Below, piece by piece: positions 1 through 64,000 of a stretch of 64,000 nucleotides of DNA. A program made the position numbers and the translations under genes. Under the pieces are notes generated by a model that saw only the letters and a list, made by a program, of their open reading frames with translations, was not told the origin of the DNA and did no database searches. Each line of letters begins with the position of its first letter. The first letter of the stretch is position 1. The DNA comes from Mycobacterium dioxanotrophicus (lineage in GTDB: Bacteria > Actinomycetota > Actinomycetes > Mycobacteriales > Mycobacteriaceae), in NCBI RefSeq assembly GCF_002157835.1, contig NZ_CP020809.1:6386001-6450000 (forward strand), in the 5' to 3' direction.

Positions 1-1332
1 ATCGAGCGATTCGGCGAGTTGGTGGCGCAGAACCGCGACTTCCTGATGGACGTGGCCCAAGCAGAGACCGGTAAGGCCCGGTCGGCCGCGCAGGAAGAGA
101 TCGTCGACATGATTCTCAACTCGCGCTACTACGCCCGCGAGGCCGCCAAACTGCTCTCCCCCAAGCGTGTCCAGGGCCTGCTGCCCGGCTTCGTCAAGAC
201 CGTGGTCAACCACCACCCCAAGGGCGTGATCGGCGTGATCTCCCCCTGGAACTACCCGATGGCGCTGTCGATTTCGGATTCCATCCCGGCACTGCTGGCC
301 GGCAACGCCGTCGTCGTCAAGCCCGACAGCCAAACCCCCTTCTGCACCCTGGCCAATGCCGAACTGCTGTACCAGGCCGGGTTGCCGCGCGACCTGTTCG
401 CGGTCGTTCCCGGGCCCGGCTCGGTGGTGGGCACCGCGATCGTGGAGAACTGCGACTACCTGATGTTCACCGGCTCCACGGCCACCGGACGCTCACTGGC
501 CGAACAGTGCGGACGTCGACTGATCGGCTTCTCCGCGGAACTCGGTGGCAAGAACCCGATGATCGTCACCAAGGGCGCGGACCTGGACGTGGTCGCCAAA
601 GCCGCCACCCGCGCGTGCTTCTCGAACGCCGGGCAGTTGTGCATCTCCATCGAGCGGATCTACGTCGAACGGGACGTCGCCGAGGAGTTCACCGCCAAGT
701 TCGGCGAGCGGGTGCGGAACATGAAGCTCTCCAGCGCTTACGACTTCACCGCCGACATGGGCAGCCTGATCTCCGAGGATCAGGTCAAGACCGTCTCCGG
801 CCACGTGGACGACGCGAAAGTCAAGGGCGCCAAGGTGATCGCCGGTGGCAATGCCCGCCCGGACATCGGCCCGCTGTTCTTCGAGCCGACCGTGCTGACC
901 GACGTGACCGATGAGATGGAGTGCGGCCGCAACGAAACGTTCGGGCCCCTCGTGTCCATCTATCCGGTGGATTCCGTCGAGCAGGCGATCGCCAAGGCCA
1001 ACGACACCGAATACGGCCTGAACGCCAGTGTCTGGGCCGCGTCGAAGTCCGAGGGCGAGGCCATCGCAGCTCGGCTGGAGGCCGGCACGGTCAACGTCGA
1101 CGAGGGCTACGCGCTAGCGTTCGGCAGCACCGCGGCACCGATGGGCGGCATGAAGGCGTCCGGTATCGGTCGCCGCCACGGCGCCGACGGCATCCTGAAA
1201 TACACCGAGTCACAAACGGTTTCCACCGCACGCGTACTCAACCTCGATCCGCCGCTGGGCATTTCACAGACCTTGTGGCAAAAGGCGTTGACGCCCATGA
1301 TCCAGGCCGTGCAGAAGCTGCCCGGACGCTGA
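1..1332 (+). CDS. Succinate-semialdehyde / aldehyde dehydrogenase, 5'-truncated by window edge
   Basis: NAD(P)-dependent aldehyde dehydrogenase that oxidises an aldehyde to the acid, most like mycobacterial succinate-semialdehyde dehydrogenase GabD2. The frame is open from base 1, so the start lies outside the window. About 443 residues remain of a family usually near 490-520, so only the N-terminus is missing. Visible motifs are the N-terminal cofactor segment SPWNYP, the TGSTATGR nucleotide loop, the ELGGKNP stretch with the general-base Glu, and NAGQLC with the nucleophilic Cys encoded at 640-642. It sits next to the sterol cluster but has no KstR box in view, so a role in sterol metabolism cannot be claimed. 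Exact substrate is inferred. Confidence 0.85.
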   Translation: MERFGELVAQNRDFLMDVAQAETGKARSAAQEEIVDMILNSRYYAREAAKLLSPKRVQGLLPGFVKTVVNHHPKGVIGVISPWNYPMALSISDSIPALLAGNAVVVKPDSQTPFCTLANAELLYQAGLPRDLFAVVPGPGSVVGTAIVENCDYLMFTGSTATGRSLAEQCGRRLIGFSAELGGKNPMIVTKGADLDVVAKAATRACFSNAGQLCISIERIYVERDVAEEFTAKFGERVRNMKLSSAYDFTADMGSLISEDQVKTVSGHVDDAKVKGAKVIAGGNARPDIGPLFFEPTVLTDVTDEMECGRNETFGPLVSIYPVDSVEQAIAKANDTEYGLNASVWAASKSEGEAIAARLEAGTVNVDEGYALAFGSTAAPMGGMKASGIGRRHGADGILKYTESQTVSTARVLNLDPPLGISQTLWQKALTPMIQAVQKLPGR

Positions 1333-1338
1333 CCCTCT

Positions 1339-1412
1339 TTTTTTTTCCCGCGAGCAGACACTGCGGTTCCCCGACACGCCGCGTTTCGCGTACCGCACTG
1401 TCTGCTCGCGGG
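1339..1412. repeat. T8 tract followed by a 21-bp inverted repeat
   Basis: A run of eight T (1339-1346) is followed directly by two 21-base arms, 1347-1367 and 1392-1412, complementary except at one position, around a 24-base loop. The arms carry GCGAGCAGAC / GTCTGCTCGC. It lies 14 bases after the dehydrogenase stop and could terminate it, but the T tract is on the wrong side of the stem for a classical intrinsic terminator. The arm sequence resembles an intergenic palindrome I associate with mycobacteria; that resemblance is from memory. Confidence 0.6.
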
Positions 1413-1580
1413 AGATGTCCAGATAGTCTCCAGCAAATTGCCAGACAATCTCCGCGGAATCCTATGCGCGTCCGGACATCCGGAATTCACCAATATCTGC
1501 GCTCATATGCGGGCGGTAGATTCCGATGGCGGTGTTGAATACAGCCAGTAGGTTCGCCCTTGTCCTGCCGGAGGTGTCCC

Positions 1581-2639
1581 GTGATTGTCGACTGCGCTCA
1601 CTATCTCGACGGTAGCCGGCAAAGCGACCGGACGATATCCCTGGACGAAGCGGCGCAGCAATGCCATCAAGGTGGGTTTGTTTGGCTGGGTCTCTTCGAG
1701 CCGAGCAGTGAGGAGCTCGACGAGGTGCGGGAGTCGTTCGATCTGCACGAGCTCGCCGTCGACGACGCCAAGACTTTCCACCTGCGCCCGAAGGTCGAAG
1801 AATACGAATCCGGGGTGCAGCTCGTCATCCTCCGCACCGCCCGCTACAACCACGATCAGGACGAGGTCGACTTCGGTGAGATCAGCATCTTCGTCGGGCC
1901 CGGCTTCGTCATCACGGTTCGGCAAGGTGTCGCGAGCGAGCTGCACGGTGCCCGCACCCGACTCGAACAACATCCGAAATTGCTTGCGCTCGGCCCCAAC
2001 TCAGTGTTGTGGGCCATCCTAGACCAGGTGATCAAGGGTTACGGGCCGGTCGTCGCCGGTCTCGAATCCGACATCGAGCTGGTCGAAGGCACCGTGTTCT
2101 CCGGCGCGGTGGCGCCGACCGAACAGATCTACGATCTGCGTCGCGAGGTCACCAACTTCTATCGCGCGGTTCATCCGCTGCTCGCGGTGCTCACTCGCGT
2201 CGAGCGCAATGTCGAAGAGCCCGAACTCGCGCCATACCTCCGCGATGTGCACGACCATGTGCATCTCATCAGCGAGGAAGTGGCCGCCCAGAAGGAGCTC
2301 CTGGCCACGGTCCTGCAAGCGAACATGGCCGTCATCTCTGTGGAGCAAACCGAGGTGAGCGTGCGCCAGAACAGCACCATCGAGCAGCTGACAATCCTGG
2401 CCACGGTGTTCCTGCCGCTGACTTTCATCACCGGCTTCTTCGGGCAGAATTTCGCGTGGCTCACCGAACATATGAGCGGCTTCCCCAGTTTCATCGTGTT
2501 CGGCGTCGGCGGGCTGGTCGTTCCGCTGATCTTGCTCTGGGCGTGGATGCGACACAACCAGCGGGCGACGGGCGCTACCCCGGGTCGCGTCGCTGTCGAC
2601 CGGGCAGCCGCCGACCGCGTCCGACCACCCGGTCCCTAG
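1581..2639 (+). CDS. CorA-family divalent metal transporter
   Basis: Inner-membrane channel of the CorA superfamily, which moves Mg2+, Co2+ or related ions as a homopentamer. The long soluble N-terminal domain is mostly acidic and helical. Two membrane helices lie near the C-terminus, and the loop after the first carries FFGQNFAW where CorA has the YGMNF signature. I chose GTG 1581 because GGAGG at 1570-1574 lies six bases before it; the frame is open upstream to a TTG at 1560. Product length is 352 residues, usual for the family. The GQN variant makes the transported ion uncertain (Mg, Co, Zn or efflux). It is probably a housekeeping gene at the cluster border. Confidence 0.85.
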   Translation: MIVDCAHYLDGSRQSDRTISLDEAAQQCHQGGFVWLGLFEPSSEELDEVRESFDLHELAVDDAKTFHLRPKVEEYESGVQLVILRTARYNHDQDEVDFGEISIFVGPGFVITVRQGVASELHGARTRLEQHPKLLALGPNSVLWAILDQVIKGYGPVVAGLESDIELVEGTVFSGAVAPTEQIYDLRREVTNFYRAVHPLLAVLTRVERNVEEPELAPYLRDVHDHVHLISEEVAAQKELLATVLQANMAVISVEQTEVSVRQNSTIEQLTILATVFLPLTFITGFFGQNFAWLTEHMSGFPSFIVFGVGGLVVPLILLWAWMRHNQRATGATPGRVAVDRAAADRVRPPGP

Positions 2640-2654
2640 GTTCCTCTCGCGAAA

Positions 2655-3776
2655 CTAGCTGTCGCGGACGTCGTCGAGGCGCTTGGTGGCGGCCTCGAAA
2701 CCGCTGACCAGCTCGGCGATGATGTCGGCGACCGGGCGGATCTCGTTCATCCTGCCCACGATCTGACCGACCGGCATCGACACGGTGTCCGGATTGTCCG
2801 ACTCGTTCATCCGCTGATGCGCCTCGCTGACGAGAATGTTCTGCAGCGGCATCGGCAGCGGCTCCGGTGCGTCCGGGGCGTCCCACGCGTCGGTCCACTT
2901 GGTCTTGAGCAGCCGGGCCGGCTTGCCGGTGTAGATCTTGCGGCGCACAGTGTCGGCGGTGCCCGCCCGCAGCAGCGCCTCCTGGATGGTCGATGTGCCG
3001 CCGGGGAGACGGTGGCCCAGATCGTATTCGGCCGACGTCAGGAAGGCCGAGCCCATCCACACGCCCGACGCCCCCAGCGCCAGCGCCGCCGCGACCTGCT
3101 TGCCGGTGCCGATGCCACCGGCGGCCAGCACTGGCGCCTTACCATCAAGTGCGTCAACGATTTCCGGCCACAGCACCATCGAGCCGATCTCACCCGTGTG
3201 CCCACCCGCCTCGTGCCCTTGTGCGACAACGATGTCCACGCCGTTGTCGACGTGGCGCAGGGCGTGCTTGGCGCTGCCGGCCAGCGCTGCCACCGGCACA
3301 CCGGCGGCGTGCACCTGCTCGATGACGTCGTTGGGCGGTGAACCCAGCGCGTTGGCGATCAGCTTGATGGGATGCTTGAGCGCCACCTCGACGTGGCTGC
3401 GGGCCACAGAATGCAGCCAGCCCAGCACCCCCTCGTTGCGCTCCTCGTCCTCCGACAGTGGCGGAACACCAAGATCGGCAAGGGTTTTGGCGACGAAGTC
3501 GCGATGGCCCTGCGGGATCAGCTTGTTGATGTCGACGGCCGGGCCCTCAGTCGGGATCTTGGCGGGCATCACGACGTCGACGCCATAGGGCTTGCCGTCG
3601 GTGTTGGTGTCCATCCACTGCAGGACGTTCTCCAGATCATCGGCGTCGTTGAACCGCACGCAGCCGAGCACACCCAGCCCGCCGGCCTTGCTCACCGCGG
3701 CGGCGACCTTCTCCGACGGCGTGAAGACGAAGATCGGGTATTCGATTCCGAACCGCTCGCACAGATCGGTCTTCAT
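2655..3776 (-). CDS. Nitronate monooxygenase / 2-nitropropane dioxygenase-like FMN oxidoreductase
   Basis: TIM-barrel FMN enzyme of the nitronate monooxygenase family. The motif QGHEAGGHTGEIG carries the conserved His region and LAAGGIGTG forms part of the phosphate-binding site. The 373-residue length is typical. Its ATG overlaps the end of fadD19 by four bases (ATGA), so the two are cotranscribed from the KstR-box promoter upstream of fadD19. Similar proteins occur in mycobacterial sterol regulons (for example Rv3553), where they may act as enoyl-CoA or enone reductases rather than on nitronates. The true substrate is unknown, and a sterol role is inferred from the operon. Confidence 0.8.
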   Translation of the reverse strand: MKTDLCERFGIEYPIFVFTPSEKVAAAVSKAGGLGVLGCVRFNDADDLENVLQWMDTNTDGKPYGVDVVMPAKIPTEGPAVDINKLIPQGHRDFVAKTLADLGVPPLSEDEERNEGVLGWLHSVARSHVEVALKHPIKLIANALGSPPNDVIEQVHAAGVPVAALAGSAKHALRHVDNGVDIVVAQGHEAGGHTGEIGSMVLWPEIVDALDGKAPVLAAGGIGTGKQVAAALALGASGVWMGSAFLTSAEYDLGHRLPGGTSTIQEALLRAGTADTVRRKIYTGKPARLLKTKWTDAWDAPDAPEPLPMPLQNILVSEAHQRMNESDNPDTVSMPVGQIVGRMNEIRPVADIIAELVSGFEAATKRLDDVRDS

Positions 3777-5425
3777 TTGGTTACTCCCACATGATTCGCA
3801 TGCACCTCATCGGCGGCACGCTGTTCGGTCTGCTCCTTGGCCCACCGGTAGTCGGGCTTGCCCGCCGGTGAGCGCTTGACCTCGTCGACCAGCCACAGGC
3901 TGCGTGGCACCTTGTACCCGGCGATCTCCGTGCGCACGAACGCGTCCAGGTCGGCCAACGAGGGGCGGGCGCCCTCACGCGGCTGCACCACCGCGGCGAC
4001 GTGCTGACCGAAACGCTCGTCGGGCACACCCACTACCAACGCGTCGAACACGTCGGGGTGACCCTTGAGCGCAGCCTCGACCTCTTCGGGGTAGATCTTC
4101 TCGCCGCCGCTGTTGATCGACACCGAGCCCCGGCCGAGCATCGTCACGCTGCCGTCGGCCTCGACCTCGGCGTAGTCGCCCGGAATCGCATATCGCACAC
4201 CGTTGATGGTCCGGAACGTCTCGGCCGTCTTCTTCTCGTCCTTGAAGTAGCCGACCGGGATGTGGCCGCACTTCGCGATGATGCCACGCACGCCGGAACC
4301 CGGGACCACCTCGTTGCCGTCGTCGTCGAGCACCTTGGTGTTCTTGTCGATGGTCACCCGCGGGCCGCCGGTGTGGCTCTGTCCCTTGGCGACGATGCTG
4401 GTGCCGCCGAAACCGGTCTCCGACGAGCCGATCGAGTCGGTGATGATCCGATTCGGCAGCAGCTCAAGGAATTTCTCCTTGAGACTGGTCGAGAACAGGG
4501 CCGCGGTGCTGGCGAGTAGGAACAGCGACGACAGGTCGTACTCGTTACCCGCGTCCTGATGCGCGAGCAGCGCATCCAGCAGCGGGCGGGCCATCGCGTC
4601 GCCGGTGAAGAACAGCAGATTCACCTTGTGCTCGTGGATCATTCGCCACGCCGCATCGGCGTCGAACTCCGGCATCAGCACCACGGTGTGGCCGGTGAAC
4701 AGCGCCATCCAGGTGGCCGACTGCGTCGCGCCGTGGATCATCGGCGGGATGGGCAGCCGGATCATCGGTGGGTTCGCGGCGGCCTGCTTGGACAGATCGT
4801 ATTCGTCGGCGATCGGTTCGCCGGTCGCAAAGTCGGTGCCGCCGAACAACACCCGATAGATGTCCTCGTGACGCCACATCACGCCCTTGGGGAAACCTGT
4901 GGTGCCACCGGTGTAGAGCAGGTAGATGTCGTCCTCGCTGCGCGGCCCGAAGTCACGCTCGGGCGACTGGTCGGCGATGGCGGAGTAGAACTCCACCCCG
5001 CCGTAGCGCTGGAAGTCGTTGTCGGACCCGTCGTCGACGACCAGAATCGTCTTGAGCAGCGGCAGTTCCGGCAGCACGTTGGCGACCCGGTCGGAGTACT
5101 GGCGCTCGTGGACGAGGGCGACCATGTCGGAGTTGTCGAACAGGTATTTGAGCTCGCCCTCGACATAGCGGAAGTTGACATTGACCAGAATCGCGCCGGC
5201 TTTGACGATGCCCAGCATCGCGATGACGATCTCGTTGCGGTTGCGGCAATACAAGCCGACCTTGTCGTCCTTCTTGACACCCTGGGAGATGAGGTAATGA
5301 GCCAACTGGTTGGCCTTGGCCTCAAGCTCGGCGTAGGTCAGCTTTTCGTCCCCGCAGATCAGGGCGACACGGTCCGGCACAGCGTCGATGGCGTGCTCGG
5401 CGAGATCGGCGATATTCAGAGCCAC
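3773..5425 (-). CDS. fadD19: Steroid C26/C27-CoA ligase FadD19
   Basis: Acyl-CoA synthetase that activates the oxidised cholesterol or phytosterol side chain (3-oxo-cholestenoate type acids) to its CoA thioester with ATP, the entry to side-chain beta-oxidation. The ATP/AMP loop YTGGTTGFPKG lies at residues 171-181 and the C-terminal lysine region KRSPAGKPDYRW near the end. The sequence matches FadD19 (Rv3515c) throughout as I recall it. I start at GTG 5425, giving 550 residues; the frame is open 40 codons further upstream, but that part would run through the KstR operator. The TAGTTT at 5433-5438 lies seven bases before the GTG, so the mRNA is probably leaderless. It is divergent from echA19. 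Confidence 0.93.
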   Translation of the reverse strand: MALNIADLAEHAIDAVPDRVALICGDEKLTYAELEAKANQLAHYLISQGVKKDDKVGLYCRNRNEIVIAMLGIVKAGAILVNVNFRYVEGELKYLFDNSDMVALVHERQYSDRVANVLPELPLLKTILVVDDGSDNDFQRYGGVEFYSAIADQSPERDFGPRSEDDIYLLYTGGTTGFPKGVMWRHEDIYRVLFGGTDFATGEPIADEYDLSKQAAANPPMIRLPIPPMIHGATQSATWMALFTGHTVVLMPEFDADAAWRMIHEHKVNLLFFTGDAMARPLLDALLAHQDAGNEYDLSSLFLLASTAALFSTSLKEKFLELLPNRIITDSIGSSETGFGGTSIVAKGQSHTGGPRVTIDKNTKVLDDDGNEVVPGSGVRGIIAKCGHIPVGYFKDEKKTAETFRTINGVRYAIPGDYAEVEADGSVTMLGRGSVSINSGGEKIYPEEVEAALKGHPDVFDALVVGVPDERFGQHVAAVVQPREGARPSLADLDAFVRTEIAGYKVPRSLWLVDEVKRSPAGKPDYRWAKEQTEQRAADEVHANHVGVTK

Positions 5426-5436
5426 AGAACCTAAAC

Positions 5437-5450
5437 TAGAACGTGTTACA
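5437..5450. promoter_or_regulatory. KstR operator between fadD19 and echA19
   Basis: TAGAACGTGTTACA fits TnnAACnnGTTnnA at every fixed position. It lies between the divergent fadD19 and echA19 genes and overlaps the probable -10 of fadD19, so bound KstR would block transcription. The motif is established for the TetR-family cholesterol repressor KstR; occupancy here is inferred. Confidence 0.9.
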
Positions 5451-5494
5451 TTTCGTGACAAGTCTGGGGCGGAAACGCAGAGAGGCGGACACCC

Positions 5495-6295
5495 GTGAGC
5501 GATACCCCAAAAGGGCCCGACGCCCTCATTGAGCAGCGCGGACACACCCTGATCCTGACGCTGAACCGGCCGGAGGCGCGCAATGCGCTTTCCACCGAGA
5601 TGCTCTCGATCATGGTCGAGGCCTGGGACCGCGTCGACAACGATCCGGAGATCCGCACCTGCATCCTCACCGGCGCGGGCGGCTACTTCTGCGCGGGCAT
5701 GGACCTCAAGGGCGCGACCAAGAAGCCGCCGGGTGACTCCTTCAAGGACGGCAGCTACGACCCGTCACGCATCGACGGCCTGCTCAAGGGCCGCCGCCTC
5801 ACCAAGCCCCTGATCGCCGCAGTCGAGGGCCCGGCCATCGCCGGCGGTACCGAGATCCTGCAGGGCACCGATATCCGGGTGGCCGGTGAGAGCGCGAAGT
5901 TCGGCATCTCCGAAGCCAAGTGGAGCCTCTACCCGATGGGCGGCTCGGCGGTGCGCCTGGTCCGTCAGATCCCGTACACCATCGCGTGCGATCTGCTGCT
6001 GACCGGACGCCACATCACCGCCGCCGAGGCACTGTCCTACGGCCTGATCGGCTACGTGGTGCCCGACGGTACAGCGCTGGACAAGGCGCTGGAGATCGCC
6101 GAGGTGATCAACAACAACGGCCCGCTGGCCGTGCAGGCGATCCTCAAGACCATCCGCGAGACGGAGGGCATGCACGAGCTCGACGCGTTCAAGCCCGACA
6201 CCGCCAACGGCATCCCGGTGTTCCTCTCTCAGGATGCCAAGGAGGGCCCGCTCGCCTTCAAGGAGAAGCGGGCGCCCAACTTCCAGATGAAATAG
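5495..6295 (+). CDS. echA19: Enoyl-CoA hydratase EchA19
   Basis: Crotonase-fold hydratase of 266 residues that adds water to the 2-enoyl-CoA in sterol side-chain beta-oxidation. The sequence closely matches Rv3516 as recalled. The oxyanion-hole segments are visible as CAGMDLKG (around residues 68-75) and [11 protein letters not shown] (around 112-122). It starts at GTG 5495, 45 bases after the shared KstR box, and is transcribed away from fadD19. A strong hairpin follows the stop codon, so it is probably monocistronic. Mycobacterial EchA19 is reported to prefer steroid enoyl-CoAs. Confidence 0.92.
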
Positions 6296-6313
6296 GCCGT
6301 CCGCCAGACGTTT

Positions 6314-6356
6314 GCGCCGAGGATTGCGGTCAGTATTTGGCCGCAGTCCTCGGCGC
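6314..6356. terminator. Hairpin terminator between echA19 and a convergent gene
   Basis: Arms 6314-6329 (GCGCCGAGGATTGCGG) and 6341-6356 pair over 16 bases with one G-T wobble, around an 11-base loop. It sits 19 bases after the echA19 stop and 23 bases before the end of the convergent proline-rich gene, so it can serve both. No U tract follows, as is common in mycobacteria. Confidence 0.75.
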
Positions 6357-6378
6357 TGTCGTTATCTGGGCCCGTCGC

Positions 6379-6666
6379 TCACCAACGCCGGTGTGGCGGC
6401 CCCCAGAACGGCGGAGGGGGCGGCGGCGGTGGTCCCCAGAACGGTGGTGGCGGTGGACCCCAGAACGGTGGCGGGGGTGGCCCCCAGAACGGCGGGGGCG
6501 GTGGTGGCGGCGGGCCCCAGAGCGGGACGGACCCGAATTGGACGCCTGCCGGCATCGTCGCGGGCTCGGCATTGGCCACCCCGGACACGCCGAGCGATCC
6601 CGCCACGAGCGCTCCGCTGATCACGACCCCACCGATCAGCCTCTGCCGCAATTTACGTCGTGCCAT
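6379..6666 (-). CDS. Small exported proline/tryptophan-rich repeat protein
   Basis: A 95-residue protein starting at ATG 6666 behind GAGGAGG. A basic start (MARRKLRQR), a hydrophobic segment and a VANA-like signal-peptidase site near residue 32 indicate Sec export. The mature part is almost only repeats of WGP followed by five to eight prolines and F (WGPPPPPFWG-type), ending in a short basic tail; four F-W-G junctions are visible. The DNA is a matching short tandem repeat (about 6400-6510). I recognise no enzyme family. A cell-wall or surface role is possible from composition only. The repeats are prone to length change by slippage. Confidence 0.7.
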   Translation of the reverse strand: MARRKLRQRLIGGVVISGALVAGSLGVSGVANAEPATMPAGVQFGSVPLWGPPPPPPPPFWGPPPPPFWGPPPPPFWGPPPPPPPPFWGPPHRRW

Positions 6667-6833
6667 ATCGTGCACCTCCTCGTCATCACATTTAGAAAGC
6701 CTATCTAATAATGTCGCCGCAAAGGAAGTTCGCGTATCAGATACATAGCGAAAACTTAACCAGCACACAGCTTTCCGGATCCCGCAGAAAATGACTGGGT
6801 AGGCGCTCACCAGGACCTATACGGTGCTGAGCT

Positions 6834-7487
6834 ATGCATGACCTCGAGGCAGCGATCCTGGCGCGGCACTCCACGCGACTGTTCCGGCCGAACAAACCCG
6901 TTCCTCGGCAGTTGGTCGACGAAGCCCTCGAGCTCGCCATCCACGCGCCGTCGAACTCCAACGTCCAGCCCTGGCAGGTGGTGTTCACCACGGGCCCCGC
7001 GCGGGACAGGCTCGTCAAGGCGCTGTTGGCCGAGGCACAGGCGACGGATCCGCAGATCCCTCCGCTGCCCGCACAGTTCGAGCACTACCGACGCGACGTC
7101 GGCAAGTTGGTGTACGGCGCGATGGGCATCGCCCGCGCCGACGTCGCGGCCAGACGCCTTGCAGTGCTACGCAACTGGGAATTTTTCGGCGCACCGCTGG
7201 CCGGCGTCGTATGTATGCACCGCGAGCTGGGCCATGCCGACAGCCTCGGGGTGGGCATGTTCCTGCAGACGTTCCTGCTGGCGCTCACCGCACGGGGCCT
7301 CGACAGCTGCGTGCAGGTATCGATCGCGGGCTATCCCGAGATCGTGCGCGAGCAACTCGGGATCAGCGACGACATGCGCATCATGTGCGGGGTCGCGGTG
7401 GGCTACGGCGTCACGGATTTTCCTGCGAACACCGTGCGGTCGCCGCGAAACCCGGTCAGCGACAATGTCTCTTACCTCGAAGACTGA
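6834..7487 (+). CDS. Nitroreductase-family FMN oxidoreductase
   Basis: Single-domain nitroreductase-fold flavoprotein of 217 residues. The N-terminal RHSTRLF and HAPSNSNVQPW segments are the usual FMN-contacting motifs, and the late segment GVAVGYG matches the family C-terminus. Such enzymes reduce nitro groups, quinones or enones with NAD(P)H. The ATG has no ribosome-binding site and follows a TA-rich stretch (TATACGGT) by a few bases, so the transcript may be leaderless. No KstR box is visible in the 167-base divergent region, although the gene lies inside the sterol cluster and ends exactly where convergent cyp142 ends. Substrate unknown. Confidence 0.8.
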   Translation: MHDLEAAILARHSTRLFRPNKPVPRQLVDEALELAIHAPSNSNVQPWQVVFTTGPARDRLVKALLAEAQATDPQIPPLPAQFEHYRRDVGKLVYGAMGIARADVAARRLAVLRNWEFFGAPLAGVVCMHRELGHADSLGVGMFLQTFLLALTARGLDSCVQVSIAGYPEIVREQLGISDDMRIMCGVAVGYGVTDFPANTVRSPRNPVSDNVSYLED

Positions 7488-8729
7488 TCAACGCGAGACC
7501 GGCGCGGTCGGGGTGAACACCACCGGCATCGCCTCCGGGCCGCTGACGAAGTTCGCTGGGCGCAGCGGCACGTCGGCTCCGGTGTCCAGCCGCAGATCGG
7601 GCAACCGCTGCAACAACCGCCCGACCATCAGCTTGAGCTCCAACCGGGCCAGCTGATTGCCCAGGCAGAAATGTGTTCCGAAGCCGAATGCCAGATGGCT
7701 GTTGGGATTCCGGTCGATCCGGAACGTGTCTGGGTCGCCGAACACGGCCTCGTCGAAGTTGGCCGACTCGAACATCAGCATGATCTTTTCGCCGGATCTG
7801 AGCTCGGTGCCGTGGAAGGTTGTATCGGCGGTCAGCGTGCGGCACATGTTCTTCACCGGCGAGGTCCAGCGCAGCATCTCCTCGATGGCGCCGGGGAGTT
7901 TCTCCTGGTGCGATTTATGGTCTTTGGACAAGCGCTCATCCGCCACCAACGTGTCCCACTGATCGTGGTGCCGCAGCAGTTGCTCGACGCCGCCGCTCAG
8001 GGTGTGCCGGGTGGTCTCGTCACCGCCGATGAGGATCAGCAGCGTCTCGAAGACGATCTCGTCGTCGCTCATCTGCTGGCCCTCGACCTCCGCGTTGACC
8101 AGGATCGAGAAGAGGTCGTCAGTGGGATTGGCCCGCCGCTTGATGACCTCGTTCCTGGTGAACTCGGTGTACGCGGCGAACGTCTCCATCAGCTTCTGGA
8201 TGACGGTCTGGTCGACGTGTGAGGACAGCCCGCACACCAGGTCGTCGGACCACCGCAGCAGCATGTCCCGCTCTTCGGGCAGCACTCCGAGCATGTCGCC
8301 GATGACGGCCATCGGCAGCGGCGCAGCGATGTCGCGGACGAAGTCGCACTCGCCGCGTTCGCACACCGCGTCGATGAGCGTGTCACACAGCCGGATGATC
8401 GATGGCACCTTGTCCATCACCCGCTTGCGCGTGAACCCGGCGTTGACGAGCTTGCGCCGCAACAGGTGTGCGGGATCGTCCATGTCGATCATGTACGGCA
8501 TGCCGGGCTGGTCTGGCCGGATACCGCCTGCGCTGGAGAACAGCTCGGGGTTGCGCTCGGCGTCGAGCACCGCCTGATAGGTGGCCGCCGCGGCCTGGCC
8601 GTTGCGGTCCCGGAACACCGGCTCGTTGGCCCGCATCCAGCGGTAGGCCTCACGAGCTCCGCCGTTGGAGTAAAACCTCCCGTCAGCCAGGTCGACGTCG
8701 GGCTTGGTGCTGGGAAGGGTCTGGGTCAT
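7488..8729 (-). CDS. cyp142: Cytochrome P450 CYP142, sterol C26/C27 hydroxylase
   Basis: Haem monooxygenase that oxidises the terminal side-chain methyl of cholest-4-en-3-one to the acid, providing the substrate of FadD19. Visible are the I-helix GGDETTR, the K-helix ExxR in EEMLR, and the haem-ligand segment FGFGTHFCLGN with Cys355. The rest matches CYP142 (Rv3518c). Compared with the recalled M. tuberculosis protein there is an extra stretch of about ten mainly charged residues (SKDHKSHQEK) just before LPGAIEEM. Its ATG overlaps the preceding gene by four bases, so both share the KstR-box promoter at 9501. Confidence 0.93.
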   Translation of the reverse strand: MTQTLPSTKPDVDLADGRFYSNGGAREAYRWMRANEPVFRDRNGQAAAATYQAVLDAERNPELFSSAGGIRPDQPGMPYMIDMDDPAHLLRRKLVNAGFTRKRVMDKVPSIIRLCDTLIDAVCERGECDFVRDIAAPLPMAVIGDMLGVLPEERDMLLRWSDDLVCGLSSHVDQTVIQKLMETFAAYTEFTRNEVIKRRANPTDDLFSILVNAEVEGQQMSDDEIVFETLLILIGGDETTRHTLSGGVEQLLRHHDQWDTLVADERLSKDHKSHQEKLPGAIEEMLRWTSPVKNMCRTLTADTTFHGTELRSGEKIMLMFESANFDEAVFGDPDTFRIDRNPNSHLAFGFGTHFCLGNQLARLELKLMVGRLLQRLPDLRLDTGADVPLRPANFVSGPEAMPVVFTPTAPVSR

Positions 8730-9490
8730 GAGATCTCCTTGGCGTCACCGAACGTCATCTGCACGTTCTGCACTGAACTCGATAGGAGGGCGCGTTTGGG
8801 CAGGCCAAGTGCCGCAAGCTCGTTGGCGTACGGGTGATCGCCCAGCCACAGCCGGACCCCGCCGAGCCGATAGCGCACGCCGGAAAGCCGCATCTCCCCC
8901 GCGGTTTCCCGGGTGACGCCGTCGAGGTGCGAGAAGGTCGGGTGGACCTGCGGCTTGGACGTGAACCTGGCAGGCACCGGGACCCCAGGTTTGAATTCCA
9001 TCCCGACCGCGAGCTGCCCGTCGATCGTCACATCGAACCCGAACTGCCGGCCGTCACGAACAGTGAAGTCCGCCATCACTTTTGGATAGCCCCAGATCGA
9101 CCGTCCGGCCTCGCACGTGAACTCTTGATCGACGGGCAGGTGGTGGATGAACGCTGCGGCGGACTGAAGGGCGCGCATGCCGCCTGCGGTCGAACCGGGC
9201 GGGTTGACCATGACATTGGTGCCGTATTCCAGGTACTGCCCCAGGTCGCCGTCGGTGTAGCGCATGAGCATCAGCACGACGACGGCGCGGCCCGGCCGGT
9301 AGCGGCAGACCTGTAGGCCGCTGTAGTCGATCATCCGCTGCGCGGCGCCGGCGTCGACGGAGAACATCGCCATGTGTTGATCCGCGGCGCGGATCCGCAC
9401 GGGCATGGTCACCACAGAGCCGGCGACGGTGTGCTGCGAGGGCGTGGCTTCGGATGAGCGCTTGCGCGAAGACCCAGTGGCGTCGGTCAC
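8726..9490 (-). CDS. Acetoacetate-decarboxylase-fold protein (Rv3519-like)
   Basis: A 254-residue protein related to Rv3519, with an acetoacetate-decarboxylase-like beta-barrel. The function in sterol breakdown is not known. It is the first gene of a two-gene operon with cyp142 (ATGA overlap). GTG 9490 lies only ten bases from the KstR box; TAGATT at 9497-9502 is six bases upstream of it and no Shine-Dalgarno is present, so a leaderless mRNA is likely. The first 15-20 residues are charged and Ser-rich and may be an extension relative to other homologues. The fold assignment is stronger than the function. Confidence 0.75.
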   Translation of the reverse strand: MTDATGSSRKRSSEATPSQHTVAGSVVTMPVRIRAADQHMAMFSVDAGAAQRMIDYSGLQVCRYRPGRAVVVLMLMRYTDGDLGQYLEYGTNVMVNPPGSTAGGMRALQSAAAFIHHLPVDQEFTCEAGRSIWGYPKVMADFTVRDGRQFGFDVTIDGQLAVGMEFKPGVPVPARFTSKPQVHPTFSHLDGVTRETAGEMRLSGVRYRLGGVRLWLGDHPYANELAALGLPKRALLSSSVQNVQMTFGDAKEIS

Positions 9491-9500
9491 ACCCCAAATC

Positions 9501-9514
9501 TAGAACGCGTTCTA
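9501..9514. promoter_or_regulatory. KstR operator of the Rv3519-like/cyp142 operon
   Basis: TAGAACGCGTTCTA is a perfect 14-bp palindrome and fits the KstR consensus fully. It abuts the probable -10 (TAGATT) of the leftward operon, whose GTG follows within ten bases. On the other side lies only the end of the next leftward gene. Confidence 0.92.
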
Positions 9515-9564
9515 AACACTTTGCAAGAAGTGTCTACCGTTACCGGCGAGGGAAAATGTCCCAG

Positions 9565-10605
9565 CTACACGAGGGTGGCCAACTCCCGGAGCTGTTCGGC
9601 ACTACGGCCACTCACCACCATCGTGGTGACGCCGGCGGCCTCCCAGACCTTGATCTGCTCCCGTACGTAGTCTTTGTCGCCGACGATGGCCGCATCGTCG
9701 ACCACCTCGTCCGGGATGACTTTGGCCGCTCGGTCCTTTCCGTCCTGACGGCCCGAACGGAACAGCGCCGTCACCTCGTCGACCACGTCGCCGTAGCCCA
9801 TCCGGCGGTAGACCTCGGCGTGAAAATTGGTGTCCTCCGAACCCATTCCGCCCATGTAGAGCGCGAGGTATGGCTTCATCGCCGCGAAGGCCGCGGGGCG
9901 GTCCTCGGTGATGACGATGTTGGCCGTCGCGCAGATCTCGAAGTTTTCGCGGGATCGACGCGCCCCCGGCTTCGCGAACCCTTCGTCGAGCCAGGCGTTG
10001 TAGGTGTCGGCCATGCGCGGCGTGTAGAAGATCGGCAGCCAGCCGTCACAGATCTCGGCGGCCAGCGCGACGTTCTTGGGGCCTTCGGCGCCGAGCATGA
10101 TGGGGATGTCGGCGCGCAGCGGATGGGTGATGGGCTTGAGTGGTTTGCCCAGCCCGGTCGTACCCTCGCCCGAGGCCGGCAGCGGGTAGTGCGGTCCCGC
10201 GCTGGTGACGGGGGCCTCGCGGGCCCAGACCTGGCGGATGACGTCGATGTACTCGCGCGTGCGGGCCAACGGCTTGGGGAACTTCTGGCCGTACCAGCCC
10301 TCGACCACCTGCGGCCCGGACACCCCGAGCCCGAGGACGTGCCTGCCACCCGAGAGATGGTCCAGGGTCAGCGACGCCATCGCGCACGCCGTCGGGGTGC
10401 GGGCCGAGAGCTGGACCACCGATGTGCCCAACCGCAGCCGGCTGGTCTCGCGCCCCCACCAGGCCAGCGGCGTGAACGCGTCCGAACCCCACGCCTCAGC
10501 GGTGAACACGGTGTCGAACCCAGCGTCCTCGGCGGCAGCGACCAGCTCCGCATGGTTGGTGGGCGGCTGCGCGCCCCAATATCCGAGTTGAAGACCGAGC
10601 TTCAT
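9565..10605 (-). CDS. LLM-class F420-dependent oxidoreductase (Rv3520c-like)
   Basis: Luciferase-like TIM-barrel oxidoreductase of 346 residues, probably using coenzyme F420. The N-terminus MKLGLQLGYWG and the GTSVVQLSARTP segment are typical of F420 LLM proteins, and the gene matches Rv3520c by position. I start at ATG 10605, preceded by GAAAGG; 33 further codons upstream would read back over the operator. It is divergent from the DUF35 gene and shares its KstR box. Its reaction in sterol degradation is unassigned. Confidence 0.85.
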   Translation of the reverse strand: MKLGLQLGYWGAQPPTNHAELVAAAEDAGFDTVFTAEAWGSDAFTPLAWWGRETSRLRLGTSVVQLSARTPTACAMASLTLDHLSGGRHVLGLGVSGPQVVEGWYGQKFPKPLARTREYIDVIRQVWAREAPVTSAGPHYPLPASGEGTTGLGKPLKPITHPLRADIPIMLGAEGPKNVALAAEICDGWLPIFYTPRMADTYNAWLDEGFAKPGARRSRENFEICATANIVITEDRPAAFAAMKPYLALYMGGMGSEDTNFHAEVYRRMGYGDVVDEVTALFRSGRQDGKDRAAKVIPDEVVDDAAIVGDKDYVREQIKVWEAAGVTTMVVSGRSAEQLRELATLV

Positions 10606-10640
10606 TAGTTTGCCTTTCGACCCGTCCTTGCCACGATTCT

Positions 10641-10654
10641 TAGAACCTGTTCTA
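10641..10654. promoter_or_regulatory. KstR operator between the LLM gene and the DUF35-ltp4-ltp3 operon
   Basis: TAGAACCTGTTCTA matches TnnAACnnGTTnnA with palindromic flanks. It lies 36 bases from the leftward ATG and only nine bases from the rightward GTG at 10663, so it can control both divergent units. Confidence 0.92.
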
Positions 10655-10662
10655 CTCGATGT

Positions 10663-11652
10663 GTGACAGCCAGCCAAAGCCGCCCGGCCTCGATAGATCA
10701 TCACGAGCCGCCACTTTCTGCGCCACTGAAACTGTCGTTTGACTACACCCGTTCAGTGGGCCCGGTGCTCGGTCAGTTCTTCACTGCCCTGCGTGACCGC
10801 CGCGTCGTCGGCGTACGCGGGTCGGACGGGCGTGTGCATGTGCCACCCGCCGAGTATGACCCGGTCAGCTACGAACCACTGACCGAGGTGGTGCCGGTCT
10901 CCAGCGTCGGGACGGTGTTGTCCTGGACCTGGCAGCCGGAGCCACTCGAGGGCCAGCCGCTGGACCGTCCGTTCGCCTGGGCGTTGATCAAGCTCGACGG
11001 CGCCGACACGCCGCTGCTCCATGCGGTCGACGCCCCGGAAGGCCAGCTCAGCACCGGGGACCGGGTCCATGTGCACTGGGTCGACGAACCTGTCGGCGCG
11101 ATCGCCGATATCGCGTACTTCGTGCCGGGTGACACCCCTGAAGACGTTCCGGATGTGACCGACGACCGCGATCCGATCACCATGCTCGTGGTGCCGACGG
11201 CCATCGAGATCCAGCATTCCGCGTCGTACCCGGAGAGCGCGTACCTGCGGGCACTGCAGGAGGGCACGCTGCTCGGTGCGCGCACGGGCGAGAACGGGAA
11301 GGTGTATTTCCCTGCGCGCGAGGCTGATCCGGCCACCGGTCAGCAGTTGACCGAGTATGTCGAGCTGTCCGACAAGGGCACTGTCACCACGTTCGCGATC
11401 ATCAACATCCCGTTCGCGGGACAGCGCATCAAACCGCCGTACGTGGCGGCGTATGTGCTGCTCGACGGTGCTGATATCCCGTTCCTGCACCTGGTGACCG
11501 AGATCCCTGCCGACGAGGTGCGCATGGGCATGCGGGTCGAGGCCGTGTGGCGCCCCCGTGAGGAATGGGGCCTGGGCATCGACAACATCTCTCATTTCCG
11601 GCCGACGGGTGAGCCCGACGCCGACTACGACAGCTACAAGCACCACCTGTAA
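10663..11652 (+). CDS. Tandem DUF35 (OB-fold) protein, partner of Ltp3/Ltp4
   Basis: A 329-residue Rv3521-type protein with two DUF35-like halves, about residues 20-155 and 185-315. Each has a GxxGxVxxP strand followed by a segment rich in V and T and an aromatic YVAAYVLLDGAD or FAWALIKLDGAD motif. The zinc-ribbon cysteines of ordinary DUF35 proteins are absent from both halves. DUF35 proteins form complexes with sterol thiolases and aldolases (the ChsH2-Ltp2 case), so this one probably supports the two thiolase-like proteins encoded next. GTG 10663 has no ribosome-binding site and starts nine bases after the KstR box; a start a few codons later is possible. Confidence 0.8.
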   Translation: MTASQSRPASIDHHEPPLSAPLKLSFDYTRSVGPVLGQFFTALRDRRVVGVRGSDGRVHVPPAEYDPVSYEPLTEVVPVSSVGTVLSWTWQPEPLEGQPLDRPFAWALIKLDGADTPLLHAVDAPEGQLSTGDRVHVHWVDEPVGAIADIAYFVPGDTPEDVPDVTDDRDPITMLVVPTAIEIQHSASYPESAYLRALQEGTLLGARTGENGKVYFPAREADPATGQQLTEYVELSDKGTVTTFAIINIPFAGQRIKPPYVAAYVLLDGADIPFLHLVTEIPADEVRMGMRVEAVWRPREEWGLGIDNISHFRPTGEPDADYDSYKHHL

Positions 11653-11664
11653 GGGAAACCCCAC

Positions 11665-12726
11665 ATGACTGTTCGTGATGTTGCTGTCGTCGGTTTCGCG
11701 CATGCCCCGCATGTGCGACGCACCGACGGCACCACCAACGGTGTCGAGATGCTGATGCCGTGTTTCGCCCAGCTCTATGCCGAACTCGGCCTGCAGCAGA
11801 CCGACATCGGTTTCTGGTGCTCGGGGTCCTCGGACTACCTTGCCGGACGGGCGTTCTCGTTCATCTCCGCGATCGACTCGATCGGCGCGGTACCGCCTAT
11901 CAACGAGTCCCACGTCGAGATGGACGCCGCATGGGCACTGTATGAGGCTTACATCAAGATCCTCACCGGCGAAGTCGACACCGCATTGGTCTACGGTTTC
12001 GGGAAGTCCAGCGCGGGCGTGCTGCGCCGCGTGCTGGCCCTGCAGACCGACCCGTACACCGTCGCACCGCTGTGGCCCGATTCGGTGTCCATGGCCGGCC
12101 TGCAGGCCCGCTTCGGTCTCGACGCCGGCAAGTGGACCGCCGAGACCATGGCGCAGGTGGCGCTGGACTCGTTCGCCGCAGCTGAGCGGGTCGATTCGGT
12201 GAAATCGGCCGACACTGTCGCCGAGCTGCTGGACCGGCCATTCTTCGCCGATCCGCTGCGCCGCCACGACATCGCCCCCATCACCGACGGCGCCGCGGCG
12301 ATCGTGCTCGCGGCCGGCGACCGGGCCCGCGAACTGCGCGAAAACCCCGCCTGGATCACCGGTTTCGAGCACCGCATCGAGACGCCGATCCTGGGTGCGC
12401 GGGACCTGACGACCTCGCCGTCGACGGAGGCCTCCGCGCAGGCCGCGACCGGCGGCGACACCGCGTTCGATGTCGCCGAGTTGCACGCGCCGTTCACGCA
12501 TCAGCAGCTGATCCTCACCGAGGCCATCGGCCTGGGCGCGTCGACCAAGGTCAACCCGTCAGGTGGCGCGCTGGCCGCCAACCCGATGTTCTCGGCCGGC
12601 CTGGAGCGCATCGGCTTTGCCGCACAACTTATTTTCGATGGCTCCGCGGGCCGCGTGCTGGCGCATGCCACGAGTGGCCCTGCGCTGCAACAGAACCTGG
12701 TCACCGTCCTGGAAGGGAAGAGCTAG
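11665..12726 (+). CDS. ltp4: Thiolase-like lipid-transfer protein Ltp4
   Basis: Non-decarboxylating thiolase-superfamily protein of 353 residues, matching Rv3522. In rhodococci ltp3 and ltp4 are needed to remove C24-branched sterol side chains, where they are thought to act as aldol-lyases. A Cys is present in FWCSGSSDY, but the usual C-terminal GHP motif is replaced by AANPMFSAG after VNPSGG, so ordinary thiolysis is doubtful. GGGAAACC precedes the ATG. The stop TAG is followed immediately by the ATG of ltp3 with no spacer, so translation is coupled. Confidence 0.88.
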   Translation: MTVRDVAVVGFAHAPHVRRTDGTTNGVEMLMPCFAQLYAELGLQQTDIGFWCSGSSDYLAGRAFSFISAIDSIGAVPPINESHVEMDAAWALYEAYIKILTGEVDTALVYGFGKSSAGVLRRVLALQTDPYTVAPLWPDSVSMAGLQARFGLDAGKWTAETMAQVALDSFAAAERVDSVKSADTVAELLDRPFFADPLRRHDIAPITDGAAAIVLAAGDRARELRENPAWITGFEHRIETPILGARDLTTSPSTEASAQAATGGDTAFDVAELHAPFTHQQLILTEAIGLGASTKVNPSGGALAANPMFSAGLERIGFAAQLIFDGSAGRVLAHATSGPALQQNLVTVLEGKS

Positions 12727-13905
12727 ATGGCCAACAAGGCAGCCGTCCTCGGCACCGGGCAGACCAAGTACGTGGCCAAACGTCACGACGTCTCGATGAA
12801 CGGCCTGGTGCGCGAGGCCATCGATAAAGCACTCGCCGATTCCGGTTCGACGATGGCCGATATCGACGCCGTCGTGGTGGGTAAGGCACCGGACTTCTTC
12901 GAGGGCGTCATGATGCCCGAACTGTTCATGGCCGATGCGACCGGCGCGACCAACAAGCCGCTGATCCGCGTGCACACCGCGGGCTCGGTGGGCGGATCGA
13001 CGGCCGTCGTCGCCGCGAGCCTGGTGAAATCCGGCAAGTACCGCCGCGTGCTCACCATGGCGTGGGAGAAGCAGTCCGAGTCGAATGCCATGTGGGCGTT
13101 GAGCATCCCGGTGCCATTCACCAAGCCGGTGGGCGCCGGTGCCGGCGGATATTTCGCACCGCACGTGCGCGCCTACATCCGGCGCTCGGGCGCACCGGAT
13201 CACATCGGCGCGATGGTCGCGGTCAAGGACCGCCTCAACGGTGCCAAGAACCCCTTGGCCCATCTGCACCAGCCCGACATCACGCTGGAGAAGGTGATGT
13301 CGTCCCAGATGCTGTGGGATCCGATCCGTTTCGACGAGACCTGTCCGTCCTCCGACGGTGCGGCCGCGATGGTGATCGGCGACGAAGAGACGGCCGATGC
13401 CCGGGCCGCCGACGGACACCCGGTGGCTTGGATCCACGCCACCGCACTGCGTACCGAACCGCTGGCCTACTCGGGTCGCGACCAGGTCAACCCGCAGGCC
13501 GGCCGCGACGCCGCCGCAGCGCTGTGGCGTGACGCGGGCATCACCAGCCCGATCGACGAGATCGACGTCGCCGAGGTGTATGTGCCGTTCTCCTGGTTCG
13601 AACCGATGTGGTTGGAGAATTTGGGTTTTGCCGCGGAGGGTGAGGGCTGGAAGCTCACCGAGGCCGGGGAAACGGCCATCGGCGGCAAGATCCCGTTCAA
13701 CGCCTCGGGCGGCGTACTGAGTTCGAATCCGATCGGCGCGTCGGGCATGATCCGCTTCGCGGAGTCGGCGATCCAGGTCATGGGCAAGGCGGGTGATCAT
13801 CAGGTCGAGGGCGCCCGCAAGGCTCTCGGTCACGCCTATGGTGGTGGTGCACAGTACTACTCGATGTGGGTGGTCGGCAGCGACAAGCCGGCGGACAAGT
13901 CATGA
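12727..13905 (+). CDS. ltp3: Thiolase-like lipid-transfer protein Ltp3
   Basis: SCP2-thiolase-like protein of 392 residues matching Rv3523. The position of the nucleophilic Cys reads VHTAGSVGGST, with no Cys, and the C-terminal motif is FNASGGVLSSNPIG rather than NPxGG...GHP. Both changes fit an aldolase or carbon-carbon lyase role on C24-branched side chains rather than classical thiolysis. It forms one operon with the DUF35 protein and Ltp4 and overlaps the next gene by four bases (ATGA). Confidence 0.88.
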   Translation: MANKAAVLGTGQTKYVAKRHDVSMNGLVREAIDKALADSGSTMADIDAVVVGKAPDFFEGVMMPELFMADATGATNKPLIRVHTAGSVGGSTAVVAASLVKSGKYRRVLTMAWEKQSESNAMWALSIPVPFTKPVGAGAGGYFAPHVRAYIRRSGAPDHIGAMVAVKDRLNGAKNPLAHLHQPDITLEKVMSSQMLWDPIRFDETCPSSDGAAAMVIGDEETADARAADGHPVAWIHATALRTEPLAYSGRDQVNPQAGRDAAAALWRDAGITSPIDEIDVAEVYVPFSWFEPMWLENLGFAAEGEGWKLTEAGETAIGGKIPFNASGGVLSSNPIGASGMIRFAESAIQVMGKAGDHQVEGARKALGHAYGGGAQYYSMWVVGSDKPADKS

Positions 13906-14786
13906 GCATGAAGTACACGCTGAGCGTGGCCATGGGGCCGCTGGAACATCTGACCGGATTGGCCCGTACCGCAGAGGAAGTCGGGTTCGATTCCATCGCC
14001 CTGCCCGACTCGCTGTTCTACATGGAGAAGCAGGCCGCCGATTACCCGTACACGCCGGACGGATCGCGGATGTGGAACGCCGAGACTCCGTGGGTGGATC
14101 CGCTGATCGCGGCCGCGTCGATGGGTGCGGTGACCTCGACGCTGCGGTTCTACACCAACGTCATGAAACTCGGCTCGCGTAATCCGCTGCTACTCGCGCG
14201 GCAGGTTGGCTCAGTGGCCAACCTTACCGGCAACCGCTTCGGTTTCGGCGTCGGAATCGGGTGGGCCCCAGAGGAATTCGAATGGTGCGGGGTACCGTTC
14301 GCCAAGCGCGGGGCACGTGTCGACGAGATGATCGAAGTGCTCAAGCTGGTACTCGGCGGCGGCATGGTCGAGTTCCACGGGGAGTTCTACGATTTCGACC
14401 GCTTGCAGATGAGCCCCGCGCCGTCGCAGCCGGTCCCGTTCTACGTCGGCGGGCACACCCCGGTCGCACTCAAGCGGGCCGCCCGGGTCGGTGACGGCTG
14501 GACCAGCGCGATGATGACGTGCGCCCAGCTGGCCGAGACGGTTCAGGCCATCAACAAGCTGCGCGCCGAATACGGCAGAGCCGACGAGCCTTTCGAGTAC
14601 CAGGCGGTGTGCATCGACAAATTCGACCTCGACGGGCACCGCGAGCTCGCCGCGGCGGGCATCACCGACAACATCGTCATCCCGTGGCTGCTCGAGGGCC
14701 TGGGCTTCGACGCTCCGCTGGAGAAGAAGCAGGACTCGCTCAAGCGGTTCGCCGACATCTACATCCACTCCGGCTGGCAGGACTGA
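13902..14786 (+). CDS. LLM-class flavin/F420 oxidoreductase
   Basis: A 294-residue luciferase-like monooxygenase-fold protein. Motifs include the N-terminal MKYTLSVAMGP, FYTNVMKLGSRNPLLLARQV and GVGIGWAPEEFEWCGVPF, typical of F420-dependent LLM enzymes. ATG 13902 overlaps the ltp3 stop (ATGA), which fixes the start over an in-frame ATG 12 codons upstream. It is the fourth gene of the DUF35-ltp4-ltp3 operon. I recall no counterpart at this position in M. tuberculosis, so it may extend the pathway to other sterols. Reaction unknown. Confidence 0.82.
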   Translation: MSMKYTLSVAMGPLEHLTGLARTAEEVGFDSIALPDSLFYMEKQAADYPYTPDGSRMWNAETPWVDPLIAAASMGAVTSTLRFYTNVMKLGSRNPLLLARQVGSVANLTGNRFGFGVGIGWAPEEFEWCGVPFAKRGARVDEMIEVLKLVLGGGMVEFHGEFYDFDRLQMSPAPSQPVPFYVGGHTPVALKRAARVGDGWTSAMMTCAQLAETVQAINKLRAEYGRADEPFEYQAVCIDKFDLDGHRELAAAGITDNIVIPWLLEGLGFDAPLEKKQDSLKRFADIYIHSGWQD

Positions 14787-14787
14787 C

Positions 14788-15207
14788 ATGGCAGTGACCG
14801 ATCCCAACCATCCGGCTCATCTGGCGGGCCAGCGGTCGCGGGCCGCGGTGGCGGCGCGGGACAAGGAGGCGTGGCTGGCGGTGTTCGCCGACGACGCGAT
14901 CGTGCAGGACCCGATCGGGCCGTCGTTCTTCGACCCCGAAGGCAACGGCCATCACGGCAAGGAGGCCATCGCGGCCTTCTGGGACAAGGCGATTGCCCCT
15001 ACCGACAACCTGGAGTTCAGGTTCGTCGACACCTTCCAGTGCGGCAACGAGGAAGCCAACGTGGGAAGCATCGTGACCACCATGGGCGGCCATCAGATCA
15101 CCACCGAAGGCGTGTTCACCTACCGCGTCAACGATGCGGGAGAGATGGTCGCGCTGCGGGCCTTCTGGGAGGTCGACCGCGCCGCGGCGACCGCGACGCC
15201 GGCCTAA
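14788..15207 (+). CDS. NTF2-like protein resembling ketosteroid delta5-isomerase
   Basis: A 139-residue cone-fold (SnoaL/NTF2) protein. The segment FADDAIVQDPIG closely parallels the YADDATVEDP(F/V)G segment of bacterial 3-oxo-delta5-steroid isomerase, including the Asp that acts as base, and it is followed by HGKEAIAAFW as in that family. I do not see the Tyr of the oxyanion hole, and the second catalytic Asp also seems replaced. It begins one base after the LLM stop, so it is the last gene of the operon. Isomerisation of a steroid enone or an enoyl-CoA is plausible but not proven. Confidence 0.75.
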   Translation: MAVTDPNHPAHLAGQRSRAAVAARDKEAWLAVFADDAIVQDPIGPSFFDPEGNGHHGKEAIAAFWDKAIAPTDNLEFRFVDTFQCGNEEANVGSIVTTMGGHQITTEGVFTYRVNDAGEMVALRAFWEVDRAAATATPA

Positions 15208-15737
15208 CCCTCCGGTACCTCCGAGAGGCCGGTCAGGTAGCGCTGCGCCAGCTCCTGGTAGGCCTGTGGGTTGGTGTTGACCCACATCTCGGCCCCGGTG
15301 CCCCCGATCGGTCCCCTGATCTTCGCGGGCGCGCCGGTGACCAGCACCTCGTCGGGAATCTTGGTGCCGCCCACCACCAATGAGTGGGCGGCGATCAAGC
15401 TGCGTCGCCCGATCACGGCGCCGTCGAGCACCGTCGAGTGGTTGGCGATCAACGCCTCGGCTCCGACATGCGCACCATGTACGACGCACATGTGCGCCAC
15501 CGTCGCGCCCGGCCCGATGTCCACCGGAATACCGGGAGGGGCGTGCAGAACCGAGCCGTCCTGCACGTTGGCGCCCACACGGATCACGATGGGCGCATAG
15601 TCACCCCGCAGCACCGCGTTGAACCACACCGACGCACCGGCCTCGACCGTGACATCACCGATCAACGTGGCGGTCGGCGCCACGAATGCAGTCGGATCCA
15701 CTCTGGGCGCGCGGCCCTCGAATGAGTACAGGGGCAT
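15204..15737 (-). CDS. Gamma-class carbonic anhydrase-like protein (Rv3525c-like)
   Basis: Left-handed beta-helix protein of 177 residues made of hexapeptide repeats (I/V-G-x-x-x-x). The three zinc-ligand histidines of gamma carbonic anhydrases are visible in VLHAPPG, VAHMC and VVHGAH. The family covers carbonic anhydrases and paralogues such as PaaY thioesterase-like proteins, so hydrolysis of stray CoA esters is an alternative. It corresponds in position to Rv3525c. Its end overlaps the convergent isomerase-like gene by four bases. No KstR box lies upstream. Confidence 0.82.
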   Translation of the reverse strand: MPLYSFEGRAPRVDPTAFVAPTATLIGDVTVEAGASVWFNAVLRGDYAPIVIRVGANVQDGSVLHAPPGIPVDIGPGATVAHMCVVHGAHVGAEALIANHSTVLDGAVIGRRSLIAAHSLVVGGTKIPDEVLVTGAPAKIRGPIGGTGAEMWVNTNPQAYQELAQRYLTGLSEVPEG

Positions 15738-15811
15738 CGTTCACATATACCGCAGGCCGGCCTCGCAGGCCGGGCAGTCGCTCATCGCGACGCGTACTGT
15801 GAACAGTAATT

Positions 15812-16462
15812 ATGCCGTTCCCGACGTCATCGCCGCTGAAACTCGTGCTCACTGCAGGTCTCGCCACGATCGTCGCCACGACGGCGGCGAGCTGCTCCGC
15901 CACCGACCCAGGCTCCGCCGCGCGCTGGGGTATGACGCCCACCACAGCGTCCAGCGCGCCACCCGCAGCCGCCCCGCCGGTCGCGGGTACCACCAAGCCG
16001 GGCAGCCTCGATTACAGCCGCCTGATGCTGACCGCAACCGACATCAGCATTCCGCCGGACACCTTCACCGTGAGGTCGTCGAACACCAATCCGAACGGCA
16101 TGTCCGGCGCCAGCGCGTTCTTCGTCAACACCGACGACACCAAGGCCATCGCCGACACGATCCTGATCTATCCCGATGCCGCCACCGCCACGGCCACGCT
16201 GCGGCAGGCGTCGACCGCTGTGAGCACGATAGTCACCGGCGGCACCCCGCAGCCGTTTCCGGTCGGCACGGACGGCACCGTCGTGGCCGGCGTCTCGCCC
16301 GACGGCGCCAAAGCAGTGACGCTTCTCATGTTCACCGAGGGGCGCGCCCTGGTTCGGCTCGAGTTCGACAGCGCCCCTGGCCAGCCGGCGTCACCACAGG
16401 TCGTGACCAGCGTGGGAACGATGCAGGAGATCGCCCTCCGGGTGGGTTTACCGGCGACATAA
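15812..16462 (+). CDS. Probable lipoprotein, unknown function
   Basis: A 216-residue protein with a signal peptide ending TTAASC, giving a lipobox Cys near residue 28, then an Ala/Pro/Thr-rich linker and a compact domain with alternating strands. The C-terminal region is reminiscent of the extracellular part of Rv3524, which occupies a similar place in M. tuberculosis, but without its N-terminal half. No ribosome-binding site precedes ATG 15812. A small inverted repeat, ACTGT-GA-ACAGT, at 15796-15807 lies just upstream and may be part of the promoter. Function unknown. Confidence 0.75.
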   Translation: MPFPTSSPLKLVLTAGLATIVATTAASCSATDPGSAARWGMTPTTASSAPPAAAPPVAGTTKPGSLDYSRLMLTATDISIPPDTFTVRSSNTNPNGMSGASAFFVNTDDTKAIADTILIYPDAATATATLRQASTAVSTIVTGGTPQPFPVGTDGTVVAGVSPDGAKAVTLLMFTEGRALVRLEFDSAPGQPASPQVVTSVGTMQEIALRVGLPAT

Positions 16463-16525
16463 CGCGGCCGACGGCGCGCTACGCGACAGGTCACACACCC
16501 TCATTGCCAGACGCGGAGGAAAAAC

Positions 16526-16539
16526 TGTAACGTGTTCTA
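16526..16539. promoter_or_regulatory. KstR operator of kshA
   Basis: TGTAACGTGTTCTA fits the KstR consensus. It lies 27 bases before the kshA ATG; TAACGT inside the box is a plausible -10, which would give a short leader carrying the GGAGG ribosome-binding site. Confidence 0.9.
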
Positions 16540-16566
16540 GTTAGAGAGAGACGGACTGGAGGCGTC

Positions 16567-17784
16567 ATGGCTACGGAGACTGCCGGCGGGCAGGAGCGCA
16601 GCGACCGGGGAATCAGCGTCGGCGGGCAGGAGCGAAGCGACCGGGGATTCAGCTCTGCTGTTCGAGAGATCGACACCGGCGCGCTGCCCGATCGGTATGC
16701 GCGGGGCTGGCACTGCCTCGGCCCGGTGAAGGACTACCTGAACGGCGAGCCGCACTCCATCGAGGCGTTCGGCACCAAGCTGGTGGTGTTCGCCGATTCG
16801 CAGGGGGACGTCAAGATTCTCGACGGCTACTGCCGTCACATGGGCGGCGACCTGTCCCAGGGCACCATCAAGGGCGACACCATTGCCTGCCCGTTCCACG
16901 ACTGGCGCTGGGGCGGCGACGGCAAGTGCAAGTTGGTCCCCTACGCCAAGCGCACCCCACGGCTGGCCCGCACGCGCGCCTGGCACACCGACGTCCGCGG
17001 TGGCTTGTTGTTCGTGTGGCACGACCACGAGGGCAACCCGCCGCAGGAAGAAGTGCGGATCCCCGAGATCCCGGAAGTTGCGAGCGACGACTGGACCGAT
17101 TGGCGTTGGAACACGATGCTCATCGAGGGCAGCAACTGCCGCGAGATCATCGACAACGTCACCGACATGGCGCACTTCTTCTACATTCACTACGGCCTGC
17201 CGACGTACTTCAAGAACGTGTTCGAAGGCCACATCGCGTCGCAGTACCTGCACAACGTGGGTCGCCCCGACATCGGGGGCATGGGCACGGCCTACGGTGA
17301 GGCACATCTGGATTCGGAGGCGTCGTACTTCGGGCCGTCGTTCATGATCAACTGGCTGCACAACAACTACGGCGGCTACAAGGCCGAGTCCATCCTGATC
17401 AACTGCCACTACCCGGTCAGCCAGGACGCATTCGTGCTGCAGTGGGGTGTGATCGTCGAAAAGCCCAAGGGCATGGACGATGCCACCACCGAGAAGTTGG
17501 CCGCGGCGATGACCGACGGTGTCAGCAAGGGCTTCATGCAGGACGTCGAGATCTGGAGGCACAAGACCCGTATCGACAACCCGCTGCTGGTCGAGGAAGA
17601 CGGTGCGGTGTACCAGATGCGCCGCTGGTACCAGCAGTTCTATGTCGACGTCGCCGACGTGACACCGGACATGACCGACCGGTTCGAGATGGAGATCGAC
17701 ACCACCGCGGCCAACGAGAAATGGCACATCGAGGTGGAGGAGAACCTCCGGCAGCAACAGGCGGAGCAGGCGTCGACGTCATGA
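16567..17784 (+). CDS. kshA: 3-ketosteroid 9-alpha-hydroxylase oxygenase KshA
   Basis: Rieske non-haem iron oxygenase that 9-alpha-hydroxylates 3-ketosteroids; together with KstD it opens ring B. Rieske ligands are Cys89, His91, Cys108 and His111 (CRH ... CPFH). The mononuclear iron histidines are 203 and 208 in DNVTDMAHFFYIH. It matches Rv3526 apart from the N-terminus, which carries two copies of GGQERSDRG (residues 7-15 and 19-27) from a 36-bp tandem DNA repeat. GGAGG lies seven bases before ATG 16567. It overlaps the next gene by four bases. The reductase KshB is not in the window. Confidence 0.94.
   Translation: MATETAGGQERSDRGISVGGQERSDRGFSSAVREIDTGALPDRYARGWHCLGPVKDYLNGEPHSIEAFGTKLVVFADSQGDVKILDGYCRHMGGDLSQGTIKGDTIACPFHDWRWGGDGKCKLVPYAKRTPRLARTRAWHTDVRGGLLFVWHDHEGNPPQEEVRIPEIPEVASDDWTDWRWNTMLIEGSNCREIIDNVTDMAHFFYIHYGLPTYFKNVFEGHIASQYLHNVGRPDIGGMGTAYGEAHLDSEASYFGPSFMINWLHNNYGGYKAESILINCHYPVSQDAFVLQWGVIVEKPKGMDDATTEKLAAAMTDGVSKGFMQDVEIWRHKTRIDNPLLVEEDGAVYQMRRWYQQFYVDVADVTPDMTDRFEMEIDTTAANEKWHIEVEENLRQQQAEQASTS
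16585..16656 (+). repeat. 36-bp tandem duplication inside the kshA 5' end
   Basis: Units 16585-16620 and 16621-16656 share nearly all positions; each begins GGCGGGCAGGAGCG and contains AGCGACCGGGG. They encode the doubled GGQERSDRG segment just before the conserved KshA fold. The unit looks like a dispersed short repeat captured by the gene. Confidence 0.8.
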
Positions 17785-18230
17785 GGCCCGAGGTCGACGA
17801 GTTGGCTCGCTCGATGCTGCTGCTGCACGGGGTGCACGATGACGACCACCCGCACCCCGCCGGCAGTGACAGCAAGCCCGGAACATGGTCCAAGGCACCG
17901 GATTTCGCGTCCGATCCGCAACGAGCAGCCGCGGTCCGGGAGGCCACCGAGCAGGACCGGCAGCGGTACCTCACCTCGGGCCTGGCCTCGGTGGACTGCC
18001 GGTTCTGTCACGTCACGGTCCAGGTCAAGAAGCTGGGTCCGGAACACACGTCGGTGCAGTGGAACTCGGAGGCGACGCAACGTTGTGCCGTGTTCGCCGA
18101 ACTGCGGGAATCCGGGGGCGATCCGGCGCGGGCACGCTCGTGCCCGCGTCTGACGGATAGCATCAGGCATGCTGTCGCCGAGGGTTGCCTGGAGGAGTTC
18201 TCCTCGGCGCCCTCGCCTGGCGACGGCTGA
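17781..18230 (+). CDS. Conserved hypothetical protein (Rv3527-like)
   Basis: A 149-residue protein whose start overlaps the kshA stop (ATGA), so it is cotranscribed and translationally coupled with kshA. Residues near 70-120 contain a CRFC pair and further Cys in QRCAVF and RSCPRL, which could form a small metal site. It corresponds to Rv3527 by position and composition. No catalytic family is recognised. A chaperone or accessory role for the Rieske enzyme can be guessed from the coupling but nothing shows it. Confidence 0.75.
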   Translation: MRPEVDELARSMLLLHGVHDDDHPHPAGSDSKPGTWSKAPDFASDPQRAAAVREATEQDRQRYLTSGLASVDCRFCHVTVQVKKLGPEHTSVQWNSEATQRCAVFAELRESGGDPARARSCPRLTDSIRHAVAEGCLEEFSSAPSPGDG

Positions 18231-18234
18231 GGAC

Positions 18235-18873
18235 ATGCTCCGACGGGGGTCGATTCTGATCCTCGGTCTGACCCTTGCACTCACCGGCTGTACCCGGGTG
18301 CTCGACCAGCCGCATCCGCAGGCTGAGCAATCGGTGGCACCCATCCCTGCGGGACAGGTCCACGATCTGCTGAGTCCGCACGTGCAGGATCAGGACGGCA
18401 ATCTGTTCGTCACCGTGTCACCCGAAACCTGCAGCGGGGTGGCCAGAGAGGTCGATCCGCCGTTCATCGCCGACCGCCACCCGGCGGCCACCGACGGTGG
18501 GCACTGGGCCGACGAGGGCCGGGTGTACATCGAAGAGATGGTCGCGGTCTACCACCGAGACTTCGACCCGAAGGCGGCGCTCGCCGATGCCCGCCACGCC
18601 ATCGATTCCTGCCGCGACGTCACGTTCACCGTCACCACGATGCGCGGCCAGCACTACAGGTTCACCCTTCTGCCACAGGCCAACTCAGGATCCCCGGACA
18701 TCGCGCTGTGGTCGTTCCGCAGCCCTGACTGGGCCTGCGACAGCGCGTTCGTCGCCGCCCACAACGCCGCCATCGAGATCTCGACGTGCGGCGTCGTGGG
18801 CGGCTATGACGTGCTGTCACTGGCTCGCGAGGCACTGAAGCGGATCAACACACTCGCCAACACCACGGTGTGA
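18235..18873 (+). CDS. Lipoprotein with PknH-type extracellular sensor-like domain
   Basis: A 212-residue exported lipoprotein with lipobox LALTGC (Cys near residue 19). The mature part has several spaced Cys and a pattern like the PknH extracellular domain (QDGNLFVTVSPETC, the middle YHRDF, the late DWACDSAF and EISTCG), which mycobacteria also use in stand-alone lipoproteins such as LppH. ATG 18235 is preferred because the in-frame upstream start would put 22 charged residues before the signal peptide. It lies four bases after the preceding gene. The ligand is unknown. Confidence 0.72.
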   Translation: MLRRGSILILGLTLALTGCTRVLDQPHPQAEQSVAPIPAGQVHDLLSPHVQDQDGNLFVTVSPETCSGVAREVDPPFIADRHPAATDGGHWADEGRVYIEEMVAVYHRDFDPKAALADARHAIDSCRDVTFTVTTMRGQHYRFTLLPQANSGSPDIALWSFRSPDWACDSAFVAAHNAAIEISTCGVVGGYDVLSLAREALKRINTLANTTV

Positions 18874-18874
18874 T

Positions 18875-18892
18875 GGGGCTTCTCAGAGCCCC
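18875..18892. terminator. Small hairpin between convergent genes
   Basis: GGGGCT (18875-18880) and AGCCCC (18887-18892) form a six-base-pair stem with a six-base loop, just after the lipoprotein stop and across the end of the convergent sulfotransferase gene. It may stop transcription in both directions; it is short and has no T tract. Confidence 0.45.
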
Positions 18893-20034
18893 TTGAAGCG
18901 CTCCTTGACCTGCTCGGTGGTCAACCCGTAATCGGCCAGATCGTAGGTGTGCTTGGGCGCGCGGGGCCCCCTCTTACTCGCCTCGTTCACCGCGGTGACG
19001 GCGGCGCGGGCCGCATCGGTGTAGGGCAGGCCGAAGTGCTTGTACACGTTCTCCACGGTCGTGATCGGATCGGCAATGAACTCGAAATAGTCGACATCAT
19101 AGAACTGTGCCGAATCATGCTTGGCGCGTTCGGCGTTGAACAACTCAAGGCCGCGCGACCAGGTCTCGAGCGCGTCTGCGCCGATCTGGGCGCCGGTGAA
19201 ACTGTTCGACCACCCTTCGGTGGTGTGCTGGGACAACGAGCACATCGAGGCCATGATCGTCTCGGCCGGCCGGTGGCACTGGATCACCAGGGCGTCAGGG
19301 TAGGTCGCGAAGACCGCGTCCAGTGCGAACAGATGACTGGGATTCTTGAGCACCCAACGCTTTTCCGGATCGTTGAGCCCGATGAGCTGTAGGTTGCGGC
19401 GGTGCCGCTGATACGACCGGGTCCAGTCCTGTCCGGCGAGCCAGCAGGCGTAGGTGGGCAGGTGCGCGAGCGTCTCATACGACACCGAGTGCAGCGACTG
19501 CCGCAGCAGCTGCCAGCACTCCTCCACTTCGTCGGCGGTCATGAAGTGCAGCCCGGTGTAGTCCGGGTTCTCCTCATGATGCTGGTCGAAGCGGGCGGCC
19601 AGCTGTTGGTAAACCGGGTTCTCCGGCCAGGTTTCGCGGGGCGGCCGCGGCTGCGGGAACTCCGCCAGCCACATCTCAAGACCCTGATGCGCCGGGTCGG
19701 CGGTCAACAACCGGTGCAGCACCGTGGTTCCCGTGCGCGGCAACCCGGTGACGAAGATCGGCCGCTCGATCGCCACCTCGACATGCTGGGGGTACTGCTT
19801 CCAGGACGACTCACTGAGCAACCGCGCCACCAGGGCGTTGCGCAGGAAGAACCGGGACATCTTGCTGCCGAGCTCGGTGAGATCGGCGTCGCGCTGATAC
19901 GACTCGAGCAGTACGCCCAGGGCTTCGCGGTAATTGTCGTCGTCGGCCCCGAAGTCGTCGAGGCCGGTGGCCTTGGTCGCCGAGGCGTGCAGATCGTCGA
20001 CCGTGCCGACGTCGACCCGTGCCTTGCTGCTCAT
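18883..20034 (-). CDS. Sulfotransferase-family protein (Rv3529c-like)
   Basis: P-loop sulfotransferase-fold protein of 383 residues. The 5'-phosphosulfate-binding motif is seen in FVTGLPRTGTT (around residues 94-104). The later segment NPSHLFALDAVFATYPDA and the C-terminal segment around LPYTDAARA are typical of this actinobacterial subfamily. It is the third gene of a leftward operon (DUF1214, SDR, this), with ATGA overlap to the SDR gene. Sulfation of a sterol-derived or lipid hydroxyl is possible; the acceptor is unknown. Confidence 0.83.
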   Translation of the reverse strand: MSSKARVDVGTVDDLHASATKATGLDDFGADDDNYREALGVLLESYQRDADLTELGSKMSRFFLRNALVARLLSESSWKQYPQHVEVAIERPIFVTGLPRTGTTVLHRLLTADPAHQGLEMWLAEFPQPRPPRETWPENPVYQQLAARFDQHHEENPDYTGLHFMTADEVEECWQLLRQSLHSVSYETLAHLPTYACWLAGQDWTRSYQRHRRNLQLIGLNDPEKRWVLKNPSHLFALDAVFATYPDALVIQCHRPAETIMASMCSLSQHTTEGWSNSFTGAQIGADALETWSRGLELFNAERAKHDSAQFYDVDYFEFIADPITTVENVYKHFGLPYTDAARAAVTAVNEASKRGPRAPKHTYDLADYGLTTEQVKERFKGL

Positions 20035-20825
20035 GCTTTGAACTCCCCGCAGTTCACATCGAGCGCCTGGCCGGTGATACCGCTCGCCATGTCGCTGGCC
20101 ATGAACAGGATGGCCGAGGCGACCTCGTCCTCGGTCGGCAACCGCTTGAGATCCGAAGCGGCCGCGGTGGCCTTGTAGATCTCCTCGACCGTGGTGCCGT
20201 ACTTGCCGGCCTGGTGAGCGAAGTAGCTCTCCAGCGTGCCACCCCAGATATAACCCGGCAGAACGGAATTGACTCGAATACCCTGGTCACCCAGCTCAGT
20301 GGCCAGCGTCTGCGACATCGCCAGCAGTGCAGACTTGGCCATCTTGTACGCGCCGTACTTGGCTTGCGAGTGCCGCACCACCATGGAGTTGACGTTGACC
20401 ACCGAGCCGTTGGACTCGGCCAGCGCCGGCGTGAACGCCTGGATCAAGCGCAGGGCACCGAACACCGTCAGCTCGATGGCCTCGCGCATGTGCTCGAAGG
20501 TCGTGTTGGCGAAGGGCTTCATCGACGGCACCCGAAACGCGTTGTTGATCAACACGTCAACCTTGCCGTAGGCCTCGTTCGCGACCGACACCAGGTTGTT
20601 GACCTGATCGTCGTCGGTGATGTCGGTGCCCACCGCGATGGCGCGCCGGCCCAGGTCGGCGACCTGCTTGGCGACATCGTCGAGCCGTTCGACGGTGCGA
20701 GCAGCCAGCACCAGATCAGCCCCGGCCTCGGCGCACCGACGCGCCAGCGTGGTGCCCAGTGCCGGGCCGACGCCACTGATCACGACGACTCGGTCTTTTA
20801 GCAGACCATCAAGCTTCACGGACAT
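20031..20825 (-). CDS. Short-chain dehydrogenase/reductase (Rv3530c-like)
   Basis: SDR of 264 residues with the classical features: a cofactor-binding GVGPALG near residue 18 (a variant of TGxxxGxG), NNAF, an active-site Ser in VNVNSMVVRHS, and the catalytic pair in YGAYKMAK. It is likely to oxidise or reduce a hydroxyl/ketone of a sterol-derived intermediate. It starts three bases after the DUF1214 gene and overlaps the sulfotransferase gene by four bases. The operon is driven by the KstR box at 22016. Confidence 0.87.
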   Translation of the reverse strand: MSVKLDGLLKDRVVVISGVGPALGTTLARRCAEAGADLVLAARTVERLDDVAKQVADLGRRAIAVGTDITDDDQVNNLVSVANEAYGKVDVLINNAFRVPSMKPFANTTFEHMREAIELTVFGALRLIQAFTPALAESNGSVVNVNSMVVRHSQAKYGAYKMAKSALLAMSQTLATELGDQGIRVNSVLPGYIWGGTLESYFAHQAGKYGTTVEEIYKATAAASDLKRLPTEDEVASAILFMASDMASGITGQALDVNCGEFKA

Positions 20826-20828
20826 CCG

Positions 20829-21956
20829 CTACCCCAGCATCCTGTTGGCGATTTGCTTCTGACGCAGCGCAATCCGCTGCCGCCATTCTTCTTGCGAGAT
20901 CTTGTTGTGCTCGTAGTACGGCAAGGCGGTCTCGATCTTGGCAAGGTCCACCAGTTCCACCGTCGGGCCGTCGGCCTCGGTCAGCTCGCGCGACACCCGC
21001 TGCCACCGGAACTGCACGAACCCCTTGGCGTGGCCCAGGGTCTCCACCCAGTTGGTGACGCCGGGATTCTCGTCGGAGACGACGATGCGGATCTTGCCGT
21101 CCGGATCAGCTTGGGCCTGAGTGCCGTTCAGTGAGGTCTGGTGGTTGATGTAGTCCAGAGAGATGTACCAGAGGCTGCCCAGCTGGAATCCGAGGTACGG
21201 CGCGTCGGTGACGGGCAGCGTGATGAGCATCGCCTGATCCGGCTTGAGGTCGTAGTGGCCCGCCGACGAGTACTGGGTGGCCAGACCGCCGGGCGTGAGC
21301 CGCGGCGCCACCATGGTGTTGACGGGAATATTCATGTAGAACCACTGCGGGAACTGCAGCCAAGTCTTGATCCGTTGCACCAGCTGCTTGCCCGCGGTGG
21401 CGTAACGCTTTTCGATCAGTGCCCGGGTGAGCGCGGGCGGTGCGGTGCCTGCGGTGTCGGTCCTGGCGATCGCCAGCGTGCCACGTCGGGCCGACCAATC
21501 GTTGTAGACCTCGCGGATCACCAACTGGGCGGGAGCTTTCGGCGTCACCCGCCATTCGAAGGTGCCGTCCTCGGCGATGTCGAGGGCACGGTCGTCGAAT
21601 GCCGTCTCGCTGTCGGGCACGTCTCTGTCGGTGTACTCACCGCCGAGCATCTGGAAGCTGAGATCCGTTGTGGTGCCGCGGGTTCCCGTGACGACGTACT
21701 CGTGGCCCGCCTGCACCCGGGTACCGAAGTACAGCGTGTCCGGGTTGTCCAGCCCCATCTTGTTGAAGGGGCCGGTGCCCGATAGCAAGAACGGGTGGTC
21801 GCGGTCGTAGTCGAACGCGATGTGCGTACAGGCCGAGATGCCGCCCGCGAGATATTGCAGGCCCTCGAGCAGATCGGCTTCTGATTCGATGTGCGGCGCC
21901 TCGCGGACCAGGCGCTCGGCCTCCGCAATGGCGTCGACAAGTGGTTGGGCGTACAT
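20829..21956 (-). CDS. DUF1214/DUF1254-type protein (Rv3531c-like)
   Basis: A 375-residue protein of the DUF1214 family, with the C-terminal conserved WYxS/NxxN-like region in SLWYISLDYINHQTS and DGKIRIVVSDENPGV. It matches the usual length of Rv3531c. ATG 21956 is chosen because the frame open upstream would add 80 residues of non-conserved, arginine-rich sequence across the promoter. It is the first gene of the DUF1214-SDR-sulfotransferase operon. The 5' leader contains an 18-bp palindrome. The biochemical function of this family is not established. Confidence 0.83.
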   Translation of the reverse strand: MYAQPLVDAIAEAERLVREAPHIESEADLLEGLQYLAGGISACTHIAFDYDRDHPFLLSGTGPFNKMGLDNPDTLYFGTRVQAGHEYVVTGTRGTTTDLSFQMLGGEYTDRDVPDSETAFDDRALDIAEDGTFEWRVTPKAPAQLVIREVYNDWSARRGTLAIARTDTAGTAPPALTRALIEKRYATAGKQLVQRIKTWLQFPQWFYMNIPVNTMVAPRLTPGGLATQYSSAGHYDLKPDQAMLITLPVTDAPYLGFQLGSLWYISLDYINHQTSLNGTQAQADPDGKIRIVVSDENPGVTNWVETLGHAKGFVQFRWQRVSRELTEADGPTVELVDLAKIETALPYYEHNKISQEEWRQRIALRQKQIANRMLG

Positions 21957-21971
21957 CCATCCCCGTCCTCG

Positions 21972-21989
21972 CGGTCCAATATTGGACCG
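21972..21989. promoter_or_regulatory. 18-bp perfect palindrome, candidate IclR-regulator operator
   Basis: CGGTCCAATATTGGACCG is perfectly self-complementary and sits between the divergent DUF1214 and IclR genes, 16 bases before the DUF1214 ATG and 27 bases from the KstR box. IclR-family proteins commonly bind palindromes of this size next to their own genes. The assignment is inferred from position and symmetry. Confidence 0.6.
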
Positions 21990-22015
21990 TAGTGGTAGAG
22001 TTTCCGACCTGAGGT

Positions 22016-22029
22016 TAGAACGTGTTCTA
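22016..22029. promoter_or_regulatory. KstR operator between the DUF1214 operon and the IclR gene
   Basis: TAGAACGTGTTCTA fits TnnAACnnGTTnnA completely. It lies 60 bases from the leftward DUF1214 start and about 25 bases from the rightward IclR start, so both units may be under KstR control. Confidence 0.92.
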
Positions 22030-22054
22030 GTTCGAGTCAATGTCGGAGGTCCGG

Positions 22055-22954
22055 ATGACGGTGACGGAATCGGCCGGCCGCGCGTCGCCACCGACTGCGC
22101 GGGTGGTAGCCATCCTGAATTTTTTGGCAGGGCATCCGCACGAGCACTTCGGCCTCTCCGAGTTGGCCCGCCGCATCGGATTGAGCAAGCCCACATGCCT
22201 GGGCATCCTCACCACACTGTCCGACGCCGGCTACGTGATCCGCGACGCCCAACAGAAGACGTATCGGCTTGGGCCCACGCTCATTTCACTGGGCCACACC
22301 GCACAGGAATCGATGCGCGTGAGCCCAGGCGCACGCGACGAACTACGGCGGCTCTCCGAGACGTTCAACGCCACCGCGGCCCTGTCCGGCGTGGTCGACG
22401 ATCGCATCACCTTGCTGGAACTGGTCTCACCACCCGGCACTCCGGTCACCGTGCAGGTCGGGCAGAGCTATCCGTTCGCACCGCCGGTGGGCCTGATGTT
22501 CGTGCTGTGGGATGACCGGGCCGTCAAGGGGTGGCTCGCCAAAGAACCGACCATCCCGCTGCGCACCGACGGTGAACGGCTCGACCGCGTCATCGCCGAA
22601 TGCCGCACATCGGGATACCTGGTGGAACGTCTCACCCCAGGCGGCCGACGCCTCTACGCACTGATGGCCGGCATGTCGAGCACCCTGCCCGACGAGCTGC
22701 GCGCATTGCTCGGCGAGCTGATCTCCGACATCGGCGAACGCGTGTACCTACCTGGCGAAGCAAACGCCAAAACCCACGACATCAGCGTCATCGCCGCGCC
22801 GGTGTTCGACCATCATCAACGCCAGGTGATGGTGGCCTCGCTGCAGATCGGCCGGGCCCTGTCCGATACCGAGATCACCCGCCACGCCCGCGGGCTGTGC
22901 GCCACCGCCGACGTGCTGACGGCCCAGTTGGGCGGCTCGAAGCCGGCGCGCTAA
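22055..22954 (+). CDS. IclR-family transcriptional regulator
   Basis: A 299-residue regulator with an N-terminal winged helix-turn-helix (residues about 15-80, with LSELARRIGLSKPTCLGIL as the HTH) and a C-terminal IclR effector domain. I prefer ATG 22055, with GGAGG at 22045-22049. ATG 22040 in the same frame would also be possible, as a near-leaderless start, since TAGTTC lies just upstream. It is divergent from the DUF1214 operon and shares its promoter region, including a KstR box and an 18-bp palindrome. Its effector is unknown; a CoA thioester or ring-degradation product is a guess. Its end overlaps recQ by four bases. Confidence 0.85.
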   Translation: MTVTESAGRASPPTARVVAILNFLAGHPHEHFGLSELARRIGLSKPTCLGILTTLSDAGYVIRDAQQKTYRLGPTLISLGHTAQESMRVSPGARDELRRLSETFNATAALSGVVDDRITLLELVSPPGTPVTVQVGQSYPFAPPVGLMFVLWDDRAVKGWLAKEPTIPLRTDGERLDRVIAECRTSGYLVERLTPGGRRLYALMAGMSSTLPDELRALLGELISDIGERVYLPGEANAKTHDISVIAAPVFDHHQRQVMVASLQIGRALSDTEITRHARGLCATADVLTAQLGGSKPAR

Positions 22955-25056
22955 CTCGTGCTGGCCAGTACGAACGGCAACACCTCGGGCGCACCGGCGC
23001 CGCGCAGCACGCGCGCCGCCATCGTCAGCGTCCACCCGGTATCGGTCATGTCGTCGACCAGCAGGACGGGCCCGTCGGGGAACTGGACCTGCGGCCGCTC
23101 CCAAGACCCGTTCAGCGCGGCCACCCGGTAGGCCGAGTTCGCCGCGGTCACGGGCCGGCGGTCGGGTGCATAAGGCAGCGTGCCCAAGTCGGCCAGTCGG
23201 CCCAGCGCAGCCAGCCGCTGCACAGTCGAGCGGGTCAGCACCGGATGGCTCTGCGAATCCAGACCCATCACGGCGACGGGCCGGTTCTCCCAGTTCCAGG
23301 CCTTCAACACCGCGACCGCTGCCTGCACCACCTCGTCGGGCACCTCCTGATCCGGCTCGGCCAGCAGTTTGCGCAACCGCGCGCCCCAGCCGAGATCGGT
23401 GAGGCGGCCGATGGCCCGCCCCGGTGCTGCGCCGTCGTTGATGCGTCCCGACAGGGCGACTCCCAGGGATGCCAGGCCCGACGGCCACTGCTTGCGGGGC
23501 GCCACCGCGACCCCGGGGCGACGCAGCCGCTCCCGCGTGGCGGTCAGGGTTGCCTCGTCGACGGCAGTCTCGTAGTGGGTCCCGGCGCAGTTGTCACAAC
23601 GGCCGCACCGCTGTCCGGGCTGAAGTTCGGGATCGTCGAGTTGCCCACGCAGGAACGCCATGCGGCAGGCGTCGGTGTCGAGATAGTCGAGCATGGCCTG
23701 CTGTTCGCGTTTCCGCGCCTCGTCCAGCGCGCGGTAGCGCTCCTCGTCGTAGCTCCACGGCTCTCCAGTGGAGATCCACCCGCCCTTGACCCGACGGACC
23801 GCGCCGTCCACGTCGAGCACCTTGAGCACCATCTCGAGTCGGGACCGGTTGAGGTCCACCAGGGTTTCCAGTGCGGGTGCCGACTGCGGCCGTTCAGGGT
23901 CGAGTGCTCGGATGACGTTGCGCACCATGGCTTCTGATGGGAACGCCACCGAGGCGAAGTACCGCCAGACGTCCTGGTCTTCGACGCCGGGCAGCAGGAT
24001 CACCTCAGCGCTGGCAGTGGCACGGCCCGCACGCCCCACCTGCTGGTAATAGGCGATCGGCGACGACGGCGCGCCCAGATGCACGACGAAACCGAGGTCG
24101 GGCTTGTCGAAGCCCATCCCCAGGGCCGAGGTCGCCACCAGGGCTTTCACCTGATTGTCCAGCAGGTCGGCTTCCAGCTGTTCTCGCTCGGCAGTGTCGG
24201 TGGACCCGGTGTAGGCGGCCACCTTGTGGCCCTGCTCGGACAGCAGGGCGGCCACGTCGTGGGCCTGCGCCACTGTGAGGGTGTAGATGATGCCCGACCC
24301 GGGGAGCGAACCCAGTTGTGCGGCAATCCAGGCCGCACGCTGTGCGGGATTGCCCGCCTTGACCACCGCCAACCGCAGCGACTCGCGATCCAGTCCGCCG
24401 CGCAGCACGACAGTGTCGCGACCGCCGACGCCGAGCTGGGCTGCGACATCGTTGACCACCCGGTCGTTTGCGGTCGCGGTGGTGGCCAGCACCGGGATGT
24501 CGGCGCCCAATTCGGCGATCAGCGTGCGGATGCGTCGATAGTCGGGACGGAAGTCATGTCCCCAGTCGGATACGCAATGTGCCTCATCGACCACCACCAG
24601 ACCGGCATCCGCTGCAAGCGCGGGCAAAACGTTGTCCCGAAAGTCGGGATTGTTCAACCGTTCTGGGCTCACCAGCAGCACATCGAGCTCGCCTGCGGCG
24701 ACCCGCTGATGGATCGTGTCCCATTCGGTGACGTTGCCGGAGTTGATGGTCGCGGCCGCCACGCCGGCGCGCTCGGCCGCGGCCACCTGGTTGCGCATCA
24801 GCGCCAGCAATGGCGACACGATCACCGTCGGACCGTGGCCGGTGCTGCGCAACAACTTGGCCGCGATGAAGTACACCGCCGACTTGCCCCACCCGGTGCG
24901 CTGCACGACCAACGCCTGCCTGCGGTGCACCACGAGCGCCTCGATGGCCGTCCACTGATCGTCACGGAGCCGCGCGGCAGGCCCGGCCAACTGCTCGAGG
25001 ATCGACTGCGCCTCAGCTCGCGCCGGTGCAGTCAGTTCGGATGTCACCTGACCCAT
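22951..25056 (-). CDS. recQ: RecQ-family DNA helicase with C-terminal phosphoribosyltransferase-like domain
   Basis: SF2 3'-5' DNA helicase for recombination repair. Motifs are Walker A QRTGWGKS (residues 52-59), VVDEAHCVSDWGHDFRPDY (motif II), ATTATA, and the C-terminal helicase QQVGRAGR. A zinc-binding RQC segment follows (CGRCDNC plus upstream Cys). No HRDC domain is seen. Instead the protein ends in a segment with PVLLVDDMTDTGWTL, which is the PRPP-loop pattern of type I phosphoribosyltransferases. ATG 25056 gives 701 residues. An upstream ATG at 25119 lies inside a long palindrome and looks less likely. No tie to sterol metabolism. Confidence 0.85.
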   Translation of the reverse strand: MGQVTSELTAPARAEAQSILEQLAGPAARLRDDQWTAIEALVVHRRQALVVQRTGWGKSAVYFIAAKLLRSTGHGPTVIVSPLLALMRNQVAAAERAGVAAATINSGNVTEWDTIHQRVAAGELDVLLVSPERLNNPDFRDNVLPALAADAGLVVVDEAHCVSDWGHDFRPDYRRIRTLIAELGADIPVLATTATANDRVVNDVAAQLGVGGRDTVVLRGGLDRESLRLAVVKAGNPAQRAAWIAAQLGSLPGSGIIYTLTVAQAHDVAALLSEQGHKVAAYTGSTDTAEREQLEADLLDNQVKALVATSALGMGFDKPDLGFVVHLGAPSSPIAYYQQVGRAGRATASAEVILLPGVEDQDVWRYFASVAFPSEAMVRNVIRALDPERPQSAPALETLVDLNRSRLEMVLKVLDVDGAVRRVKGGWISTGEPWSYDEERYRALDEARKREQQAMLDYLDTDACRMAFLRGQLDDPELQPGQRCGRCDNCAGTHYETAVDEATLTATRERLRRPGVAVAPRKQWPSGLASLGVALSGRINDGAAPGRAIGRLTDLGWGARLRKLLAEPDQEVPDEVVQAAVAVLKAWNWENRPVAVMGLDSQSHPVLTRSTVQRLAALGRLADLGTLPYAPDRRPVTAANSAYRVAALNGSWERPQVQFPDGPVLLVDDMTDTGWTLTMAARVLRGAGAPEVLPFVLASTS

Positions 25057-25097
25057 CTTGCCCGCGGCGGCCGACACCTCGACTTGCCCACCCGCCG

Positions 25098-25150
25098 AAT
25101 GTGAAGAAGTTGGTGACATTCTCGAGAATGTTCGCCATCTTGTTCACATT
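25098..25150. repeat. 53-bp nested imperfect palindrome between hsaF and recQ
   Basis: The centre is a perfect 16-bp palindrome, ACATTCTCGAGAATGT (25116-25131). It is flanked by further pairing arms ending in AATGTGAA (25098-25105) and TTCACATT (25143-25150), with a few mismatches and one bulge. It could be the terminator of the hsaE-hsaG-hsaF operon or an operator/promoter site for recQ. It is AT-richer than its surroundings. Confidence 0.7.
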
Positions 25151-25163
25151 GGGCGACAACTAC

Positions 25164-26210
25164 TCAAACCCCTGCCTGCTCCTGTTCGCGTTTGATCTCC
25201 AGGGCGATGTCGATGAGTTGGTCCTCCTGGCCGCCGATCAGCTTGCGCTGCCCGGCCCGGTGCAGCAGCTGGTGCGCAGGCACCCCGTAGCGCTCGGATT
25301 GGCGGATGGCGTGCTTGAGGAAGCTCGAATACACACCCGAGTAGCCCATGATCAACGCGTTGCGATCGAGCAGGCATTCGGCCGGCATCGCCGGTGCGAC
25401 AACCTCTTCGGCCGCGTCGGCGATGTCGAAGAAGTCGATACCGGTCTTCACCCCGATCTTGTCGAACACGCCGATGAGCGCCTCGACCGGCGCGTTGCCC
25501 GCCCCCGCGCCGAACCGGCGACACGACCCGTCGATCTGCTTGGCACCCGCGCGCACCGCCTCGATGGAGTTGGCGACACCCAGGCCGAGGTTCTCGTGGC
25601 CATGAAAACCAACTTGAGCGTCCACTCCTAATTCGGCGACGAGCGCCGCCACGCGGTCGGCGACCCCATCCAAGACCAGGGCACCGGCAGAATCCACGAC
25701 GTACACGCACTGGCATCCGGCGTCGGCCATGATGCGGGCCTGCTTGGCCAGCTTCTCCGGGCTGATCGTGTGGCTCATCATCAAGAAGCCCACGGTCTCC
25801 AGCCCCAGCTCACGGGCCAGCCCGAAGTGCTGGATCGACACGTCGGCCTCGGTGCAGTGCGTCGCGATGCGGCAGATCGACCCACCGTTGTTCTGCGCTT
25901 CCTTGATGTCTTCCTTGGTGCCCACACCCGGCAGCATCAGGAAGGCGATCTTGGCTTCCTTGGCCGTCTCGGCGGCCAGTTTGATCAGCTCCTGCTCCGG
26001 AGTCTTGGAGAACCCGTAGTTGAAGCTCGAGCCACCCAGCCCGTCACCGTGGGTGACCTCGATGACCGGCACACCCGCGGCGTCCAGGGCCGCGACGATG
26101 GCACCGACCTCGTCCTTGGTGAATTGGTGCCGCTTGTGATGCGACCCGTCACGCAACGACGTGTCGGTCATCCGGACGTCCCATACGGGGTTGAAGAAAA
26201 TGTCACTCAT
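25164..26210 (-). CDS. hsaF: 4-hydroxy-2-oxohexanoate/oxovalerate aldolase HsaF
   Basis: DRE-TIM-type metallo-aldolase of 348 residues that cleaves 4-hydroxy-2-oxohexanoate from steroid ring degradation into pyruvate and propanal. The N-terminal [17 protein letters not shown] carries the metal-binding and catalytic residues, and [15 protein letters not shown] contains the metal-ligand His pair. It matches Rv3534c. It overlaps hsaG by four bases, as expected for the channelling aldolase-dehydrogenase complex that passes the aldehyde directly to HsaG. Last gene of hsaE-hsaG-hsaF. Confidence 0.95.
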
Positions 26211-27121
26211 CGGACTGCCTCCTTGACGCTGAGCGACTGCTTGGCGATCTCTTCGCCGACCTTGGTCGCCGCCGCGGTCATGATGTCCAGGTTTCCAGCG
26301 TAGGGCGGCAGGTAGTCGCCCGCACCCTCCACTTCCACGAAAACGGTGACAAGGTGGTTGCCACCGTTGACCACCGACGGCTCGTCGAACTGCGGCTCGT
26401 TGAGCAGCCGGTAGCCCGGCACATAGGTCTGCACGTCGGCCACCACGTCCTTGATCGACTGGGTGATGGCAGCGTGGTCGGCATCCTCCGGGATCGCACA
26501 GAAGATGGTGTCGCGCATGATCATCGGCGGCTCGGCAGGGTTGAGGATGATGATCGCCTTACCCTTTTGGGCCCCACCGATATCGCGCACACCCGCACTG
26601 GTGGTCTTGGTGAATTCGTCGATGTTCGCCCGGGTCCCCGGACCGGCCGAGGCCGATGACACCGATGCCACGATCTCGGCGTACGGCACCTCCGCGACAC
26701 GTGAAACCGCGTGCACCATAGGGATGGTGGCCTGGCCGCCGCAGGTGACCATGTTGACGTTGGGTGCGTCCAGATGTGCGCGCAGGTTCGCCGGCGGGAT
26801 CACGCCGGGGCCGACCGCGGCCGGGGTGAGGTCGACCGCCCGGATGCCGGCCTCGGCGTAGCGCGGTGCCGCATCGCGATGCACATAGGCACTGGTGGCC
26901 TCGAACACCATGTCGGGCTTCTCGTCTTGTGCCAGAAGCCAATCCACGCCCTCGTGGCTGGTTTCCAGACCCAGCTTGCGGGCCCGGGCCAGACCTTCGG
27001 ACTGCGGATCGATCCCGATCATCCAGCGCGGCTCAAGCCACTCCGAACGCAGCAGTTTGTACAGCAGATCGGTGCTGATGTTGCCCGACCCGACGATCGC
27101 AACTGACATCTTCTCAGCCAT
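26207..27121 (-). CDS. hsaG: Acylating propanal/acetaldehyde dehydrogenase HsaG
   Basis: CoA-acylating aldehyde dehydrogenase of 304 residues that converts the propanal released by HsaF to propionyl-CoA with NAD+. The Rossmann motif GSGNIST is at the N-terminus. The catalytic Cys is in [17 protein letters not shown]. It matches Rv3535c and forms a heterotetramer with HsaF. It begins 12 bases after hsaE and overlaps hsaF (ATGA). Expression from the KstR box at 27978 is inferred. Confidence 0.95.
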
Positions 27122-27133
27122 TGTCGGCTCCCC

Positions 27134-27919
27134 TTATTCGAAACTCAGTCTTACTGAACCTAACCCGGCGAAGTCGGCGACGAAATCGCTGCCCGCTGGT
27201 GCATCTATCGCACGCGTGCACGAGCCAGGCAACACGATGTCTCCGGCCTTCAGGCGCACCCCGAAGCTCTCCACCTTGCGGGCCAACCAGGCCACCGCGG
27301 TCACCGGATTGCCCAGCACCGCATCACTACGACCTTCGGCGACGACCTCGCCGTGGTTGGTCAGCACCGCGTCGATGTTGCGGATATCCACATCCTTCGG
27401 CGACACCCGCGCCTCGCCGAGCACCCAACCCGCAGACGATGCGTTGTCGGCGATGGTGTCGCACAACTTGATCTGCCAGTTGGTGATCCGGGTGTCGATC
27501 AATTCGATGGCCGGCGCGAAGGCAGCGGTCGCGGCCAGCACGTCTTCCTCGGTGCAACCGGCCCCGGGCAGATCGTCGGCGAGGATGAATCCCACCTCGA
27601 CCTCGACCCTCGGATAGAGGTACTTCGACGACTTGACCGGCACGTTCTCGAAGACCTGCATCTCGTCGAGCAGATGCCCATAATCCGGCTCGTCGACGCC
27701 CATCATGTCCTGCATCGCCTTGCTCGACAGCCCGACCTTGTGGCCGATCACCCTTGCGCCCCCGGCCACCCGCGCCCGAATGTTGATCAGCTGGATCTCG
27801 TAGGCGTCCACCACATCGATGTCGCCGTACCGATCAGTCAGCGGGGTGGTCGGAACCTGGCTGCGCTCGGCCTGGGCCAGGTCTGCAGCCAGCTGATCAC
27901 GCACCTCGACGCTAAGCAT
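27134..27919 (-). CDS. hsaE: 2-hydroxy-hexa-2,4-dienoate hydratase HsaE
   Basis: Hydratase of the 2-keto-4-pentenoate hydratase family, 261 residues, that hydrates the dienoate produced when HsaD cleaves the opened steroid ring. The metal-binding Glu pair lies in RVEVEVGFILADDLPG. The segment GHKVGLSSKAMQDMMGVDEPDYG is typical. It matches Rv3536c. It is the first gene of the hsaE-hsaG-hsaF operon and is divergent from kstD, sharing the promoter region with its KstR box 58 bases upstream. Confidence 0.95.
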   Translation of the reverse strand: MLSVEVRDQLAADLAQAERSQVPTTPLTDRYGDIDVVDAYEIQLINIRARVAGGARVIGHKVGLSSKAMQDMMGVDEPDYGHLLDEMQVFENVPVKSSKYLYPRVEVEVGFILADDLPGAGCTEEDVLAATAAFAPAIELIDTRITNWQIKLCDTIADNASSAGWVLGEARVSPKDVDIRNIDAVLTNHGEVVAEGRSDAVLGNPVTAVAWLARKVESFGVRLKAGDIVLPGSCTRAIDAPAGSDFVADFAGLGSVRLSFE

Positions 27920-27977
27920 TGTGATGAAGTCCCCTCACTTGTTTGACCGGGACAGTTGTTGGATTGCCGGCCAATTC

Positions 27978-27991
27978 TATAACGTGTTCTA
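27978..27991. promoter_or_regulatory. KstR operator between hsaE and kstD
   Basis: TATAACGTGTTCTA fits the KstR consensus. It ends one base before the kstD ATG. TAACGT at 27980-27985, seven bases before that ATG, is a fitting -10 for a leaderless kstD mRNA, so the operator covers both the -10 and the transcription start. Confidence 0.92.
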
Positions 27992-27992
27992 C

Positions 27993-29699
27993 ATGACTGG
28001 ACAGGAGTACGACGTCGTCGTGGTCGGCAGCGGCGCTGCCGGCATGGTCGCCGCCCTCACAGCTGCCCACCAGGGCCTCTCGACAGTACTGGTAGAGAAG
28101 GCCCCGCACTATGGAGGTTCCACCGCACGGTCCGGCGGCGGGGTGTGGATCCCGAACAACGAGATTCTCAAGCGTGACGGGGTCAAAGACACCCGAGACG
28201 CCGCCCGAACGTATCTCCACACGATCGTCGGCGACGTGGTTCCCGCCGAGAAGATCGACACCTACCTGGACCGTGGTCCGGAGATGCTGTCGTTCGTCCT
28301 GAAGAACTCGCCGCTGAAGCTCTGCTGGGTGCCGGGTTACTCGGACTACTACCCGGAGACGCCAGGCGGTAAGCCCACCGGCCGTTCGGTGGAACCCAAG
28401 CCGTTCAACGCCAAGAAGCTCGGCCCCGACCTGGACGGCCTGGAGCCGCCCTACGGCAAGGTGCCGCTGAACATGGTCGTGATGCAGCAGGACTACGTGC
28501 GGCTCAACCAGCTCAAGCGTCATCCGCGCGGCGTGCTGCGCAGCCTCAAGGTCGGCATTCGGTCCATGTGGGCCAACGCCACCGGCAAGAACCTGGTCGG
28601 GATGGGGCGCGCCCTGATCGCACCACTGCGGATCGGCCTGCGCGACGCCGGTGTGCCGGTTCTGCTCAACACCGCGCTGACCGACCTCTACGTCGAGGAC
28701 GGCGCGGTCCGCGGTATCTATGTGCGCACGGCAGGTTCGCCGGAATCGGCTGAGCCGGAACTGATCCGCGCCCGTCGCGGCGTCATCCTCGGCAGCGGCG
28801 GGTTCGAGCACAACGAGCAGATGCGGGTGAAATACCAGCGCGCCCCGATCACCACCGAGTGGACCGTGGGCGCCGCGGCGAACACCGGCGACGGCATCAT
28901 CGCCGCCGAAAAGCTCGGCGCGGCATTGGAACTCATGGAGGACGCGTGGTGGGGGCCGACGGTGCCGCTCGTCGACGCCCCATGGTTCGCACTCTCGGAG
29001 CGCAACTCCCCCGGCTCGATCATCGTCAACATGGCCGGCAAGCGGTTCATGAACGAGTCCATGCCCTACGTCGAGGCCTGCCACCACATGTACGGCGGGC
29101 AGTACGGGCAGGGGCCGGGCCCCGGCGAGAACGTTCCCGCCTGGCTGGTCTTCGACCAGCAGTACCGCAACCGCTACATCTTCGCCGGACTGCAACCGGG
29201 ACAACGCATTCCGAAGCGGTGGCTGGACTCCGGCGTGGTGGTTTCGGCACCGACGCTGACCGAACTCGCGGAGAAGATGGGGCTGCCGGCCGACGCGTTC
29301 GCCGAGACCGTCGAGCGGTTCAACGGCTTCGCCCGTACCGGCGTCGACGCCGACTTCAAGCGCGGGGACAGCGCATACGACCGCTACTACGGCGATCCCA
29401 CCAACAAGCCGAATCCGAACCTGGGTGAGATCAAGCACGGTCCGTTCTACGCGGCCAAGATGGTGCCCGGCGACCTCGGCACCAAGGGCGGCGTCCGGAC
29501 GGACGTCAACGGCCGCGCCCTGCGCGACGACAACTCCGTCATCGAGGGCCTCTACGCCGCGGGTAACGTCAGCTCGCCGGTGATGGGGCACACCTATCCC
29601 GGCCCGGGCGGGACCATCGGTCCGGCCATGACGTTCGGATACCTGGCGGCGCTCCACCTCGCCTCGGCCGGAACGGCCACAACGAAAACAGGGGGCTGA
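27993..29699 (+). CDS. kstD: 3-ketosteroid delta1-dehydrogenase KstD
   Basis: FAD enzyme of 568 residues that introduces the 1,2 double bond in ring A of 3-ketosteroids; with KshA it triggers ring B opening. The FAD motif GSGAAG is at residues 12-17, followed by EKAPHYGGSTARSGGGVWIP, and the C-terminal GNVSSPVMGHTYPGPGG carries the substrate/FAD contacts. It matches Rv3537. I start at ATG 27993: the frame is open 24 codons upstream, but that region contains the operator, and the family N-terminus fits here. No Shine-Dalgarno is present, so a leaderless transcript is likely. The stop is followed after one base by chsH3. Confidence 0.95.
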   Translation: MTGQEYDVVVVGSGAAGMVAALTAAHQGLSTVLVEKAPHYGGSTARSGGGVWIPNNEILKRDGVKDTRDAARTYLHTIVGDVVPAEKIDTYLDRGPEMLSFVLKNSPLKLCWVPGYSDYYPETPGGKPTGRSVEPKPFNAKKLGPDLDGLEPPYGKVPLNMVVMQQDYVRLNQLKRHPRGVLRSLKVGIRSMWANATGKNLVGMGRALIAPLRIGLRDAGVPVLLNTALTDLYVEDGAVRGIYVRTAGSPESAEPELIRARRGVILGSGGFEHNEQMRVKYQRAPITTEWTVGAAANTGDGIIAAEKLGAALELMEDAWWGPTVPLVDAPWFALSERNSPGSIIVNMAGKRFMNESMPYVEACHHMYGGQYGQGPGPGENVPAWLVFDQQYRNRYIFAGLQPGQRIPKRWLDSGVVVSAPTLTELAEKMGLPADAFAETVERFNGFARTGVDADFKRGDSAYDRYYGDPTNKPNPNLGEIKHGPFYAAKMVPGDLGTKGGVRTDVNGRALRDDNSVIEGLYAAGNVSSPVMGHTYPGPGGTIGPAMTFGYLAALHLASAGTATTKTGG

Positions 29700-29700
29700 C

Positions 29701-30561
29701 ATGCCGATCGATGTTGACAAGGCGCTGGCAGCAGAACTGGCTCCCGTCGAATTCTCGTGGACCAGCAGCGATATCCAGCTGTACCACCTCGGCCTTGGGG
29801 CCGGTGCCGACCCTCTGGCCCAGCGTGAGCTGCGCTACCTGATCGATGACACGCCCCAGGTGCTGCCGACCTTCGGCAACGTCGCGGCCAGCTTCCACAT
29901 GACCGCACCGCCGACGGTGCAGTTCCCCGGCATCGACATCGAGCTGTCCAAAGTGCTGCACGCCAGCGAGGCGGTCAGCGTGCCGGGCCCGATCCCGCCC
30001 AGCGGGACCGCGAAGTCGGTTCAGCGGTTCACCGAGATCTGGGACAAGGGCAAGGCCGCGGTCATCGTCAGCGAGACCACGGTGACCGATCCGGCAGGCA
30101 CAGTGCTGTGGACCACCAAGCGGTCGATCTTCGCCCGCGGTGAAGGTGGCTTCGGCGGCGAACGCGGCCCGTCGACGTCAGTTGAAATCCCTGACCGCGC
30201 ACCCGATCTCGAAGTGTCACTGCCCACGCTGCCGCAGCAGGCTCTGCTGTACCGGCTGTGCGGGGACCGCAACCCGCTGCACTCGGATCCCGCGTTCGCC
30301 GCGGCCGCCGGATTCGACCGGCCGATCCTGCACGGCCTGTGCACCTACGGCATCGGCTGCAAGGCCATCGTCGACACCCTGCTCGACGGCGACGTGACAC
30401 AGGTGGCGAGCTACGGTGCCCGGTTCGCCGGCGTGGTGTTCCCCGGAGAAACGCTGCAGGCCAACGTCTGGAAGGAAGACGGCAGGTTCGTCGGCGTGCT
30501 GACCGCACCGGGCCGCGGCAACACCATCGTGCTCTCCGGCGTCGAGCTTGTCCCGGCCTAG
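29701..30561 (+). CDS. chsH3: MaoC-like steroid enoyl-CoA hydratase ChsH3 (Rv3538-like)
   Basis: A 286-residue double hot-dog enoyl-CoA hydratase matching Rv3538 (formerly hsd4B). The catalytic hydratase-2 motif is in GDRNPLHSDPAFAAAAGFD, with the Asp and His of the family, followed by ILHGLCTYG. It hydrates a sterol side-chain enoyl-CoA. It starts one base after the kstD stop, so it is cotranscribed from the KstR-controlled leaderless promoter. It is the last recognisable sterol gene in this window. Confidence 0.9.
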   Translation: MPIDVDKALAAELAPVEFSWTSSDIQLYHLGLGAGADPLAQRELRYLIDDTPQVLPTFGNVAASFHMTAPPTVQFPGIDIELSKVLHASEAVSVPGPIPPSGTAKSVQRFTEIWDKGKAAVIVSETTVTDPAGTVLWTTKRSIFARGEGGFGGERGPSTSVEIPDRAPDLEVSLPTLPQQALLYRLCGDRNPLHSDPAFAAAAGFDRPILHGLCTYGIGCKAIVDTLLDGDVTQVASYGARFAGVVFPGETLQANVWKEDGRFVGVLTAPGRGNTIVLSGVELVPA

Positions 30562-30732
30562 TTGAGGCCGGCAGCCGAGCCCGCTGAATTGCTTTGGCGG
30601 CCTAGCTTTTCCAGATACCGCCCATGCGCTCGGCAACGGTTGCGCACCATCTCGCCGCGCCCGCGCCCCCGCCGGTCGAGGATCTCGGAGGCCAACGCGG
30701 CCGATGTCACGACAGCTCGGTCTGAAATTCGC

Positions 30733-30738
30733 TATCGT
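30733..30738 (+). promoter_or_regulatory. Putative -10 of a leaderless small gene
   Basis: TATCGT (TAnnnT) ends six bases before ATG 30745, the spacing of mycobacterial leaderless promoters. No ribosome-binding site is present. Support is by pattern only. Confidence 0.4.
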
Positions 30739-30744
30739 TGTCAG

Positions 30745-30933
30745 ATGCGTCACAGTGATTGCCAATGTGGTCATCAGCATTCGGCGCATCAGCACTATCG
30801 ACGCGGCACGGATTGCGCGTTGTGTCAATGCCGCCGATATCGGCCCAACACCTTCCGCGGCAGGATGGGCGCATTGGCATCGCGCCTGGTACACGGGGGT
30901 CGCGAGGACCCGAATTCCTTGAATGGGCAATGA
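30745..30933 (+). CDS. Small Cys/His-rich putative metal-binding protein
   Basis: A 62-residue protein missed by length filters. Residues 6-28 hold CxC-GHxH-x3-H-x-H followed by CxxCxC and RRYRP, which looks like a compact zinc-binding knuckle. I recall similar short actinobacterial proteins with GHxxxxHxHYRRGTDCxxC patterns. The tail is basic and low in complexity. It lies alone between the sterol and polysaccharide regions and probably has a leaderless mRNA. Function unknown; nucleic-acid binding or metal storage are guesses. Confidence 0.55.
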   Translation: MRHSDCQCGHQHSAHQHYRRGTDCALCQCRRYRPNTFRGRMGALASRLVHGGREDPNSLNGQ

Positions 30934-31184
30934 TTTGCCGCTGTCGGCAGCGTCGCACCCGGCTCGAGCGATCAACACTGTCACCGCTCTCGTGCCGGCC
31001 GATCCCAGGCTCTGAACTCGAGGAGATCGGCGGCAACATATCGGAGCAGCCGTAGCCCTTCCCTCACAGGCGGCTGCGGTCCAGGTGGACTTCGTCGCCA
31101 ACTCAAAACTTCGCTAGCATGGCGAGCGAGAACAGCCAATGTCGCGCAGTCGCCACGCGTACGGACACCGGGGAGCCCGTCTTG

Positions 31185-32171
31185 ATGCCACGCCGCCGGC
31201 GCCTCGTATCGATTCCCCGAGCACTGGCCGCGCTCGTCGGTGTGGTTGCCCTCACCTTCTCCTCGTGCAGCGGGGTGGCTCAGTCCGAACCCACAGCATC
31301 CAGTTGGCCCAGCGGCGCTTACCTCGGCACCTACGGCAACCGGCCCGCGGCGGAGAAGTTCGCCGCGTATCGGGGTCAAAATCTCGCCATCGTGAGCGTC
31401 TTCCTCGAACGCTCGACGTGGGACGCGCTGCGCCATGACACCTGGGGTGTCGAGAGGTACGCCGGGTTTGCTGGTCGGCTGTCGATCGCAGTGCCGCTCA
31501 TCCCGACGAACGAGTCGACCACCCTGGGGGCGATCGCCAACGGAAGTCACGACGACGATTTCGTCCAGATAGCTCGCAACCTTGTCGCACACCAACGTGG
31601 CGACGCCGACATCCGGCTGGGCTGGGAATTCAACGGCGACTGGTACGGATGGTCAGCATGGGACCCGAAGGCCTTCATTGCCGCGTATCGGCGGGTTGCC
31701 AAGATCTTCCGCCAGGAGAGCCCAGCGTTCACCCTTGACTGGAACGGCAATGCGGTGCAGTCGGCATCAGGCCATGACCCGTTCACGGAGAGCTACCCGG
31801 GCGACGACGTCGTCGATGTCGTCGGCGTGGATGCCTACGATTGGGCCGACAATGGCATCACCGACAGTGAGTCGTTCGCGCGGTGGCGCGACCAGCCGCA
31901 CGGCATAGCCGCTTGGCTGTCGTTCGCCAGGGCCCACCACAAGCCTCTCGCGATCCCCGAATGGGGTGTCGTCGGTGGCACCGACGGGCAGGGCGACAAT
32001 CCGGCCTACGTCCAAGGGATGTACGAATTCTTCCGGCAGAACCACGCCGACATTGCGTACGAGGCCTACTTCAATCAGCAAGCCAGCCTGGCCAATTCGC
32101 TGATCGATCCGGTTCAGATGCCCGCATCCAGCGCCCTGTACGCCGAGCTGTGGCATCGCGCAGGCAGCTGA
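31185..32171 (+). CDS. GH26-like glycoside hydrolase lipoprotein
   Basis: Exported 328-residue lipoprotein with lipobox Cys28 (LTFSSC) and a GH26/clan-A-like TIM barrel. The acid/base Glu148 is in RLGWEFNGDWYGW and the nucleophile Glu259 in LAIPEWGV, both typical of beta-mannanase-type GH26 enzymes. I start at ATG 31185 behind GGGGAG at 31171-31176, since the frame extends 22 codons further without a ribosome-binding site. It lies at the left border of the polysaccharide locus. A role in trimming or releasing the polymer made by the locus is inferred. GH26 also includes beta-1,3-xylanases and lichenases. Confidence 0.8.
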   Translation: MPRRRRLVSIPRALAALVGVVALTFSSCSGVAQSEPTASSWPSGAYLGTYGNRPAAEKFAAYRGQNLAIVSVFLERSTWDALRHDTWGVERYAGFAGRLSIAVPLIPTNESTTLGAIANGSHDDDFVQIARNLVAHQRGDADIRLGWEFNGDWYGWSAWDPKAFIAAYRRVAKIFRQESPAFTLDWNGNAVQSASGHDPFTESYPGDDVVDVVGVDAYDWADNGITDSESFARWRDQPHGIAAWLSFARAHHKPLAIPEWGVVGGTDGQGDNPAYVQGMYEFFRQNHADIAYEAYFNQQASLANSLIDPVQMPASSALYAELWHRAGS

Positions 32172-32180
32172 CCCCCGGCG

Positions 32181-33449
32181 TCAACGCGGGCATTGCGTAG
32201 CCAGCGGTAGAAACCGCATCGGATCAGCCAGGTAGCGCACCGCGCGGTCGATGGTGTGGCTTTCAACGGCGTTGTCGTTGAACGAGATCGAGATGTTTCG
32301 GGTGTCGCCGATCCGATTGTTCAGAACAGTGACGGCGTGCGGACCCGCGGTGTCGAGCAGAGCGGTGAGGGATCGATCACCGCCCATTCGCCACGGTACG
32401 TCGTCGATCATTCGTACGGTGCCCAAGTCGGAGTACATGACGTGAGCGGGCGCTCCGGGCTGATAGGTACTCGCAGGCCCCGGATCGCGCCCGAACGGCA
32501 GCATGGCCCGTGCCGACACCACAGCCATCCCCGCCAGCGGCACCGCCGCCATGACGAGGTCACGTACCCGCGTGCTGACCGCGGACAGGGGGTCATCAGA
32601 CGCAAACGGAACTTCGAGACCGATGATGAAGTTGCCGTTGGCCCGTTGCCGCCGGGACAGGTAGCGCCGACAGTCGAAAGCTGTCATGACGCGGTCGGTC
32701 ATCGACAACCCGGCCACCTGCAACGCTTGCCGAACGATGTACAACCACACTGCGGCACTTCCCGGCGTGCCGGCCTGCGCGCGACGCCAGTCGTGCACCG
32801 CGGCCTCCGCATCGGCGTCGATGTGCGCGATCCGGACCGCAAATGAAGGGGACCACGGCATCGGATCGCCCGCGCCACCGCTGTCAGCGGGACGTTGAAA
32901 CCTCTGTTCGGCTGCGTACCGCACCGCAGGCCGGGCCCACTGCGGATTCGCACCGAACGTGCGGATCACCGACCGCAGCAATGCCAGGGGCGTGTCGTTG
33001 TCGGTGGTCCACCGTGACGTCCGACCGCCGGAATGGTCGAACAACGCACCGATCAGTTCGAGCGCGAAACGTGCGTCACCGAGACCATGGTCGACGTCGA
33101 GTGCGATATGCCGTTCTGAAGCATGGATTTCCAGTGCCGCCCGCGCTCCCGGCCGTCGACGAATGTGCTGCAACACTGCCGCCCGGCCACCCTCTACCAC
33201 CGACCGCGGCAATTCGCGCACCGCCACCAGTTCCGAAGGGGCGTATCGCCAAAGCCGCGTCGCCGGACGCGGATCCAACGCCACCCTGGTGTGGGGTCCC
33301 GCCATGGCGATCCTGGCCAATGCCTCGTCGAGCACCGACGTGTGCGGAACATCCAGTTCGCCGAACAACGCAACGAATCGTGCGCCGGCAAGCATCCGAT
33401 CGGTACCGCTGGCCCATTGCCGCGACTGGGTCCGGCCTTTCGCGATCAT
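32181..33449 (-). CDS. Condensation-domain-like acyltransferase (PapA/WES-type)
   Basis: A 422-residue protein that resembles the CoA-dependent acyltransferase/condensation superfamily used by mycobacteria to esterify lipids (PapA proteins). The catalytic motif HxxxDG appears as ALDVDHGLGDA (around residues 116-126), with the His and a downstream Asp one residue displaced. A later NNRIGDTRNISISFNDN segment fits the second half of the fold. It may acylate a sugar of the polymer or a lipid. No Shine-Dalgarno is seen at ATG 33449; a start at Met19 is possible. Convergent with the GH26 gene. Confidence 0.65.
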   Translation of the reverse strand: MIAKGRTQSRQWASGTDRMLAGARFVALFGELDVPHTSVLDEALARIAMAGPHTRVALDPRPATRLWRYAPSELVAVRELPRSVVEGGRAAVLQHIRRRPGARAALEIHASERHIALDVDHGLGDARFALELIGALFDHSGGRTSRWTTDNDTPLALLRSVIRTFGANPQWARPAVRYAAEQRFQRPADSGGAGDPMPWSPSFAVRIAHIDADAEAAVHDWRRAQAGTPGSAAVWLYIVRQALQVAGLSMTDRVMTAFDCRRYLSRRQRANGNFIIGLEVPFASDDPLSAVSTRVRDLVMAAVPLAGMAVVSARAMLPFGRDPGPASTYQPGAPAHVMYSDLGTVRMIDDVPWRMGGDRSLTALLDTAGPHAVTVLNNRIGDTRNISISFNDNAVESHTIDRAVRYLADPMRFLPLATQCPR

Positions 33450-33692
33450 CTGCGCATCAGTCCCACCTGCACAGCGCGAGCCCCGAACAGCACCCCGTCC
33501 ACATTGTCTTCGGTCACCCTCAGAATCAACTCCGTCGCCCGGCTATCCACTCACTTGTTTGCTGACCTCGGTTCCTGTTGGTCGACAGGATATCGACTCC
33601 ACTGGACAGACACGCCGCGAGAGGTGCGACGATGTGGGGTAGCGTCCAACGGTGCGGCGCTCGGAGGCTCGCAGAGATCGATTTCGCGTTCT

Positions 33693-34505
33693 ATGGCGCA
33701 GGCAAACGAAGGGTGGACGACCACTGTGACGTGCCCGAATGGTCACGACAACCCGGTAAACACGCTGTTCTGCAGAGAATGCGCAACTCAGATCGTGGCG
33801 AAGACCGTCTGCATCCACGGTCACCTCAACGAAGACGACAACCGGTTCTGCAGCCAGTGCTCGGCTCCGGTCGCCGCTCCCATCTCGACGCCGTCGCGGA
33901 CCGGGCGTTGGAACGTCGATCCCACAGCGCGCCACCAATATCGCTACTGGGACGGCGAAACCTGGACCGAACATGTCGTCGACAACGGAAGCTTCGAGAG
34001 CGATGCCGTGCCTGCCCCGGAGCCGCGACCGCGAACCCGGGCAGAAGTCTGGCTGCCGCGAGCGGCCGCGATTGGCATGACCGTCGTGAGCGCATTGCTC
34101 GTTATCGCCGCGTTCAGCACGCTGCAGTCCATCCGGAAGTCCGAACCGACGCCGGCCACGACGGCCGAGCCGATCCTCGCGCCCCAGACCCCGGCACCGG
34201 CGTCCCAGGCCCAACAGCCCCCACGCCAGCCCGGACAGGTCGCCGTCATCGGAGCCTCGTGTCTCCCTGCCAGCCGTACAGCTGTCACCGGCGACAAATC
34301 GGTCGCGTATTGCGAGCATGTGCAAGGCACGGAGTTCTTCGTATGGTCACTGGTGCGGGGCGAGATCACCTACCCGACCAGCGCGGACCCGAGCCAGTTG
34401 ACGGATCCTCCGGTCGCGGTGTGCATGGAACAAACGGGTCGGTCACCGCAGGATTGCGTCGAATACCTCCAGCGGCCAAGCGATCCTGGCGATGGCGGCC
34501 GTTAG
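33693..34505 (+). CDS. Zinc-ribbon/DUF2510 membrane protein
   Basis: A 270-residue protein with two N-terminal zinc ribbons (CPNGHDNPVNTLFCREC and CIHGHLNEDDNRFCSQC), a DUF2510 motif (GRWNVDPTARHQYRYWDG), one membrane helix near residues 125-145 and an outer Pro/Ala-rich linker followed by a small domain with paired Cys. Zinc-ribbon plus DUF2510 plus one helix is common in mycobacterial cell-envelope proteins of unknown function. The start is ATG 33693; no strong ribosome-binding site. Its end overlaps the lipase gene by 14 bases, so the two are coupled. Confidence 0.75.
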   Translation: MAQANEGWTTTVTCPNGHDNPVNTLFCRECATQIVAKTVCIHGHLNEDDNRFCSQCSAPVAAPISTPSRTGRWNVDPTARHQYRYWDGETWTEHVVDNGSFESDAVPAPEPRPRTRAEVWLPRAAAIGMTVVSALLVIAAFSTLQSIRKSEPTPATTAEPILAPQTPAPASQAQQPPRQPGQVAVIGASCLPASRTAVTGDKSVAYCEHVQGTEFFVWSLVRGEITYPTSADPSQLTDPPVAVCMEQTGRSPQDCVEYLQRPSDPGDGGR

Positions 34506-35721
34506 GCCACGTGCGCGGGTCCCGGTCGACTTCGTACTCGTCGTCCTGCTCGTGCTGGCGACGGTGGCGTCGGGATGCAGCGCAGATGGCGGGGACGCAT
34601 CAGCGGCGCCGCCGATCAAGACGCCGCTGCCCGACGTGGCCGCCGAAGCCTGGTCGGCCCGTGGACATGTGCTCGAACGGGCGCCGTTCAACCCGCCGCT
34701 GAACGATCCGGTGATCGGCGACGCGTGGCGGGCGGTGTACACCTCGGTGTCCGGCGTTGACGGCCGGACCCGTGAGATTTCGGGCACGTTTTTCATTCCG
34801 CCCGGCGACCCGCCGCAGGACGGTTGGCCGGTGATCTCCCTCGCCCACGGAACGACGGGAATCGACAACGCATGCGGTCCGTCGACCCATTCCGACCTGA
34901 TGGGCTATCTCGCGGAGGTCCGCGCATATCTGGCCGACGGATATGCCGTCGCTATGACCGACTATGAGGGACTCGGTTCACCGGGCACCCATCCCTACCT
35001 CGAACCGAAGTCCGCGGCGTTCAACGTCATCGACGCGGTGCGCGCACTGCACGAGCTCACCTCGACCGTGTCGCGACGTTGGGTTGCTGCCGGGACGTCA
35101 CAAGGTGGTCAGGCGGTGTGGGCCGCCGATGAACTGAACGCCTTCTACGGCGACGGCGTCGACCTCATCGGCAGTGTCGCGATGTCCCCTGCTGCGAATG
35201 TGACGGGTCTTGCCGACCTGGCCTGGTCGGGACAGCTGACCAACGACCAGGAGATGTACTTTCCGTTACTGATCGAGGGTGTGCAACGGTACAACGCCGA
35301 GTTGGACGAAAGCCGATATGTGCACGGGCGGATCGCCGCCGGAATGGGCATTCTGGCCCAGTGTCAGTCACCGGTCGGAGATTTGCTCAGTAGGGTCTAC
35401 GCAGAAGAGGAACTCAAGCCGGACAGACGCCGCGACGTCGATGCCCTGCGCCGGGCACTGCAGCGAATCGCGCTGCCGCAGCAGCCCCTCACCGTGCCCA
35501 TGCTTGTGGTTTCCGGGGACAACGACCAGACCGTTCGTCCGCAGTGGGTGTCCTCGGCGGTGCAACAAAGCTGCCGGATCGGCGGCCGGATCGAGCACAT
35601 GCAGATCCCCGGTGCCGGCCACGCGGAGCTGCCACCCGACGCGGACAAGACCGTACGGCAATGGATAGCCGACCGTTTCGACGACGTGGCCGCGCCCTCC
35701 AACTGCGCGACACAACCCTGA
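34492..35721 (+). CDS. Secreted lipase/esterase lipoprotein (LIP family)
   Basis: A 409-residue alpha/beta-hydrolase of the secretory-lipase family. Signal peptide with lipobox VASGC (Cys29); nucleophile Ser203 in GTSQGG; Asp in VVSGDNDQTV and His in GAGHAEL complete the triad. The oxyanion region is LAHGTTGID. It starts inside the end of the preceding zinc-ribbon gene. It may remove acyl groups from envelope lipids or from the polysaccharide produced by the locus, opposing the acyltransferase at 32181; that link is inferred. Confidence 0.82.
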   Translation: MAAVRPRARVPVDFVLVVLLVLATVASGCSADGGDASAAPPIKTPLPDVAAEAWSARGHVLERAPFNPPLNDPVIGDAWRAVYTSVSGVDGRTREISGTFFIPPGDPPQDGWPVISLAHGTTGIDNACGPSTHSDLMGYLAEVRAYLADGYAVAMTDYEGLGSPGTHPYLEPKSAAFNVIDAVRALHELTSTVSRRWVAAGTSQGGQAVWAADELNAFYGDGVDLIGSVAMSPAANVTGLADLAWSGQLTNDQEMYFPLLIEGVQRYNAELDESRYVHGRIAAGMGILAQCQSPVGDLLSRVYAEEELKPDRRRDVDALRRALQRIALPQQPLTVPMLVVSGDNDQTVRPQWVSSAVQQSCRIGGRIEHMQIPGAGHAELPPDADKTVRQWIADRFDDVAAPSNCATQP

Positions 35722-35743
35722 TCGCACAGTCGAGGGCCGCACG

Positions 35744-36940
35744 TCATGCGGGATCGAACCTGAACCAGTCCACCAGCATCGTCGCCGGCCAAGGAGTGGT
35801 CGCATCCGGTTGTCCGGAGGAATTGTCGCCGACAGAGATGTTCAAGATCGCGTACATCGGCTGATCGTCAAACACCCACTGCTGGTTACTGGTCAGCATC
35901 GCCTTCGTGTAGGTACCCAAGGTGGTGTTGTCGATACCGATGACCACCTGGCCTGCCGATCGCCGAACCCAGTAGGTGTGGAAGTCCGTGCTGAGGTCGG
36001 CGATCGGACCCTGGGTGCCGATCATGTAGTCGGCGGAAGCGCCGGCCGGACGCTGCACCCACGGCCCGTGCAAGGTTGTGTAGTAATAGGTTGCGAGTTT
36101 GGGCAGCTCCATGAGATCGATTTCGCCGCACTGGGGCCAGCCGACGGTGTCTACGTTCGACCCGAGCAGCCAGAACGCCGGCGAGATGCCTTTCCCCGAC
36201 GGCATTTTGATGCGGGCCGACATCGTGCCGTACACCATGTTCACCTTGCCCCGCGTGACCAGACGACCCGAGGTGTATCCCGTCGACGTCTTCAACGCTT
36301 GAATGATCAAGTTTCCGTTGCCGTCGAGGCGGATGTTCTGAGTGGAGTTGGTGTAGTTCTGAAGTTGGCCGTTGCTGTTCCACTGCCCGGTGTCGTAATC
36401 CCAATATTGGCTGCTGGGTTGGGTTCCGGCGGCGCCGACGAAGTCGTCGAGCACCGCGCCTGCACCGGATGTACCGCCTGTCTGCACGGTCACTCGGTCG
36501 AGCCCGAGCGCCCGGGAACAGTTTCCTTTGCGATACGGGTTGGTGAAAGCCACACTCAGCGTGTGCGTGCCGGCCTGAAGGGCCACAGTCATGCTGTAGT
36601 CCGCCCATGAAGTTGTCGAGACAGCAGTTGGAGACGTTGCCTTTCCGTCGATGGCCACCGTCATCGTTGGCGCGCCCTTACACAGCTGTCCCTTCGCCCG
36701 TATCGACAAGGCGGTCGCCGGGGCTGACAGCGAAATGTTGGTTGTCGCCTGGGCCGTTGTCCACAGTCCGAGTGCCGCACCGCCGGAAGCGGTCTTGTCG
36801 GCGTACACACTGCCGGCCCCTGCCGGAGTCACGACCATGGATTCGGCTTCGAGTGACGTGACCGCAGCCCCCGCCGGGGCAACAGGTGCTGCAACTGCGG
36901 CAACCACCAGACTCACGAGAACTAGGCGCGGATATCTCAC
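35744..36940 (-). CDS. Secreted GH16 glycanase with N-terminal carbohydrate-binding domain
   Basis: A 398-residue exported enzyme: signal peptide (residues 1-26), a beta-sandwich resembling xylan-binding/CBM60-like modules (about 28-155, with ADKTASGG and two Cys) and a GH16 domain (165-398). The active site GEIDLMEL gives Glu273, Asp275 and Glu278. I prefer GTG 36940 with GGAG six bases upstream over an ATG 13 codons earlier that would add a Cys-rich start. It is head-to-head with a second GH16 gene. Substrates of the family include beta-1,3/1,4-glucans and galactans. Confidence 0.85.
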   Translation of the reverse strand: MRYPRLVLVSLVVAAVAAPVAPAGAAVTSLEAESMVVTPAGAGSVYADKTASGGAALGLWTTAQATTNISLSAPATALSIRAKGQLCKGAPTMTVAIDGKATSPTAVSTTSWADYSMTVALQAGTHTLSVAFTNPYRKGNCSRALGLDRVTVQTGGTSGAGAVLDDFVGAAGTQPSSQYWDYDTGQWNSNGQLQNYTNSTQNIRLDGNGNLIIQALKTSTGYTSGRLVTRGKVNMVYGTMSARIKMPSGKGISPAFWLLGSNVDTVGWPQCGEIDLMELPKLATYYYTTLHGPWVQRPAGASADYMIGTQGPIADLSTDFHTYWVRRSAGQVVIGIDNTTLGTYTKAMLTSNQQWVFDDQPMYAILNISVGDNSSGQPDATTPWPATMLVDWFRFDPA

Positions 36941-37187
36941 AAGTACGCTCCATCGACGACAGCAAAGACACCCAGGCACATGCAGTCCGGCGATTCCCGC
37001 GCCAGCGGAACAAGTATCCCTGCGATCGCTAACAGCACACCATTCACTTCGGTAACAGCTTGGCCGCAGTTCGAGAACACCGCCTGCCCGCGCAATGTCT
37101 CGGCGCCCGAAGTCCGACTACGTCAGCAACAATTCGGCTCTCCGGCGCCGGGCGACCTTCAGTCGCCTCAGCCCCTATTGTTTGTTC

Positions 37188-38015
37188 GTGCACACTCGAC
37201 CGAGACTGGCAATCGCACAGGCGGTAGCGGTGTTGATGTTGGCCGCGTGCACCAACGCCTCGGGCGGCGATGCCACACCTCGACCGGCATCGCCGCCACC
37301 ACCCTCACCATCCGACGTGTTCGACGGATTCGACGGCCCGGCCGGGTCTCGGCCCAACACCAAGTTCTGGAGCTACGACCTCGGCAATCTGAGCCCAGAC
37401 AACCATGAGCTCCAGACCTACACCGATGCCACCGCCAACATTCGCCACGACGGCAACGGACACTTGATCGTCCAAGCGTTGAAGACCCCCACCGGTTACA
37501 CCTCAGGGCGCCTGATCACCCAAGGCAAGATCCCGATCCTGTACGGAACTGTCTCCGCACGAATCAAGTTCCCGTCCGGCCAGGGAATCTGGCCGGCGTT
37601 CTGGCTGCTCGGTTCAGACATCGACACGGTCGGCTGGCCACAGTGCGGCGAGATCGACGTCATGGAACTCGTGAACACGGGCACCACCTACAACGTGACA
37701 TTGCATGGGCCGCAAGGAAAATCGGACTACTCGACCAACGGCCTGAGTAAGACCGGGCTGATCACCGACCTCAGCAAGGATTTTCACGTCTACTGGGTGA
37801 CGCGACAGCCTGACAGCATCACCATCGGAGTCGACGGAACCGCGTTGGCAGACTTCACTCCCTCATCGCTGCCCGAGGGAGCGACCTGGGTGTTCAACAA
37901 GCCGATGTATGCCGTGCTGAACGTGGCTGTGGGCGGGGACTGGCCGGGACCACCCGACCAGTCGACCCACTTCCCGGCGACCATGCTGATCGACTGGTTC
38001 CGGTACACCCGCTGA
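37188..38015 (+). CDS. GH16 glycanase lipoprotein
   Basis: A 275-residue lipoprotein (lipobox LMLAAC, Cys21) with a Pro-rich linker and a GH16 domain closely related to that of the divergent neighbour: shared QALKTxTGYTSGRL, WPQCGEID and FPATMLIDWFR segments. Active-site Glu155, Asp157 and Glu160 in GEIDVMEL. It lacks the carbohydrate-binding module. I start at GTG 37188, directly before the signal peptide; the frame is open upstream but without a ribosome-binding site. The two enzymes probably arose by duplication and may cut the polymer encoded here, one free and one membrane-anchored. Confidence 0.83.
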   Translation: MHTRPRLAIAQAVAVLMLAACTNASGGDATPRPASPPPPSPSDVFDGFDGPAGSRPNTKFWSYDLGNLSPDNHELQTYTDATANIRHDGNGHLIVQALKTPTGYTSGRLITQGKIPILYGTVSARIKFPSGQGIWPAFWLLGSDIDTVGWPQCGEIDVMELVNTGTTYNVTLHGPQGKSDYSTNGLSKTGLITDLSKDFHVYWVTRQPDSITIGVDGTALADFTPSSLPEGATWVFNKPMYAVLNVAVGGDWPGPPDQSTHFPATMLIDWFRYTR

Positions 38016-38067
38016 AGTACCGATCAGTCACCTCGAATCACTTTGCTGGTCCGGCACGTTCGCGCGA

Positions 38068-38073
38068 TATACT
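38068..38073 (+). promoter_or_regulatory. Putative -10 of the deacetylase gene
   Basis: TATACT is a good sigma-A -10 hexamer about 55 bases before ATG 38129. A -35 candidate, TTGCTG at 38043-38048, is poorly spaced (19 bases), so support is moderate. Confidence 0.4.
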
Positions 38074-38128
38074 CCTTCCCGATGTCCGGCTACCGAGTTG
38101 TCCGTCCACGCCGCAAGAGGCTCGCGTA

Positions 38129-38962
38129 ATGAAGCGACCTGATGATGATTCGGCTGGAAATACCATTCCCATACTCATGTACCACTCCGTCAGCGACACT
38201 GCAGCCGCGTCCATCCGCGGACTGTCCGTTCGCCCCAAAGCGTTTGCCGAGCAGGTGGCGTACCTCGCCAACAACGGGTTCACCGGTCTGACGTTCGGTG
38301 AGCTGTGTCGGCTTCGACGATCCGGAGAGCCGCTTCCGCAGCGCCCTGTCGTCCTGACGTTCGATGACGGGTACGCCGACCTGGTCGAGGAAGCCTTGCC
38401 GGTGCTGACAAGCCATGGGTTCCCCGCGACTGTGTTCATCACGACCGGATGGTTGGACGATGCCGGTCAGCGGGCCGCCGGCACGCCGCCGGACCGCATG
38501 TTGACGTGGCGTCAGCTGGCAGTCCTGGAGCAGGCCGGCGTCGAGATCGGCGCGCACAGCCACAGCCATCCGCAATTGGACCAGATACCCGTGAAGCAGC
38601 TGCGGGCCGAACTCGCCGATCCCAAGAGCCTTTTGGAAGACCGTCTCGGTCACACCGTCGCGACACTGGCTTATCCGTACGGGTATTCCAGCCGGCGGGT
38701 CCGCGAGATGTCGCTCGAACTCGGTTACCGCAACGGCGCTGGTGTGGCCAACGGAATCGCCTCACCGGGCAGTGACCCCTTCCGGGTTCCGCGGCTCACC
38801 GTTCGCCTGTCCACGCCGATCAACAGATTCGCCGAGACGGTCAATCAGCAACGAATCGGCGTGAACTACGCACCCACTCGCGCACTCACGGCGGGTTACG
38901 CCGTGGTGCGCCGGAGCCGGTCGGCGCTGCGCGCCATGCGGGACAGCACACACCGCAGCTAG
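38129..38962 (+). CDS. Polysaccharide deacetylase (CE4 family)
   Basis: A 277-residue NodB-domain protein. Motif 1, TFDDGY, gives catalytic Asp79 and metal-ligand Asp80; motif 2, HSHSHP (residues 143-148), provides the metal His pair; the later AYPYG segment is motif 3. It removes N- or O-acetyl groups from an amino-sugar polymer. AAGAGG lies eight bases before the ATG. No signal peptide is seen at the N-terminus, so it may act in the cytoplasm or be membrane-associated. Its presence suggests that the repeat unit contains an acetylated (amino) sugar. Confidence 0.88.
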   Translation: MKRPDDDSAGNTIPILMYHSVSDTAAASIRGLSVRPKAFAEQVAYLANNGFTGLTFGELCRLRRSGEPLPQRPVVLTFDDGYADLVEEALPVLTSHGFPATVFITTGWLDDAGQRAAGTPPDRMLTWRQLAVLEQAGVEIGAHSHSHPQLDQIPVKQLRAELADPKSLLEDRLGHTVATLAYPYGYSSRRVREMSLELGYRNGAGVANGIASPGSDPFRVPRLTVRLSTPINRFAETVNQQRIGVNYAPTRALTAGYAVVRRSRSALRAMRDSTHRS

Positions 38963-39014
38963 CCGCTCAACCGAAATCTCTGGTACCGGACAAGATCCGC
39001 CACTACGCCCGGCC

Positions 39015-41328
39015 CTACCCGGCGTGCGAAGCTTTCCGTCGCTGCTGCCGGACACTGCGGATGTAGGCCGGGACGCCTGCGCGCATGCCTTGCAGTTCCG
39101 CCCGTAACAGGTGCGGAGGAAATGTCGTCATCGTCGCGGTGCGCACGGTGTCGTTACCGCGCAGGGTACGAATCGCGTTCGGAACCAATCGAATCAGCGA
39201 AAGCAGCAGCATCGGACGGTGCACGATGAGGGCGGCGTAGTACCCGACGAGACCGGTTCCGTACCCATGCAGCTGGCTCTGAAGCTCAGAGAGGGTTTCC
39301 CGGTGGTAGTGCCAGGTGATCGAGGTCGGCTGATACACCATGGTGTGTCGGGCAAGCAGCAACCGCGTGAAGGCGTAGGTGTCCTCCGAGCCCTTGGCCG
39401 GGGTACCGGCACCGAGGGCAACGTGAAAGCCGCCGATATCGGCCAGTACCTCACGGCGGAATGCCATGTTGGCGCCCGCACCGAACGGCGGAAGCGGGTA
39501 GAGCGGGCTCTGCGGATATCCGGGGTCGAACACTTCGCGCGTGAATCCACGCCCCTTGCTGTGCCCACCGAATTGTTCGAACCAGTGTTGAGGTTCGGTC
39601 CTCAATTCGGCGGGAAGCACTGCACCCGAGACACATCCGACTGCCGGTCGAGCCGCGAACCCGCGCACCAATTCGGCGAGCCAGTGCCGGTCGGGCACCT
39701 CGTCGTCGTCGATGAACGCGATGATGTCAGCCTGTGCCGCACGCCATCCGGTGTTGCGGGCCCATGAGAGCCCCGCTCGGGGCTCTCGGAGATACCGCAC
39801 CGGTACCGACACGTCCAGTGCCGCCAGGGCGGCGGGCACGGCATTCGGGTCAGCCGGTGCGTTGTCCACTACGACGATCTCGAAGTTCGGGTATTCCTGA
39901 TCGGCCACGCGCCCAACACATTCCGCAAGACCGCTGGCACGGTCACGGGTGCAGATGACAACCGAAACCTGCGGCGCGTCGGCGAGCAGTTGTCGACGCT
40001 CGAGGGTGAAGGCCAGTTCGGCCGGGTCGCATGCGACGCCCTTCCCGGACAGCGTGTCGGTGGCGGGCAAACCACTGTCGGCCTGCCGGGCGTTGATGTC
40101 GCGGCCCAACGACTGCCAGACCGCGTCCACCAACGCGCGTTCACCGAGCACCGCATCGGCGGCATCAAGATCGACGATGCCCAGCGGCTCCGTCCCCAAC
40201 CGCACGAGCAGACTGATCGGACCAGGCGTCTCATCGGTGAAAAGGTCCGGAAGCGGTCCGCTGACCTCCCATTCGGCAACGCGAATCGGGCGGAAGGGCT
40301 CGGCCGGGTCTCCGGCCGGCCGTGCATTCGTCTGCGGAGTCGCAGTCCGGGTGCCGATCACCATCTCGGTGACCATTCCAGCTGCTGTCACCAGCAGCCC
40401 TGCCACGATCGCCGCGCATCGCTGCAGATGCGTCACATCCAGGTGACGCAGCGCCAGGTAGAGCTCACGCAGGCATCCCCGCGGCAGCACCCGAGACGCG
40501 TAACGCCGCTCGGCGGCGGTGCTGTCGTCGATCCCGACGAGCCGGGACAGCGCGGCCTTGCCGCGGCCCTCGTTCCAGCACCGGGTGAGGAAGAAGGACG
40601 GCGTGCTCCGTTCGGCGGGAACCTTATGTGCCACAAGGGCCGCCGGTTCGTACATCCAGTGTCCGGACGGCACGGCTCGTCGTACCCGCAGACACAGATC
40701 GGTGTCTTCCGGGCGGGAGACCCGGCCGGTCTTGCCGAATCCGGGGCGGAAGCCGTCGACAGCGTCGAACACCGTGCGCCGAATCGCCATGTTGCCCGTC
40801 CACACGTTCCGCATGGGTGCCGCGTCCTCGGGCATGCCGGTGTACGAAGCACCCACCACCCAATAGAACTCACGCGGAAACCAGCGCGGCCGCTCGTCCG
40901 GCCAGGCTGGAGTGAGACCTCCCCCGACCCCGACGACATCCTCGTCGTCGAAGTGCCGGCACAGGGACCGCAGCCAATCCGGTGTCGCCACCGCATCATC
41001 ATCGAGGAATACCGCGATCTCGCCTCTACTGGCCATCACACCGGTATTGCGGGCACCCGAAGCACCTTGTGGCCCAGTGTTTTCCAGCACGGTGACCCCG
41101 CGCAGCTCGGTGCGCGCGGGCGGCCAGGCCCGGGTTGTGGTCGATGACCAGGATCACCTCCAGTGCGCTCTGCGACTGGTTCAACGCCGAGGTAACTGCC
41201 TCGACCGTGTCGGGCCAACGTTGTTCGGTGTAGGCCGCGATGATCACCGAGACCGAAGGGCCGCCTTGGCGATACGTGTCCTCGGCGGGCTCCGTGTCCG
41301 ATGGTGACGGTGGAGAGGTGAGGGTCAT
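39015..41328 (-). pseudogene. Bidomain GT2 glycosyltransferase, frameshifted near its 5' end
   Basis: Two GT-A domains in one gene. The first starts at ATG 41328 with SVSVIIAAYTEQRWP and EVILVIDHNP, continues in another frame from VLENTGPQGASGARNTG and carries FLDDDA. The second has QVSVVICTRDRASGL, AFIDDDEVPDR and GAGANMAFRR, and begins near residue 340 of the second frame. A single shift in the GCGCGC run at 41111-41118 (two bases lost or one gained) breaks the frame; restored length is about 771 residues. The ATG overlaps the pyruvyl transferase gene (ATGA). It may be a true mutation, an assembly error or programmed slippage. It would add one or two sugars to the repeat unit. Confidence 0.8.
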
Positions 41329-42698
41329 GAAAGGTCCTCTGCTGTCGGCACCGCGTGAGCGGCGCGCGTGGGAACTACCGACTGTGGGCGGTTGGTGCCC
41401 GTAACACGTTCTGCAGCCAATGATTTGAATCTGGCATAGAGGTCATCACCCCTGGCGACCTGGGTCCGCGCAGCCGCATGAATGCGGTCGCGCATGACGT
41501 CGTCGGTGTTCCAGGCTCGGTCGATCGCGTCAGTGAGTGCCTGCTCGAATCCCGGTCCCATACGCACCGGTTGGCATCCGCCCGGGAACAGGGCCGCCAA
41601 GCCCTCGAACTTCCCGTCGTAGTAACTCGAGCTGGTGATGCCCACCGCGGGTATCCCGGCCGCCAGGGCAAACACCGCGGCGTGGTAGCTGCCGGTCACG
41701 ACCACCCGGCAACGGGCGATGGAGGCCTTCAATTCCTCGGGCGAACGGATGTCCGCAAACTCGTCATCGGTACCGTTGCGCTCGCCGTCGCCTGATGACT
41801 GGACCGATCTCAAGTCCGATTGCGCTGCGTAGCGGGACACGGGTAATGCGACCGTGGCGACCCCGCGGCTGCGCGCCGCTGCCCTTGCGACGCCGACGAT
41901 CTGACTCGCGAGGGTGGTGTCGACCGAACTGTAGGACGCCACCCGCACGTTCATGCCGATCGCCATTCCCGCGCGGGGACGTGTCGCCGGCGTCGCCAAC
42001 ACCAGGGCATCGTCCCCGGTGACGTCTGCCCGCTCGAGGTCCACGCCATGCGCACGCAGGATCGATGTGGACCGCGCCTGTTCGCGCAGACCGATGGTGG
42101 TCAGCTTCGGCATGGTCAGCCTGACGGCATGACTCAACACCGGATGCGTCACCGGTCCGAGACCTTGGCCGAACATCGCGGTCGGCTTGCCGAGCCGCTG
42201 CGCCATCGCGAGCACGCTGAGCACCCCGGCCCCATGCCACCAGAACACATCGCTGATGAACCCGCCACCGCTCGAGACGACCAGGTCTGCGCGCCGCACC
42301 GCGTCGAGCACCCGCAGTGGCACCGCACCCCCGGAAACCGCCGCCCCATTCGAGCGGGCCAGCAGTGGCATCGCTGTCTTCCACATCTGCTCGGCCGCCA
42401 ACTGCCCCGACTTCGGAAGCACCGAAGCCCGTCGCCTGCCGACAATTGTGGGAGCGACGGCACTGACCTCCGGGCAGTACCGGTGCAGCTGATCCGGCGA
42501 CTCGGTGAAAACGTGGATGATCGCATCGGGCCACAGGTTTCTGAGCCGATGGACGCACGCCTGCAACATGGCGATGTCACCTATGTTCAGCAGCGCGTAG
42601 CCGCTGTGATCCACCAATATGCGCAACGCGCCGTCTCCTCGCGAACTCGTGGGGCTCTCCGCACGCAGAGCTCTTCGCCCAGTCACCGGACGTCTCAT
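41325..42698 (-). CDS. Polysaccharide pyruvyl transferase
   Basis: A 457-residue member of the polysaccharide pyruvyl transferase family, which puts ketal-linked pyruvate from PEP onto a sugar. The N-terminal YALLNIGDIAML, the SSGGGFISDVFWW loop, GLREQARST and VTGSYHAAVFALAAGIPAVGI are family hallmarks. ATG 42698 overlaps the flippase stop by four bases, which decides the start over an in-frame extension of 91 Arg/Gly-rich codons. Pyruvylation gives the polymer negative charge. It belongs to the leftward operon from 46621 to 39015. Confidence 0.9.
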   Translation of the reverse strand: MRRPVTGRRALRAESPTSSRGDGALRILVDHSGYALLNIGDIAMLQACVHRLRNLWPDAIIHVFTESPDQLHRYCPEVSAVAPTIVGRRRASVLPKSGQLAAEQMWKTAMPLLARSNGAAVSGGAVPLRVLDAVRRADLVVSSGGGFISDVFWWHGAGVLSVLAMAQRLGKPTAMFGQGLGPVTHPVLSHAVRLTMPKLTTIGLREQARSTSILRAHGVDLERADVTGDDALVLATPATRPRAGMAIGMNVRVASYSSVDTTLASQIVGVARAAARSRGVATVALPVSRYAAQSDLRSVQSSGDGERNGTDDEFADIRSPEELKASIARCRVVVTGSYHAAVFALAAGIPAVGITSSSYYDGKFEGLAALFPGGCQPVRMGPGFEQALTDAIDRAWNTDDVMRDRIHAAARTQVARGDDLYARFKSLAAERVTGTNRPQSVVPTRAAHAVPTAEDLS

Positions 42699-44005
42699 GC
42701 GTTCTCGCCACCGCAAACAGGTACCGCCGACTGCGCCGCGAACTGCCGTCGCGCCGCCCGAATGGCGGGCCAGAAGAACATCGCCTCGACCACGGTCGCG
42801 ACACCCAACGCGATGCCGATTCCGGTGATGCCGCCCAGTTGCAGCCCGACCTCGGCCGCCCCCAGTTCCAAACCGGCACCGAGAATCGCCGCCCGCGCCG
42901 CCCGGCCAAGGGCGCCTTGGGCCCGCCGCACCGCGATATAGATCGACTTGATGGCACTGGCAAATGTGCAAACCGCCATCGCGATCAAGCAGTACCGCGC
43001 TTCTTCGTACTGCCGCCCGAAGATCGCGAGCATCGGCTGGGCGAGGAACGGGGCCCCGACGGCGGCCAGGATCGAGACAACTGCCGATAGCCGGATGGCG
43101 GTGTTGAGGCCGGTCTCGAAGTGCTCCGGGTTGCCACTGTGCAGCGCGAACATCGCGGTGGCCAGATGGTTGGGCACGATCCAGATGAAGGTCGCCAGAA
43201 GCAATGCCGCGTAGAACGCAGCGTTGACTTCACTGCTGAGTTGGACGGCGACCAGCACCGGCAGCGCCAATCGCGGTGCCTGGGTGGCGACATTGACCCA
43301 GTGATGGCCCGCCGCGGCCCGCCAGAGCGGCGAGAATCCTCGGACGGTCGGCGCAGTGGTCAGCCACTGATCCACGGCCTCGGTGCGCATCGCGAGAATT
43401 GCCAACGAGACGAGATTGCCCAACAACCACACGGCGAAGATGATCTGTGGCGACATCCCGACGGCGAACGCCGCGAGGGGAAGCGCCGCCAATTTCACCA
43501 CCGAGAAGACCAGGTTCCGCGATACCTGTCGCCCGCTTTGCTGAACTCCGACCATGGCTCCGTCGAGCACGATCGTCACGGTGCTGACCGCGGTGCCGAC
43601 ACCGAAGAGCACCACGCCAACCGGAGATGAGTACATCCACTCGCTGTGCCCGAAACCGTTCTGTACGAGGGCATATCCGGTCGCGCCCAGCAGTCCTACG
43701 GCACCGGCCGCTCCCACACAGGTAACCACCAGGCGCCGAACATCCGGACCATCGCGACGCGGGAGTTCAGCGATCAGCAGAGTGTGCAGCCCCAGCGTGG
43801 CGAATGTGGCGATGAACTGCATGGCCGAGATCATTGCCGCCGACCGTCCAACCGTTTCGGCACTGGCGATATGAGCGGCCAAAGCCCAGAACGCGAATCC
43901 CAGCGTTGCGGTCACCACCGTGGTGCTGCACAGTGCGGCTGCGATGGTGAGCACCAGGGCTGACCCGGACTTAGGCGGCTTGCGACGCTCGGTATCGGAA
44001 CTCAC
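42695..44005 (-). CDS. Wzx-like polysaccharide flippase (MOP superfamily)
   Basis: Integral membrane protein of 436 residues with about 12 predicted helices (for example VLTIAAALCSTTVVTATLG, LGLHTLLIAEL, TGIGIALGVATVVEAMFF) in the pattern of polysaccharide-transport MOP flippases. It would move the lipid-linked repeat unit across the membrane for Wzy. GTG 44005 is my choice, seven bases after the previous stop; TTG 44026 or GTG 44062, both in frame, would overlap that gene. Family assignment rests on topology and gene context. Confidence 0.78.
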   Translation of the reverse strand: MSSDTERRKPPKSGSALVLTIAAALCSTTVVTATLGFAFWALAAHIASAETVGRSAAMISAMQFIATFATLGLHTLLIAELPRRDGPDVRRLVVTCVGAAGAVGLLGATGYALVQNGFGHSEWMYSSPVGVVLFGVGTAVSTVTIVLDGAMVGVQQSGRQVSRNLVFSVVKLAALPLAAFAVGMSPQIIFAVWLLGNLVSLAILAMRTEAVDQWLTTAPTVRGFSPLWRAAAGHHWVNVATQAPRLALPVLVAVQLSSEVNAAFYAALLLATFIWIVPNHLATAMFALHSGNPEHFETGLNTAIRLSAVVSILAAVGAPFLAQPMLAIFGRQYEEARYCLIAMAVCTFASAIKSIYIAVRRAQGALGRAARAAILGAGLELGAAEVGLQLGGITGIGIALGVATVVEAMFFWPAIRAARRQFAAQSAVPVCGGENA

Positions 44006-44012
44006 GGCGTTG

Positions 44013-44774
44013 TTATTGCTTGTCAATCCACACCGTCCGATACGGTTCGCCGGTGGGGTCACCCCGGTACACCGACGCCTCCGCTTTCGCGCCCTCGACC
44101 GGGATCGTCTGGGTCCACTCCTCGTCGGGTCGCAGCGTCACCTGTCCGGTCATCACCCTCTTGCCCGTGTCCAAGACGATCGTGAAGTTCTCGACCTCCG
44201 ATTCGTGGCTCTTGATGCCGACAATCGCGCGGCTGGCACCAGCAGGGAGTTGCGTGGGATTGTCAGGGACGAGCCAGAGTTCGGTGAATGGACGGTCTTG
44301 ATTCTTGCTGCTGAGCGAGATGACGATCGCCGCAGTGAGCAACAGCAGCGCCGTGAGCACTTTCATCCCCACGGTGAGCGAGGGGATCGGAACACGTACC
44401 CGCGGCATCGGAGCTCGGGGACCGCGCAGCCGCGCCACTGCCGCCGACACAAGTGTCGTCACAAGGGCGAAGGACAACCAGTTGAACGACACCAGACCCG
44501 ATGGCAGGTAATCGAGCAACACGCCACCGATAACGCCGGCACCGATCGCGCAGGCCATCACCGCCGTGAACCACGCTGTGGTGCTCACCTGTCGGGGCAT
44601 CACCGCACCTGCCAGCGCGGCACCCGCAAGCACGAAGCAGAGCACCGTTCCCGCAAGGTGCCCGACGATATTGGGAAAGATGGGCAGGACCGCGGCGAGG
44701 TAGCAAGCGACTGCGGCCACCGCGACCCCGTCGATCCAGGACAATTTCCGTCGGGTGATCACGGCTGGACCCAT
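44013..44774 (-). CDS. Membrane protein with DUF1616-like extracellular domain
   Basis: A 253-residue protein with four to five membrane helices in the first 160 residues and a C-terminal extracellular beta-domain (residues 165-253, with LPAGASRAIVGIKSHE and TGQVTLRPDEEW). This resembles DUF1616 proteins, which in archaea and actinobacteria sit beside surface-glycan genes. It overlaps the upstream GT-C-like gene by 16 bases and is followed by the flippase gene within the same operon. Function unknown; it may be a companion of the GT-C enzyme. Confidence 0.68.
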   Translation of the reverse strand: MGPAVITRRKLSWIDGVAVAAVACYLAAVLPIFPNIVGHLAGTVLCFVLAGAALAGAVMPRQVSTTAWFTAVMACAIGAGVIGGVLLDYLPSGLVSFNWLSFALVTTLVSAAVARLRGPRAPMPRVRVPIPSLTVGMKVLTALLLLTAAIVISLSSKNQDRPFTELWLVPDNPTQLPAGASRAIVGIKSHESEVENFTIVLDTGKRVMTGQVTLRPDEEWTQTIPVEGAKAEASVYRGDPTGEPYRTVWIDKQ

Positions 44775-46621
44775 CGCAGATCGTAGAAGCGGTCGTAGCC
44801 CGAGTCGTAGATCCGGGAGATCCCGCGAATCCTGTCGAACTTCAACAGAAGCTCCTTTTCGATCGGCTTTCTGTCGGGGCCCTTGTTGATGTCCGCGGCA
44901 AAGTAGTTCCCGGTGATCGGCGACTGCTCTGTCATACGCAGGTCGACGTCGAGATACACCGCCGACTCGCTGCGGACCAGCGCGAGATTCTCGGGCGTGA
45001 AGTAGTCGGTGTAGTACAGAGATTCCGGGTCACGGATCGGGTCAAGTTCGGCCAGCGTCGACAAGAGGGTGAGCGACGCGGTGTCCCCGAAGAACCGCGC
45101 ACCGGGCGAGAGGTAGGCATCCGCCCATTCGGCCCGGCTGGTGCCGACGGCATCGATACCACTGGCGAAGCCGTCGATCCAGAATTTGCCCGGCAGTCGC
45201 TGGAACCACTCCGGCAGGCTCGCAACGACGGAAGCCAGAAATAGGACGATGGTCAATGCGATCGCCAGGACCATTCGGCTCGCTGTTCGAACCGCGCGTC
45301 TGTGCCCGCCTGGTCTGATGATCACGAGGTACTCGAGCGCAATCGCCATCGCGACCGCCGTGAACATCGTCGTGAACGTGAGCATCCGAGCCGACAATTC
45401 GGGACCGTTCTCCACGAGCAGCCGGGTCGCGAGCACGAGACTGTAGGAACCCGCCGCAGCCGCGATGAAGCTGCGCTCCAGCGGTTGCCGGCGACGCGCC
45501 AGCCGCACGCTCACCGCCAAAAGGCCCAGTGTCACCAGAACTCCCAACGGGGACATCGCACGGTCGAACAACGGTGTCGGCGGACGAGGAAGCGACATCT
45601 GCCCGTCGAATTCCCACAGTTTTGCGAGGGCCGACAAGATCTGGTCGCCTGGGCTGCTGAGGTAATCCAAGGTGGCCGGGGCGAAGAAGTGGATCCACAG
45701 CCAGAACACCGCCACGGCTGCCACTGCACACCCTGCCAGCCAGGGGGCCAACGACCGACTGGCGCGGAAAACCGCTGTGGCCGCGGCAATGCCGGCGAGC
45801 ACAGCAGCCGTCGCCAGGATCGACACGTGATGCGTGATGGTCACGACGGCGCAGCACACCACCACGCCGGCGAAACTGAGCACACGGCCAGACTGCCGGG
45901 TGGCAAAACGGATCGCGAGGACGACGGCCAGCACCAGGAAGGGCAGCGCCAACGTCTCGTAGAGAAACGACGTGTCGAAGTACGCGGCATGCGGATTGAG
46001 CATGTACAGCACGACCGAAAGGCACGCCACCCGCGACGACCCGGTCACCTCGCGGAACAACAGCAACAGCGCCGTCGCCGTCAAGACATGGCTGATGCTG
46101 GCAACCAGCACCCCGGCCAGGAACGGACTGGCCGACGACACCTGCGCCAACTCGGCTGTGACGTTCTCCAGGCCTGGATACTGGGGGCTGATCGGGAGGG
46201 CGTAACTCGGTTCAAAAAGATGGTGGCTGGCAAGAACGTTCTCCAGCGAACGTAGATGCTGAAGCTCATCTGAAAAGGTGAAGGCGTGCGGGCTGTATGC
46301 CCACCGAACAACCGCTTGCGCCACCGCGAACAGAATCGCCAGGAACGCACGATCACGGGCGGATGTGGACCCATGCAAGATGCGGGCCACCACGTAAACG
46401 AATATGAGAAGCTGCCCAGCCCACATCAATGGCGCTGCGTGGCTCAGCCCTCCGCGTGAACGTGCATAGGCCAAAGCGACGAGCAAGACCCCGCCCGCAA
46501 CGACCAGCGCAGCATCCGGTATCACGCTGGGCACCCGCGGATCCCGCGTTTCACGGTCCGGCCGGGAAGCTGTGGGCATTTCCTCGGCCGGCGGCCGTGC
46601 CCGATCAAGAACGGCTGCCAT
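44759..46621 (-). CDS. GT-C-like polytopic membrane glycosyltransferase
   Basis: A 620-residue protein with about 12 membrane helices followed by a soluble tail (from about 480). The first outer loop holds HAFTFSDELQHLRS, placed like the catalytic DE/DD motif of GT-C enzymes that use polyprenyl-phosphate sugars. A CPS-ligase or polymerase role is an alternative. The tail ends RFYDLRWVQP and contains Tyr/Asp-rich repeats. It is the first gene of a tightly overlapping operon (this, DUF1616, flippase, pyruvyl transferase, GT2), downstream of a DPM1-like GT2 that could supply its sugar donor. Confidence 0.7.
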   Translation of the reverse strand: MAAVLDRARPPAEEMPTASRPDRETRDPRVPSVIPDAALVVAGGVLLVALAYARSRGGLSHAAPLMWAGQLLIFVYVVARILHGSTSARDRAFLAILFAVAQAVVRWAYSPHAFTFSDELQHLRSLENVLASHHLFEPSYALPISPQYPGLENVTAELAQVSSASPFLAGVLVASISHVLTATALLLLFREVTGSSRVACLSVVLYMLNPHAAYFDTSFLYETLALPFLVLAVVLAIRFATRQSGRVLSFAGVVVCCAVVTITHHVSILATAAVLAGIAAATAVFRASRSLAPWLAGCAVAAVAVFWLWIHFFAPATLDYLSSPGDQILSALAKLWEFDGQMSLPRPPTPLFDRAMSPLGVLVTLGLLAVSVRLARRRQPLERSFIAAAAGSYSLVLATRLLVENGPELSARMLTFTTMFTAVAMAIALEYLVIIRPGGHRRAVRTASRMVLAIALTIVLFLASVVASLPEWFQRLPGKFWIDGFASGIDAVGTSRAEWADAYLSPGARFFGDTASLTLLSTLAELDPIRDPESLYYTDYFTPENLALVRSESAVYLDVDLRMTEQSPITGNYFAADINKGPDRKPIEKELLLKFDRIRGISRIYDSGYDRFYDLRWVQP

Positions 46622-46735
46622 TACTTTCCCACTCCAAGACGGCGATCACCACCGAGGGCCTCGAATGGCGGCCCACAATCGGGGATCACTCCGCGACGAT
46701 TCCGCCGTCGACGGCGCAGACATTTCTGGTCCTTC

Positions 46736-47521
46736 TCATTGCGACGAGATCACTTGGACTTCGGCCGATCGTGCTGTGGCGCGCCGACCGTGCTCGCTGA
46801 ATTCCCGCTGGATGGTTGCCAGCACCCGCAATCCGTCGCTGACCGCATTGAGATTGCTCACGCCGTGAATACGACTGGACTCATAGCTGGCGACCTCGAC
46901 GATCTTGGCGCCTTGCGCGGCCAACCGGACGTTGATCAGGGTCTCGACCTCGAACCCGTCGCCCCACTGCGGCCCGTCGGCCGCCACGTCGGGCATGCGG
47001 ATGACGTCCAGGCAACGTCGCCAGAACGCGTTGTACCCGTAGCAGAGGTCGGTGTAGTCCATGTCGAAGAGGACGTTCACCAGATGATTCAGGAAACGAT
47101 TGCCCAGCCGCCTGATCCTGGTGATGTCGGCGCTGCCGCCGCCCTCGGTGAAACGCGAGCCCTTGGCGAAGTCCGCGCCGGCGACCAAAGTTTCTACGAA
47201 CAGCGGGATTTCGGCCGGATCTGTGCTCCCGTCGGCGTCGATCATCACGATGATGTCGCCCGTGGCCACCTCGAATCCGCATGCCAGGGCGTTGCCCTTA
47301 CCCCGTCGGGTCTGCCGAACATGGACCCCGTCCGGCCAGAGAAGCCGCGCGACCCTCGCCGTGTCGTCCCGAGAATCGCCATTGACGACCACGATTTCAT
47401 CGATGCCCGCCGGCATACGTTCAGCGACATACGGGAGGTTTCGTTCCTCATTCAGCGCGGGAATAATCACCGAAACAGTCGGCCGCGCCACGGCGTCTCT
47501 TATGCTCACGACATTTTGCAT
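46736..47521 (-). CDS. GT2 glycosyltransferase, dolichyl-phosphate-sugar-synthase-like (copy A)
   Basis: A 261-residue GT-A enzyme with the order typical of polyprenyl-phosphate mannose/glucose synthases: SVIIPALNEERNLP, VVNGDSRDDT, the DXD-like IDADGSTDPAEIP, KGSRF, GNRFLNHLVNVLF and RIHGVSNLNAVSDGLRVL. No membrane domain is present. It probably transfers a sugar from a nucleotide donor to polyprenyl phosphate for the GT-C-like enzyme at 44759. The residues of the family motifs are intact, unlike the paralogue at 48277. It is 114 bases upstream of the GT-C gene. Confidence 0.87.
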   Translation of the reverse strand: MQNVVSIRDAVARPTVSVIIPALNEERNLPYVAERMPAGIDEIVVVNGDSRDDTARVARLLWPDGVHVRQTRRGKGNALACGFEVATGDIIVMIDADGSTDPAEIPLFVETLVAGADFAKGSRFTEGGGSADITRIRRLGNRFLNHLVNVLFDMDYTDLCYGYNAFWRRCLDVIRMPDVAADGPQWGDGFEVETLINVRLAAQGAKIVEVASYESSRIHGVSNLNAVSDGLRVLATIQREFSEHGRRATARSAEVQVISSQ

Positions 47522-48276
47522 CTATTGCGTTCTTTCGTCGTCACGGATGAATGGTGAATGCGGAGTGACAGGGCGGCTCGGACAGCGGTGCGCAGACCTC
47601 GGTCGACACGCGTCGACGCGGGTCGCGTCAGCACGGGACGCGACATTTCGCCGACCGCGCGAGCGGCGCCGAAGTGGGTCGGCATGACACGGCGGCATCG
47701 TGCCCGACCCAAGGACTAGCACTCAGCGCGCCAAGACTTCCTGCAGGCGTTGAGTTTTGGAGTCTGCACCGACGCGCGTCGCACCGTCGACGCGGCAAGC
47801 GCGCACTGGGCACCAAGCCGTCAAAGTGCTGCCGTGCAAAAACCGGGCACGCCACGGGCTCAGACGCGGCGTCGCAGTCAACCACAGTCCCTCCTCAATT
47901 GGCGCGGCGCTACTTCCGCCCGCGTTCCGGCTATGCACTGGTAGTTAGCTACAACTCGGCGAGAGCGGGGTTCGCTCGGTCGCGTGGGCAGTATCTTTCC
48001 TTAGAATTGCAATTCTGGCAAATGATAGAGCGGCTTGGGTTCGACGTCCCGCCCAGCGGCACACATAACGACATCCACGCAGTCAGAGCCCTCCGTTACA
48101 GTCATCCGATCGTGCGACAGTTCGTCGCACTTCATACAGAACATGCATTTTTAGTTAATTCTGTCCGCAAGTTAATTATGAGAGCAGGCTTCGATGGCCG
48201 CGACGATCCACCACCCCTGGCGTTGCCACGGAGTCGCTGGCGATAGATAGGCAAACGATGAAAGACGGCGGACTCC
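47522..48276. other. 755-bp non-coding stretch with palindromes
   Basis: No convincing gene. The right part (about 47940-48185) is AT-rich for this genome. It contains a perfect palindrome AGAATTGCAATTCT (48003-48016), a hairpin GTGCGAC-agttc-GTCGCAC (48112-48130) and two copies of AGTTAATT at about 48152 and 48170. It could hold the promoter of the leftward GT2 copy A and regulator or Lsr2 binding sites. Confidence 0.5.
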
Positions 48277-49050
48277 TCAGCCCGGCCGAGCGTGACGCGC
48301 CCCCGGCAGCCCAGCCGCCGAAAACCGCGGTGCGCTCCGCGCCCGGCGGCATTCCCGCTGAACCGTGGACAGCAGCCGAAGACCATCCGAAATCGCGTTC
48401 GCATTGCCGCACTCCGGGATGCGACTGCACGGGGAACTGGCGACCTCGACAATCTTGGCCCCGGCGGCAGCGAGGCGGACGCTGATCAATGTTTCGATCT
48501 CGAAGCCGTCTCCCCATTGCGGCGCGCTCACCGCAACGTCCGGCAGGTCGATGACGTCGAGGCAGTGACGCCGGAATGCACTGAAGCCATAGCACACGTC
48601 GGTGTACTCGGCGCGGAAGAGGATGTTCACCAGACCGTTCAGGAATTTGTTCCCGACCGCACGGAACCATGTGCTGTCGGCACACCGACTGCCACGGGCG
48701 AATCTGGACCCCTTGGCGAAATCCGCACCGGCGACAAGAGCCTCGACAAGGCGGGGAATCTCGGCCGGATCGGCACTTCCGTCAGCATCGAGGGTGACGA
48801 TGACATCGCCCGAGGCCGCGGCGAATCCGCAAGCCAGCGCATTTCCCTTACCGCGTCGGCTCTGCCGCAGATGGGTGCCGTCCGGCCACAGCCGGCGTCC
48901 CTCCGCAGTCGTGTTGTCCCGTGAATCCCCTGTGACAAAGATGATCTCGTCAATCTCGGGAGGCATACCTTCGGCGATGAGCGGCAGGTTACGTTCCTCG
49001 TTCAGGGCGGGAATGACCACCGAGACCGACGGCCGCATGGAGGCGGTCAT
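48277..49050 (-). CDS. GT2 glycosyltransferase, dolichyl-phosphate-sugar-synthase-like (copy B, diverging)
   Basis: A 257-residue paralogue of the GT2 at 46736, by eye about two-thirds identical, with the same lengths between motifs and the same ALNEERNLP, LDADGSADPAEIP and ADFAKGSRF elements. It differs at positions conserved in the family: FVTGDSRDNT replaces VVNGDSRDDT, and the C-terminal RIHGxSNLNAVSDG reads RIPECGNANAISDG. This suggests a changed donor or decay, though the frame is intact. It is flanked on both sides by long non-coding, AT-richer DNA. Confidence 0.82.
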   Translation of the reverse strand: MTASMRPSVSVVIPALNEERNLPLIAEGMPPEIDEIIFVTGDSRDNTTAEGRRLWPDGTHLRQSRRGKGNALACGFAAASGDVIVTLDADGSADPAEIPRLVEALVAGADFAKGSRFARGSRCADSTWFRAVGNKFLNGLVNILFRAEYTDVCYGFSAFRRHCLDVIDLPDVAVSAPQWGDGFEIETLISVRLAAAGAKIVEVASSPCSRIPECGNANAISDGLRLLSTVQRECRRARSAPRFSAAGLPGARHARPG

Positions 49051-49963
49051 GAGGAAACGGCCTTCATCTGGCGAATGCCCGGATGACCACCGAATGCCTG
49101 CGGAACGTCACGCGTAAGAACCGTTGGCAAGCCGTGAGTGCCCGTGGGGTGGGATCCCAATTTCAACTCCGTCTATACAGGCGATAGCACCCCACCCAGA
49201 TCATCTGAACTATCGAACAGGCCAAGAAAGGCCCTCCCCCGAAGGCGACCGAGCTCGCGCGGAATGATCGTTGGCTACTTCCAGCTGCTTCCACCACGGG
49301 GCTCGCATATTCGCGCCGGAGCAATCGTGCGGCGCGCTGGCGCAAACCTCTCTTCACTCTCAACAACAGACAGCAATCGCAACCTGTGAGCGCCCGACTT
49401 TGACCACCCGCAGAACGTCAAAGTTAGCAACTTTTTCTGATTTTGCAACCGATACCAGCGGGCACGGGTATCCACCTCAAGCCACCGTTAGGCCGTAGGG
49501 AAAACTGCACGCCATACGTTATTTCCACATTCGCACGACGCCTGTCGACGAAGGCTCCGGATTGAGGGCGCCCGACAAATCGACGCGCTGATGCAGATTT
49601 GGCAAATGTCATTGGCTCGTTGGGTCGATCCCTTCAGCACGCTCCGGTCAGCGGTGAGCAAACTGCGCGTGATGAGCATCCTGCGATGGCACCGACTCGC
49701 GCTCAGCGCGATGGCGGTGACGGCTCGCCGACCGACCGATTCGGGGCTGCCACTGTGCACAGCGTCTTCGCGCCCCAGTCACGGTCCGGGCGGTGCTGAG
49801 TTCACGGTTGGCGCAACGGCTTTACTCGTCGAGTCGACTCGCAGGCACATCCCTCGGCCGACACGAGGTGAAAGGCCTTGACGCGAACAGCCGGCGAGAA
49901 TCCGGCGAATTGCCTTGTGACCGCATTTTTTCACGGCAAGATCCGTCGTGGGAAAGGAGCAGC
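49051..49963. other. 913-bp non-coding stretch
   Basis: No supported gene. Base composition is more AT-rich than in the neighbours. An inverted repeat ACTTTGAC (49397-49404) / GTCAAAGT (49417-49424) is followed by AAGTT-agc-AACTT (49421-49433) and a T-rich stretch. It probably contains the promoters for the leftward GT2 copy B and the rightward flavoprotein gene; GAAAGGAG just before 49964 is the latter's ribosome-binding site. Confidence 0.5.
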
Positions 49964-51214
49964 ATGCGAATCGTCTGCGTGGGCGGCGGTCCGGCCGGCC
50001 TCTATTTCGCGCTGCTGATGAAGCGGGCGCGGCCCGGCCACGAGGTTGTTGTGCTCGACCGTCGACCGCCCGGTCACGCCGGGGGCTGGGGTGTCACGGT
50101 ATGGGACGATCTGCTGACCGATCTGCGGTCGACCGACAACGTCGCCGGCTCGCTCATCGCCGATTCTGCGGTGAAATGGGACGGCCTGGTAGTCGACCGG
50201 GCCGGCGAACGCGTGCTGTTCGACGGCGATTGCTACGGCATCGCTCGCTCCGTCGTACTCGACGTCCTGACCGAGCGCGCCATCGCGCTCGGTGTGGACG
50301 TTCGGTTCGGAACCGAGATCCTCGACACCCACGAGCTTGCCGATGCCGATGTGGTGGTGGCATGCGACGGCGTCCGCAGCGCGCTGCGTGATCGCGATGC
50401 CCGACGGTTCGGCACTGCCGTGACTCTCGGCAAGACCAGGTTCGTCTGGCTCGGCACCACCAAGGTGTTCGACAGGTTCACATTTGCGTTCGTGTCCACT
50501 CCCGCCGGCTGGATCTGGTGCTACGCATACGCGTTCGACCTCGCCACCAGCACGTTCATCGTCGAGTGCGGGGAAGAGACGTGGCGCGGTCTCGGTCTGG
50601 ACGCGAAGGGGGCCGACGACGCGCTGGCCGTCCTCGAGCAGTTGTTCGCCGGCCAACTCGACGGGCGACCTCTCTTGTCCGGTGATGGATGGACCGAACC
50701 GTCGCTGCCGTGGCAGAACTTTCCCACTGTGACCAACGATCGCTGGTTCTCGGGCAAGGTCGTGCTCATGGGCGATGCCGCGCACACCACGCATTTCTCC
50801 ATCGGCTCGGGTATGCGCCTGGCGCTGCAGGACGCGATCTGCCTGGCTGAGCAGCTGCAGACCCAACGCACCGTCGCAGAGGCCTTCGCCACCTACGAAA
50901 AGACCCGGCGCACAGCGCTGATCGGCCCCGCGACCGAGGCCCGGTTCAGCCGAGAGTGGTTCGAGAACTTCGACAGATATGCCGACCTGCCCGCGCCTGC
51001 ACTGTGCGCACTGCTGCGCGCCCGACGGGACCCACTCATGGCCAAGATCCCGCCACAGGTCTACTGGCGCATCGACCGGGTGGTGAACTCCGTCGGGTTC
51101 ATGCGCGCACTACGCCATCGAGTCGGCCCGGTACTGCGCACCTTGTACGGCAGATACGCGGCAACCAAACCCGATTACCAATCCATCCACGGCCGCACGT
51201 TCAACCAATGTTGA
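49964..51214 (+). CDS. FAD-dependent (group A) monooxygenase
   Basis: A 416-residue flavoprotein monooxygenase of the aromatic-hydroxylase (PHBH) fold. The N-terminal GGGPAGLYFALLMKRARPGH binds the FAD ADP part, VVVACDGVRS is the DG motif, and GDAAHTTHFSIGSGMRLALQDA is the GD motif region; the last resembles salicylyl-CoA 5-hydroxylase-like enzymes. ATG 49964 follows GAAAGGAG; the longer frame upstream has no ribosome-binding site. Its link to the polysaccharide locus is unclear. The end overlaps the convergent gene by 40 bases. Confidence 0.85.
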   Translation: MRIVCVGGGPAGLYFALLMKRARPGHEVVVLDRRPPGHAGGWGVTVWDDLLTDLRSTDNVAGSLIADSAVKWDGLVVDRAGERVLFDGDCYGIARSVVLDVLTERAIALGVDVRFGTEILDTHELADADVVVACDGVRSALRDRDARRFGTAVTLGKTRFVWLGTTKVFDRFTFAFVSTPAGWIWCYAYAFDLATSTFIVECGEETWRGLGLDAKGADDALAVLEQLFAGQLDGRPLLSGDGWTEPSLPWQNFPTVTNDRWFSGKVVLMGDAAHTTHFSIGSGMRLALQDAICLAEQLQTQRTVAEAFATYEKTRRTALIGPATEARFSREWFENFDRYADLPAPALCALLRARRDPLMAKIPPQVYWRIDRVVNSVGFMRALRHRVGPVLRTLYGRYAATKPDYQSIHGRTFNQC

Positions 51215-51972
51215 ACCGTGTCTATGTACTTCAATGCCAGGTCGTCCTTCCAAGCCCCCGAATAATGCCAGCCCACGCAGTCCCACATATCGCCGGACGT
51301 GTAGCCGTTGCGCAGATATGTGACCCAACCTTCGAAGCACCCGCGCAGCACCGCCAACGAGTAATCGACGTTGAAAGCTGTGTGCTGCAGCGAATTAGGC
51401 CAAGAACCCGGCCGGGTGGTGTGCTTGAGCTGCAACAGACCAAAGCTCGTCGGGCACGGCAGGCTGGAGCCGTCGACACACAATGCCGGGTCCATGACGA
51501 AGTCGGAGACCTTGTCCTGACGCCACGAGGATTCGGCCATGGCCATCGCACGGACCAGGTCGGTCTCGATGCCCCATTTGCAGGCACCCCACACGATGAT
51601 CTGATCGGTTGTGCCGGTGAACTGACCGTCGATACGTGGAACGAACAGCCGGTTCGCCGAGGCGTCCCAGAAATCCGGCCAGGCAGGCATCCGCAGGTCC
51701 TGCGGAACCGACATGTTCGCTGCCCGGTTCTCCGGGACCGTCTCACGATCGAGGCCCACGTCGTCCGCGTATTTCGCACACTGCTGGCCGGACGGCAAGA
51801 CCGAGCCGACGGGTAAGGTGCCGCCACCGCCGTAGCTTGCCTTTGGTTCCGGTGTCGGTGTCGCCGTTCCTGGCGCCAAACCGTCTGTCGCCAATACGGT
51901 GACGAGCACGACAGTGGCCACGAGCGCAACCGCCCACACCAGGATCGACCATCGATTGATCAATCGTGCCAT
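51175..51972 (-). CDS. Lysozyme-fold/lytic-transglycosylase-like exported protein
   Basis: A 265-residue protein with an N-terminal membrane anchor (residues 8-28), a Gly/Pro linker and a C-terminal lysozyme-like domain. AMAESSWRQD (Glu as catalytic acid) and SFGLLQLKH match the ES and GLxQ motifs of SLT-type transglycosylases; four Cys may form disulfides. It would cleave peptidoglycan or a related glycan outside the membrane, possibly making room for polymer export, as with dedicated transglycosylases in other secretion loci. GAGG precedes ATG 51972. Confidence 0.72.
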   Translation of the reverse strand: MARLINRWSILVWAVALVATVVLVTVLATDGLAPGTATPTPEPKASYGGGGTLPVGSVLPSGQQCAKYADDVGLDRETVPENRAANMSVPQDLRMPAWPDFWDASANRLFVPRIDGQFTGTTDQIIVWGACKWGIETDLVRAMAMAESSWRQDKVSDFVMDPALCVDGSSLPCPTSFGLLQLKHTTRPGSWPNSLQHTAFNVDYSLAVLRGCFEGWVTYLRNGYTSGDMWDCVGWHYSGAWKDDLALKYIDTVQHWLNVRPWMDW

Positions 51973-52077
51973 TTGTGGTCCTCGCCGACGTCGAGACGAT
52001 CGGGCTGAACTCTACTCTGACCAGCACGTCAAGGGGATAGGGTGAGAAACGACATCAGTCGACGCCAAGGAGACGAC

Positions 52078-54384
52078 ATGGCGCGGGTGTGTGTTATCCG
52101 ATGTCACTACTTTCGCGACACCCGGCTCCAACGTGAGATATCCGCCCTCCTCGACCGGGGACACCAAGTGCACGTCCTGTGCCTGCGCGAACCGGGCGAG
52201 CCCATGCGGGAGCGCCGTAATGGCTTGACCATCACCCGGATCCCGATGCGACATACCGCGGGAGCGACAACGGCACGGCGACTCTTCGAGTACATCCTGT
52301 TCTTCCTTGCGGCCAGTGTGGGAGTAACCGCACTGCACCTTCACCGCCGCCTCGACCTGGTGCAAGTCAACTCGTTGCCGGACGCGCTGGTCTTCTCGGC
52401 TCTGATTCCGCGGTTGGCAGGCGCACGAGTTCTGTTGGACCTGCAGGAACCGATGCCGGAGTTCTTCGAAACCAAGTCTGGGCTCGATGACCGCCACCTT
52501 GCGGTACGACTGGTTGTTGCGTTGGAACAGGCGAGTATCCGGTTCGCAGACGCGGTGATCACCGTGACCGAGCAGATGCGACAGACCTTCGGCGCCAGAG
52601 GCGCTGCGACAGACAAGATCACCGTGGTGATGGACGGCTCCGACGAGGAGATCTTCGACCCCGCTCAGCACCACCGGCACGATAGCGGCACGTTCGTGCT
52701 CGTCAGTCACGGCACGATGGAACCGCAGTACGGACTGGATACCGCGATCCACGCGGTCGCCCAGCTGATAACAACGATTCCCGAACTGGAACTGCATCTC
52801 ATCGGCGACGGATCTGCTCGGGAGTCGTTGGCGGCGCTGGCTTCCCAGCTCGGGGTGGCTGACCACGTCGTCTTCAGCGCAGGTTTCATCCCGATCGACC
52901 AACTGGTGGCGATGCTTGCGAATTCCGATGTCGGTGTGGTGGCGATGAAACGCGACAGCTTCCGCGATCTCACGCTGGCGGGCAAGATGTTCGATTACAT
53001 CGCGATGGGCATACCGATGGCGGTCTCAGAGACGCGGTCGGTCTCGGAGAACTTCCCGGCCGGCTGCTTCGCGCCTTTCAACTCCGGCGACGCGGACAGC
53101 CTCGCTCGAGCCATCCAGCATCTGTATGCAGATCGGGATCAGGCCGCAGCGTATGCGACGCGCGCCAGAAACGCCGCACGCCCGTACCGCTGGCCGGTCC
53201 AGCGTCGACGTTACCGGGACGTGGTGGACGGCCTGATCGGATCCGCAGGTCGTCCGGCCTGGTGTCTGGAGCATCCTCGCGGCGAGGCGAGGTTGTCGGT
53301 GACCGTGAGCCGCAGCCCCACCAAAGCCCAATTGAAGCGGTGGGACACATTGGTATCCACGGAGCCAGGCTGCGACGTCGCACAGTTGTCGGCGTGGGCC
53401 GAGGTGCGCCGACTGGCTGGATTCGAACCGCTATACGTCTTCGCGTGCGACGGCGACGAGTTGGTTGGCGGAGCGCAGGCTTTCACCCGAAAATTGCCGT
53501 TCGTCGGCAAGGTGGGCTACCTCCCTTACGGCCCTGTCATCGCCGGGACGGCGGACCGGGCGACCGTCACCGCCGTTCTGTCGTCTGCCGTGCGTGACCT
53601 GGCCGACAACGAGACGGGCATGCTGTTCATCCAGCCACCTGCCTGCGGGGAGGACATCAGCCTCGAACTGCAGCGACACGGCTTCAAACCCACCCACGCC
53701 GATATCGCCCCTCGGGTAACGGTCCGGTTGGACCTTTCTCGCGGCGAGTCGGAGCTGTGGTCGGGACTGCCGGCCGAAGCCCGGCGCCGCGCCAAGAAAT
53801 GGCCCGAACGTGGGGTGCGTGTTCGCCACGGCACGCACGATGACGTGCCCAGCTTGGCACGGTTGCACGCAGCCACTGCCCGGCATCACGGCTTCACCCC
53901 GATCTCGTTGCAGTACATGGACAACCTCTACCGCCTGCTGGCGCCCGCCGGACAAGCACAGCTGTTCATCGGCGAGATCGCGGGCACCCCCGTGGTCGCC
54001 GATCTGCTCACCGGTTGCGGAGGTGTCCTCACCGGCCGACTGACCGGCATGGACCGTGCATCGCCTGCGACGAAATTCGGCGTACCCACCGCCGTCCGAT
54101 GGGAAGCCATCAGATGGGCGAAAGCACAGGGCTACAACTGGTTTGACTTCGGAGGCGTGAGCGAAGCTGCGATCTCCCCCACCGTGCAACACCCGAATTC
54201 GGCGACGCACTCCGGCGGCGACGCGTACAAAATGTCCTTCGGAGCGACAGCGTTCAGGTTTCCTACACCGGTCGAATACGTGTCGTCTCCGACATTTCGG
54301 TTCATCTACGATCTGACCCGCGAATCGCCGGTGGGCCACCGCATCTTGCAGAGCGCACAACGTCGGTTGCGAACGGGCCGCTGA
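52078..54384 (+). CDS. Fusion of GT4 glycosyltransferase and FemAB-type aminoacyl/acyl transferase
   Basis: A 768-residue two-domain protein. Residues 1-395 are a GT-B GT4 enzyme (RCHYFRDTRLQREISALL, VQVNSLPDALVFSALIP, SHGTMEPQYGLDTAI, AMGIPMAVSETRSV), a paralogue of the GT4 at 60468. Residues about 405-768 are a FemAB/BioF2-like GNAT domain (GYLPYGPVIAG, PAEARRRAKKWPERGV, TARHHGFTPI, FDFGGVSE ... YKMSFGA). FemAB proteins transfer amino acids from tRNA onto muropeptides; relatives act in exopolysaccharide loci. The fusion suggests glycosyl transfer and aminoacylation or acylation of the same sugar. ATG 52078 has AAGGAG upstream. Confidence 0.82.
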   Translation: MARVCVIRCHYFRDTRLQREISALLDRGHQVHVLCLREPGEPMRERRNGLTITRIPMRHTAGATTARRLFEYILFFLAASVGVTALHLHRRLDLVQVNSLPDALVFSALIPRLAGARVLLDLQEPMPEFFETKSGLDDRHLAVRLVVALEQASIRFADAVITVTEQMRQTFGARGAATDKITVVMDGSDEEIFDPAQHHRHDSGTFVLVSHGTMEPQYGLDTAIHAVAQLITTIPELELHLIGDGSARESLAALASQLGVADHVVFSAGFIPIDQLVAMLANSDVGVVAMKRDSFRDLTLAGKMFDYIAMGIPMAVSETRSVSENFPAGCFAPFNSGDADSLARAIQHLYADRDQAAAYATRARNAARPYRWPVQRRRYRDVVDGLIGSAGRPAWCLEHPRGEARLSVTVSRSPTKAQLKRWDTLVSTEPGCDVAQLSAWAEVRRLAGFEPLYVFACDGDELVGGAQAFTRKLPFVGKVGYLPYGPVIAGTADRATVTAVLSSAVRDLADNETGMLFIQPPACGEDISLELQRHGFKPTHADIAPRVTVRLDLSRGESELWSGLPAEARRRAKKWPERGVRVRHGTHDDVPSLARLHAATARHHGFTPISLQYMDNLYRLLAPAGQAQLFIGEIAGTPVVADLLTGCGGVLTGRLTGMDRASPATKFGVPTAVRWEAIRWAKAQGYNWFDFGGVSEAAISPTVQHPNSATHSGGDAYKMSFGATAFRFPTPVEYVSSPTFRFIYDLTRESPVGHRILQSAQRRLRTGR

Positions 54385-54402
54385 CGAGCCTCTGCTGCGG
54401 CG

Positions 54403-55449
54403 TCAAGCAAAGTAGCGGTAGAGCAGGGCGCCGGCCCGTTCGGTGACGTGATCGGGCACCGAATCCTCGGTCAACAGATCGGTCAACTCACCGAGAACAC
54501 GGTTGGGCGTTCCACTGCCCTCGATGTGCTGGGTACAAACGGTCACGATTCGGCGCTCTGCGCTCGCCCACTTTCGTTTGTACGCGACGAGTCCCTGTTG
54601 ATCCAGAGCGCTCAGTCCCCAGTCCACCACCCGGAATCCCCGCTCAGCTGCCCACTGCAGCGCCGACCACGTGACGGCATCGTTCGGCCGCAACGGCAGC
54701 GTCGCCGGTAACGACGCACCGAATTTGTAGTAGAGGACGTCGTTCCACACGAGATAGACCGCGCCGGCAACCGGTTCGCCGTCGACGTAAGCGAGGAATG
54801 TGACGATCCCGTCGTGAGCGGAGAATTCTTGCCAGATGCGTTCGAAGAAGTCCACCGGCTGGGCCAACAACCGGTATTTGTGTTTACGCAGCGACACGTG
54901 CAGCCGGTGATACGTACGGACAGCGGCCATCCCGGTAGATGCGTCGACGTGCACGCCCCTGCGTTCGGCCGTGGCGATGTTGCGCCGTGTGGCCGGCCGG
55001 AACGATGACCGGATCTCGGACAGTGGAGCATCCAACGGAGTGCAGTGCCACGCGGACTCGTCTATCCGGACGAATCGGGGGTCGCACGTCGGCGACGAGG
55101 CGTCGAGGCATCGAATCTTGAGCGGGACGTCGGTACCGACAGCATCGAGCGCCAGATACGGCCACTGGGCTGCATCGGTGATCAGAGGTTCTGCCCGATC
55201 CGAGAACGGCAGGCTGACCAACCGGTCCCCGCACATATCGCTGACCGGCACCCATGCGAAGCCCCCGGTCGGATGACCGTCGGCATCCGCGGTTATTCGA
55301 GCCTGGGGGGTGAAGCCATAGGTGTCGCACACCGCTCTCATCCAGGGCGGCGAGGTGAAAAGACTGCCCTTCGGCCCCGCGGCGAGTACGCGCCATCGCG
55401 GGTCGGTGCGCGGATCCACCGAGATGACCGCCGGGCCGGGCCGTCGCAA
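54403..55449 (-). CDS. FemAB/BioF2-like GNAT-superfamily transferase
   Basis: A 348-residue stand-alone protein related to the C-terminal half of the preceding fusion. Signatures are SLPFSDRAEPL, SSFRPATRRNIATAERRGV, HVSLRKHKYRLLAQP, VAGAVYLVWNDVLYYKFGAS and the terminal RVVDWGLSALDQQGLVAYKRKWA, the FemAB order of conserved elements. It is convergent with the fusion gene. The start is uncertain: TTG 55449 has AAGAGG eight bases upstream, GTG 55419 and GTG 55533 are alternatives, and the frame is open to 55671. It probably adds an amino acid or acyl group to a sugar precursor. Confidence 0.75.
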   Translation of the reverse strand: MRRPGPAVISVDPRTDPRWRVLAAGPKGSLFTSPPWMRAVCDTYGFTPQARITADADGHPTGGFAWVPVSDMCGDRLVSLPFSDRAEPLITDAAQWPYLALDAVGTDVPLKIRCLDASSPTCDPRFVRIDESAWHCTPLDAPLSEIRSSFRPATRRNIATAERRGVHVDASTGMAAVRTYHRLHVSLRKHKYRLLAQPVDFFERIWQEFSAHDGIVTFLAYVDGEPVAGAVYLVWNDVLYYKFGASLPATLPLRPNDAVTWSALQWAAERGFRVVDWGLSALDQQGLVAYKRKWASAERRIVTVCTQHIEGSGTPNRVLGELTDLLTEDSVPDHVTERAGALLYRYFA

Positions 55450-55631
55450 TCGTCGATCCTCTTTCGGAAGGGGGGTGATTCGCCTCGTACCCGTTATCGC
55501 ATCACACCACCAGCACTGTTTTCGGTGTTTCACGATCGAACGTGTGCGCTGCCCCGTGATCGTCGATATCGATGCCCCACTTCCCGGGCAAAAGCGCCTC
55601 GGCTGATCGACAGAACACCGATGATCCTTAC

Positions 55632-56207
55632 ATGCACTCGGATGCATCCGATCGCGTCTACGTCCACTCACACGGATTGTGTGAGAGCGACCGCGTCGGC
55701 GCAGGAACCCGCGTGTGGGCCTTCGCCCATATCATGGCCGGCGCGATTGTCGGGCGCGACTGCAACATCTGCGATCACGCCTATGTCGAGGGTGGGGTCA
55801 CCATTGGTGACCGGGTCACGATCAAGAACAGCGTACTGCTCTTCGACGGGGTGACCATCGAAGACGACGTGTTCGTCGGGCCCGCTGTCGTTTTCACCAA
55901 TGATCTGCGTCCGCGCACCGCTATCAAGCGCAGCACCGACGAACTGCTTCCGACAGTGGTCCGCGCCGGTGCGTCACTGGGCGCGGGCGTGGTCGTGGTC
56001 TGCGGATTGACCATCGGACCATGTGCATTCGTCGGGGCAGGAGCAGTGATCACCCGAGACGTGCCAGCTCATGGGTTTGTGGTCGGTAACCCGGGCCGTT
56101 TGATCGGGTGGGCCTGCGAATGTGGGAAACGCCTCGGCGACAAGCTCATCTGCGAGTGCGGGCACGCCTACGAGGAAGCTGCCGACGGACTCGTGAAGAT
56201 CCGTTGA
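55632..56207 (+). CDS. WbpD/WlbB-like sugar N-acetyltransferase with C-terminal zinc-knuckle
   Basis: A 191-residue left-handed beta-helix acetyltransferase of the type that acetylates UDP-2-acetamido-3-amino-2,3-dideoxy-glucuronate: VGAGTRVWAFAHIMAGAIVG, EGGVTIGDRVTIKN, FVGPAVVFTNDLRPR, GAGAVITRDVPAHGFVVGNPGRLIGW. The C-terminus adds CECGKRLGDKLICECG, two CxC pairs that may bind zinc. ATG 55632 begins the conserved region. Other steps of the diacetamido-uronate pathway may be supplied by the dehydrogenase at 59059 and by genes outside the window. Convergent with the GMC oxidoreductase gene, with no base between them. Confidence 0.85.
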   Translation: MHSDASDRVYVHSHGLCESDRVGAGTRVWAFAHIMAGAIVGRDCNICDHAYVEGGVTIGDRVTIKNSVLLFDGVTIEDDVFVGPAVVFTNDLRPRTAIKRSTDELLPTVVRAGASLGAGVVVVCGLTIGPCAFVGAGAVITRDVPAHGFVVGNPGRLIGWACECGKRLGDKLICECGHAYEEAADGLVKIR

Positions 56208-57965
56208 TCACGACACCGCCGACGCGCCGGCAGAATGAGGCGGGCCACCCCGACGGTGAATAGGGGTGACGGTCCGGTCTACGGAAAACTGCCCGTTTCG
56301 CGCCGCCACAAGTCGATCGGCCAGCCGGAGTCCCAGCGCTATACCCAACAACGTCGGATTCGCCTGGCCAGAAGTCGGGAATACGGACGTGCTTGCAACG
56401 TAGAGCCCCTTGACCCCGTGAACCTCGAGATTCCGGTCCACGACACCGCCATCGGGGGTCTCAGACATGCGTGTCGTGCCGACCTGATGGAGGCCACCGA
56501 CCAGTTTCAGATCACGGTGTATCAACTCCTCCACGTCGTCGCTGAGCCACTCCACATGTCCGACAGCATGCTCGCGCAAGTGCGCGTCCACTTGCCCTAA
56601 CGCCCGGCGCACACCCTCGTAATCGGCCTCGGTGAAGCACATGTGGGTGCAGATTCGGCGCATCCCGAGCGCGTCCCGTTCGCTGGACAACTCCACCCGG
56701 CTTGCCCAATGAGGCAGATGCTCGCCGTGATATTGCAGCAGATAGCGGTTGTCCGGGCTGCGAACAACGAAGCCGGGGGCCTTTCGCCCTCTCCGGAGGA
56801 AGCGTGCATAACAAAACGTGACAGCGAATCCCATGGACGGCAGCAGGTCTCGCAGCACATTGCATAGATGGGCACCGATCTGCGGAGCCAGGCCAGTCTC
56901 GATGTGTTGTTCGCGTATCGCCTGCGCCAGCAGGAACCTGCCTATCGGAGAGATCAGGGCGAGGTACACACCTGAGAGCGCCCCACTTCGATGCTCCGGA
57001 TTGCTTATCGGTGGATTGACCAGCCAGACAGCTGCATTGGGCATACCCAATCTCCGTTGCAGCTGCGGACTGAAGGTGAAGCGTCGGCGGACATATACAC
57101 CCTCACTGTCGCGCTCATGCGCGTGAATGACACTGTCGTCGGCGAATTGGGCTACCGCCACCCGACAAACGACATGCGACATGTACCAGTGCCCGAGGTG
57201 ACCGCCCGCGTTGCCCAGGCCGCCAGGGTGACGGCGATCCGACACGAGCAACAGCCGAGTAGCCTCCAAACCGCCTGCGGCGATCACGTATTCCGTTGCG
57301 ACCACCGTCCCCACCCGGCCGTCGAGCGTCTTGACCACAAGGTGGTCGACCCGGTCGCCTTCATCGGTTGTCACGATCTCGACGCAGGTCAATCCGGTCC
57401 AGACCTCGGGACCCGAGACGTCCCGCAGCGCCGACGCGTACGTCCGTCCGAACCGCGTGGGCAGGGACCACCGTTCCAGGTCGCTGGTCCGCACAGCGTC
57501 GTCCGGAAGGCCGGTAACCATGTCGCGGTGCGCGATCTCCGGAATTTCACGCGCGTTGAAGGCCGCTCGACCACACACGGCCCAGTCACATGCCCGCTGC
57601 CAGTACGGTTCGACGTCGTCGTAGTTGATCGGCCACGGCGCGTGAGCGGTGATACGCCGGTCCTCGAAATCGACGGGATCGAATTTGACGCAGCGCCCGC
57701 CCCAGAGTGCGGTGGTGCCGCCGAGTTGTCGACGGACGGAGACCTCACTGCGCAAGTGGAAGTAATCGTTCTGGGGCGAAGCCGGTACCGCCAGATCCTG
57801 CGTCACCGGATCCTGATGCTCGAGACCGCTTTCGATGAGTGCCACCCGGACACCGGCTTTCGCCAGTTCGAGCGCGGTGACGATGCCGATGGGGCCTCCT
57901 CCGACGACGACCACATCGGTCTCGATCACGGAACCAGTGGCGAAGTCCTCCCGGCGACGGATCAT
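56208..57965 (-). CDS. GMC-family FAD oxidoreductase
   Basis: A 585-residue glucose-methanol-choline oxidoreductase. The N-terminal VVVVGGGPIGIVTALELAK binds FAD and is followed by GGTTALWGGRC. The C-terminal GGLHQVGTTRMSETPDGGVVD and TSGQANPTLLGIALGLRLAD contain the catalytic His/Asn region. The ATG overlaps the stop of an 18-codon leader ORF (ATGA). Family members oxidise alcohols, often sugar hydroxyls; oxidation of a polymer sugar or precursor is a reasonable but unproven role. Last gene of the leftward operon that starts beyond the right edge. Confidence 0.85.
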   Translation of the reverse strand: MIRRREDFATGSVIETDVVVVGGGPIGIVTALELAKAGVRVALIESGLEHQDPVTQDLAVPASPQNDYFHLRSEVSVRRQLGGTTALWGGRCVKFDPVDFEDRRITAHAPWPINYDDVEPYWQRACDWAVCGRAAFNAREIPEIAHRDMVTGLPDDAVRTSDLERWSLPTRFGRTYASALRDVSGPEVWTGLTCVEIVTTDEGDRVDHLVVKTLDGRVGTVVATEYVIAAGGLEATRLLLVSDRRHPGGLGNAGGHLGHWYMSHVVCRVAVAQFADDSVIHAHERDSEGVYVRRRFTFSPQLQRRLGMPNAAVWLVNPPISNPEHRSGALSGVYLALISPIGRFLLAQAIREQHIETGLAPQIGAHLCNVLRDLLPSMGFAVTFCYARFLRRGRKAPGFVVRSPDNRYLLQYHGEHLPHWASRVELSSERDALGMRRICTHMCFTEADYEGVRRALGQVDAHLREHAVGHVEWLSDDVEELIHRDLKLVGGLHQVGTTRMSETPDGGVVDRNLEVHGVKGLYVASTSVFPTSGQANPTLLGIALGLRLADRLVAARNGQFSVDRTVTPIHRRGGPPHSAGASAVS

Positions 57966-58018
57966 CCGGCCGTGACCTCACGAAAGCCTGCCTGTCCCAG
58001 CGAACTTCGGACATTCAT
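57962..58018 (-). CDS. 18-codon leader peptide coupled to the GMC gene
   Basis: ATG 58018 has a strong AGGGAGG ribosome-binding site (58024-58030) at five bases. The frame encodes MNVRSSLGQAGFREVTAG and ends in TGA that overlaps the GMC ATG as ATGA. The GMC start itself lacks a good ribosome-binding site, so its translation probably depends on this small ORF. Alternatively it is the displaced 5' end of the GMC gene after a frameshift. Confidence 0.5.
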   Translation of the reverse strand: MNVRSSLGQAGFREVTAG

Positions 58019-58043
58019 CGAAACCTCCCTGTCGTCAGGTCCA

Positions 58044-58063
58044 GAACCGTATCCCCGCGGTTC
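58044..58063. promoter_or_regulatory. Small hairpin upstream of the leader ORF
   Basis: GAACCG (58044-58049) and CGGTTC (58058-58063) can pair around an eight-base loop in the 60-base gap between the epimerase and the leader ORF. It could be an attenuator, a processing site or chance. Confidence 0.3.
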
Positions 58064-58073
58064 CTCAGGTTTC

Positions 58074-59057
58074 CTATCGCGGTCTGATGCTCTCCCGCGT
58101 ATAGAACTCATAGCATCGCCGCAACCCGTCATCCAGGCTTACCTCAGGCCGCAACCCCGTGACGGCTTCCAACCGGACCGTCGAAGGGCACCGCCGAATA
58201 TGGTCGTGAGGGCGCGCCTGCAGGTACACCGGCGCGAATCGCCGTCCGGCAATTTCGTGGAGCCGTTCCGCCACACACCTGATCTCGACTTCGTCGTCAC
58301 TCCCGACATTCAGAACGGTGTTCTGGACCCGTTCGGTCGCCGCGAGCACAAACCGGACATGGTCACGCACATAGAGAAACGCCCGAGTCTGCGACCCGTC
58401 GCCGATAATCGTGAACTGCTCGTCGTGGACGAGTTTCCGGATGAACTCGGGTATCACTTGTCCGTAGCCGGACGTATCCATTCGTTCGCCATAGGTGTTG
58501 AAAAATCGCAGAATCAACCAATCGATTCCCTGGCTCTCTGCGTACAGGCGCGTGTAAAACTCCCCCATCGCCTTACCCGCGGCATACGAATCCCGATCGG
58601 CCATCGAACGCAGCACGATGTCGTGATCTTCTGGAGTCGGGAAAACACTCGCCTGCCCGTACACCTCCGACGAGGACGCGTAGATGAGCTTGCACACATC
58701 ACGGCAGCCGGCCAGCACCTGGACCAGCCCTCGCGACGACTCGCTGTTGACGTGAAGGACCTCCAGCGGGCGCTCGTAAAAATATGCGGTGCCATTGATC
58801 GCCGCGTAGTGAAAAACGGTCGTGACGCCCATTTCACGGATGATCTGGCCGAGGTGATTGCGATCGGCCGCCGACAGCAGGTCGAGCTTCTCGAAACTGA
58901 AGCTGGGCGACTTCAGGCATGTCACGAGGTTCTCCATGTCCCCGCGGAACAGATTGTCGATTCCGACAACCTGCCAACCGTCTACGACCAGTTGATCGCA
59001 GAGGTGCGAGCCGAGAAAGCCGGCAGCACCGGTGACCAACGCGGATCGTTTCGCCAT
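58074..59057 (-). CDS. NAD-dependent nucleotide-sugar epimerase/dehydratase
   Basis: Extended SDR of 327 residues. GAAGFLGSH is the NAD motif; YASSSEVYG and the catalytic pair in DSYAAGKAMGE (Tyr and Lys) follow, then LRFFNTYGERMD. It acts on a UDP- or GDP-sugar (epimerase, decarboxylase or dehydratase); UDP-glucuronate decarboxylase- or epimerase-like sequences are nearest by eye. ATG 59057 follows the UDP-sugar dehydrogenase stop by one base, so the two probably act in series. Confidence 0.85.
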   Translation of the reverse strand: MAKRSALVTGAAGFLGSHLCDQLVVDGWQVVGIDNLFRGDMENLVTCLKSPSFSFEKLDLLSAADRNHLGQIIREMGVTTVFHYAAINGTAYFYERPLEVLHVNSESSRGLVQVLAGCRDVCKLIYASSSEVYGQASVFPTPEDHDIVLRSMADRDSYAAGKAMGEFYTRLYAESQGIDWLILRFFNTYGERMDTSGYGQVIPEFIRKLVHDEQFTIIGDGSQTRAFLYVRDHVRFVLAATERVQNTVLNVGSDDEVEIRCVAERLHEIAGRRFAPVYLQARPHDHIRRCPSTVRLEAVTGLRPEVSLDDGLRRCYEFYTRESIRPR

Positions 59058-59058
59058 A

Positions 59059-60438
59059 TCAATCGCCACCGCATGGATTCCGGAAACCAAGGCCGAAATA
59101 GCTCACGCCCTCGATGTCTACCGCCGGCCGCCAGATATTCCAGCAATCGTAGATCACAAGGCCGGGCTGGGCGTGGACCAGCAATTCTCCGAGACTGGTG
59201 CGATCTCCTAGGGCGGCGATTTCGGGCGCCCTGGCCGCGATCACAACAGCGTCGATGTCACGAAAGACCTCCGGCGACAACCGGTCGAATCTGTCCTCGA
59301 CCGGGACGTTGAGCGATGGCGGCATCCGCGTGTAACTGTTGGCGCCGAGGTGGGAATCATAGATCCGCACCTTGGCATCGGGAAGGCGGCGGCGAATCAC
59401 GTCGACGAGGTCGATTCCGAAAGAGAGACGATAATCGTCAACGTCGCTCTTGAAGCTCATACCCATCACGAGCACACGTGCGCCGTGGTGTCGTTTCAAT
59501 TTCCCCAGGGTCCGCCGCAGCACGTCAGCGCAGTGGTCGGCAAGTGCGTCGTTCGCCTTCCGGCCGTAGTACCACAGCGATCCGAATCCGCGGCCACTGG
59601 CCGACGCCCCGAAGGATTCCTCCAGAATGTAGGGGTCCTTACCCAGGCAGTACCCCGACACCGGACCGGGCGCCGGTATGGCATTGCGCGGATAGTCCTG
59701 GTTGCAGCCGGTGATGACTTCCAGAGCGTCGATGCCGTTGCCCTCCGCCAGCAGCGCAAGATCGTTGGCGAACGCGAAAAGCGTACTGCGGAAAGAATTG
59801 TCGATCAGCTTGCAGGTCTCCGCTGTGCGTGGTTTCGACACTTTGATGAGGCGACCGCCGACGCGGCTGAACAGGCTGCTGGTACGTTCGTACGCCGCAT
59901 CCGAATATGTCCCGATGATCTTGGGCAGTGTGCGTTCCTCGACGACAGCGTTCCCCTCGGCGAGTCGCTCAGGAACGTAGGCCAGGTGGAAGTCGATTCC
60001 TTCCGTCAGATCGTGTTTGAGTTCGATGTGCTCTCGGAGACGATCTGTTGTCCCGATTTCGACTGTCGGCCGCAGCACGATCGTCACTCCGGGACGCACG
60101 TCGGTGGACAAGATGCGGTCGACTATGCGCGACAGGGTCATGAATGCCTCGTGGGGCCCACTGGGATACGGGCCGCCGACGGTGATAACGATGAAGTCGG
60201 CCCGGCTGAGCACCGGTGACGCCTCACGGTCCGGCAGTGGATGGAACGCCGTACCGAGATGGCGGTCCAGGAGGTCCTGCAGTGATGGCTCGGTGAATGG
60301 GCAGACGCCCATCGCAAGCGACTCGATCCGCTGTTCATCAACATCGATGCCAAACACATCGAGGCCGGAATCGGCGGCAACAAGGGCCTGCGGCAACCCG
60401 ACTCGACCCAAACCGAAGAATGCGCAGGTGTGGTCCAT
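59059..60438 (-). CDS. UDP-sugar 6-dehydrogenase (WecC/WbpA-like)
   Basis: Nucleotide-sugar dehydrogenase of 459 residues that oxidises C6 of a UDP-hexose (UDP-GlcNAc, UDP-ManNAc or UDP-glucose) to the uronate using two NAD+. The N-terminal FFGLGRVGLP is the NAD motif, YVPERLAEGN resembles the SPERxxxG segment of WecC, and the catalytic Cys264 is in SGYCLGKDPY. ATG 60438 has GGAGT upstream; the frame is open a further 87 codons that overlap the preceding gene in a non-conserved way. It provides an acidic sugar for the polymer. Confidence 0.88.
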   Translation of the reverse strand: MDHTCAFFGLGRVGLPQALVAADSGLDVFGIDVDEQRIESLAMGVCPFTEPSLQDLLDRHLGTAFHPLPDREASPVLSRADFIVITVGGPYPSGPHEAFMTLSRIVDRILSTDVRPGVTIVLRPTVEIGTTDRLREHIELKHDLTEGIDFHLAYVPERLAEGNAVVEERTLPKIIGTYSDAAYERTSSLFSRVGGRLIKVSKPRTAETCKLIDNSFRSTLFAFANDLALLAEGNGIDALEVITGCNQDYPRNAIPAPGPVSGYCLGKDPYILEESFGASASGRGFGSLWYYGRKANDALADHCADVLRRTLGKLKRHHGARVLVMGMSFKSDVDDYRLSFGIDLVDVIRRRLPDAKVRIYDSHLGANSYTRMPPSLNVPVEDRFDRLSPEVFRDIDAVVIAARAPEIAALGDRTSLGELLVHAQPGLVIYDCWNIWRPAVDIEGVSYFGLGFRNPCGGD

Positions 60439-60467
60439 TGGGACTCCAGACTGGTGTGTGACGGGTT

Positions 60468-61775
60468 TTATGAACGGGTCGCGGATAATCCGCTGTGCAT
60501 GTGACGGTCCGAACGGCGCCGCCCGAGTAGTGGTTCGACAAGATCCAGGTAAATGGCACGCTGAGCGTCCCACCGGTACGGAACACTGATTCGCCCGGCA
60601 TGCTCGACAAAGTCCTTCGCCAGTGCCGGATTTCGCTCGACGTCCCTTATCGCACGAGCCAGATCGGCAGGGTCTCCCGATTCGAAATATTTGAAACATG
60701 TTGGCGGAAAATACGCTTCGACTGATCGGGTACGCGACATCAGAACGGGCACGCCCATCGCGATGAAGTCGTACATCTTGTGGCAGTGGGTGACGTCACG
60801 GAATGCGTCGCGTGTCATGGCGACCACACCGAAATCGGCATCGCTGATCGCCGTGAGGAGTTCGTGCATCGGGACGTAGCCGTGGAAGCTGACGCGATCC
60901 GCCAGATCCAGTTCGCCGACGAGGTTCTTCAAGTCGGGAACTGCGCTGCCCTCGCCGTACACGACGAAGCGAAGCCCCGGTATGTCGTCCTTGAGCAGGG
61001 CGAGTGCGCGGATGACGGTGTCATGACCGTATCGCGGCTCGATGGACCCGTGGCAGATCAGCGTGAAGCGGTCGTCGTCACGGCCCCGATGCGCGTACCT
61101 GCCGCCGTCGAACACCGACTCGTCGGAGGAATTGAGGACGATGCCGATTTTCCGGGATGGCGTGCCACGCCGGACGAATCCCTCCTTCTGCTGCTCGGTG
61201 CATGTGATCGCGACGTCGGAGAAACGGATGCTCAGCTGTTCGGCTCGTGCGATCGCGCGGCAGACGAACGATTCCAGCGGCACGTCGAATTTCGTCGCGA
61301 AGAATTCGGGCATCGTCTCGACCAGATCCAACACCACCCTGGCGCCGCACAACTTGGGGACCAGAGCGGCGAACACAAGCGTGTCCGGCGGCGAATTGAC
61401 CTGCACGACTGCATATCTACGCAGGAGTTGCCGTGCGGAGATCAGCGCCGCAACCGCCACGAAGAAAGCGGCATACTCAACCAGATATGTCACCTTGCCT
61501 CGCCGGTGCCGACGCATCGGGAGCCGGCAGACCCGGACTCCGTTCGCTTGCTCGAACAACGGCTCGCCGGGCCGCCTCATACACAGTACGTCGACGTCGT
61601 GGCCCATCGACGCCAATGCCTTGGCCTGCCTCGTAACCCGGGGATCCAGGGGGTAATAGCCCTGTCGGATCATGCAAATCGTCGCCACGCGTCGCTCCCT
61701 GCACATCGCCGCCGCACCAGTTGCGTCGAGGTCTTCATCCACCGGATCGAGGTCGCCGCGCTCATCGGGCCCCAT
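60468..61775 (-). CDS. GT4 family glycosyltransferase
   Basis: GT-B glycosyltransferase of about 435 residues. Segments MIRQGYYPLDPRVTRQAKAL, VQVNSPPDTLVFAALVPKL, CHGSIEPRYGHDTVIRAL and YDFIAMGVPVLMSRTRSV match a GT4 subfamily and also the N-terminal half of the fusion protein at 52078, its paralogue. It starts at ATG 61775 (a GTG precedes it directly), overlapping the sugar-transferase gene by 14 bases. It probably adds the second or later sugar onto the lipid-linked unit. Confidence 0.86.
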   Translation of the reverse strand: MGPDERGDLDPVDEDLDATGAAAMCRERRVATICMIRQGYYPLDPRVTRQAKALASMGHDVDVLCMRRPGEPLFEQANGVRVCRLPMRRHRRGKVTYLVEYAAFFVAVAALISARQLLRRYAVVQVNSPPDTLVFAALVPKLCGARVVLDLVETMPEFFATKFDVPLESFVCRAIARAEQLSIRFSDVAITCTEQQKEGFVRRGTPSRKIGIVLNSSDESVFDGGRYAHRGRDDDRFTLICHGSIEPRYGHDTVIRALALLKDDIPGLRFVVYGEGSAVPDLKNLVGELDLADRVSFHGYVPMHELLTAISDADFGVVAMTRDAFRDVTHCHKMYDFIAMGVPVLMSRTRSVEAYFPPTCFKYFESGDPADLARAIRDVERNPALAKDFVEHAGRISVPYRWDAQRAIYLDLVEPLLGRRRSDRHMHSGLSATRS

Positions 61776-62412
61776 CACCTCGCAGCACCGCCGGCACGGT
61801 CCGCATCAGGATCGCGAAGTCACCGAACAGCGTCCGCTCACGGACGTAGCGCACGTCGAGCCGAAGCATGTCGAGAGTGCTCACGGTGCTGCGACCGCTG
61901 ACCTGCCACAGCCCTGTCACGCCGGGGCGAACGTCGAACCGTTCGCCGAACTCGCCGGGAAACATCTCGGCTTCCCACTCCAGACATGGCCGCGGGCCCA
62001 CCAACGTCATCTCTCCCCGCAGTACATTGACCAGCTGCGGCAGCTCATCGAGGCTCGTCCGACGCAAGAAAGAGCCGAATCGCGTGACGCGACTGTCGGC
62101 GTCGAGCTTCCAGCTCCCGCCACGCGAGACCTCGTCACCGCGCAACTCCCGGCAGACCAACTCGCGATGTGGGGTGTCATCGCAGCCGGCCTGCATCGTG
62201 CGGAACTTGTAGAAGCAGAACGTTTCTCGCGCGAGTCCCACTCGCGATTGCCGGAATATCGCCGGGCCGGGGCTGCTCAATCGGATGACGGCCCCGATGA
62301 ACAGCAGCAGGGGCGACAGCGCCACGAGGACGGACCCCGCGATCAGCAGGTCCGCGCAGCGGCGCACCACCTGGTCGGGGCCGTTGTTCACAGCTTTAGC
62401 CGGTGCCGTCAT
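61762..62412 (-). CDS. Initiating undecaprenyl-phosphate sugar phosphotransferase (WbaP C-terminal type)
   Basis: Short (216-residue) phosphoglycosyltransferase of the monotopic superfamily, without the N-terminal WbaP helices. One membrane segment (residues 20-42), then FYKFRTM, the SLDELPQLVNVLRGEMTLVGPRP motif and RPGVTGLWQVSGRS. It transfers a sugar phosphate from a UDP-sugar to polyprenyl phosphate and so starts the repeat unit. Overlaps the polymerase gene by 17 bases and is followed by a GT4 gene. A strong marker for a lipid-linked polysaccharide pathway. Confidence 0.93.
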   Translation of the reverse strand: MTAPAKAVNNGPDQVVRRCADLLIAGSVLVALSPLLLFIGAVIRLSSPGPAIFRQSRVGLARETFCFYKFRTMQAGCDDTPHRELVCRELRGDEVSRGGSWKLDADSRVTRFGSFLRRTSLDELPQLVNVLRGEMTLVGPRPCLEWEAEMFPGEFGERFDVRPGVTGLWQVSGRSTVSTLDMLRLDVRYVRERTLFGDFAILMRTVPAVLRGDGAR

Positions 62413-63820
62413 CGGTCCTCACTTCAACTGCCTTGCCTGCAACGATTCCCAGCAGCACGAACACCAGGTCGCCGGGCCCGCGCAGGTAGAGATGCGAGTC
62501 CAGCAGCGACAGGACGATGATCATCCACCACGCCACGACGAGCGCGGATGCGCATGCAGCCACACCGTCGGTGCCGACGCTCAGCCTCCGGCCGATTCGG
62601 ATGACGACCCTCGACAGCGCGATGAAACCGATCAACAGCGGCACGCCGCCGATCCAGAGGAACTGCAGATATCCCGATTCGAGATAGATGACCTTGCGCC
62701 AGGTGTCTGGAGGGACCTTCACCGAGTTCGGCGACACGCCGATGAGGAACCGCCCATTGTGGAGCAGATCGGGGAGATACAGGTGAACGACGTTGTCCCA
62801 TCTCACACGCCAGCTGTGCGGAGGAAAACCACCGCCCTCGAACTTCTCCAGACGGCTGAGCAGGGCAGGCGCACCAACCACAATCGCGAGTACCAACAAC
62901 GGCATGAGCCGCAGGACGAACACCGATGCTCTCGGAATGAGTCGGATGAGCATCACGCCGACGAAGAACGCGCCGATCAGGGTCGAGAACTGCCCGGCCG
63001 CCAGCATGCCTGCCACCAACAAAACCCCTGCCGCAACCGAACTCCGTCGGCCAACAAGACCTCGCACTCCCGCTGTGACGAGGACGATCAATCCGATCAG
63101 GACGTAGTCGCCCGTCGCGATGGGGTTCGACAGCGTCGTCGTCGCGCGGTCGACTTCCTCCGGCCAAGCGGGATACCACACGGCCAGAAACCCCGGGAGC
63201 GGTCCGAGTTTCATGCTCTGAATGACGGCGAGCACAGCAATGCCGAGTGCGCCTCCGACGATGAGGCGAATACACCAAAGCACCTGTGCCGGTGTACGTA
63301 CCGTGTTGCGGACCAGCAGCAGCAGCCCGGCGAGCTTGCACATGGGCAGCACCGCGGCGATGTCCGTCGGTCCCGGGATGGTACCGCGCAACAACAGCGA
63401 GGCGATCGGCCAGACAGTGCTCAGCAGAGCGAACGCGGCGAGTGCCAGGTCGAGCGGACCGATCCGGAGTTGCATGGGTGCTCCCCGTATCACCCGGACA
63501 TAAGCTCCGCCCAATGCTCCTGCGATGAGCAACACCAGAAATGCCTCGTTGGGTCGCAGCAGCGGGACGAACGCACCGCGGCCGATGCCCGCGATGAACG
63601 GCAGCGTCGCCAGGTACAGATACGTCGCCCAGATCGGCTGCCACGCAACGAGACCCAACACACCGATACCTGCCACAACGAGGATGGCGATCGGTCCGAT
63701 CCCGGCCGCGACAAGACCTGCGCCTACCGCGCAACCGAGTGCGACGATCGAAATCCGGCGGGACCGGGTCCGATCGAGCACCGCTTGCGGAGGTTCGTGA
63801 ACCACGACGTCAACGGTCAT
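62396..63820 (-). CDS. Wzy-like O-antigen/exopolysaccharide polymerase
   Basis: Polytopic membrane protein of 474 residues with 11-12 helices and a large outer loop around residues 320-390, containing LEKFEGGGFPPHSWRVRWDN and GRFLIGVSPNSV, the pattern of the O-antigen ligase/polymerase family. The start overlaps the stop of the partial gene at the window edge (ATGA). It would link repeat units at the outer face of the membrane. A ligase function cannot be excluded, but with an initiating transferase and a flippase in the locus a polymerase fits best. Confidence 0.83.
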   Translation of the reverse strand: MTVDVVVHEPPQAVLDRTRSRRISIVALGCAVGAGLVAAGIGPIAILVVAGIGVLGLVAWQPIWATYLYLATLPFIAGIGRGAFVPLLRPNEAFLVLLIAGALGGAYVRVIRGAPMQLRIGPLDLALAAFALLSTVWPIASLLLRGTIPGPTDIAAVLPMCKLAGLLLLVRNTVRTPAQVLWCIRLIVGGALGIAVLAVIQSMKLGPLPGFLAVWYPAWPEEVDRATTTLSNPIATGDYVLIGLIVLVTAGVRGLVGRRSSVAAGVLLVAGMLAAGQFSTLIGAFFVGVMLIRLIPRASVFVLRLMPLLVLAIVVGAPALLSRLEKFEGGGFPPHSWRVRWDNVVHLYLPDLLHNGRFLIGVSPNSVKVPPDTWRKVIYLESGYLQFLWIGGVPLLIGFIALSRVVIRIGRRLSVGTDGVAACASALVVAWWMIIVLSLLDSHLYLRGPGDLVFVLLGIVAGKAVEVRTDDGTG

Positions 63821-64000
63821 GCCGGCACCCCCCGTCGGCGGGTGACATATGCGTGCAGAGTGAAGGCGAACAACGCGAGCGCAACCGTCGAGCTGCCGCC
63901 GACGATGAGGACAAGTCCGATCCGGTTCACGTGGAGCATCTCCAGGACCAGCCTGCCGCCCGCAACCAGCGGCAGCATGACCATCGAGGAAAGCACCGCA
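63817..64000 (-). CDS. C-terminal part of a membrane protein, truncated by window edge
   Basis: Sixty residues before a TGA at 63817, overlapping the polymerase ATG. They form one to two hydrophobic helices (LVLIVGGSSTVALALFAF) with a basic end (YVTRRRGVPA). It looks like the tail of a polysaccharide flippase or chain-length protein, but no diagnostic motif is in the window. It shows that the leftward operon begins beyond the right edge. Confidence 0.6.
   Translation of the reverse strand, partial: AVLSSMVMLPLVAGGRLVLEMLHVNRIGLVLIVGGSSTVALALFAFTLHAYVTRRRGVPA

Follow-up and report, generated by a model that had tools for sequence, protein, structure and literature searches.

A 38-kb surface-glycan locus between hsd4B and ltp2 in Mycobacterium dioxanotrophicus, predicted to specify a Wzx/Wzy-type acidic polysaccharide

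The 64,000-nt stretch of DNA analyzed here (the window; Mycobacterium dioxanotrophicus, GCF_002157835.1, contig NZ_CP020809.1, 6,386,001–6,450,000 of the forward strand) in our judgement likely holds most of one ~38-kb allele of a surface-glycan locus, predicted to direct the formation of a Wzx/Wzy-type acidic polysaccharide whose type would be switched by recombination in the flanks. Two convergent sterol genes, hsd4B (MaoC) and ltp2, border the locus, which fills the gap separating them and runs from 31.1 kb of the window to 68.7 kb on the same contig, past the window end (Table 1). An initial annotation had placed it directly downstream of a sterol cluster, as the kstD and MaoC genes bore out; the position held, and the limits moved from 31185 to 31119 (start of the first gene) and from 64000 to 68749. 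The sterol cluster picks up again with ltp2. All gene types named initially were recovered, PF02397, PS_pyruv_trans, Polysacc_deac_1, GH16 (two genes), GT2, GT4, UDP-sugar dehydrogenase and epimerase exceeding their Pfam cut-offs; the GH16 pair scored 50.5 and 67.9 bits, and the GH26 call was borderline (PF02156, 20.9 bits for a cut-off of 20.2). The locus probably comprises two glycan modules, A (GT-C/pyruvyl) and B (the Wzx/Wzy cassette), rather than one polymer pathway. Their division is not clean, because homologues of the GMC oxidoreductase gene (44–46% identical) sit with module A in three relatives (G244, G233, and G186; genus genomes are given by G numbers).

Table 1. Features of the locus and its flanks, in window coordinates.
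Feature	Position	Strand	Basis or remark
kstD, sterol cluster, left flank	27921..29699	+	FAD_binding_2, 287 bits
MaoC hydratase (hsd4B type), left hotspot boundary and final sterol gene ahead of locus	29701..30561	+	MaoC_dehydratas and MFE-2 N-terminal domain
GH26-like protein with hydrophobic leader	31119..32171	+	PF02156; leader by hydropathy
Unknown-family protein	32181..33449	-	Homologues in gaps of G108, G212, G233, G186, G042
DUF2510/zinc-ribbon membrane protein	33123..34505 (start probably later)	+	PF10708, 28.2 bits
Secretory lipase/esterase (LIP), module A	34492..35721	+	PF03583, 53.1 bits
CBM60-GH16 secreted glycosidase, module A	35744..36979	-	Pfam
GH16 secreted glycosidase, module A	37095..38015	+	Pfam
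Polysaccharide deacetylase, module A	38129..38962	+	PF01522, 99.1 bits
Two-domain GT2 glycosyltransferase, split over two frames	39015..41328 (39015-41090 + 41026-41328)	-	Pfam (main ORF)
Polysaccharide pyruvyl transferase, module A	41325..42971 (real start probably near 42700)	-	PF04230, 115.8 bits
Flippase 2 (Wzx-like), module A	42695..44062	-	PF01943, 16.1 bits, below cut-off 28.2
Membrane protein with C-terminal soluble domain	44013..44774	-	Conserved in G244, G233, G186
GT-C fold polyprenyl-linked glycosyltransferase, module A	44759..46621	-	Predicted model, pLDDT 82.6
GT2a, dolichol-phosphate-mannose-synthase-like polyprenyl-P-sugar synthase	46736..47521	-	Best PDB match 5mlz, E 1.1e-14
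GT2b, tandem paralogue of GT2a, seam of modules A and B	48277..49050	-	68.8% identity to GT2a over 231 aa
FAD monooxygenase	49793..51214	+	PF01494, 57.9 bits
Exported lytic-transglycosylase-like protein	51175..51972	-	Label by eye
GT4 fused to BioF2/FemAB-like GNAT, module B	52042..54384	+	PF13579, PF13692, PF13480, PF02388
BioF2-like GNAT acyltransferase, module B	54403..55671	-	PF13480, 74.8 bits
Hexapeptide N-acetyltransferase, WlbB/WxcM-like	55572..56207	+	PDB 4mzu E 4e-46, 3mqg E 1e-43
GMC oxidoreductase	56208..57965	-	PF05199, 80.7 bits
NAD-dependent sugar epimerase/decarboxylase	58074..59090	-	PF01370, 167.4 bits
UDP-sugar 6-dehydrogenase, nearest N-acetylhexosamine group	59059..60699 (real start near 60440)	-	TIGR03026, 251.8 bits, cut-off 189.8
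GT4 glycosyltransferase	60468..61778	-	PF13579, PF00534
Initiating sugar phosphotransferase (PGT)	61762..62412	-	PF02397, 192.9 bits
Wzy-like polymerase, WaaL/RodA fold	62396..63820	-	Predicted fold
MurJ-superfamily flippase (Wzx1)	63817-65424 (63817..64000 in window)	-	PF03023, 106.3 bits, over cut-off
Wzz-like protein, kinase-less	65431-66372 (just past window end)		PF02706, 15.5 bits, below cut-off 25.5
DegT aminotransferase	66369-67478 (beyond window)		PF01041, 364.9 bits
Gfo/Idh dehydrogenase, last gene of locus	67475-68749 (beyond window)
PE/PPE-like pair, between Gfo/Idh gene and ltp2	69668-71605 (beyond window)
ltp2, sterol gene, right flank	71681-72841 (beyond window)

Comparison of the locus across relatives, advised in the initial annotation, revealed a variable hotspot: the same flanking genes enclose different glycan blocks or none, and close relatives with 95–98% identical flanking proteins share little of the window's allele. 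A match to the MaoC hydratase at E ≤ 1e-105 was obtained in 275 of the 297 genus genomes; 77 of the 297 were present in both the MaoC and ltp2 match lists, which favour genomes nearest the query. In all 71 genomes listing both genes on one contig these were convergent, separated by 15 bp to 56.6 kb, and adjoining sterol junctions were shorter than 30 bp (kstD and MaoC match ends lay 7–17 bp apart in the 20 measurable of 22 fetched loci). Module A (GT-C/pyruvyl) occurred at this site in relatives without the Wzy cassette. Since relatives carry other blocks or none here, the coat is likely exchanged like capsule types. The gap might instead merely collect random DNA where sterol genes converge, glycan genes being present by chance and without capsule-type switching. 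Consistent with this, the gap of G009 appears to hold catabolic rather than glycan genes (phenol/alkene hydroxylase; scan pooled with G037), and a pooled scan of the G152, G094, and G127 gaps showed transposase and integrase-core domains. However, of the 20 gaps longer than 10 kb that were fetched, 16 individually contained glycan genes (the queries were proteins of the window itself, a choice biased towards such hits), and the same modules recurred at the site in several genomes; we consider chance collection unlikely.

The polymerase call was upheld by structure comparison of the predicted model, which returned a WaaL/FtsW/RodA fold; searches of Pfam and NCBIfam gave no match for this protein, and the Wzy_C profile none in its own genome. 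It is rare in the genus (3 of 297 genomes, its own included). The adjacent PGT was the only PF02397 match in this genome (G000); in three Wzy homologues, the polymerase is joined to a PF02397 domain. Wzx1 scored 104.5 bits against TIGR01695 (MurJ), under the cut-off of 235.55. The Wzz-like protein has two hydrophobic segments by hydropathy and a sub-threshold Pfam match, and some of its homologues are named chain length determinant/GumC; a PF02706 profile search of the genome returned nothing. Among 57 related loci, PGT, Wzx, and Wzz matches occurred together in 39, and matches near Wzy were found for the Wzz-like protein in 45, the BioF2-like GNAT in 39 and the lytic-transglycosylase-like protein (no Pfam or PDB match) in 16. 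A Gfo/Idh-AmT-Wzz-Wzx-Wzy-PGT-GNAT cassette was present in Saccharopolyspora, Pseudonocardia, Geodermatophilus, Actinomycetospora, and Streptomyces, forming a conserved operon. The C-terminal half of the GT4-GNAT fusion is 51% identical in G159. The polymerase fold, MurJ-like flippase, Wzz-like protein, fusions and related loci together sustained the initial Wzx/Wzy-type reading. The proposed flanking search for Wzz, tyrosine kinase and outer export genes yielded a Wzz-like candidate just past the window. No protein in the genome exceeded the cut-off of the BY-kinase (Wzc) model TIGR01007 (best 44.6 for 108.05) or matched the Wza family PF02563, so that neither the BY-kinase nor the outer-membrane Wza of group 1 capsule export was detected. 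The product would presumably be exported through the mycomembrane. The initial annotation implied that such a kit is unusual for a mycobacterium; this was not upheld. PF02397 matched 231 of the 297 genus genomes, and of 148 genomes 105 had Wzy_C above its cut-off and 88 had Wzz.

The best fold match of the Wzy-like protein was the WaaL ligase, and fold alone cannot separate a WaaL-type ligase from a Wzy polymerase. The product of the locus could instead be an oligosaccharide, either lipid-linked or acylated (an LOS-like glycolipid), and no polymer, with this protein acting as ligase; the GT-C enzyme, the pyruvyl transferase, the lipase and the possible HxxxD acyltransferase would fit glycolipids. 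Pyruvylated glycolipids are known in M. smegmatis (PMC6801904). However, the frequent Wzz-like matches near Wzy and the Wzy-PF02397 fusions argue for polymerization, and the locus ORFs that were scanned against Pfam included no mas-type polyketide synthase; we regard a glycolipid product as quite improbable.

As to the sugar, the Wbp/Wlb pathway of Pseudomonas and Bordetella leads to UDP-2,3-diacetamido-2,3-dideoxy uronic acids. Each of its four steps (6-dehydrogenase, 3-dehydrogenase, aminotransferase, and N-acetyltransferase) has a candidate in the locus, but none reaches an equivalog cut-off, no 2-epimerase domain was found among the locus ORFs scanned, and the hexapeptide gene lies ~10 kb from the aminotransferase-Gfo/Idh pair. 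The candidate 6-dehydrogenase exceeded the subfamily cut-off of TIGR03026 and resembles ManNAcA dehydrogenases more closely than UDP-glucose dehydrogenases (UDP-ManNAcA dehydrogenase 4r16, E 1e-41; Cap5O, E 2e-38; UDP-glucose 6-dehydrogenase 3vtf, E 1e-22). The Gfo/Idh protein scored best as a UDP-GlcNAc 3-dehydrogenase (NF040723, 172.7 bits for a cut-off of 450; PDB 3q2k, residues 72–404, E 3e-18), and the DegT candidate C3 aminotransferase matched 2oga best (E 1e-92), then QdtB (E 3e-83) and WbpE (E 3e-81). The epimerase/decarboxylase matched UDP-glucuronate decarboxylase 4lk3 (E 8e-40) and UDP-glucose 4-epimerase 4zrm (E 2e-36). Plain glucuronate is less likely than a 2,3-diamino (acetamido) sugar or the corresponding uronate. 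The suggestion of an aminoacylated polysaccharide, whose sole basis was the FemAB/BioF2-like GNAT domains, gained no further support.

Module A comprises GT2 polyprenyl-P-sugar synthases, the GT-C transferase, a second flippase, pyruvyl transferase, deacetylase, GH16 enzymes and lipase, and its role is probably to synthesize or modify another glycan, one that carries pyruvate. Foldseek matches of the GT-C model were OST/AglB/PglB/AftD/ArnT/AftA (best E 2.8e-9), and the protein recurs at no less than 54% identity in 6 of 297 genus genomes, its own included. The flippase call at 42695 had a weak, sub-cut-off Pfam match, while Wzx1 passed its own; flippase 2 shows nine hydrophobic segments by simple hydropathy and is 61–64% identical in G244, G233, and G186. 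In the same three genomes LIP is 54–56% identical, and the deacetylase, which has no hydrophobic leader by hydropathy, matched in G244 only. Two other proteins gave no Pfam match: that at 32181 (no PDB match either), possibly an HxxxD acyltransferase from a motif read by eye, and the membrane protein at 44013, which we take to be DUF1616-like. The N-terminal piece of the split GT2 scored 21.5 bits, below the cut-off of 23.3, and G244 has a single 814-codon stop-to-stop ORF; an error in the assembly may account for the split. This split, the tandem GT2 copies and the lack of a KstR-like site between locus genes within the window would suit a decayed or silent island that no longer yields its glycan, but the remaining ORFs have full length and show an in-frame GC bias at third positions, and such decay is very improbable.

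In the polysaccharide pathway that we favour for module B, the Gfo/Idh dehydrogenase, the DegT aminotransferase and either the WlbB-like hexapeptide or the BioF2-like GNAT acyltransferase would generate a UDP-2,3-diamino-2,3-dideoxy sugar; oxidation at C6 to the uronate might come first. The PF02397 enzyme would put the first sugar phosphate onto polyprenyl phosphate, GT4 enzymes would lengthen the linked unit, the MurJ-like Wzx would flip it, and the WaaL/RodA-fold Wzy would polymerize units to a length set by the kinase-less Wzz-like protein.

A Wzx/Wzy-dependent exopolysaccharide cluster, wps-3, is described for Actinoplanes missouriensis, where its deletion gave normal sporangia (PMC13390465). 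By described domains rather than sequence, both loci share a DegT aminotransferase, GT4, Wzz-like, Wzx and O-antigen-ligase-like Wzy proteins, a BioF2-like acetyltransferase, a PheA/TfdB-type FAD monooxygenase and a deacetylase; in contrast, no PF02397-type or Gfo/Idh protein is described for wps-3 (PMC13390465), and the present locus adds WlbB-like enzymes, a second module and the sterol-cluster site. The actinobacterial cassette loci have the same genes as module B, in the same order in many of the 57 and at 21–71% identity, but ltp2 was matched in one only (Mycolicibacterium sp. CR10), and elsewhere no sterol flank was seen in the fetched 10 kb. The pneumococcal dexB-aliA and the enteric galF-gnd regions are capsule loci with a fixed place in the chromosome, which likewise have conserved flanking genes and exchangeable glycan content; here, in contrast, the flanks are sterol-catabolic and one allele carries two modules.

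Mycobacterial surface glycans are usually described as an unchanging repertoire of alpha-glucan, arabinomannan, mannan, and species glycolipids. We tentatively propose, as a possibility somewhat short of probable, that mycobacteria have serotype-style surface polysaccharides, whose cassettes would replace one another as alleles at a constant position in the cholesterol-degradation cluster; homologous recombination between the sterol genes on either side would change the coat, and cholesterol catabolism would stay intact. The exchange mechanism is a guess, since no integrase was found among the locus ORFs scanned with Pfam, no tRNA in the 64-kb window and no long repeat shared by the two locus ends. 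If the gap in the sterol cluster is a capsule-type locus, a single genomic position could reveal the surface type of many mycobacteria, which would bear on phage adsorption, biofilm, typing and environmental survival.

The 8.08-Mb genome of M. dioxanotrophicus (five contigs) was analyzed in and around the window (contig C1:6386001-6450000), open reading frames being chosen by third-position GC and named by Pfam, NCBIfam and PDB sequence matches. On the left, sterol genes extended as far as kstD and the gene of a MaoC hydratase (hsd4B), followed by glycan genes that continue past the window end; beyond these lay a PE/PPE-like pair (Pfam scores weak), ltp2 and, behind it, side-chain genes. On this right side, genes were named according to position and similarity. 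Since sterol genes are found on both sides of the locus, the cholesterol cluster is interrupted by glycan genes. GC3 was 0.760 in the locus (28 genes) versus 0.855 in the flanks (22 genes), both gene sets being hand-selected. Repeats were searched for between the locus ends, and nothing beyond 10-11 bp matches was found. In M. tuberculosis, Rv3540c is ltp2. PMC6429209 gives hsd4B as Rv3538 and PPE63 as Rv3539. The M. tuberculosis counterpart of the site is thus between Rv3538 and Rv3540c, at the position of PPE63.

Features of the locus and its flanks (window coordinates; values above 64000 lie beyond the window end)
Feature	Position	Remark
KstR-like palindromes	5437, 9501, 10641, 16526, 22016, 27978	sterol cluster (5.4-28 kb)
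MaoC hydratase gene	end 30561	left border
Glycan locus	31119-68749	
GH26, GH16, lipase and deacetylase genes	31119-38962	hydrophobic leaders on GH26/GH16/lipase
Reading frame	32181-33449	no PDB match in sequence searches
Module A	~34.5-47.5 kb	
GT2-GT2 gene	39015-41328 (-)	two reading frames
Reading frame	51175-51972	no PDB match in sequence searches
KstR-like palindrome	54133	inside GT4-GNAT gene
GMC gene	56208	among module B genes
6-dehydrogenase gene	59059-60699	
ltp2	71681	right border

MaoC and ltp2 were each matched in 275 of the 297 genus genomes (E<=1e-105 and E<=1e-170, respectively). Pairing used the best 150 of 275 genomes for each gene; 77 genomes were common to both sets, with the two genes on one contig in 71 and on different contigs in 6. 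In all 71 one-contig genomes the genes were convergent, and the gap between them ranged from 15 bp to 56.6 kb. It exceeded 10 kb directly in 21 of the 71, and G077 would be a further case provided that its only contig is circular; Wzz and Wzy_C matches lie inside that wrapped gap. This variability was set against the two adjoining sterol junctions in 22 loci (20 gaps >10 kb, including that of G159, and two small ones; G124 and G077 were left out). Between match ends, these junctions were constant: 7-17 bp for kstD-MaoC (20 measurable loci) and -1 to 29 bp for ltp2-chsH1 (15 measurable loci). Glycan genes were individually seen in 16 of the 20 examined gaps >10 kb, 15 of them by tblastn with the window's own proteins and the sixteenth (G037) by a Wzy_C inside the gap together with a GT4. 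In a pooled scan of G152, G094 and G127 (29 ORFs), one match each was obtained for the PGA_cap, GT2 and deacetylase domains, unassigned by genome, and the gap of G009 (L070-L071; 42 ORFs pooled with G037) contained apparent phenol/alkene hydroxylase genes. The nearest relatives, G108 and G212, are 96-97% identical in kstD and 98% in ltp2; they share 8.5 kb and 5.1 kb, respectively, with the 41.1-kb interval, and at >=90% identity only a 2.0-kb PE/PPE stretch.

Variation was also observed around ltp2. Inserts between the PE/PPE pair and ltp2 measured 19.2 kb in G233 (L082-L083) and 15.1 kb in G186 (L084), and part of the insert (4.4 kb) had this position in G206 (L076-L077); in 12 other examined gaps >10 kb where it was measurable, the PPE-ltp2 distance was 48-86 bp. 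Inserts are therefore present on both sides of the PE/PPE pair. By eye, Wzz and Wzy_C matches were located about 12-40 kb beyond ltp2, opposite the gap, in G027, G139, G082, G141 and G098, where the far side of ltp2 is perhaps a second variable site. In G019, G056, G066 and G084, whose MaoC was outside the best 150, Wzz matches were found within about 18 kb of ltp2 on the gap side, as were Wzy_C matches in G056 and G084.

The allele of the window carries two modules. Module A comprises genes for a lipase, GH16, a deacetylase, GT2-GT2, a pyruvyl transferase, a second flippase, a small membrane protein, a GT-C and GT2a. It was also found at the same site, without the Wzy cassette, in G233, G186 and G244, with most identities between 43 and 76%, the pyruvyl transferase match being absent in G244 and the deacetylase match in G233 and G186. 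The Wzy cassette (module B) was found at the same site in G159 (Mycolicibacterium sp. CR10, NZ_STGE01000021.1, counted within the same genus). The module boundary is not clean, since the GMC gene has homologues in the three module A relatives. At the seam are the tandem copies GT2a and GT2b (68.8% identical), and that they mediated the join would be a guess. The GT-C model (30-row alignment, pLDDT 82.6) resembles OST, AglB, PglB, AftD, ArnT and AftA. For the Wzy-like protein, polymerase and ligase are indistinguishable by fold. The two-domain GT2-GT2 gene is a single 814-codon stop-to-stop ORF in G244, and its split here is either a real break or an assembly error. The leader-bearing hydrolase genes and the deacetylase gene possibly serve glycan trimming or release.

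Regarding the sugar, candidates for four steps of the Wbp/Wlb route to UDP-2,3-diacetamido-2,3-dideoxy uronic acids were found in the locus. By PDB sequence matches, the 6-dehydrogenase was closer to ManNAcA dehydrogenases than to glucose dehydrogenases, making a plain UDP-glucose dehydrogenase the less likely reading; the aminotransferase was QdtB/WbpE-like and the hexapeptide acetyltransferase WlbB/WxcM-like. The best NCBIfam score of the Gfo/Idh enzyme was for UDP-GlcNAc 3-dehydrogenase, below cut-off. The hexapeptide gene, matched in 12 of 57 related loci, lies about 10 kb away from the aminotransferase-Gfo/Idh pair here, and beside the aminotransferase, Gfo/Idh and phosphotransferase (PF02397) genes in several distant loci. 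Because of this grouping and the four-step candidates, the first or an early sugar is predicted to be a 2,3-diamino sugar, perhaps a uronate.

Assignment to the group 1 capsules (Wza-Wzc export) was rejected, as the genome gave neither a BY-kinase above cut-off nor a match to the Wza family. KstR-like palindromes occurred seven times in the window versus 0.23 expected, and, to the extent that the consensus used can show it, there was no sign within the window of KstR control of the locus. A contig scan with a single Wzy sequence found no relative.

The idea that this machinery is foreign to mycobacteria was refuted by its distribution: PF02397 was present in 231/297 genus genomes, and Wzz and Wzy_C were over cut-off in 88 and 105 of 148, respectively, matches to the two lying within about 3 kb of each other in at least 34/148 (by eye, among the matches listed). 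The Wzy of the window was found in three and a GT-C with >=54% identity in six of the 297 genomes, own genome included. Among the titles listed from open-licence literature, none dealt with the sterol cluster of mycobacteria as the place of a Wzx/Wzy locus or of a variable site; as most subscription papers were outside this search, the absence is weakly supported. Since the machinery is common in the genus, a mycobacterium carrying a Wzx/Wzy locus is in itself nothing new by sequence, and the point of interest is the fixed, variable site within the sterol cluster.
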